From: a virus
Length of the DNA stretch: 25,007 nt
Strand: one strand, 5' to 3'
IMG/VR virus record: IMGVR_UViG_3300008516_000226
Coordinates: 1-25,007 of that record
In this document: in pieces, positions 1-25,007 of the stretch
Layout: each line of letters opens with the position of its first letter
How positions within the stretch are numbered: position 1 is the first letter of the stretch
Made by a program: the position numbers and the translations under genes
The notes under the pieces: generated by a model
What the model was told of the DNA's origin: nothing
The model's input: the letters and a program-made list of their open reading frames with translations, nothing else
Databases searched by the model: none

Positions 1-1
1 A

Positions 2-382
2 AGTAGAAGAGCAGCTAAATCAAAAGGATCACAGTTCGAGTATGATTGCCAACATAGTTTAACAGCTGTTTATCCACAAATTTATAGAACAGCTGAGAGA
101 GGCTTTCAAAGACAATTTGATTTATGCGATGATGAGAGCGAAACAGTCTTTGAATGTAAAAGATTAGCTGGATTATCTTGGAACCAAGCATTAAAGTTTT
201 ATGAGAAATTAGTTGGCAAATCACTAACAGCAAGAAGAAGATTTTTATTATTTAAATCAAATAGACAACCTTGTTTAGTTTTTTTCTATGATAATTTTCA
301 TAATGATTACACGATTAGAACATTTGAGGATGTTTTTGGAGTGCCTTTTGAAAAACATCCTTCAACTCGTGCTAAAAAATGA
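2..382 (+). CDS. PD-(D/E)XK nuclease, Holliday-junction-resolvase-like, C-terminal part
   Basis: The frame is open from the window edge to TGA at 380-382, giving 126 residues without a start codon, so the 5' end lies outside the window. In fragment numbering it shows KGSQFEYD (8-15, with Glu13), then FQRQFD (Asp40) and VFECK (Glu51-x-Lys53). This is the E...D...ExK layout of the PD-(D/E)XK nuclease core, and the KG-x-x-FE start resembles archaeal Hjc-type resolvases and related phage nucleases. The likely role is cutting branched DNA during replication, recombination or before packaging; that is inference. It lies on the strand opposite the late genes and is probably an early or middle gene. 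The opposite-strand frame over 15-233 is judged its shadow. Family call fairly sure, exact substrate unknown. Confidence 0.68.
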   Translation, partial: SRRAAKSKGSQFEYDCQHSLTAVYPQIYRTAERGFQRQFDLCDDESETVFECKRLAGLSWNQALKFYEKLVGKSLTARRRFLLFKSNRQPCLVFFYDNFHNDYTIRTFEDVFGVPFEKHPSTRAKK

Positions 383-451
383 ATTCTTAATATATCATAT
401 TACTACTTTTTTAAAAAGTGCTCTAATTCTCGCTCTAATGCGATATTTGCT

Positions 452-477
452 TATACTATTGATATTTTGATAGTATA
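452..477. terminator. AT-rich inverted repeat downstream of the nuclease gene
   Basis: TATACTAT (452-459) is perfectly repeated in inverted form as ATAGTATA (470-477) around a 10-base spacer. It lies 70 bases after the nuclease stop and just before the promoter of the mini-gene operon. It could be a transcription end signal or a dyad for a regulator. The stem is only A/T-rich and no T-run follows, so a protein-binding site is equally possible. Confidence 0.35.
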
Positions 478-502
478 AAGCTTTTAGAAATAAATAGAAA
501 GG

Positions 503-512
503 TTTATAAATA
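503..512 (+). promoter_or_regulatory. Archaeal-type TATA box for the plus-strand mini-gene operon
   Basis: TTTATAAATA is preceded by purine-rich TAGAAAGG, which could serve as a BRE. Transcription would be expected to begin about 25 bases downstream, near 532. An ATG lies at 532 (12-codon reading frame, ending at 570) and the first better gene starts at 557. The area is so AT-rich that the exact box is uncertain. Confidence 0.5.
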
Positions 513-556
513 TATAAGTTATATATTATATATGATGGAAAACATCAACAAAAGAA

Positions 557-682
557 ATGGCAACATATAAAATTAGAAACAAAAAAACTAGGGAAATTAA
601 ATTATTTGATTCAATTATAGCAGCAAGGATTTTCACAAATGAAAATCCAGATTGGGTTTATGTAGGTGAACTAAAATGGTAA
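557..682 (+). CDS. Small hypothetical protein, 41 aa
   Basis: The frame encodes a basic 41-residue protein, starting MATYKIRNKK and ending in VYVGELKW, with no recognised domain. The central IIAARIFTNENPDWVYVG part looks like a compact alpha-beta unit of the sort common in small viral proteins. No Shine-Dalgarno site precedes the start; it lies about 25 bases inside the transcript predicted from the TATA box at 503. The stop overlaps the next start (ATGGTAA), which supports translational coupling and therefore a real gene. An alternative first product is a 12-residue peptide from ATG at 532 (MMENINKRNGNI). Function unknown. Confidence 0.5.
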   Translation: MATYKIRNKKTREIKLFDSIIAARIFTNENPDWVYVGELKW

Positions 683-786
683 AAGATTTAAGAGAAATTA
701 AAGAAATAACTGTTAATGGAAATTATGAAGATTTATCTCAAGAAGATAGAGATTTTTATTGGAAAGAATATGAAAAGAGGAATTAA
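676..786 (+). CDS. Small hypothetical protein, 36 aa, acidic
   Basis: This 36-residue charged protein (MVKDLREIKE at the N-terminus) overlaps the previous gene by 7 bases. It has a good Shine-Dalgarno site, AGGTGA, seven bases before the ATG. The sequence is predicted helical and rich in Asp, Glu and Lys, with an aromatic cluster (DFYWKEYEK) near the C-terminus. No family is recognised. Being the middle member of a tightly packed three-gene unit is the main argument that it is expressed; a small inhibitor or accessory protein is possible but unproven. Confidence 0.5.
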   Translation: MVKDLREIKEITVNGNYEDLSQEDRDFYWKEYEKRN

Positions 787-788
787 GA

Positions 789-908
789 ATGATTAGAAAA
801 ATATTGAGATGGGCAAGATTCCATAAGCCAGAAAATTGGTTTAAAAATAGTTATGATTATAAAGCTCCAAAAAATAGATATTATATAAAAATAAATAATG
901 CTTCATAA
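789..908 (+). CDS. Small hypothetical protein, 39 aa, basic aromatic
   Basis: This third mini-gene starts two bases after the previous stop with a GAGG Shine-Dalgarno site eight bases upstream. The 39-residue product is strongly basic and aromatic (MIRKILRWARFHKPENWF at the N-terminus, RYYIKINN near the C-terminus), a composition suited to nucleic-acid or membrane contact. It has no recognised family. Its stop at 906-908 faces the stop of the minus-strand DUF1353 gene at 918, so this is the convergence point of the two transcription units. Confidence 0.5.
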   Translation: MIRKILRWARFHKPENWFKNSYDYKAPKNRYYIKINNAS

Positions 909-917
909 ATAGAAACA

Positions 918-1238
918 TTAAGGCCCGAACATTTTTACAGCCCAGTACATTATCTTAGCTTTCCATGCATAAGTCTTATACTTAATCATAAGTTCATAAA
1001 ATACTTCATGACGATCTGGATGTTTTTTAAATGTTAAATAATCATGAGCTACTGCTGCTTGTGTGTATCTTCCAAATGGTGGTAATAAAAACCATAATAT
1101 TCTAGGAACAGAAGCAAGATCTGTTATAAATCCTTTAGGTACTGTAACTTCACCATATTTAGTAGTTGCTTTAAAATCTTCAACTAATTTCCATGTTTTG
1201 AAACCTGCAGGAGTTAATATTAATTTATCTTTTTCCAT
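918..1238 (-). CDS. DUF1353 family phage protein
   Basis: The start at 1238 is preferred because the upstream gene stops at 1240; a longer frame to 1265 exists. The 106-residue product shows the DUF1353 signature in order: PKGFITDLASVPR (34-46), PPFGRY (53-58), AHDYL (64-68) and a basic, aromatic C-terminal helix. DUF1353 proteins are about this size, are encoded by many tailed viruses and proviruses, often near the end of the tail or lysis region, and have no established function that I know of. It is the last gene of the late block. The conserved Asp and His residues could be catalytic or metal-binding, which is only inference. Confidence 0.85.
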   Translation of the reverse strand: MEKDKLILTPAGFKTWKLVEDFKATTKYGEVTVPKGFITDLASVPRILWFLLPPFGRYTQAAVAHDYLTFKKHPDRHEVFYELMIKYKTYAWKAKIMYWAVKMFGP

Positions 1239-1239
1239 T

Positions 1240-1737
1240 TTATGAGTTATTATTAATTGCATCAACTGTTAAACCATCACAGTACACAGTACAATTAGCT
1301 GAAGTTGCAGTGCTACAAGTTCCAGTTACTTTAATAATTATGTTTCCTGCTGTAGAATCTAAAGATGAAGCTAAATAAGCAAAACCACAACCAATTAACC
1401 AAGGATCTCCACCACCAAGATTTCCTGACTGTGTATTTATAGTTTTAACTGCTGAACCATTAACATATAATTTAAAAGTTCCAGTAATACTATCTGTATT
1501 ATTACTAGCTGTCCTCATAACTGCATTAATATTAGCACTAAAGTCATCTCCTAAATCGTCTTGAGTTATAGTAATAGTTGCTAAATCTGTTTCAGTTGTA
1601 TCTCCATTATGACTTCCACCAGTATTGTCAGCATAAACTTTCCTATAAAAAGAATCTTGTGTATCATTCATATCTTGATATGTTGGATGTTCTTTTACCC
1701 AATCAGTTCCTCCTTTTAAATTATTTCTTATTGCCAT
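1240..1737 (-). CDS. Beta-rich virion surface or fibre protein
   Basis: The 165-residue product is rich in Thr, Ser, Asn, Asp and Gly and predicted mostly beta. The N-terminal third (NNLKGGTDWVKEHP...SFYRKV) looks like an attachment region, and residues from about 55 onward look like a beta-sandwich (FKLYVNGSAVKTINTQSG, NIIIKVTGTC) with a closing DGLTVDAINN strand. The product-encoding frame starts one base after the preceding stop. Its place among fibre and lectin genes makes a virion decoration, tail-tip or receptor-contact role likely. No specific family is recognised. Confidence 0.65.
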   Translation of the reverse strand: MAIRNNLKGGTDWVKEHPTYQDMNDTQDSFYRKVYADNTGGSHNGDTTETDLATITITQDDLGDDFSANINAVMRTASNNTDSITGTFKLYVNGSAVKTINTQSGNLGGGDPWLIGCGFAYLASSLDSTAGNIIIKVTGTCSTATSANCTVYCDGLTVDAINNNS

Positions 1738-1738
1738 C

Positions 1739-2104
1739 TTAGCTATTCACCGCTGTAAAAGTTGTTTTTAATCTATAATAAGCTTCTTTATCTGAAGTTT
1801 TAGCAAAGCTAGTTGTTAAATTTCTGGACTCCATATTACCAGCTGCTGGATCATCAAAAGCTCCGATTTCGTTAATAGTGTTACTATTATTTTCAGTAAC
1901 ATCAAGTAGTAAATCTTTACTAACTTCATTTGCTAATAATGTTGTATTATCAATTCCATCTCTAAATGTCTCGGTTACTAAAGTTGTTTGAGAACTTACA
2001 GGTGTTGTAGAGCCTGAGCCAACTGCTATATCTGTAACAGCACTACTAAAATTTGTTGCTGCTGTATTTTGTATTATTGCTAATCTATAATTTGTTATAA
2101 CCAT
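1739..2104 (-). CDS. Small phage tail or fibre-associated protein
   Basis: The 121-residue product begins MVITNYRLAIIQNTAA and contains DIAVGSGSTTPVSSQTTL, a pattern often seen in small tail-associated proteins of phages and proviruses that begin by declaring a parameterised 'grid' of Gly/Ser/Thr. The middle (LLLDVTENNSNTINEIGAFD) resembles the strand pair common to these proteins. A promoter-like TATA box precedes it with about 31 bases to the ATG and no Shine-Dalgarno site, so it probably starts a separate leaderless transcript together with the two genes downstream. Structural role likely; exact role unknown. Confidence 0.6.
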   Translation of the reverse strand: MVITNYRLAIIQNTAATNFSSAVTDIAVGSGSTTPVSSQTTLVTETFRDGIDNTTLLANEVSKDLLLDVTENNSNTINEIGAFDDPAAGNMESRNLTTSFAKTSDKEAYYRLKTTFTAVNS

Positions 2105-2130
2105 TTTATTTATATTATGTTTTTAATTTT

Positions 2131-2143
2131 TTTAAATATTACT
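2131..2143 (-). promoter_or_regulatory. BRE/TATA promoter motif upstream of the 2104 gene
   Basis: On the minus strand this reads AGTAATATTTAAA. AGTAAT fits the archaeal BRE pattern RNWAAW and ATATTTAAA is the TATA box. The box centre is about 31 bases before the ATG at 2104, and no Shine-Dalgarno site lies between, consistent with a leaderless or near-leaderless transcript. It begins two bases after the upstream stop codon. Confidence 0.65.
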
Positions 2144-2145
2144 AT

Positions 2146-2865
2146 TTATAACCCTCCTCCAAAGTTTAAAGATTTTGCACCATTTCCAAAATCAGGTCTA
2201 AAACCTGAACCACTATTATAAAGTTCTGTAACTTCTGCACTAGTAAGTTCTCGATTCCACATTCCAAATTCGTCAATTTGACCATTAAAAGGTAATATGA
2301 TTCCTCCTTGATAACCAGCACCTAGAGGGAATATAGGTGAGGTATTAGATACTGCATCCCCCGAGTGTGCTGCGCTATTATCATTACTACCATTAATATA
2401 AATAATAGTATTACCTCCAGACTTAAAAGTAGCAGTTATCATCCACCAACCACCGACAACAGTTACAGAAGTTAAACTATCTATTGTAACATTAGTAGAA
2501 TCATCTGTTAAAACTCCCCAACGTACTTTTTGTGTTGATAAATATTGAAGATACAAAAAAGTTATTCCTGGACCAGTATTATCTAATTGTCCAAATAATA
2601 ATTTATTTCCTGTAGCACTATCTGCATTGATCCACATATTAACAGAAAATTCAGTTTCACTTGTAAATGTAGTGTTAGTATCAACATAGTCACTAGCTCC
2701 TCCTGGAAAATCAAATCCTTCGTTTATTTTCCCAGTAACTCCAGTATTCACACTTCCACTAGTAGTGCCATCATTACCATTTCCAGATAAATCATCAGGA
2801 TCTGAACCGCTTAAATCAGCATCATCCAAAGAATAATAAGTTAATAAACCATCAGTTAATGCCAT
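2146..2865 (-). CDS. LamG / concanavalin A-like lectin domain virion protein
   Basis: The 239-residue protein is essentially one laminin-G-like jelly-roll. The N-terminus LLTYYSLDDADLSGSDPDD is the usual first strand and Asp-rich loop; FSVNMWINAD, VGGWWMITATFKSGGN and IIYINGSNDNS are middle strands; and NGQIDEFGMWNRELTSAEV followed by TELYNSG is the hallmark closing motif. Such domains bind glycans on cell surfaces, and in viruses they are usually adsorption or decoration proteins. Its start has a GGAG Shine-Dalgarno site 12 bases upstream. It lies two genes after the tail fibre, so binding to a host surface sugar is a reasonable inference. Confidence 0.85.
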   Translation of the reverse strand: MALTDGLLTYYSLDDADLSGSDPDDLSGNGNDGTTSGSVNTGVTGKINEGFDFPGGASDYVDTNTTFTSETEFSVNMWINADSATGNKLLFGQLDNTGPGITFLYLQYLSTQKVRWGVLTDDSTNVTIDSLTSVTVVGGWWMITATFKSGGNTIIYINGSNDNSAAHSGDAVSNTSPIFPLGAGYQGGIILPFNGQIDEFGMWNRELTSAEVTELYNSGSGFRPDFGNGAKSLNFGGGL

Positions 2866-3333
2866 TTATTTTTTCTCCAATGTAATAATATCCGGCTGTA
2901 AGTCTATTTCTTCATAAGAAGTAGCATTATATATTAATGGTTTAATTCTTCTTACTTCCATTACTTGTGATTTAACAAAATCTATAATTTTTTTATTTTC
3001 TTCTGGGGAATATATTCCCATAGAGGCGCTCATTTGTTTATAATCTGGACATTTAATCAATACATTCATCTTTGTATTATTAGATAATCTAGAGTATTTC
3101 ATATCTTTATACTCTTCTAAAGGAATATTTTCTATAACTATTTCTTTTAGTACGACATCAGCTTCTGAATCATAAATAATATTTGTATCTATTTTTCTCT
3201 CATACGGTTTTAAACTATCAATAGCTTCTATAATATTATACCAACCATATCCTTTTTCTGCTTCAGAAGGTCTTATAACTTTCCCTGCCTTAATCTCTTC
3301 AATTTTTCCGTTTATTAATCTTGCTCTTTTCAT
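2866..3333 (-). CDS. Tail-fibre-associated protein, possible fibre chaperone
   Basis: ATG at 3333 is preferred (product begins MKRARLINGK, 155 aa) because the fibre gene stops at 3336; an upstream ATG at 3351 would add six residues and overlap it. The protein is charged and alpha-beta, without the Thr/Ser richness of its neighbours. ARLINGKIEEIKAGKVIRPS followed by a GWYNII motif and IDTNIIYDSEADVV resembles small phage proteins that lie directly after fibre genes and are thought to assist fibre assembly or attachment. That resemblance is weak, so hypothetical protein is a fair alternative. Confidence 0.5.
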   Translation of the reverse strand: MKRARLINGKIEEIKAGKVIRPSEAEKGYGWYNIIEAIDSLKPYERKIDTNIIYDSEADVVLKEIVIENIPLEEYKDMKYSRLSNNTKMNVLIKCPDYKQMSASMGIYSPEENKKIIDFVKSQVMEVRRIKPLIYNATSYEEIDLQPDIITLEKK

Positions 3334-3335
3334 TT

Positions 3336-4334
3336 TTAATATGTTAACCATCCAGTCGCTTGGCCAATATATTCATCAGCTTCAGCATCATAAATAAATG
3401 TCACATGAATTATTTGGCCATTTGTCCCATCAGTCCAAACAGGTTCATCTCCATCCCAAGTAACATTACCAGGCCAAGTAATATCTCTTCCACCTGTCAC
3501 ATCTTGTACAATTTTCATTCCTAATCTTGCAACTCCTGTGGTAGCTATAGGATCTGTAAATGTATAAGTAACCGCAGCAGTTAAAGTACTCTTTTGAAAA
3601 TTGCCAGTTGTGAAATCAATCGTATCAGCTGCCCCAGAATTACCATTATCAACCCAATCATTAAATTCAGCTAATTTGATATTTTCTAAATTTTTATTTG
3701 AACAATCTAAATTTCCTCCTAATGTAGGTGTTGTATCATCCACTAAATCTTGCATTGCACTATCTGCTAAATCTAGAGAGGCATTTACGCTAGTATCTAA
3801 TTTTGTTTCATCAATACTTGCGGCAATTAAACTAGCAGTAATATCTTGTCCTGTTAATGTAAAATCAATCTCAGATGAATCAGAAACTGTTACTGCTACA
3901 TGTCTTGCTGTAGTATTAGCATCTACATCTGTATTATTTGAAACTTCAGTATCAAAATCAGATATAGTTGAAGCTGTTTGAGTTCCAGTGTGATTTGCTC
4001 TTGCTCTATCTGTTGCATGATAATGAAGTGCACTATCTCCTGCATCAGTTAAATCTGTAGCATTTACATCAGAAATATTATTAACTTCTGCTAAAGCTTC
4101 AATTCCACTTAATTTGCTAACTTCTGCATCAGTATAATTATTTTCTGTCTTTACATAAGTACTCCCATCTGTAATATCGTCCATATCGAATGCTGAAACA
4201 ATATTACTACCTAGAACTTTTTTATTTGTTCCAGCTGGATCGTCAGTATTATCACTAACGTCTACAATAACTATTGCATCTGTAGGAGCAATAGATGTTA
4301 ATTCTGTCATGTCTGTTATTTTTTTATTTACCAT
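3336..4334 (-). CDS. Tail fibre protein
   Basis: The 332-residue protein has classic fibre sequence. The N-terminus KKITDMTELTSIAPTDAIVI is the usual 'declare attribute' anchor; EVSKLSGIEALAEVNNI and YHATDRARANHTGTQ are repeats typical of trimeric fibre shafts; TPTLGGNLDCSNKNLENI precedes the knob; and the C-terminal third (TYTFTDPIATTGVARLG, VTGGRDITWPGNVTWDGD, GQIIHVTFIYDAEADEYIG) resembles a widespread phage fibre head domain. It follows the tail hub by three bases, which suits attachment at the tail tip. No Shine-Dalgarno site is evident, so translation may be coupled. Receptor binding is inferred. Confidence 0.85.
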   Translation of the reverse strand: MVNKKITDMTELTSIAPTDAIVIVDVSDNTDDPAGTNKKVLGSNIVSAFDMDDITDGSTYVKTENNYTDAEVSKLSGIEALAEVNNISDVNATDLTDAGDSALHYHATDRARANHTGTQTASTISDFDTEVSNNTDVDANTTARHVAVTVSDSSEIDFTLTGQDITASLIAASIDETKLDTSVNASLDLADSAMQDLVDDTTPTLGGNLDCSNKNLENIKLAEFNDWVDNGNSGAADTIDFTTGNFQKSTLTAAVTYTFTDPIATTGVARLGMKIVQDVTGGRDITWPGNVTWDGDEPVWTDGTNGQIIHVTFIYDAEADEYIGQATGWLTY

Positions 4335-4337
4335 ATT

Positions 4338-5870
4338 TTAATTTTGTAATATCTTTCCTCCACTTTCTAATAATAAATTATCTCCACTTTGAAGTAATAT
4401 ATCAATAGGATCGATGAATTCCCAACTTTCATATCCTCCCCACATAGCAAGTTCCTCATCAGGATAATCCCAATAATCTTTATCTGTGATAAAATATTCC
4501 GGTGCTGCTGGAGTTTCAGTTGCATCTTTCCAAGGTCTTTCTGTTCCATCAGCTATATTAGCGTATACAGGAGAATCATTTTCATCTCCAAAATACATAT
4601 AATCATCAGGTAAATCTCTTTCTAGTTCAAGTTCTATAATCTGGTTAGCTTGAATATTAATATTATCTTCTATTAATTCAAAGTTAGTAATAAAATCATC
4701 ATTAATATCTTTCTTTTCAAGTTCTTTTACTCTCAGTAATGTTTCTTTTTGCCAGTTAAATAAATCGTCTTCACTTTCTCCAATTTCAATCTCTATTGTT
4801 TTTGGAAATTTAAAAACTACTTTGTTAATTAAATAATCACCAGTTCTATTATTTTTTGTATCAGTTACTGGAATTTTATTCCCAACTGTATATGCGCTAA
4901 TATCACTATCAACCTTAATCCATTTACTTTTTTGCAAACCATCACTAAATCTATTAAAATAAGAAGTTGCTAAATCAATTCCTTCAGTAACTGTTTCAAT
5001 ATAAGGTTTATCTAGGACAACAGTTTTTCCACTACCAAGCTCTACTCTAATTCTGCTTTGATATGAATAATTTACTTCAGGGTCAGTTTGGGAACTATTA
5101 AATGTTATCTCTTTATTTTCCTTATCAACAGTATAATCTCCTGTAATACTGGCTGTGGTTTGTGTTAAACCATCAATTTCTATATCTTCGGGGATTCTAG
5201 TTGTGTTAAATACTGTTCCAGTACCTGAAAGTGTTTCTGTTACTCTTTGATTAATATTTTTTCCTAAGACAACAACTTTTTCAGCTCTTGGAAGGTTATC
5301 AGTGTCCCATTTTCCATCAACTAATAAATCATTATCAAAATTTAAAGTCTTACTAGAAAATGTATCATTCTTAATAGCTAATGAAAAAACTTCGCTGTTA
5401 CTAACGTTCCATATTCCATTAAATAAACCACATAATTTATTTATAGCATCAATTAAAGTATCATCTTTAAACACAATTTTACTAATAGTAATTCCAGTTG
5501 TTATAGAACTACTAAATGTAAAGTCAGTATTATTATCGATAATATCTTCAATAATAGCTTCAACAGTTGTAGCTCTATAAACTTCGTTAAGTTTTGTTTG
5601 TGTAAGAGCTATTGAATATCCATTGACTTCTACAAATTGAATAGTACCAACTTGGTCTACTATTTTTTGTATAACACCTTTGAATTTTAAAGTATCATCA
5701 CTATTATAAATTTCAGCTTCATCACCGATAACCATACCTAAAACAGTTGCACAAGAAAATTTACAAATATTAGATTTTGAATTGTCATACTTTTCAATCC
5801 TAGCATCTGAAAAAATTTTGTTTTTAGTTACATCTGGAGTTCCACCATACTTAAACTTATATGTTGTCAT
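4338..5870 (-). CDS. Tail hub / baseplate protein (gp27/Tal-like)
   Basis: The 510-residue protein follows the distal-tail-like gene, the normal place of the hub that closes the tube and carries fibres. VIGDEAEIYNSDDTLKFKG VIQKI (residues about 48-70) matches the first beta-barrel of gp27/gp44-type hubs, followed by a region that looks like the second barrel (about 90-200). A beta-hairpin module at about 212-272 ends with DYTVDKENKEITFNSS and is shared in form with the tail-terminator candidate. Residues 390-430 are helical and the C-terminus carries the phage LLQSGDNLLLESGG tail motif. SD GGTGGAGG lies within the preceding stop region. Confidence 0.75.
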   Translation of the reverse strand: MTTYKFKYGGTPDVTKNKIFSDARIEKYDNSKSNICKFSCATVLGMVIGDEAEIYNSDDTLKFKGVIQKIVDQVGTIQFVEVNGYSIALTQTKLNEVYRATTVEAIIEDIIDNNTDFTFSSSITTGITISKIVFKDDTLIDAINKLCGLFNGIWNVSNSEVFSLAIKNDTFSSKTLNFDNDLLVDGKWDTDNLPRAEKVVVLGKNINQRVTETLSGTGTVFNTTRIPEDIEIDGLTQTTASITGDYTVDKENKEITFNSSQTDPEVNYSYQSRIRVELGSGKTVVLDKPYIETVTEGIDLATSYFNRFSDGLQKSKWIKVDSDISAYTVGNKIPVTDTKNNRTGDYLINKVVFKFPKTIEIEIGESEDDLFNWQKETLLRVKELEKKDINDDFITNFELIEDNINIQANQIIELELERDLPDDYMYFGDENDSPVYANIADGTERPWKDATETPAAPEYFITDKDYWDYPDEELAMWGGYESWEFIDPIDILLQSGDNLLLESGGKILQN

Positions 5871-5872
5871 AA

Positions 5873-6313
5873 TTATGATCCTCCACCAAGTTTAAATGAA
5901 ATACTTCCTGGCAATGTTAATGGATTTTGATTACTAAAATCTATATTAAATCCTTCTAATGTACAAGTTTTTGATAAGTTTCCATTATTAGATGTAATTT
6001 CTACAAGATAATTATCTTGAATACCAGATGTAAAAAAGCTATCAAAGTAAGTTAATTTTTGAGAAGTTGTATATAAACTCCCAGTTGTATCTATACTTTC
6101 ACTAGTCCCTGTTGTATTTGTGAATTTAAAGTTAATTCTAATAATTCTCTCTTCTCCTAAATCAATAGCAATATTATCCTCAGCATCACCTTCTGGAAAT
6201 TGATATTCAAACTTTCTTTTTTGTAAACTATAAGAAGTGTTTGGAACTTCAGCTGCATAAAATCTCATCTTAGCACTTGAAGTATTATTTGTAATTGTAA
6301 TAGAGTAAGCCAT
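5873..6313 (-). CDS. Distal-tail-like protein
   Basis: The 146-residue beta-rich protein lies between tape measure and hub, the position of the distal tail protein (Dit) in siphoviruses. It contains ITITNNTSSAKMRFYAAEVP near the N-terminus, a middle LGEERIIRINFKFTNTTG strand pair, and a C-terminus (TLEGFNIDFSNQNPLTLPGSISFKLG) that fits a beta-sandwich closing a ring. It is shorter than many Dit proteins, so it may be only the N-terminal ring domain. A strong GGAGGTGG Shine-Dalgarno site lies ten bases before the ATG, which overlaps the tape-measure stop (TAATG). Positional call; the family match is weak. Confidence 0.55.
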   Translation of the reverse strand: MAYSITITNNTSSAKMRFYAAEVPNTSYSLQKRKFEYQFPEGDAEDNIAIDLGEERIIRINFKFTNTTGTSESIDTTGSLYTTSQKLTYFDSFFTSGIQDNYLVEITSNNGNLSKTCTLEGFNIDFSNQNPLTLPGSISFKLGGGS

Positions 6314-7452
6314 TAGTAACCACCTCCTATCCCGATATTTCTTTGAATTATTTTACTAAGTTCATTTGCAAATTCTTCCATAGTTCCTAAAAACATTCCA
6401 CCGGTTATATTAACATTAACACCTTGGCCACCACCCATTGAACCTAAAGCTCCCGGGTTTTTTGTAGCAATTAAATAGTCACTTGGGTTAGTTCTTATCA
6501 TATCACCGTTCGGTGTTATAATACCATCATTCACGCTTTTACTACTTCCTCCACCAAAACTAAAGAATCCAAGTAGTTTATCTTTAATCCATGAACCGAT
6601 ATTTTTTAGTACACTAAAACTAGTACTAAGAATTCCAATAAGTTTATCTTTAATCCATTGGCCAAATTCAGATAAAGCTTTTAAACTATTATCAAAAATT
6701 TGTTTTAATTTGTTCCATAACCAGCTTCCAAATTCAGCTAATTTTTTTAATTTTTTAGATAACCATTCAATAAATTTACTCCAAGTTTCGCCAATCCATT
6801 GGACAACAACTGTTAGTTTTTCACCTAACCATTGTATAAATTCTCCAAATTTTGTACCTAACCAAAAACCAAAATCAGCTAACTTAGTTCCTATCCAAAA
6901 GGCAAACTCAAATAGCTTAGCTAGTAAAAATATTCCACCTTCAATTAAAGGTTTAGTTAATAATGCTAATCCTACAAATAGTAAAGCTGCAAACCAAGCT
7001 GGAGCTCCTACTATAACAGCAGCTAAAGCAGCTAGACCTCCAACTATTATACCACCCCATAGAGCAATTTTTTTTCCAAGTTCACCAACTCTAGTTTCTC
7101 CAGTATCTGGATCTGCTCCTACTATTCCCTTGACGGGACTATCGGTTCCTAAAATTCCGTTCAAAAATCTAAATAATAACAATCCAACTTTAATAAATAA
7201 TATTAAAAATGGTTTGAATAGTGGGAATAATGCAGCAATTAATAATGTAGCAATTGCACTTAAAGGATCAAATAATGCTTTTACAGCATTTAATAGATCA
7301 CCAAATAATGATCCTAATAAACCACCAGCAAAACCACCTTTAGCAGCACTTCCAGCTATACTTCCACTAGATTTCTTTTGAACTTCTTTTTCAGCTTTTC
7401 TTAAACTCTGTTTATCTGTATTAAATTTTATTGTTACTGGGAATTCTGTCAT
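6313..7452 (-). CDS. Tape measure protein (short)
   Basis: ATG at 7452 is chosen because GAGGTG lies nine bases upstream; a GTG four codons earlier also opens the frame. The 379-residue product has a basic N-terminus, a glycine-rich hydrophobic stretch at about 40-105, and another at about 125-155. Residues about 160-290 hold Trp-x-Gly/Lys-rich units (FWIGTKLADFGFWLGTKFG, EFIQWLGEKL, EFGQWIKDKL), forming an amphipathic periodic rod. The C-terminal DGIITPNGDMIRTNPSDY and LIATKNPGALG motif is common in tape measures. It fixes tail length and is ejected through the tube. It follows the G-T frameshift gene directly and is short for the family, suggesting a short tail. Confidence 0.85.
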   Translation of the reverse strand: MTEFPVTIKFNTDKQSLRKAEKEVQKKSSGSIAGSAAKGGFAGGLLGSLFGDLLNAVKALFDPLSAIATLLIAALFPLFKPFLILFIKVGLLLFRFLNGILGTDSPVKGIVGADPDTGETRVGELGKKIALWGGIIVGGLAALAAVIVGAPAWFAALLFVGLALLTKPLIEGGIFLLAKLFEFAFWIGTKLADFGFWLGTKFGEFIQWLGEKLTVVVQWIGETWSKFIEWLSKKLKKLAEFGSWLWNKLKQIFDNSLKALSEFGQWIKDKLIGILSTSFSVLKNIGSWIKDKLLGFFSFGGGSSKSVNDGIITPNGDMIRTNPSDYLIATKNPGALGSMGGGQGVNVNITGGMFLGTMEEFANELSKIIQRNIGIGGGY

Positions 7453-7996
7453 TTTCCGAAACACCTCTTTAATATTTCTGCTAGAGCTTTAAAACGTTCT
7501 TGCTCCTCTTTTGCTTTTCGTTTCATACTAAAGTATTCAACATAATAAGCGGTTTCCATATCGAGCTCATTTAAATCCATGCTTACACCAATAGATAATA
7601 AGTTACTAATTCTTATTATCTTATATGCTTCACGACTTATTGACCGACATGATTTAGGAGTTTTTATTAAGTTTCGCAGCTCTTCTTCTAATTTGGGCTA
7701 CCACCTTGGCCCATTGCTAAATTAATAGCTTCAGCAAAATACTTATCGTATATTCTTGTTACTTCTTCACCATCTAGTTTATCAATGTCTAAATCCTTAA
7801 TGGTCTCTAAACATTTTTCTTTTAACTTGAATAACTTAATACTTCCTGCCATTTCAACAGATCCATCTTTATTTTGTTTAATTCCTTCTAAAGGAACGTA
7901 TTGATCTAAAAAAACTAATACTTGTCTTGCTGACAATTTAATAATATTAACTTCTACTTCTTCACCATCTGTATACTTTACTTTTTCACTAACCAT
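7449..7996 (-). CDS. Tail assembly chaperone G-T fusion, made by -1 frameshift
   Basis: The longer product reads 7996 to 7692, slips one base back at C CCA AAT (7697-7691), and continues from TTA at 7691 to TGA at 7449-7451. This adds 80 residues (starting LEEELRNLIK, with YYVEYFSMKRKAKEEQERF near the C-terminus), for about 182 in all. The T part is fully open, helical and charged, typical of lambda gpT-like extensions that contact the tape measure. Its stop overlaps the tape-measure ATG (ATGA). The -1 frame is closed by TAG at 7700-7698, just before the heptamer, so slippage can occur only there. A programmed -1 shift between G and T is conserved across tailed phages. Confidence 0.82.
7688..7996 (-). 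CDS. Tail assembly chaperone G
   Basis: ATG at 7996 is preferred over the ATG at 8014 because a full GGTGATC Shine-Dalgarno site lies six bases upstream and the start comes just after the tail-tube stop. The 102-residue product (MVSEKVKYTDGEEVEV at the N-terminus, then VFLDQYVPLEG and a helical C-terminal half ending GQGGSPN) has the size and position of gpG chaperones, between tail tube and tape measure. It ends at TAG 7690-7688 unless ribosomes slip to make the G-T form. It would coat the tape measure during tail assembly and is not expected in the virion. Confidence 0.82.
   Translation of the reverse strand: MVSEKVKYTDGEEVEVNIIKLSARQVLVFLDQYVPLEGIKQNKDGSVEMAGSIKLFKLKEKCLETIKDLDIDKLDGEEVTRIYDKYFAEAINLAMGQGGSPN
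7691..7697 (-). promoter_or_regulatory. Slippery heptamer C CCA AAT for -1 frameshift
   Basis: Minus-strand reading C CCA AAT fits X XXY YYZ and lies directly before the G stop TAG (7690-7688). The -1 frame stop TAG at 7700-7698 lies directly before it, so the window open in both frames is exactly these seven bases. An SD-like AAGGTGG (7707-7701) lies just upstream and may act as a stimulator. I see no strong hairpin downstream. Confidence 0.8.
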
Positions 7997-7997
7997 T

Positions 7998-8912
7998 TTA
8001 TAGATCACCAGCAACTCCTAAATCAATAGCTTCATAGTCATAACTTACAACTCTTAAACTATTATCTCTAGATAATTCTTTTTCTCTGTTAAAGCTTCTT
8101 GTTTTACTCATTGTAAACACATGCTCATTATCAGTACCTCTTGAAATAGTAACAATAATAGCTTGATCACTTCTCTCTTCAGTATATCCAAATTCATCAT
8201 TGTCATTAACTAAAGCTTCATAATTACCGGATAAATCTAAAACATGTTTAGTAAATCTTTGTAATAATCTTCTCTCATCAGCACCAACAGCTTCAATTCC
8301 TCTTCCTTCATCATCTGTTACGTTCCAGTTACCAGAGATAGTAAAGTTATTCATTACAAATGCGTTTCCGCCTACAGTAATTGATGTATCAAGATCAAAA
8401 AATGTTTCATCTGTATTTGTAGTCACACTAATACTTTCTGTTGATTTAACAGCTTTCTTAGCAATTCCATTCATAGTTAAAGTTACAGTATTGCCTTTAG
8501 TTATACTAATTTCAAAATCTTTAACTGCGAATCCATTAATTAAAATAACATCTCCAGAAGTTTCATCTGTATGACTAACTTTTAATGAATATGAATTAAC
8601 AGTTGTTGATGATGTTATTGTATAATCTGTTACATCAGCTCTTGTTCCTAAACAAGCCTCTAATAAATTCGGTAATGCTGCTTTACTTATAATTGTTTCA
8701 ATACTGACATTACACCAGTATAAACCATCTTCAAATAATGCATATAAGTGGCCAGAATTAATTCCAGCTAATTTCTGAGAATTCTCTTCTTCACCTACAG
8801 TTATTCTTTGAATATGTCCCCAATCTAACAGAGTAAACGGATCCGGTGTTGTACCCAATGACGACTCTTCTGCTGCTTGATATCTATTTTGTATATTACT
8901 AAAACTTACCAT
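7998..8912 (-). CDS. Major tail tube protein
   Basis: The 304-residue beta-rich protein begins with NRYQAAEESSLGTTP, a form typical of tube proteins, then LDWGHIQRITVGEEENSQKLAGINSGH and, in the middle, GFAVKDFEISITKGNTVTLTMNGIAKK, followed by a C-terminal domain with FTISGNWNVTDDEGRG and SRGTDNEHVFTMSKTRSF. It lies just before the tail chaperone gene and after the tail-terminator candidate, the standard order. It would polymerise into the non-contractile tube. No sheath gene accompanies it, which supports a siphovirus-like tail. A GAGGT Shine-Dalgarno site lies 11 bases upstream of the start. Confidence 0.8.
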   Translation of the reverse strand: MVSFSNIQNRYQAAEESSLGTTPDPFTLLDWGHIQRITVGEEENSQKLAGINSGHLYALFEDGLYWCNVSIETIISKAALPNLLEACLGTRADVTDYTITSSTTVNSYSLKVSHTDETSGDVILINGFAVKDFEISITKGNTVTLTMNGIAKKAVKSTESISVTTNTDETFFDLDTSITVGGNAFVMNNFTISGNWNVTDDEGRGIEAVGADERRLLQRFTKHVLDLSGNYEALVNDNDEFGYTEERSDQAIIVTISRGTDNEHVFTMSKTRSFNREKELSRDNSLRVVSYDYEAIDLGVAGDL

Positions 8913-8914
8913 GT

Positions 8915-9565
8915 TTATTCTTCTACCTCTAAAGGCAATATTATATCTAAGTTCCTTTGGAATATTTGCTCTTCGCCTTTTTCAGCGATAAGCAATGGAC
9001 CTAATCCATTAAAGGTTACTAATCTAAAATTTCCGATATTTTTTCTATTACTAAATATAGAACTTCTAATAGTGTCTAAAACTGTTTGTGTTTCTGTTTT
9101 AGTTCTACCATAAGCAACTATACTAATTATAATTGAATTTAAAATAATACTGTGTTGTATATCCCAATCCTCCGATGTATTAGAAATTATATCAAAACCT
9201 ACTCTAGGATAACTATCAATACTTAAATCATCTCTAGGATAATCTGAATATATCTTGTCGCCTGAGCTACCATAGTCATAAGAAACAACGATATTATTAA
9301 CTCCTGTTGCTGGAGCACTATTAAATGTAATAACTTTTGTATCATAATTAATAGTAAAATCTTTAAAGATATATAATGAAGTTCCGCCTACAGTGATTGA
9401 TCTAATATTTTTAGGTGAATTTGTTAATGTAAATTCAGTCTCGACATCATCACCACTAAATTGTTGGCTAGTAGTTGTTACACCTCTTAAAGTTGTACTT
9501 ATACAATCACTACTTCTTAAAAAATCCTGAATAGTATCTAATATTTCTAATGTATTTAAAACCAT
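8915..9565 (-). CDS. Tail terminator candidate with inserted beta module
   Basis: The 216-residue protein lies between the gp10-like gene and the tail tube, where tail terminators occur. Residues 1-30 and 105-216 (helix EILDTIQDFLRSSD, then YPRVGFDII, HSIILNSIIISIVAYGRTKTETQTVLDTIRS, and QRNLDIILPL) fit a small alpha-beta terminator fold. Between them, about 34-98, lies a beta module (FSGDDVETEFTLTNSP to FKDFTINYDTKVITFNSAP and VVSYDYG), making the protein longer than usual. The start is 60-odd bases after the TATA box, with only a weak GTGA nearby. The call rests mainly on position. Confidence 0.6.
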   Translation of the reverse strand: MVLNTLEILDTIQDFLRSSDCISTTLRGVTTTSQQFSGDDVETEFTLTNSPKNIRSITVGGTSLYIFKDFTINYDTKVITFNSAPATGVNNIVVSYDYGSSGDKIYSDYPRDDLSIDSYPRVGFDIISNTSEDWDIQHSIILNSIIISIVAYGRTKTETQTVLDTIRSSIFSNRKNIGNFRLVTFNGLGPLLIAEKGEEQIFQRNLDIILPLEVEE

Positions 9566-9623
9566 TTGTCACTTGACATAAACTAAGCTCTTGCTAGTTT
9601 AATATATTATATATTTTCTAGTT

Positions 9624-9636
9624 TTTAAATATTACT
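9624..9636 (-). promoter_or_regulatory. BRE/TATA promoter motif upstream of the tail block
   Basis: Minus-strand AGTAATATTTAAA, sharing bases with the upstream TAA stop. The box centre is about 64 bases before the ATG at 9565, so this transcript would have a leader of roughly 35-40 bases, unlike the other sites. A seven-codon reading frame (MSSDKWF) in this leader overlaps the main start. Confidence 0.6.
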
Positions 9637-10004
9637 TATAGACTCTTAAAGGCTTTCTTAATTATATCGTCCATATCTTGATGTAATGTAGTTCTAATAA
9701 ACGGATTCGGTTTAGTCCCTGGATGATTAACTTGTTTAACTGGATAAGCTGCACCTTTCCAAAACAAAGCTTTTTTATTCTTAGGTTTAATAATATGAGA
9801 CTTAGTTCCAAACTCAATATATTTAGCATACTCTGGAAGAGTAAATCTAATGCTATCGTTATCTGTTGATAATGTATTATAAAAACTTCTTGATAAAAAC
9901 CCAGTTTTAAAAGGTGCTCTTTCTTCTAATTTTTGAGCTAATAAAAATCCGATTTTTCTCATTAATTCTTTTTCAGTAGAAGGATCTAATATTTTACTAG
10001 GCAT
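9636..10004 (-). CDS. HK97 gp10-like head-tail joining / tail completion protein
   Basis: The 122-residue product has the hallmarks of the HK97 gp10 family: an N-terminal helix with EERAPFKTGFLSRSF (28-41), the AKYIEFGTKSH motif (60-70) and the HPGTKPNPFIR motif (94-104), then a C-terminal helix. Family members lie between head closure and tail terminator genes and help finish the joint or the tail. The start overlaps the upstream gene by eight bases, as expected for coupled translation. Length is normal for the family. Confidence 0.88.
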   Translation of the reverse strand: MPSKILDPSTEKELMRKIGFLLAQKLEERAPFKTGFLSRSFYNTLSTDNDSIRFTLPEYAKYIEFGTKSHIIKPKNKKALFWKGAAYPVKQVNHPGTKPNPFIRTTLHQDMDDIIKKAFKSL

Positions 10005-10359
10005 TTGTCAAAAATATATCTCCATAGCCATAAACATCAATAGTTTCAGCTGCCCCTCTTACAACAGTTCCTTTTACTTGCCAAATTTCAGTTCCAAAAG
10101 TAATCAAGTCATCTTTTCCGATACTATATTGAGGATCATACATAACATAACCAGTTCTATTTTTTAGTTCAGCTTGTTTTTCTTGAGACTCATTAAGCTT
10201 ATTTCTATGTAAAACAACGTTTATAACTTGTGGTGTTCCATTAGAAAAAGTTCTATCTCCTCTATTACCTATTGTTTTAGTTCTAGGAGTCCATGTTACA
10301 GATGTAGAAAAATCTGCTAAAGCATTATTAATAAAATCATTTGAATCACTTATTGTCAT
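9997..10359 (-). CDS. Head closure / head-tail connector protein
   Basis: The 120-residue protein starts with a short helix (SNDFINNALADF) followed by strands STSVTWTPRTKTIGNRGD, VVLHRNKLNES and YDPQYSIGKDDLITFGTEIWQVKG, ending in VDVYGYGDIFLTN-like form. The layout matches SPP1 gp16/lambda FII-like stoppers, whose KGD-type loop and 'tool for oxidised position' strand are present here as IGKDDLITFGTEIW. It lies between the adaptor-like gene and gp10-like gene. A TATA box 28 bases upstream without a Shine-Dalgarno site suggests that this gene begins a leaderless transcript. Confidence 0.72.
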   Translation of the reverse strand: MTISDSNDFINNALADFSTSVTWTPRTKTIGNRGDRTFSNGTPQVINVVLHRNKLNESQEKQAELKNRTGYVMYDPQYSIGKDDLITFGTEIWQVKGTVVRGAAETIDVYGYGDIFLTNA

Positions 10360-10382
10360 AAATAGAATAAGATTTTAAAATA

Positions 10383-10395
10383 TATAAATATTACT
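10383..10395 (-). promoter_or_regulatory. BRE/TATA promoter motif upstream of the head closure gene
   Basis: Minus-strand AGTAATATTTATA overlaps the upstream TAG stop. The centre of the ATATTTATATA box is about 28 bases before the ATG at 10359, and no Shine-Dalgarno site intervenes. It is the most divergent of the five related copies (TTTATATA in place of TTTAAATA). Confidence 0.6.
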
Positions 10396-11245
10396 ATCCA
10401 ACTATAGCTAATAATGCCCAGACTTCCTTTTCTAATCTATCTCTTTCTTTTTGATTAGCATTAGAAGATTTCTCCCAATGTGGATAAGGTACACCTTTAA
10501 CAACTGAATATTCTGGAAAATTATAACTTGTTGCAATTGTATAAGTTCCTCCAACAGCATTAATAGCAACAGATGTTGCAACTTCATAAAGCATAAAATC
10601 TTTTAAAATTTGTGGTATATCAAGTTCTTCAATAACACTGTCAGTTTCATGCTCATAATATAACTTATCAACAGTAAGTGAATTAGCGGCTGGTGTAGTA
10701 GAAATTTTAGCTACTTCATTATTACCATCAAATCCTTTAATTCTAATATAACTATCTTTAGTAAAACCTGAATCACTATCTACAGATATTGCAACAGATG
10801 TTCCAGCTACTACCGGTGTTGAGCTCTCTGTGTTTGTGCCATTACCCTTTAATATTGAATAAGTATATTTAACTTTAACATCATTCATATCATCTTTAGT
10901 ATTATAGGCATATTTAAACTCAGAACCGTATTCTTTATTATAAACATCTCTTCTTTGAAGTTTATTAATACCCTCATTGAAAGCCCAATCTGTTAAAGTT
11001 TCATCAGTTTCATTTACTTCTATTTTTTGTATTGTATTAACAAAATCTTTATTTAATTCAATATCATCTAGATCGTAAACTTTTCCAAAAAATAATTCGG
11101 TTCTAGGACTAAATGATATATTAAAATAACCTGGTGTTTTATTTTCAATAATAGTAATTAATCCCTCAATATCTTCATCACTAATTAAAGCTGTCGGAGC
11201 ACCTGTAATTTTTCTGACATCAGCTGTTGTAACATAAGTTCCCAT
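10394..11245 (-). CDS. Head-tail adaptor / connector protein with inserted beta region
   Basis: The 283-residue product begins TYVTTADVRKITGAPTALISDEDIEGLI, the helical start common to gp6/gp15-like connector proteins that dock under the portal, and ends in a helical portion (DIPQILKDFMLYEVATSVAINAV, then a highly charged C-terminal helix). About residues 140-195 (GTSVAISVDSDSGFTKDSYIR, NEVAKISTTPAANSLTVDK) form a beta insertion that makes it longer than the usual 100-200 aa. An AGAGG Shine-Dalgarno site lies seven bases before the ATG. Adaptor function is inferred from position and the N-terminal match. Confidence 0.7.
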   Translation of the reverse strand: MGTYVTTADVRKITGAPTALISDEDIEGLITIIENKTPGYFNISFSPRTELFFGKVYDLDDIELNKDFVNTIQKIEVNETDETLTDWAFNEGINKLQRRDVYNKEYGSEFKYAYNTKDDMNDVKVKYTYSILKGNGTNTESSTPVVAGTSVAISVDSDSGFTKDSYIRIKGFDGNNEVAKISTTPAANSLTVDKLYYEHETDSVIEELDIPQILKDFMLYEVATSVAINAVGGTYTIATSYNFPEYSVVKGVPYPHWEKSSNANQKERDRLEKEVWALLAIVG

Positions 11246-11246
11246 T

Positions 11247-11546
11247 TTATTCCTCTAAGATTAGTTTAATTAATTTATGTTTAGTTATTAATTTAGGTGT
11301 TAAAATATTAGTTTCTTTAGCTATTTTTAAAAGATCTTTCTTTTTCATTTTATCTAAATCTTCAAAAGAATATTTCTGTTTAGCTTCTTCTACAATTTCA
11401 GTTCTTTCTTCAGTTACTGGAATTATATCCTTTCTTCCTTCTTCAGCTCCTCTTCTTAATTCAATAGTTGCATCAGGTAAAACATCAATCCACCTTCCAC
11501 CTATTTTAAAGAATATAGTCTTATTTGTTATATTTTTATATTTCAT
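11247..11546 (-). CDS. Small virion-morphogenesis protein with HeH/SAP-like C-terminus
   Basis: The 99-residue protein has an N-terminal beta part (NITNKTIFFKIGGRWIDVLPDATIEL) and a C-terminal region (about 60-99) in which FEDLDKMKKKDLLKIAKETN and KHKLIKLILEE form two helices of the HeH/LEM/SAP type, a nucleic-acid or protein contact module frequent in small phage proteins of the head-tail region. GAGGT lies seven bases upstream of the ATG. The gene overlaps its upstream neighbour by four bases. It might contact DNA at the connector, which is inference. Confidence 0.65.
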   Translation of the reverse strand: MKYKNITNKTIFFKIGGRWIDVLPDATIELRRGAEEGRKDIIPVTEERTEIVEEAKQKYSFEDLDKMKKKDLLKIAKETNILTPKLITKHKLIKLILEE

Positions 11547-11809
11547 TGTAAAACCTCTAATTTAGCTTCAATTCTATCTAATTGATTTGTAATATGAGAA
11601 TAATGTGTTTCTATAATAACTATTCGATTATTAGATTCGATTATCGAATCTGAAAGTTTTTCTTGATTAGTTTTTAAATGGTTTATTTCAATTGTATTAT
11701 TATTAATATCAACTTGTGCATAAACAAAAGTTGCTATAACACCGGTACATAACATTAATAATGCTATAATACCATATACAAATTGTAATTTATCATTATT
11801 CTTACTCAT
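11543..11809 (-). CDS. Membrane-anchored coiled-coil protein
   Basis: The 88-residue product has one clear transmembrane helix at residues 8-31 (QFVYGIIALLMLCTGVIATF), then an Asn-rich linker and a coiled coil to the end (NTIEINHLKTNQEKLSDSII, RIVIIETHYSHITNQLDRIEAKLEVLQ). This resembles small XhlA- or spanin-like phage membrane proteins in size but has the helix at the opposite end from XhlA. It is the only obvious membrane-spanning small protein in the window and might act in lysis or host takeover; neither is shown. Its place inside the head-tail genes is unusual. No Shine-Dalgarno site is seen. Confidence 0.65.
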   Translation of the reverse strand: MSKNNDKLQFVYGIIALLMLCTGVIATFVYAQVDINNNTIEINHLKTNQEKLSDSIIESNNRIVIIETHYSHITNQLDRIEAKLEVLQ

Positions 11810-11818
11810 TTATTAAAT

Positions 11819-11974
11819 TTAAGCTGTTTTTACTTGTGCTACATAAACTTGGTTATTTTGTTGCCAGTTTATGACAATATCTCCAGAAACAATACTTAAA
11901 GACTCAATTTTTGTCTTAGCATCTGTACTATCTCCTCCTTGAAATGTTACAATTGTTGTATCTCCTGCTGCCAT
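11819..11974 (-). CDS. Small beta-rich virion protein, 51 aa
   Basis: This short gene fills the gap after the capsid-decoration genes: ATG at 11972-11974, TAA at 11819-11821, 51 residues (starting MAAGDTTIVTFQGGDSTDAK and ending YVAQVKTA). Its GDIVINWQQNNQVYVAQV segment has the same form as SIAINWAAQTDKLMTLVI in the protein encoded at 12004-12276, suggesting two related small surface proteins. There is no good Shine-Dalgarno site and a hairpin separates it from the upstream gene. Codon use and composition match its neighbours. Role unknown; a minor decoration protein is a guess. Confidence 0.6.
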   Translation of the reverse strand: MAAGDTTIVTFQGGDSTDAKTKIESLSIVSGDIVINWQQNNQVYVAQVKTA

Positions 11975-11983
11975 TGTAAATAT

Positions 11984-12005
11984 AAAAAAGGGTTATTATG
12001 CCCTT
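11984..12005 (-). terminator. Hairpin plus T-run after the capsid-decoration genes
   Basis: On the minus strand AAGGG, eight-base loop, CCCTT runs straight into TTTT (plus-strand A-run at 11984-11989). It begins inside the stop codon of the gene at 12004. The stem is short (5 bp), so it may act as a partial terminator lowering expression downstream of the highly expressed capsid genes. T-runs alone also end transcripts in archaea. Confidence 0.45.
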
Positions 12006-12276
12006 AATTACCTAGTTTTCCGTAAATAACAAGTGTCATTAATTTGTCAGTTTGAGCTGCCCAATTAATAGCAATACTTGCTGCGGCTCCACTTGAACCA
12101 TTCGTTGGAACTGCATTCAAATGAGCATCTACGTCTACATTAGCTGTGGCAACTACACCAGCGACTATAGAGAATTTTTGACTTGTATAAGTCTCTCCGT
12201 CACTTGCTGTTAATTGTACAACTTCAACATTCGGATCACTAACAGGGATCCTTGTTGTTACTGTAGCTAAAGCCAT
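12004..12276 (-). CDS. Small beta-rich virion protein, likely capsid decoration
   Basis: The 90-residue product (ATVTTRIPVSDPNVEVVQLT near the N-terminus; IVAGVVATANVDVDAHLNAV and SIAINWAAQTDKLMTLVIYG further on) is predicted mostly beta, without charged helices. It follows the capsid gene and another small protein, where decoration or cement proteins are usually encoded. GAGGT lies 11 bases upstream of the ATG. No named family is recognised. The related 51-residue gene follows directly. Confidence 0.55.
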   Translation of the reverse strand: MALATVTTRIPVSDPNVEVVQLTASDGETYTSQKFSIVAGVVATANVDVDAHLNAVPTNGSSGAAASIAINWAAQTDKLMTLVIYGKLGN

Positions 12277-12278
12277 GT

Positions 12279-12560
12279 TTATTTACCTCTAATAGTTAAA
12301 TAACCAGTTGCTGTAGCTGGTGTTACTGTTCCAAGAGTTACTATTCCTGTTGAGTTTGACCATGTACAGTCATTTCTACTAGTTGGACATGAGAAGCTAG
12401 CGTCAAAGATTTCTCTAAACATTGCTCCTCTTCCATCTGTAGCGTCCATATTTGTATCGTATGTATTACTAGTAGTAGGAGTAGTAGATAATTCTAAAAT
12501 TACCTCTTTAATATCTCCTGACCACGCTTCATTAGTTTCTGTTACTGTTACTGCTGTCAT
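12279..12560 (-). CDS. Small beta-rich virion protein downstream of capsid gene
   Basis: The 93-residue product (VTVTETNEAWSGDIKEVILE in the N-terminal half; FDASFSCPTSRNDCTWSNST and VTPATATGYLTIRGK later) is Thr/Ser-rich and predicted beta. Two cysteines flank an RND loop and could form a disulphide. GAGGT lies nine bases before the start. Being directly after the major capsid gene, it may be a head decoration protein, as for lambda gpD-like genes, but no sequence match is claimed. The neighbour at 12004 is of similar size and composition. Confidence 0.55.
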   Translation of the reverse strand: MTAVTVTETNEAWSGDIKEVILELSTTPTTSNTYDTNMDATDGRGAMFREIFDASFSCPTSRNDCTWSNSTGIVTLGTVTPATATGYLTIRGK

Positions 12561-12571
12561 TGTTTATAACC

Positions 12572-13633
12572 TCATGCAATTCCATACATTTGAGAACAAC
12601 TTGCTTCAAATGTATTAACTACTGTCAGATACTCTTTAAGCATGTAAACGTATCCATCAGCGTCTGTATATTTCTCTTCATAAGTTAAATCTTGTAACAC
12701 TGCGAAGAAAATATGTCTCATATCTAAGAATAAAATTCTTTTAGCACTAGCTGTTGTAGGCATGAATCTATCCTTAATAAACATAACTCCATCAAATTCA
12801 AAGGCATCTGGAATACCAAATCCTAACATAGATTCTGAAGGGTTTGTAACTTGTCTTTGAATATCTAATAACAATCCTTTCATATAGTTATGAGTACTTG
12901 CATCAGTCACAGCTGTTGTTACTAATCCATTCGCATTGAAAGTAGTTGCAAACTCAGCTCTAATTTGTGCTAAAGTTGGGTAACCACCACTTAAATTAGT
13001 TGTGTTAGTAGTAATTTGTTTAATTAAACCGTTTGGTTCGTAAACAGAAGTTGTACTATCACCATTAATTAATGCATCTTCTTCAGCTTCATAGATTGAA
13101 TCAGTTTTTACGCCTAAATCTAATTGTGAAGGATCAATAAAGCCTCTCATAGCGGCAATAGCCGGACCAGAGATTTGACCTTTAGCATATAAGAACTTAA
13201 TTCCTAAGCTTACTCTATCATAAGTATCTTCTACAACATTTAATGATTGGTTTTCACCAGCCCAGTAAGCTCCACCTTTAGCAGTTAATGGAATATAATC
13301 GTAAGTTAAACCTTTTACAGCTCTTCTTGGAGTTATATTTCTTAATGGTGTTTGTCTAATAGTTCTATTAACTACATTTGGATCTGGATATACTGGAACT
13401 AATGCTGTTCCTGCTGTTCCTGCTCCACCTGTTTGAGTGTCAATTGACACTTTATTAGTTGAATAGAATTTTGTAGCAATTTCTAGTCTTTTATCAGTTT
13501 TGTTCCATGGATTAAAATACTCTTTTGAATATCCACCTTGGTTATCTTTACTAATATCACCAGCGTCAAATCTTGATTTACAAACTTCTAAAGAGAAGTT
13601 ATCTTCATATCCTTTAAATAATGCTTGTACCAT
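12572..13633 (-). CDS. Major capsid protein, HK97-type
   Basis: The 353-residue product lies directly after the protease-scaffold gene. Sequence marks fit the HK97 fold: an N-terminal arm to about residue 85, LRNITPRRAVKGLTYDYIPL (97-116) leading into the peripheral region, KGGAYWAGENQS and DRVSLGIKFLYAKGQIS (119-155), and YEAEEDALINGDST (181-194) of the long spine helix and following loop. C-terminal DRFMPTTASAKRILFLDMRH and EKYTDADGYVYMLKEYLTVV form the axial domain strands. It assembles into the icosahedral head. The start lacks a strong Shine-Dalgarno site. Gene order protease-capsid makes the call secure. Confidence 0.88.
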   Translation of the reverse strand: MVQALFKGYEDNFSLEVCKSRFDAGDISKDNQGGYSKEYFNPWNKTDKRLEIATKFYSTNKVSIDTQTGGAGTAGTALVPVYPDPNVVNRTIRQTPLRNITPRRAVKGLTYDYIPLTAKGGAYWAGENQSLNVVEDTYDRVSLGIKFLYAKGQISGPAIAAMRGFIDPSQLDLGVKTDSIYEAEEDALINGDSTTSVYEPNGLIKQITTNTTNLSGGYPTLAQIRAEFATTFNANGLVTTAVTDASTHNYMKGLLLDIQRQVTNPSESMLGFGIPDAFEFDGVMFIKDRFMPTTASAKRILFLDMRHIFFAVLQDLTYEEKYTDADGYVYMLKEYLTVVNTFEASCSQMYGIA

Positions 13634-13635
13634 TT

Positions 13636-13992
13636 TTAATATAATTTACCAATAGGTAATTTACCGTCTTTAAACGCTTTCTCAATATCTTCTTCAGACA
13701 TATCAATATCTGATCCTTGTTCAGTGAACGTTTGTTTTTCAAGAGAGGCTTTCTTTTCTGCTTCTAATGCTTTTTCTGCTTCTTCAACTTTAGTTTCGGC
13801 TTCTTCAACCTTCGCTTCAGCTTCTTCAGCATTCTTATTAGCGTCTTCTAAATTTTTGTTTAGTTCAACTATTTTCGTAGATTTAGATTCAAGCTGTTTT
13901 GTTAAATCTGAGATTTTAGTTTCAAAATCCTTATTAACCTCAACAACTTTAGAATCAAAATCTTTTTGAGTAAAAATTTTCTCTTCAGACAT
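13636..13992 (-). CDS. Possible separate scaffold protein from internal in-frame start
   Basis: ATG at 13992 (residue 179 of the protease protein) has AAGGAAAG upstream with about 11 bases of spacing and would give a 118-residue protein (MSEEKIFTQKDFDSKVVEVN...) with the entire coiled coil. It starts exactly where the scaffold begins. In lambda, Nu3 scaffold is likewise made from an internal start in the protease gene C. Only the placement and SD-like site support it here. Confidence 0.45.
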   Translation of the reverse strand: MSEEKIFTQKDFDSKVVEVNKDFETKISDLTKQLESKSTKIVELNKNLEDANKNAEEAEAKVEEAETKVEEAEKALEAEKKASLEKQTFTEQGSDIDMSEEDIEKAFKDGKLPIGKLY

Positions 13993-14526
13993 TTTTTTTC
14001 TTTCCTTAAGGTTTTTGGCGTTAAAGCTTTTAGCCACGGCCATAGCTCTACCATGTCTATTAGATGGTATAGCAACAAAACTTGCTTCAAGTAATTCAAC
14101 ATCCGTAAATGTTCTAATTACTTTCCCACAATCTTTTTGATCCTCATACTCCTTAACAATTGCACCAATAGATATTCCTAATTCTGCTCCTTCGTCTAAC
14201 ATTCCTTTAATAATCTTAGCGTTTGGATTAGAATCAAAAAACTTTGGCTCTGCAACTAAAGCAGCATGTCCATCTATATCAACGATCCGTTTATTGGTCC
14301 ATTGACAGACTTGATTTAGAACTTTATTCTCATGATCTATCAATCCAGCTACATAACCAAAATTTCTAGAAACTTTTTCGAGACAGCCTTTTGAGACTCT
14401 CTCTTCATCCCTATCCATTGAGGTATCAGAAAGGACAGCAATGTATTTGCCTTGTGTACCTTTCATAACCGGTGCAAACATTTCTGTTTTAAACGGTTCA
14501 TGTGTTGCCTTAGATAATGTTGTCAT
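13636..14526 (-). CDS. Prohead protease (U35/HK97-type) fused to scaffold
   Basis: The 296-residue protein has the U35 protease in residues about 15-165: GKYIAVLSDTSMDRDEERVS (26-45), GLIDHENKVL with probable catalytic His65, ELGISIG (115-121) with probable catalytic Ser119, and ELLEASFVAIPSNRHGRAM (144-162). Residues 179-285 are a heptad coiled coil (EEAEAKVEEAETKVEEAEKA), a scaffold that occupies the procapsid interior and is then degraded. An internal ATG at residue 179 may also produce scaffold alone. The gene begins 30 bases from a TATA box without a Shine-Dalgarno site, so it probably opens a leaderless transcript including the capsid gene. Confidence 0.88.
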   Translation of the reverse strand: MTTLSKATHEPFKTEMFAPVMKGTQGKYIAVLSDTSMDRDEERVSKGCLEKVSRNFGYVAGLIDHENKVLNQVCQWTNKRIVDIDGHAALVAEPKFFDSNPNAKIIKGMLDEGAELGISIGAIVKEYEDQKDCGKVIRTFTDVELLEASFVAIPSNRHGRAMAVAKSFNAKNLKERKKMSEEKIFTQKDFDSKVVEVNKDFETKISDLTKQLESKSTKIVELNKNLEDANKNAEEAEAKVEEAETKVEEAEKALEAEKKASLEKQTFTEQGSDIDMSEEDIEKAFKDGKLPIGKLY

Positions 14527-14550
14527 GATATTAATAATATTTATTTCTAA

Positions 14551-14565
14551 GTATTTAAATATTAC
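14551..14565 (-). promoter_or_regulatory. BRE/TATA promoter motif upstream of protease-capsid genes
   Basis: Minus-strand GTAATATTTAAATAC, identical over these 15 bases to the portal copy at 20634-20648. The box centre is 30 bases before the ATG at 14526 and no Shine-Dalgarno site intervenes. It gives the protease, scaffold and capsid genes their own transcription start. Confidence 0.7.
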
Positions 14566-14569
14566 ATAA

Positions 14570-15643
14570 TTACAGAGGCCTAAATAATAATGTGGATCTA
14601 CAATTTGGGTGGGCTGGTGGCGTCATAATTGATATATTTGTCTTGTCATCAATGAAAGGTTCGTCTAATGGAATAGGATTATTTCCATATTTTCTCATTA
14701 GTCTTTCACAGATAGGTGAAGTTCTGTCATCAAGTTGAACTTTATATACTTTACCACCCTCAATACCAGATTCTTTATAGCCAAGTATTTTACCTTCGTT
14801 AATTATCCGGTTTGTTTCAGTTCTTGCAATCATTTGAGCTCTATGATCACTAAATCCATTAAAGGTTTTCTTTACACCTTCAATTATATCTTCATTAGAT
14901 TTATTTTCTTTAACTCCATCTTGTACAGATTTAATTACTTTTTGTTGGATCTCTTTAGTTACTCCTTTAATTCCCGGCCATAATTTACCATTGATTGTAT
15001 AGCCATTTAATTGTTCTTGATTTAATTTATTAAGCTTCTTCTCAAAGGGTTCATTAAATGGTACTTTAACATTTAGTTCATCTTCAGCTTGGTTTTTACC
15101 TAGCTCTAAATCAAACTTTAAGAACCTCTTGGAATTCCTCATAAATGCTAAAGTGTTAATTGAGTTAAACAGATTAGATATAAATACACCATACTTATCA
15201 GTTGGCATTTGTTTAATTGCTTTAATTGCTTGATTTTCAAAGTTATCAAACATCTTAGACAAAAAATCATTATAGTTCTTGGCATTCTTTACTATTTCGT
15301 CAATGTCTTCCTTAAATCCCTTTTTCAAAGATGTTTCTTTATATTCAGAACTTTCATCTTCCATAAGTTCATTTAAATCTTCATCTAATACTTCAGCAAT
15401 AAAAATTCCAATGTCTTCTACAGGAAGACAGTTTGAACAATAATCAATTTTAAATTCTTGAATTGATGAAAAACTTTCTATTTCAGATTTTTCAATAATT
15501 GTATAATATTCAATCCTCTCTCTTAATGATTTAAAAAATAAAACAAAAAGAGTCTTTTTCTCCATCACATGTTCTGTTGGGTGTGATGTTTTTCTATCGT
15601 TTTCTAGTTTTTCTCTATATTGTGTAAATGTTAGTTTTATCAT
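14570..15643 (-). CDS. MuF-like minor head protein
   Basis: The C-terminal third is the phage Mu protein F-like domain (about residues 235-355): helix EIQQKVIKSVQDGVKENKSN, GFSDHRAQMIARTETNRIIN (263-282), GYKESGI, then LDDRTSPICERLMR (305-317) and MTPPAHPNCRSTLLF (340-354). Asp306, Cys312, His345 and Cys348 are the conserved D..C...HPNCR residues. Residues 1-200 are a helical, acidic region typical of the N-terminal parts of these proteins. It is a few copies per head and is often encoded right after the portal; here four genes intervene. A (TAAA)4 stretch lies between the upstream stop and this ATG. Confidence 0.88.
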   Translation of the reverse strand: MIKLTFTQYREKLENDRKTSHPTEHVMEKKTLFVLFFKSLRERIEYYTIIEKSEIESFSSIQEFKIDYCSNCLPVEDIGIFIAEVLDEDLNELMEDESSEYKETSLKKGFKEDIDEIVKNAKNYNDFLSKMFDNFENQAIKAIKQMPTDKYGVFISNLFNSINTLAFMRNSKRFLKFDLELGKNQAEDELNVKVPFNEPFEKKLNKLNQEQLNGYTINGKLWPGIKGVTKEIQQKVIKSVQDGVKENKSNEDIIEGVKKTFNGFSDHRAQMIARTETNRIINEGKILGYKESGIEGGKVYKVQLDDRTSPICERLMRKYGNNPIPLDEPFIDDKTNISIMTPPAHPNCRSTLLFRPL

Positions 15644-15649
15644 TTTTAT

Positions 15650-15665
15650 ATTTATTTATTTATTT
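15650..15665. repeat. Tetranucleotide repeat (ATTT)4
   Basis: Four perfect ATTT units on the plus strand (TAAA reading on the minus strand) fill the short gap between two genes and include the stop codon of the gene at 15664. It replaces any Shine-Dalgarno site for the MuF-like gene. Such a repeat could vary in length by slippage. Confidence 0.7.
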
Positions 15666-17337
15666 ATGTACCGCTACAATCATTCAAACTAATTAATGTT
15701 AGATTAGCTGAATCAATATAAGCATCAGATGTACTTGTATGGTTAGCCATACCTAATTCAACTATATCATCAACAACTAAATCAATAATTCCCGTTCCAC
15801 CCATAGAACCAACATCATTAGCTCCTAGTTTCCTACACCCTCTTGTTTGATTTTGTATTGTATCATTAATTAATATACCTCCCGACCAAGTGGTATTATT
15901 AGTATCATTAAAACATATATTCCAATCAACTTTATATTTCCCGGCCCTAGTACACTTTAATTCTTGAGTATTTTGGAATGTAAAGCCCTTTTGATTTCCA
16001 TCATTCATATCAGGGATAGGTTCAAACACATCAATAGTGGTTATAACTACTTGAGTATTATCTCCATATTGCCACATATTACCGTAGTAAGGTCTGTAAC
16101 TGCTCAATTCATCCCATTTAGCAATATTAGTATCGAAATCTGTTGATTGAGATCCAGCAGTATTACATTTATAGATTTTATGCTTATTTACAATCCAATC
16201 ACATAATGAATAAGTAGTACCATCAACCCAAGGCAAGATAGATACTATGTCTAAGACATTAGCAGAGAAATATGTTAAATCTAAATCTGGAAACCAATCA
16301 CCAATTCCGCCAATAGTATATCCATTCATTTCTAAAGGAGAATTAAACTGGCCTTTAAATATTACTTCTTGAGTACCTCTATAAGAATTGGGAGATCCTA
16401 TTGGTAAAATACCATTACTTGAATTTATTGGATCAACTACAAATTCATCTAAGGGTCCTAAATACTCCCCTCTAGCAAATTCTTCTTCAGTAATAAATTC
16501 ATCTATATCTTCTAAAGTATCACTCCTAATTGAAGAATTTCTATACCAATCAGATTCACCACTAATTATATCTATTTCCATATTATTCAAAATCATATCT
16601 TCAGGTAAAGTTATTGTGACTTCAAATTCAGATACAGTTCTAGATTCTGCCACAGCACTTGGAACTGTGGAACTACTCCATTCAAAAGTAGAAGGGGTAA
16701 AATCAACAGTATCAAAAGTTTTTGGTGCACCAAAAAAAGAATTCACTATATTGTCTGCTAAAGGGAATCCAAATTCCGATATTCTATCGAATGGAGAAAC
16801 ACTATTACCTGTTTTTATTGCTGGCCATAAGATATTACCAATTCCTGGACCTGGAAATTTAGGAGCATTTTTAATTAAACTAAACTCTCCCGATAATTTT
16901 TCAACATAAAATTTATCAGTTGTAACTGAAGATCCATGAGTACTAACACAAAACCATTCAAAAACATCAGGACTAGTTTCAGTATATCTCTCAATACATA
17001 AAAAACTTCCATCTACTTTTAATCTAAAATCATCCACACTAGGAATTTCAGGGGCAGTATCATAACCTAAATATATGATTCCCTCTTTAATATGGAAAGA
17101 TTGTTTATCTATAGCAACCTTATCGGAAGTAATAGGAACTATATCACCATTAGCATCTATCTCCCAAAGATTAATAAGTTTATTCTCTGTTCCATCAAAT
17201 ATATATAATTCAGATGTGTCCGTACAATAATGAGGCTCACCTAATGTAGCAGCATTTTTAGTAGTAGTAGTATTAACATCAGCAAACAATCCTGACTTTA
17301 GTTTCAAACTAATCGGTCTATTATTTAAATCACTCAT
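15664..17337 (-). CDS. Large fibre/receptor-binding-type virion protein
   Basis: The 557-residue protein begins RPISLKLKSGLFADVNTTTT and LGEPHYCTDTSELYIFDG (32-49), the 'each entity gets a default value' pattern common at the N-terminus of phage virion proteins. A Trp/Tyr-rich stretch around 368-411 (WVDGTTYSLCDWIVNKHKIY) resembles carbohydrate-binding module 5/12. The C-terminus (about 435-552: TRAGKYKVDWNICFND, GGILINDTIQNQTRGCRKLG, GIIDLVVDDIVELGMAN, ANLTLISL) looks like a C1q/TNF-type jelly roll, often the trimeric tip of fibres. Start: GGTAA 9 bases upstream. It probably binds a host surface glycan. It lies between portal and MuF genes, unusual for a fibre. Confidence 0.75.
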   Translation of the reverse strand: MSDLNNRPISLKLKSGLFADVNTTTTKNAATLGEPHYCTDTSELYIFDGTENKLINLWEIDANGDIVPITSDKVAIDKQSFHIKEGIIYLGYDTAPEIPSVDDFRLKVDGSFLCIERYTETSPDVFEWFCVSTHGSSVTTDKFYVEKLSGEFSLIKNAPKFPGPGIGNILWPAIKTGNSVSPFDRISEFGFPLADNIVNSFFGAPKTFDTVDFTPSTFEWSSSTVPSAVAESRTVSEFEVTITLPEDMILNNMEIDIISGESDWYRNSSIRSDTLEDIDEFITEEEFARGEYLGPLDEFVVDPINSSNGILPIGSPNSYRGTQEVIFKGQFNSPLEMNGYTIGGIGDWFPDLDLTYFSANVLDIVSILPWVDGTTYSLCDWIVNKHKIYKCNTAGSQSTDFDTNIAKWDELSSYRPYYGNMWQYGDNTQVVITTIDVFEPIPDMNDGNQKGFTFQNTQELKCTRAGKYKVDWNICFNDTNNTTWSGGILINDTIQNQTRGCRKLGANDVGSMGGTGIIDLVVDDIVELGMANHTSTSDAYIDSANLTLISLNDCSGT

Positions 17338-17339
17338 TT

Positions 17340-18221
17340 TTATAAATTACCTGCATCAATACACGGACTGTCTGGTGCTAAATTAAAATTTAAAGCAGCA
17401 GGATCGACCATCAACGGATCAACTTCAATGTTTCCAACCTCAGTATCTGGTGCGTCATCAAATTCCCACACCCCTGAGCCAGCATTATAGTAGTCATTAT
17501 ATGAAAATTCTGTAAAAGTGAGTACTCCAGATGCAGCATCTCGTACAATCTTTTGATTTGACGAGGTGTCAGCATTGAATATGCAATTTTTAATTGATAG
17601 GGTCGGTGATGCGGCAGAAGCATAAGTGAAGGCATAAAATAAAGTATCTGATAGTGATGAAAATACACAATTTACAATAGTGAAGCTGTCTGCCGAACTT
17701 CTGGCACAAATGCATCCACTACCGCTTTGTCTGGCAATCTCCTGAAAGACACAGTTACTCACGACGATGACGCTCGCGCCAGATTCATTAACAAAAATAC
17801 ATCCACCGTTTTGGAGTAAAATATCAATATTTCTGAACCATAGGTTATTACAGGTCATTGTTACGCCAGGGACAGTTGCGACCGATAAAATCCCCGTCCT
17901 AATGGCAGGAAGTGCCATATCAATGAACTGCACCCCGCTCGCATTGATATCCGCATCGAAATCCAGGCGAAGGTAGTATGCCTTACTATCTCCATCAATG
18001 ATACAAGTTCTCGGGTCACTGTTCTCACTGGTTAGGGTGCTCTCAACAGAACACGTTGCCCATTCTGAGGCTGTCAGTACATGCGTTCCATCTACTACAG
18101 TTAGTGTATCACCATCACTAAGTAATCCAAAAGCTACTGTAAAAGTTTTAACAGCTAATAATTTAGTTGTTCCGTCATCTGCGTCATCTCCACTTGTTGG
18201 GTCTATCCAATATGTTGTCAT
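17340..18221 (-). CDS. Right-handed beta-helix virion protein with GC-rich core
   Basis: The 293-residue protein starts TTYWIDPTSGDDADDGTT, the entry seen in many pectate-lyase-like helix proteins, and ends DPLMVDPAALNFNLAPDSPC followed by IDAG, their usual closure. Between lie stacked coils such as VVSNCVFQEIARQSGSGCIC, TIVNCVFSSLSD and LSIKNCIFNADTSS, with a repeated NC(V/I)F turn. No catalytic residues are recognised, so binding or depolymerising a surface polysaccharide is open. The interior of the gene is about half G+C by hand count whereas its ends and neighbours are near 30-40%, pointing to domain transfer. SD GGAGGAAC, eight bases from the ATG. Confidence 0.8.
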   Translation of the reverse strand: MTTYWIDPTSGDDADDGTTKLLAVKTFTVAFGLLSDGDTLTVVDGTHVLTASEWATCSVESTLTSENSDPRTCIIDGDSKAYYLRLDFDADINASGVQFIDMALPAIRTGILSVATVPGVTMTCNNLWFRNIDILLQNGGCIFVNESGASVIVVSNCVFQEIARQSGSGCICARSSADSFTIVNCVFSSLSDTLFYAFTYASAASPTLSIKNCIFNADTSSNQKIVRDAASGVLTFTEFSYNDYYNAGSGVWEFDDAPDTEVGNIEVDPLMVDPAALNFNLAPDSPCIDAGNL

Positions 18222-18222
18222 T

Positions 18223-18807
18223 TTAAAATGTTCCTCCGTTTATTGTTTGTGGCCGTTGTATAACTCCCATACTAGTTGTCATGCCTTGAACTATAGGCAA
18301 ACCATTAATATCTTTAACATCACTATCTCCACTAATTAAAGATAAATGCCATGGTGTGAAATCTGTGAATTCAATATCTTTAGGTGTTTCATTTTCATCT
18401 GTAACAATATTCACACCAGTTAATATTGTTTTCCAAGCACCGTCTAGATATGACTGAATAACATTAATTCCATTAGATTGCTCTAAAACTCTAAATCCTC
18501 CATTATCTTCAGTCCCAGTTCTACCAAATAAACACCTACTTAGAGTTTTACTAGAAATATAAGTGTGCCCATAACCTTCCCTATTCTCTCCTTCTATTCC
18601 TATATTAGGGTTAGTATTATTCTCGTTACCATAAGAACTCATCTCGAACCATTTAGTACCATCCCAAAAACATAGTTGATCGGTATCGGAAGCATAACTA
18701 AAACTAATCTCGCAAGGAGTAGAATTTATTATATTATCTTTAGTATCTACAACAGGGACCTTTACTAAATCAAAATTACCAGTAAAAGGATTAAATTTGT
18801 AACTCAT
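18223..18807 (-). CDS. Virion surface/fibre-linked protein
   Basis: The 194-residue protein opens SYKFNPFTGNFDLVK, an anchor seen in small phage structural proteins, followed by TPCEISFSYASDTDQLCFWD (a parallel of the DTSELYIFDG motif in the gene at 15664), and closes QRPQTINGGTF, also a recurrent phage C-terminus. Internal parts are predicted beta-rich. Its start overlaps the preceding stop (ATGA) and has GGTGAG just upstream. It probably belongs to the same surface structure as its two downstream neighbours. Specific function unknown. Confidence 0.6.
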   Translation of the reverse strand: MSYKFNPFTGNFDLVKVPVVDTKDNIINSTPCEISFSYASDTDQLCFWDGTKWFEMSSYGNENNTNPNIGIEGENREGYGHTYISSKTLSRCLFGRTGTEDNGGFRVLEQSNGINVIQSYLDGAWKTILTGVNIVTDENETPKDIEFTDFTPWHLSLISGDSDVKDINGLPIVQGMTTSMGVIQRPQTINGGTF

Positions 18808-19121
18808 GTTCTCACCACTCCAGTTAATTTATTATCTGCATTGTAAGATAACGTTAAAGTTGCTTGAGTCACAGTTACTAATTTATATACAACTGTTTCA
18901 ATCTCTCCTTCTCCATTTCCTGATGCGACATAAGTTAATACTATCTCATCATGCTCTTTTGGAACTAAACTCCCAAAATTTATTACTGGAAATGGATTAG
19001 CTGAATTTATCTCGTTACCATCTTCGTCAATTTGAGTGACTCTATGTGCTTTAGCTGGCCATTGAACTGTATCTTGTTTAACATTATTTAATTCTGTTGT
19101 AGTTGGTGATCTATTTGCCAT
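18804..19121 (-). CDS. Small virion protein after the portal
   Basis: The 105-residue product (ANRSPTTTELNNVKQDTVQW near the N-terminus, ANPFPVINFG and EHDEIVLTYVASGNGEGEIE in the middle, and a TLTLSYNADNKLTG strand at the end) is predicted to have a short helical start and a beta domain. Similar small proteins occur in phage fibre or decoration operons, often with the DEIVLTYVASG strand. The gene overlaps the portal by 11 bases with GAGAGGT nine bases upstream, so it is translated coupled to the portal. Role unknown. Confidence 0.58.
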   Translation of the reverse strand: MANRSPTTTELNNVKQDTVQWPAKAHRVTQIDEDGNEINSANPFPVINFGSLVPKEHDEIVLTYVASGNGEGEIETVVYKLVTVTQATLTLSYNADNKLTGVVRT

Positions 19122-20613
19122 TTTCTAAAAACCTCTCAAACGATTTGGAATATTTATCTTTATTCTTCTCCTTATCGTCTTTCTTGGGGTTTTTATTATC
19201 TTCTTTAGGCTTATTACCAAATGGAGTAAAACTTGTCATATTTGGATCCATAGGTCTTCTTAATGGTTCATCACCCCACTCTACATCATCCTTACCTTGC
19301 ATAGCTCTATATTCATTAATAGTCATAACACCATTATTTAATTCTTGCATATTATGTTCAAACTCAATTTTTTCTTTAGCATGATCTTTAGGCTTATAGA
19401 TAAATTTAATTCCTGGCTCTTCTTCTTGCAATATTTCCTTAATAGTTCTATTATTATGTAAATCTTCTATTAATTTGATATAAGGTTTTAAAGCGTTTCT
19501 AATAGTAACTCTTTCTTGTCCATCATCATTAGATTTATTTGAATTCTCAAAAAATCCGGCTTCTGTTGGAGATACACCGAATATTGCAAATACAATTTTG
19601 AAGTACCATTTTTGACCGTCTAGCCATTCAAGATCTCTGTTATTCTCAGCTAATTTATGAAAGTTTTCTACTGACCAGTTAACAAATCCTACTTTATGTG
19701 GTTTACCTTTATATTCATTGTTCCACATTCTTTTTAGTTTCTTTAGTTGTTCATTAGGTAACTTAGGAAGAGTTGCTAAAATAGACGGTGTTGCATTGTT
19801 CACAAATAAATCTTTATTATATCTTGTACCTTCAATTAATAGTTCTAGAACTTGTTGAATTGCTTGAACACCAGAAAACCCATAAACAGAATAAGATCTA
19901 GGGTTCATAATTAAATACTCTAACTCATCGAATTCAAATGCTGTGGGGTTTTGTCTTGGGTGTTTAAAAGAATATTGATAATAACGTTGTAAATTTTTGT
20001 GAAGGTCTACTTGTTTTAAAATAGATCCACCATCAACAGTTTTTAATTGAGCTAATTCTCTTTGACCAAAAGGCTTCAATACTAATCCAGTGTCATTTCC
20101 TAGCACTCTTCCGTACATATCATAAATAGGCACTTCTCCAATATCATAAGAGTTAGATGTATAAATGAAATTAACAACTCCAGCATCAATCTCTCCAATA
20201 TCTGAGATTAATTCAGAATTCAAATAATCAACAGATTGTTTAGATTTATTAACACATCTAAAGAATTCTTTTACTTTCTTAATCTTCTCCTCATATTGTT
20301 TAGAATCCTCATCTTCATCTTCTGGAACAATGTCCCATTCCATACAATACATTTGTTTCTTAAATGTATTAAGAACTATCTGAACCCAAGAAGATTTAGC
20401 AAACCTTCTTATCTTTTCTATATCTACACCTCTAGGTTGGCCTAATCTAGCAGAAAAAAACCATTGTGGATAGATTGCTTGTTTTCCTTGGAGCTTTTCA
20501 TCTTCAAGAGAAATAGTAGCATATCCAACAGTATCTTTAGCACTTTGATATTTATTAGTATCTCCTACTATCAATCGGTTAGTATTAAAGGCTAGCCTTT
20601 TAATAAAATTCAT
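19111..20613 (-). CDS. Portal protein
   Basis: The 500-residue product shows the usual portal features: an N-terminal clip/wing part (FAKSSWVQIVLNTFKKQMYC at 71-90 followed by WDIVPED), LVLKPFGQRELAQLK, ELEYLIMNPRSYSVYGFSGVQ (230-250), helix and FVNNATPSILATLPKLP (270-286), KWYFKIVFAIFGVSPTEAGF (335-354) and TINEYRAMQGKDD (431-443). Residues 468-500 are a disordered Lys/Asp tail. Twelve copies form the DNA channel at one head vertex. A TATA box 27 bases upstream without a Shine-Dalgarno site indicates a leaderless transcript opening with this gene. Length and motifs are normal. Confidence 0.92.
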   Translation of the reverse strand: MNFIKRLAFNTNRLIVGDTNKYQSAKDTVGYATISLEDEKLQGKQAIYPQWFFSARLGQPRGVDIEKIRRFAKSSWVQIVLNTFKKQMYCMEWDIVPEDEDEDSKQYEEKIKKVKEFFRCVNKSKQSVDYLNSELISDIGEIDAGVVNFIYTSNSYDIGEVPIYDMYGRVLGNDTGLVLKPFGQRELAQLKTVDGGSILKQVDLHKNLQRYYQYSFKHPRQNPTAFEFDELEYLIMNPRSYSVYGFSGVQAIQQVLELLIEGTRYNKDLFVNNATPSILATLPKLPNEQLKKLKRMWNNEYKGKPHKVGFVNWSVENFHKLAENNRDLEWLDGQKWYFKIVFAIFGVSPTEAGFFENSNKSNDDGQERVTIRNALKPYIKLIEDLHNNRTIKEILQEEEPGIKFIYKPKDHAKEKIEFEHNMQELNNGVMTINEYRAMQGKDDVEWGDEPLRRPMDPNMTSFTPFGNKPKEDNKNPKKDDKEKNKDKYSKSFERFLENGK

Positions 20614-20633
20614 AATAATATATTTATTTTGTA

Positions 20634-20648
20634 GTATTTAAATATTAC
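20634..20648 (-). promoter_or_regulatory. BRE/TATA promoter motif upstream of the portal gene
   Basis: Minus-strand GTAATATTTAAATAC plus two more A/T bases, identical over 15 bases to the copy at 14551-14565. Box centre 27 bases before the ATG at 20613, no Shine-Dalgarno site between. Best single example of a leaderless archaeal promoter in the window. Confidence 0.72.
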
Positions 20649-20660
20649 ATAAAAATTTAA

Positions 20661-21158
20661 TTATTTGAAAGGATTATCAAATATAGGCTTTTCAAATAAC
20701 ATCTCTTTAATCATAGAAGCTGGTATATTTTTAGCTATTTTCTCATTAGTAGCTAATTTCTTTTGTAAAATTACATATTTTTGATTAATCTTTAATTGAT
20801 CAGTATATGCATTTGGATCATTGTCAAATAGTTTTTGAGCTTCAACAATAGCTTCTTCAGTTAATTTAGGAAGTAATGAAGCAACATATTGAACTAACTT
20901 GTCTTTACAAAGTTGTTTACACTTCTCTTCAAATTGTGATCTATCAGCTTCAAAAGATCTAACACTTTTAATATCATTCTCAATACTATCTAGATTTCTT
21001 AATAACTTTTCCTTTTGATCCTTTATTTGGTCAATCTTTCCTCTAACATTATCTAATGAGTCTATAATCTCTTTAGGTGAAAATTTCATATCTGGAACGA
21101 TTACAGATTGTTTAATAGCATCTCCTTCCCATTCTAATTTAATTTTGTTTTGTTTCAT
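20661..21158 (-). CDS. Coiled-coil protein of unknown function
   Basis: ATG at 21158 (MKQNKIKLEWEGDAIKQSVI) is chosen over the ATG at 21182 because GGAG precedes it by ten bases and the upstream gene stops in between; the product is 165 residues. Residues about 30-75 form a coiled coil (DSLDNVRGKIDQIKDQKEKL LRNLDSIENDI), followed by two Cys near KCKQLCKDK and a helical C-terminus. No family recognised. Lying immediately before the portal, it might be a packaging or head-assembly helper. Confidence 0.6.
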   Translation of the reverse strand: MKQNKIKLEWEGDAIKQSVIVPDMKFSPKEIIDSLDNVRGKIDQIKDQKEKLLRNLDSIENDIKSVRSFEADRSQFEEKCKQLCKDKLVQYVASLLPKLTEEAIVEAQKLFDNDPNAYTDQLKINQKYVILQKKLATNEKIAKNIPASMIKEMLFEKPIFDNPFK

Positions 21159-21159
21159 T

Positions 21160-21660
21160 TTAATTAGTCTCCGGTGCATCAATCTTTATTACTTCTCTAG
21201 TAATAGCTTTTCCTTGTTTAATTGTCTCAGTTACTTCATAAGCAATATTATATTGAGCTGAAGTAGCTCTTTTAATAGTATCTCCATTAGCAAGAGTGAC
21301 ACTAGTTGTATTCTCAAATAATTTTTTATTTCCTTTCTTATCAGAGTCAAATACTGAAAATCTAAGTTCATAGTGATCATTATTAATCTTTCTATTTTCT
21401 AATTTAGCTATATGCATTTTAGGAGGATCAGTTTTCCAGTGTCCATTAATCTTAATAGATTTAGCTGAGCCCATTTCTTTAATAGTTTTAATTCTTTCTT
21501 TAGCTCTTGCACTAACCGGCATAAAAACTTCTAATGTTGCCAAATCTTTCATAGCTTGCAATTTATCGCTAATTATTTTAGATAATGATTTTACTTCAGT
21601 CTTAACTGAATCTTTTAATTCTTCTGGTAATTTGTTTATATTATTTTGTATATTGCTCAT
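21160..21660 (-). CDS. Hypothetical protein upstream of portal
   Basis: The 166-residue product has a helical N-terminal half (LPEELKDSVKTEVKSLSKII and SARAKERIKTIKEMG) and a beta-rich second half (KINGHWKTDPPKMHIAKLE, HYELRFSVFDSDKKGNKKLF, ITREVIKIDA). It overlaps the winged-helix gene by four bases and so belongs to the same operon. No domain recognised. The mix of a helical arm and a small beta domain would suit a protein that binds another virion component, but that is speculation. Confidence 0.55.
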   Translation of the reverse strand: MSNIQNNINKLPEELKDSVKTEVKSLSKIISDKLQAMKDLATLEVFMPVSARAKERIKTIKEMGSAKSIKINGHWKTDPPKMHIAKLENRKINNDHYELRFSVFDSDKKGNKKLFENTTSVTLANGDTIKRATSAQYNIAYEVTETIKQGKAITREVIKIDAPETN

Positions 21661-21863
21661 TTTGTACGATAATATGTTTTATTTCTCCCTTTATAACCTG
21701 AGATATAAGATGTTTTAACTTCAATCTCATCTCTAGTTGAGAGTGCTTTTAAGGATCTACGAATACTACTTGTATTAATATCGATATGCTTAGCTATATC
21801 ATGACATGACATCCATTTCGGATAATTATTTTTTAGTATTTCCGCTATGTCTCCTTGTCCCAT
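21657..21863 (-). CDS. Winged-helix DNA-binding protein
   Basis: The 68-residue product has a clear winged-helix pattern: helix 1 GDIAEILKNNYP, helix 2 MSCHDIAKHIDI, recognition helix NTSSIRRSLKALSTRDEI, then wing strands EVKTSYISGYKGRNKTYYR. It is a DNA-binding domain without a ligand or dimerisation part, as in small archaeal and viral regulators. Being encoded inside the late packaging operon, it may regulate late genes, or bind DNA at the packaging site. Start has only a weak AAAAG; coupling to the overlapping upstream mini-ORF is possible. Confidence 0.75.
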   Translation of the reverse strand: MGQGDIAEILKNNYPKWMSCHDIAKHIDINTSSIRRSLKALSTRDEIEVKTSYISGYKGRNKTYYRTK

Positions 21864-21945
21864 CTTTTAATAGTATTTCTTTATTTTTAAAAGTTTCTTT
21901 CTTTTTTTGTTTTTTATTCAGTTCTTTTTTAGTATATGTTTTCAT
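21826..21945 (-). CDS. Lys-rich mini-ORF, 39 aa, overlapping the winged-helix gene
   Basis: The gap between the terminase and the winged-helix gene has an ATG at 21945 with a good GGTGAGG site about ten bases upstream that overlaps the terminase stop. The frame encodes 39 residues, nearly half Lys or Arg (MKTYTKKELNKKQKKKETFK at the N-terminus), and runs 38 bases into the next gene in another frame. It may be a real basic peptide or a leader that couples translation. AT-rich Lys codons can open frames by chance, so confidence is limited. Confidence 0.42.
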   Translation of the reverse strand: MKTYTKKELNKKQKKKETFKNKEILLKDGTRRHSGNTKK

Positions 21946-21957
21946 ATTATAAAAGCC

Positions 21958-23376
21958 TCACCAGACCACTGAAATGTCCCGAATAGCCGCAACTCCTAGT
22001 TCAAAATACATTCTCATCATTAAAGCATCAGCAAAATCGGGAGATCTTCCAATAGTCTCTTTTATCTCGTCTTTTCCAATAATAGCTAGTTTTTTCTCGT
22101 TTTTATCAACGTCTTTACGTCTTACAATTTCTAATTCTTCTATTAAAGCATTTCTGACATCCATTGGAATATCACTGTAAACCCCAATCATTCCTTTGTT
22201 AATTAACTCAGCTAGCTTAAAATAGCATTGTGAACGTAGATTAGCATAGAAATACCTATTGGTATCTTGGGTATCTTCAAAAATATCTACAATAGGGCGA
22301 GAACCATTTACAAACCCAGTACAGCCATAGATCTCATCAACTAGTCCACCACCAACACCATCCTCATCAATTACAATATTAGATACTTCAACATGGTGTT
22401 TATCAGCCTTAGACAAAATCTTCTCTTTAAATAATCTAATATTAGACTTATCTTCAAACCATATCTTTTTAATAAATGTACCTTGCCATAAAACTATAAC
22501 AGCCTTATCTCTTCCACCTCTAGCTACATCAACAGATAAGAACATTGGTCCATTTAATTCATCAGAGAACTCACGACCAAAAGAATCAAGTAATTTGTCA
22601 TATTCTATTAATAATCCTGAATCATCGTCATACTCCCAATTACCATGCATAAGACGTTCTCTTAATACCTTATCTTTAATTTCCCTTAAATTTTGTTCAT
22701 ACTCAGCTCTAGTATGCGGATTATCAGAATATAGAGATTGAACAAATTTCCAATTAGCCGGTAGTGTTCCTTCTTTCCAAGGTTTATATGCTTGAAAATA
22801 TCCCCAGTTCTTCTTTGGGTTACATGTCATAAACATTTTAGAAGGTAAATCAAACCCAGGTACTTTATGCCTTCCGATTCTAGATTTAAGAACATCAAAT
22901 GCTTTCTCAGGTATTTCTCCTATTTCCTCTAGCCAACCAGAAGTAAACTCCATAGAACCAAAACGCTCATATAGTGGATCACTAGGTTTCTTAGCGACAT
23001 CAAGTAAATCTATTCTTGAGCCTTGACCATTGAACTGCTTAGTTTCAAAATCAATAAACTCAATAAAGCTTTGTTGTGAGTTAAGTTTCCAGATTTCTTT
23101 AGGTATTTTATGGAATGCACAAACCTTAAGCCAAGTAATATAAGTAGATCCCATAATACGCTTTAGCTCGTTTCTACCTATAAACAATTTAGCCCCTGGA
23201 TATCTTAAGGACATTACTAAACACCATTCACAACCAAGCCATGACTTACCACCACCAGCACCACCACCAAACATAATAAACTTAGTTTTATCGTCCATTA
23301 AGTATCGCCAGCCTAATCGTTGTTTGTCTGTTGGCGACAATTTTACGTTTAGCGATTGTTTAGTTTCTTCTATCAT
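21958..23376 (-). CDS. terL: Large terminase subunit (ATPase-nuclease)
   Basis: The 472-residue protein is complete. ATPase: Walker A GGGAGGGKS (37-45), Walker B with catalytic acidic pair in FTSGWLEEIGE (144-154), coupling motif FMTCNP (182-187). Nuclease: LSVDVARGGRD (280-290, Asp283), VIDEDGVGGG (335-344, Asp337 and Asp339) and SPDFADAL (445-452, Asp447/Asp450), forming the RNase H-like acidic cluster. It pumps DNA into the prohead and cuts concatemers. The start overlaps the upstream gene by four bases (ATGA). Confidence 0.96.
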   Translation of the reverse strand: MIEETKQSLNVKLSPTDKQRLGWRYLMDDKTKFIMFGGGAGGGKSWLGCEWCLVMSLRYPGAKLFIGRNELKRIMGSTYITWLKVCAFHKIPKEIWKLNSQQSFIEFIDFETKQFNGQGSRIDLLDVAKKPSDPLYERFGSMEFTSGWLEEIGEIPEKAFDVLKSRIGRHKVPGFDLPSKMFMTCNPKKNWGYFQAYKPWKEGTLPANWKFVQSLYSDNPHTRAEYEQNLREIKDKVLRERLMHGNWEYDDDSGLLIEYDKLLDSFGREFSDELNGPMFLSVDVARGGRDKAVIVLWQGTFIKKIWFEDKSNIRLFKEKILSKADKHHVEVSNIVIDEDGVGGGLVDEIYGCTGFVNGSRPIVDIFEDTQDTNRYFYANLRSQCYFKLAELINKGMIGVYSDIPMDVRNALIEELEIVRRKDVDKNEKKLAIIGKDEIKETIGRSPDFADALMMRMYFELGVAAIRDISVVW

Positions 23377-23603
23377 TTTTCATACCATTCTCCAAATATT
23401 CTTTTAAATACCCAAAATGAGAATATAACTTGATATTTAAATCTCCAAATAAATCTAGCTAATAAATCCATATCTTTAGGTTTGGCACCATAAAAAATAA
23501 TTTTCTCACATTTTAGTTTCCAATCTTTATAAGATGTTTTAAATGGTGTTCTTTCATACCAATCAATTCTAATTTTTATAATTGGAAGTTTAATGTTTAC
23601 CAA
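23373..23603 (-). CDS. Small basic hypothetical protein, 76 aa
   Basis: The product is basic and aromatic (IKLPIIKIRIDWYERTPFKT near the N-terminus; RFIWRFKYQVIFSFWVFKR in the C-terminal half). The Trp/Phe-rich C-terminal helix is amphipathic and could touch membrane or protein partners. It overlaps the upstream gene by 14 bases and the terminase by four; a GAGGTG site lies upstream of the ATG. No family recognised. Its constant company with terminase genes in the operon is the only functional hint. Confidence 0.5.
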   Translation of the reverse strand: MVNIKLPIIKIRIDWYERTPFKTSYKDWKLKCEKIIFYGAKPKDMDLLARFIWRFKYQVIFSFWVFKRIFGEWYEK

Positions 23604-24213
23604 TTTTCACCTCTTTTCTAATTTTTGTAAATAATGAGAAATAGTTCACATCATCTATTATTCTAGAATTATACAATAAATGATTAGCTTCTCCACCTTT
23701 AAACTCTTTTTGAAGCTCCTTAGCTAGATTTAACATTAATATATTATGAAATTCCTTATATGCTTGATCCATAGACAAAACTGTTATATACCAATCTTTA
23801 ATAGATCGAAGCCTTTTAAGAGAAGGCTTCTTATTCATCTCTCTAGTAATAAAAGTTTTACTCTTATTGTTGTAGTTCCCAGTCATCAAATAGCATTTAT
23901 ACCATTCTCTTAGAGCTTCTTCAAATGCTGTATCAAATCGCTTCAATAAATAGTTATGCTCACTATTCGGAACCTTCTTTAGTTTATATTTGCTAAAGAA
24001 CTTATCAACTATCTCTAATGTTGGTAATAACAATCTATATTTCAATGTGAAATGAATAAACTTAAACTTCTTAGCATATTTGGATTTATTCTTAATATCA
24101 TGAACATTATACTTAAAATTACCCTTCTCTTTCTCTAATATATCCATTTGCTTATAATGATCCGATTTCTTTCTTGAAAACAAGATATGGCTAATTATTC
24201 GTTTTAGATTCAT
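23590..24213 (-). CDS. Hypothetical helical basic protein, 207 aa
   Basis: The product is Lys-rich and predicted almost wholly helical (KRIISHILFSRKKSDHYKQM at the N-terminus, KKFKFIHFTLKYRLLLPTLE and FDTAFEEALREWYKCYLMTG in the middle). An excellent GGAGGT site lies six bases before the ATG, which overlaps the previous gene by 23 bases. No catalytic motif is seen. It stands between small and large terminase genes, where HNH nucleases or decoy genes often insert, but it has no HNH or other nuclease motif. Unknown function. Confidence 0.6.
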   Translation of the reverse strand: MNLKRIISHILFSRKKSDHYKQMDILEKEKGNFKYNVHDIKNKSKYAKKFKFIHFTLKYRLLLPTLEIVDKFFSKYKLKKVPNSEHNYLLKRFDTAFEEALREWYKCYLMTGNYNNKSKTFITREMNKKPSLKRLRSIKDWYITVLSMDQAYKEFHNILMLNLAKELQKEFKGGEANHLLYNSRIIDDVNYFSLFTKIRKEVKIGKH

Positions 24214-24472
24214 ATTCTACCTCCAGAGTTATTTCTACTATCTTTAGCTTAATTAGTAGATTAGTGATCCAATTAGCGGCTCTAATATTAAGAATCTTAT
24301 TTTCACTATAATGCTGCCATAGATCTTTAGATGTTTCTTTATTCAGATAAGCTTTAAATGTTCTACCATCTGTAAGCTTATTCTCAATACACCCAGCTCC
24401 ATTATCATAGTATTTAAACCATGTCTCCATATTCTGACCTTCTGTAGTTTCTAATCTAATCTGTCTTACCAT
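24191..24472 (-). CDS. Hypothetical protein, 93 aa
   Basis: ATG at 24472 (MVRQIRLETTEGQNMETWFK) is chosen over ATGs at 24496 because GGAGGT lies about ten bases upstream of it. It overlaps the small terminase by 17 bases. The product has WFKYYDNGAGCIENKL and KLTDGRTFKAYLNKETSKDL in a possible alpha-beta fold and ends in the charged TLEVEYESKTNN. No family recognised. The overlapping starts suggest co-translation with the terminase genes. Confidence 0.55.
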   Translation of the reverse strand: MVRQIRLETTEGQNMETWFKYYDNGAGCIENKLTDGRTFKAYLNKETSKDLWQHYSENKILNIRAANWITNLLIKLKIVEITLEVEYESKTNN

Positions 24473-24902
24473 TTCCAAATATACCTCCATCATCAAAAGT
24501 AATGTTAACAGCTGTTAGGCCTTTATGTGCAACCTCTTGACGCTCAACATATCCTTTATCCTTCCCAAGTGTTTTTAATCCGAATATGACAGCCTGTGGG
24601 TTCCTAAGAGCTACTAAATCTTTAAAGGCATCCTCTAAAGTGTCAATCATCCTATCACGACATAATTCAATAGCTTTAGCAAAATGAGGATAATTAGCTT
24701 TCCAGCTATAAAAAGAATTCTTAGGCATTCTACATAATTCTATAGATCTTGATATATTATAACTATTTTCTACATATACAACTAAGAATCGCTGTTGAGC
24801 ATCACTTAATTGTAATTCAGAAAAACTATTTATATCCTCTGGAACTTTTAAAGCTCTAAGTCTTTTCTCTTCTTTATCTTTAGTATCTTCGGTTTTTACC
24901 AT
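24456..24902 (-). CDS. terS: Small terminase subunit
   Basis: The 148-residue product has an N-terminal charged region, a helix-turn-helix at about 37-70 (LSDAQQRFLVVYVENSYNIS, then LCRMPKNSFYSWKANYPHF), a helical core (AIELCRDRMIDTLEDAFKDL) and a C-terminal tail; the layout matches the phBC6A51-type small terminase. It would recognise viral DNA and load the large terminase. It is the first gene of the packaging block and lies about 24 bases from a TATA-like box, without a Shine-Dalgarno site, implying a leaderless transcript. Confidence 0.82.
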   Translation of the reverse strand: MVKTEDTKDKEEKRLRALKVPEDINSFSELQLSDAQQRFLVVYVENSYNISRSIELCRMPKNSFYSWKANYPHFAKAIELCRDRMIDTLEDAFKDLVALRNPQAVIFGLKTLGKDKGYVERQEVAHKGLTAVNITFDDGGIFGNGKTD

Positions 24903-24903
24903 T

Positions 24904-25005
24904 TTATATTATAGTTGATTTAAATTTATATCCTATTTTAATTAATATTTTATTAATTATTCGGATCTTATCAAATATAGCCTCTTTTTTACAGCTTTTC
25001 TTTGA
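24904..25005 (-). CDS. Possible 3' end of an upstream gene
   Basis: A minus-strand frame enters from the right window edge and stops at TAA (24906-24904), one base before the small-terminase ATG. It gives 33 residues (SKKSCKKEAIFDKIRIINKI then LIKIGYKFKSTII). A second frame ends at 24957 (NQRKAVKKRLYLIRSE). The sequence is too short and AT-rich to decide which, if either, is coding. The first fits the tight gene packing better but would include the TATA-like box. Confidence 0.3.
   Translation of the reverse strand, partial: SKKSCKKEAIFDKIRIINKILIKIGYKFKSTII
24919..24931 (-). promoter_or_regulatory. TATA-like box upstream of small terminase
   Basis: Minus-strand ATATAAATTTAAA, with its TATAAATTTA centre about 24 bases before the ATG at 24902. 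It lacks the GTAAT prefix of the other copies, having AGGAT instead, so it is the weaker match. The whole stretch is very AT-rich. Confidence 0.45.
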
Positions 25006-25007
25006 TT

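Follow-up and report, generated by a model that had tools for sequence, protein, structure and literature searches.

Repeated TATA-like boxes with a virus-specific upstream element precede the late genes of a tailed virus, probably of archaea

The late promoters of phage T4 are read by a phage sigma factor, gp55, and the promoters of T7, T3 and SP6 are alike within one virus and different between viruses. To our knowledge, little is known about how archaeal tailed viruses switch to their late genes, and a narrow search of the literature on late promoters of archaeal viruses returned no matching paper. In the halovirus HF2 (Haloferacalesvirus), reporter assays and primer extension showed that intergenic repeats are TATA promoters; the TATA begins at -26, and changes in the BRE were without effect on activity (PMC8707807). 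The archaeal TATA is an 8-bp A/T-rich box with its centre ~27 nt before the transcription start site (TSS) (PMC5316973). Tailed viruses of small uncultured archaea exist as proviruses of Woesearchaeales (Nanoarchaeota); their promoters were not studied in that work, and they are likened to the virus treated here by description, not by sequence (PMC11705971).

Here, we analysed IMG/VR record IMGVR_UViG_3300008516_000226, whose 25,007 bases are referred to as the window and which comes from a virus known as environmental DNA only. An HK97-type head, a portal, a terminase large subunit and tail genes place this virus in the Caudoviricetes. Its presumed late (virion) operons form a minus-strand array in the order probable TerS, TerL, a small winged-helix gene, portal, adhesin-like genes, minor head, head protease, MCP, connectors and tail genes. 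The features of this array are as follows, all on the minus strand.

24924..24931, minus strand: tentative TATA ATATAAAT ahead of the probable TerS gene, centre ~26 nt before the ATG
24456-24902, minus strand: probable TerS gene
21958..23376, minus strand: terminase large subunit (TerL); the closest annotated phages infect Bacteroidetes, ~40% identity
21657..21863, minus strand: small winged-helix protein, HTH_11-like (E 3e-5), kept in relatives
20637..20649, minus strand: late box TGTAATATTTAAA (then TAC) of the portal gene 19111-20613, TATA centre 25.5 nt before the ATG, without Shine-Dalgarno site
19111..20613, minus strand: portal protein (PHROG 2662, E 1e-41)
16354..16366, minus strand: exact box copy within ORF 15664-17337, where it encodes VIFK, with an in-frame ATG ~26 nt downstream
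14554..14566, minus strand: late box TGTAATATTTAAA (then TAC) of the head protease-MCP operon (13636-14526, 12572-13633), TATA centre 29.5 nt before the ATG
13636..14526, minus strand: head maturation protease, opening the head operon (PHROG 80, E 6e-10)
12572..13633, minus strand: major capsid protein (MCP), same operon as the protease, 62-84% identical in relatives
10383..10395, minus strand: late box AGTAATATTTATA of gene 9997-10359, TATA centre 25.5 nt before the ATG
9624..9636, minus strand: late box AGTAATATTTAAA of gene 8915-9565, predicted 35-nt leader with a possible hairpin
2131..2143, minus strand: late box AGTAATATTTAAA of gene 1739-2104, TATA centre 28.5 nt before the ATG

The adhesin-like genes separate the portal from the minor head gene (14570-20613); one has a weak Mtd_N match (E 0.003) and another is DUF5123-like. 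A single ORF encodes both portal and minor head in several relatives (L198:9797-12316).

The 13-mer WGTAATATTTAWA occurs in six exact copies in the window, all on the minus strand, five of them at late-gene junctions and one intragenic. A first-pass annotation, made from the letters of the window, had described the five junction copies, which we confirmed, and had missed the sixth at 16354-16366. Its positions 2131, 9624 and 10383 were correct, and its positions 14551 and 20634 turned out to be the ends of a longer stretch of about 20 bases (TTATGTAATATTTAAATACT) over which two copies are identical, the 13-mers themselves starting at 14554 and 20637. The tentative TATA ahead of the TerS gene differs from the late-box sequence. 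When one mismatch was allowed, the whole window held 7 matches against 1.76 expected, a number reached by none of 100 shuffles. Five of the six exact copies are intergenic though intergenic DNA makes up 5.7% of the window (binomial p about 4e-6), and the box is thus not equally frequent in coding DNA. In 3,000 simulations of the intergenic DNA under an order-1 model, no copy arose in 2,977, a single copy in 23 and never more. Together, the whole-window shuffles and the intergenic model exclude a chance origin of the repeated 13-mer. The one intragenic copy is probably due to chance and possibly an internal promoter; the in-frame ATG beyond it could start a shorter C-terminal product.

Distances in the window were counted from the centre of TTTANNNN to the ATG. 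For the gene ending at 9565 the ATG lies 60 nt from the box centre, which corresponds to the predicted 35-nt leader; in this leader (9560-9602) two weak hairpins are possible (z -2.1), and a short upstream reading frame overlaps the start codon. The other four centres lie 25.5-29.5 nt before the ATG, and a clear Shine-Dalgarno site is present at none of the five junction-boxed genes. The earlier description of four boxes close to the ATG (27-31 nt) without Shine-Dalgarno site holds with slightly different numbers. With an archaeal TATA centred ~27 nt upstream of the TSS, leaders of a few nt or none at all are predicted for four of the five mRNAs.

Searches with portal and MCP yielded dozens of related viral contigs, with MCPs 62-84% identical among those aligned; the MCP had no match among 50,697 annotated phage records. 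Most of the closer relatives carry a box of the form GTNNTATTTAAATA upstream of portal at the distance seen in the window, and the portal orthologues thus share element and position with box 20637..20649. Under the rule applied, no box was called at 10 of 43 portal starts (about a quarter). From the TTTAWATA centre to the ATG the relatives have 28.9 nt (sd 3.5) at portal and 27.6 nt (sd 1.5) at the protease, which again predicts leaders of only a few nt. By gene calls in 21 relatives and the window, a TATA-like box at -38..-25 precedes 21% of first genes vs 2.6% of operon-internal genes, and other distance bins showed no comparable excess. Across the family, Shine-Dalgarno sites were found at 6 of 48 boxed first genes (12.5%) vs 172 of 390 operon-internal genes (44%; p 1.6e-5). 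Accordingly, the GGAGG or GGTGATC motifs that the first-pass annotation had ascribed to genes within operons are present at about half of them and are no general rule. The Methanobacteriales virus vir080 was tried as an archaeal control and rejected: there, 1 of 15 first genes was boxed and 10 of 15 had a Shine-Dalgarno site, so archaeal viruses do not generally show the boxed, Shine-Dalgarno-poor pattern.

The late promoters of T4 are likewise short, AT-rich, single-element promoters at many virion genes. Their boxes (TATAAATA) start 22-36 nt before the ATG, matching the position in the window, so spacing alone cannot exclude bacteria and the claim that no bacterial -35/-10 pair would explain it fails. 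The virus could be a bacterial phage whose AT-rich box, like TATAAATA, serves a phage sigma factor as -10 element and is followed by a short leader. Some T4 boxes also continue as in ATACT, and in several relatives (G005, G012, G008) GGAG lies between box and ATG, which fits awkwardly with a TSS 26-27 nt away from the TATA centre. However, T4, whose hosts are bacterial, keeps its Shine-Dalgarno sites, with 10 of 12 boxed genes having one vs 7 of 33 here (p 0.0003), although the operon-internal genes of the present family do use such sites. Moreover, T4 encodes a sigma factor, whereas no match to sigma-70 region 4 exceeded the cut-off in 13 records, and the pairing of phage sigma factor and Shine-Dalgarno leader that marks T4-type late promoters was not seen. 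As this reading also fits poorly with the GAAAG-TTTATA promoters, the archaeal tRNA-Pro and the archaeal-like PolB described below, we consider it unlikely.

A promoter of a different make was found on the opposite strand of the window.

497..510, plus strand: canonical archaeal-type promoter GAAAGG-TTTATAAA, 25.5 nt before the ATG at 532

The genes that it would serve are probably early genes. GAAAG-N-TTTATA promoters, with canonical BRE and TATA, precede opposite-strand and some other non-virion genes, both in the window and in six or more relatives. An opposite-strand ORF at 2-382, cut by the record end, looks by eye like a Holliday junction resolvase or RecB-type nuclease and had no Pfam match. 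The purine- and A-rich BRE of the GAAAG promoters is not a general feature of the late promoters. It had been argued that AGTAAT at the late boxes fits the BRE consensus RNWAAW; this is so in the window, but AGTTGT, AGTGGT and AGTAGT in relatives do not fit. Since the 8 nt concerned are not A-rich and mostly not RNWAAW, the match does not generalise and is incidental, being lost in relatives. That the late promoters do not generally have a BRE does not exclude an archaeal promoter, because BRE mutations are dispensable in HF2.

What is new here is that these 8 nt at the BRE position form an element common to the late promoters of one virus and different between viruses. For 21 relatives boxed at both portal and protease, including L007, which is possibly the same virus as the window, the 8 nt upstream of TATA at the two promoters agreed at 7.48 of 8 positions when both came from one virus and at 4.5 of 8 when they came from different viruses. 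The within-virus value was reached in 0 of 5,000 permutations (p<0.0002), which treat the viruses as independent, while common ancestry would raise, not lower, the similarity between viruses. Among relatives whose records matched in a pattern scan, most had one variant in two or three copies. Such findings suggest that the late promoter is virus-specific and read by some factor.

Sameness within a virus and difference between viruses also recalls T7, T3 and SP6, and the boxes could be promoters of a virus-encoded, T7-like single-subunit RNA polymerase, about 20 bp near-identical in each genome and different between relatives. We regard this as the remotest of the explanations considered: TBP better explains a TATA core at fixed distance from the ATG, and no RNA_pol (PF00940) match was found in 13 records, a weak point as control genomes were silent too. 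Alternatively, the promoters are archaeal and the upstream sameness reflects a promoter cassette copied by recombination, with no dedicated factor involved. When the portal and protease promoters within each of 24 viruses were compared, sameness was 0.94 for the element and 0.98 for the TATA, and fell to 0.73 and then 0.54 in the next downstream stretches. Downstream of the start of the TATA, similarity extends for up to 20 nt, as a copied cassette would have it. In contrast, the flank at -18..-9 showed no significant excess (0.36 vs 0.32, p 0.06; 24 viruses) while the element was 0.94 identical, so that sameness is confined to the promoter across these viruses. The copying of a cassette, which overlaps with the explanation that we prefer, is a possibility to be taken seriously, though short of an even chance.

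It is also consistent with copying that we obtained no convincingly covarying regulator among seven genes tested for covariation with the element. The winged-helix gene 21657-21863 was rejected as late factor since its divergence, once portal relatedness is allowed for, does not track the element (partial r -0.14, p 0.88). For the minor head protein, partial r was 0.33 (p 0.0015), which, as one of seven genes tested, was taken as uninformative. Viral TFB, TBP or PCNA gave no match over cut-off in 13 records.

Evidence on the domain of the host comes mostly from the relatives. Relative L131 (MCP 67% identical) has two back-to-back tRNA genes directly upstream of the portal promoter (L131:9713-9857; also L181:11100-11244). 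Its tRNA-Pro, read by hand, has G1-C72, G2-C71, G3-C70 and A73, the archaeal set, and encodes no CCA; bacterial tRNA-Pro has G72 (PMC9976931). The tRNA-Thr is degenerate, with a U73 end, two acceptor-stem mismatches and an odd anticodon loop. Among solved structures, the PolB of another relative is nearest to that of Thermococcus/Pyrococcus (102 bits vs about 40 for T4-type phage polymerases); among phage records it matched mostly cyanophages and enterobacterial phages (~24%), and comparison of the replication proteins with phage records gave no clear affiliation. For a thymidylate synthase of a relative the methanogen model was nearest, with a score far below cut-off. N-glycosylation sequons are in large excess over shuffled sequences in large surface proteins of several relatives, as in L189:1408-6930 with 79 sequons vs 26 expected, and weakly in excess in the window itself (94 vs 77, z 2.2). 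Very large surface proteins with lectin or beta-helix domains are encoded at L189:1408-6930, L183:11170-14142 and L182:1421-4879. Two profile scans of 84,980 species genomes, by an insensitive peptide-pattern method, found no portal/MCP relatives as proviruses.

TerL tells a different story, being ~40% identical over 94-96% of its length to phages of Bacteroides, Flavobacterium, Cellulophaga and Polaribacter. Of the two proteins for which the first-pass annotation had proposed to look for archaeal virus relatives, TerL is thus nearest to Bacteroidetes phages, and the portal is nearest to haloarchaeal and other scattered viruses. Were this a Bacteroidetes phage, the box would be an AT-rich coincidence or a Bacteroidetes promoter. 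However, 51 loci of similar G+C related by TerL only have no TATA peak (3.9% vs 2.2%) and almost no Shine-Dalgarno sites (5.9%), whereas the present family has both; portal affinity and the lack of an MCP match in phage records speak in the same sense, and we hold a Bacteroidetes phage to be very improbable. Since the TerL-only loci lack both traits, the Bacteroidetes affinity most likely reflects exchange of TerL, which would account for the discord. This contrast, of a Bacteroidetes-like TerL beside a portal, MCP and promoters of another kind and of TerL-only relatives without TATA boxes or Shine-Dalgarno sites, was noted from the window (21958-23376) together with L008-L086. The TerL of relative G019 (L187:11119-13371, minus strand) is 750 aa long with an apparent intein inserted at the P-loop, after SAG/C.

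An archaeal host is favoured, if indirectly, because Shine-Dalgarno sites are depleted at boxed starts only, the distance to the ATG is conserved in relatives, GAAAG plus TATA occurs on the opposite strand, and relatives have an archaeal-type tRNA-Pro, PolB and sequons, signs absent from the TerL-only relatives. The archaeal host, the several shared promoters and the (near-)leaderless first genes proposed by the first-pass annotation are thus favoured by comparative evidence, not by its arguments from spacing and BRE. These viruses seem to form a group of archaeal viruses not described so far.

In the reading that we consider likely, the virus is an archaeal tailed virus and the repeated element acts as an archaeal TATA-type core promoter for its late (virion) transcription units. 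TTTAWATA would be bound by the TBP of the host, which would bring in the host RNA polymerase to start about 26-27 nt downstream, at or a few bases from the ATG. Most mRNAs of boxed first genes would then be leaderless or nearly so, and later genes of the operons would rely on Shine-Dalgarno sites. As in HF2, several near-identical intergenic TATA-promoter repeats of an archaeal tailed virus would serve different transcripts, and their position is kept in relatives. The HF2 repeats, however, span 29-58 bp and were tested at the bench, whereas about 20 bp are common here and are known from sequence alone; in addition, the part at the BRE position is virus-specific here and differs between relatives.

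The 8-nt element sits where TFB would contact the BRE and differs from the GAAAG of the opposite-strand promoters. Most likely, we infer, it is recognised in the late phase by a factor of the virus or by an alternative TFB of the host, which so turns on several late operons together. We tentatively propose, at rather less than even confidence, that the late genes have promoters of a class with a virus-specific sequence in place of the BRE. The reader of this sequence would be a late factor that is dedicated to the task and diverges rapidly, the archaeal equivalent of the late sigma factors of phages, and it would give each virus its own late promoter code. The promoter anatomy sets this family apart from phages with a similar TerL, and the conserved TATA with a virus-specific element at the BRE position, beside canonical promoters on the opposite strand, makes the idea of an archaeal late factor directly testable.
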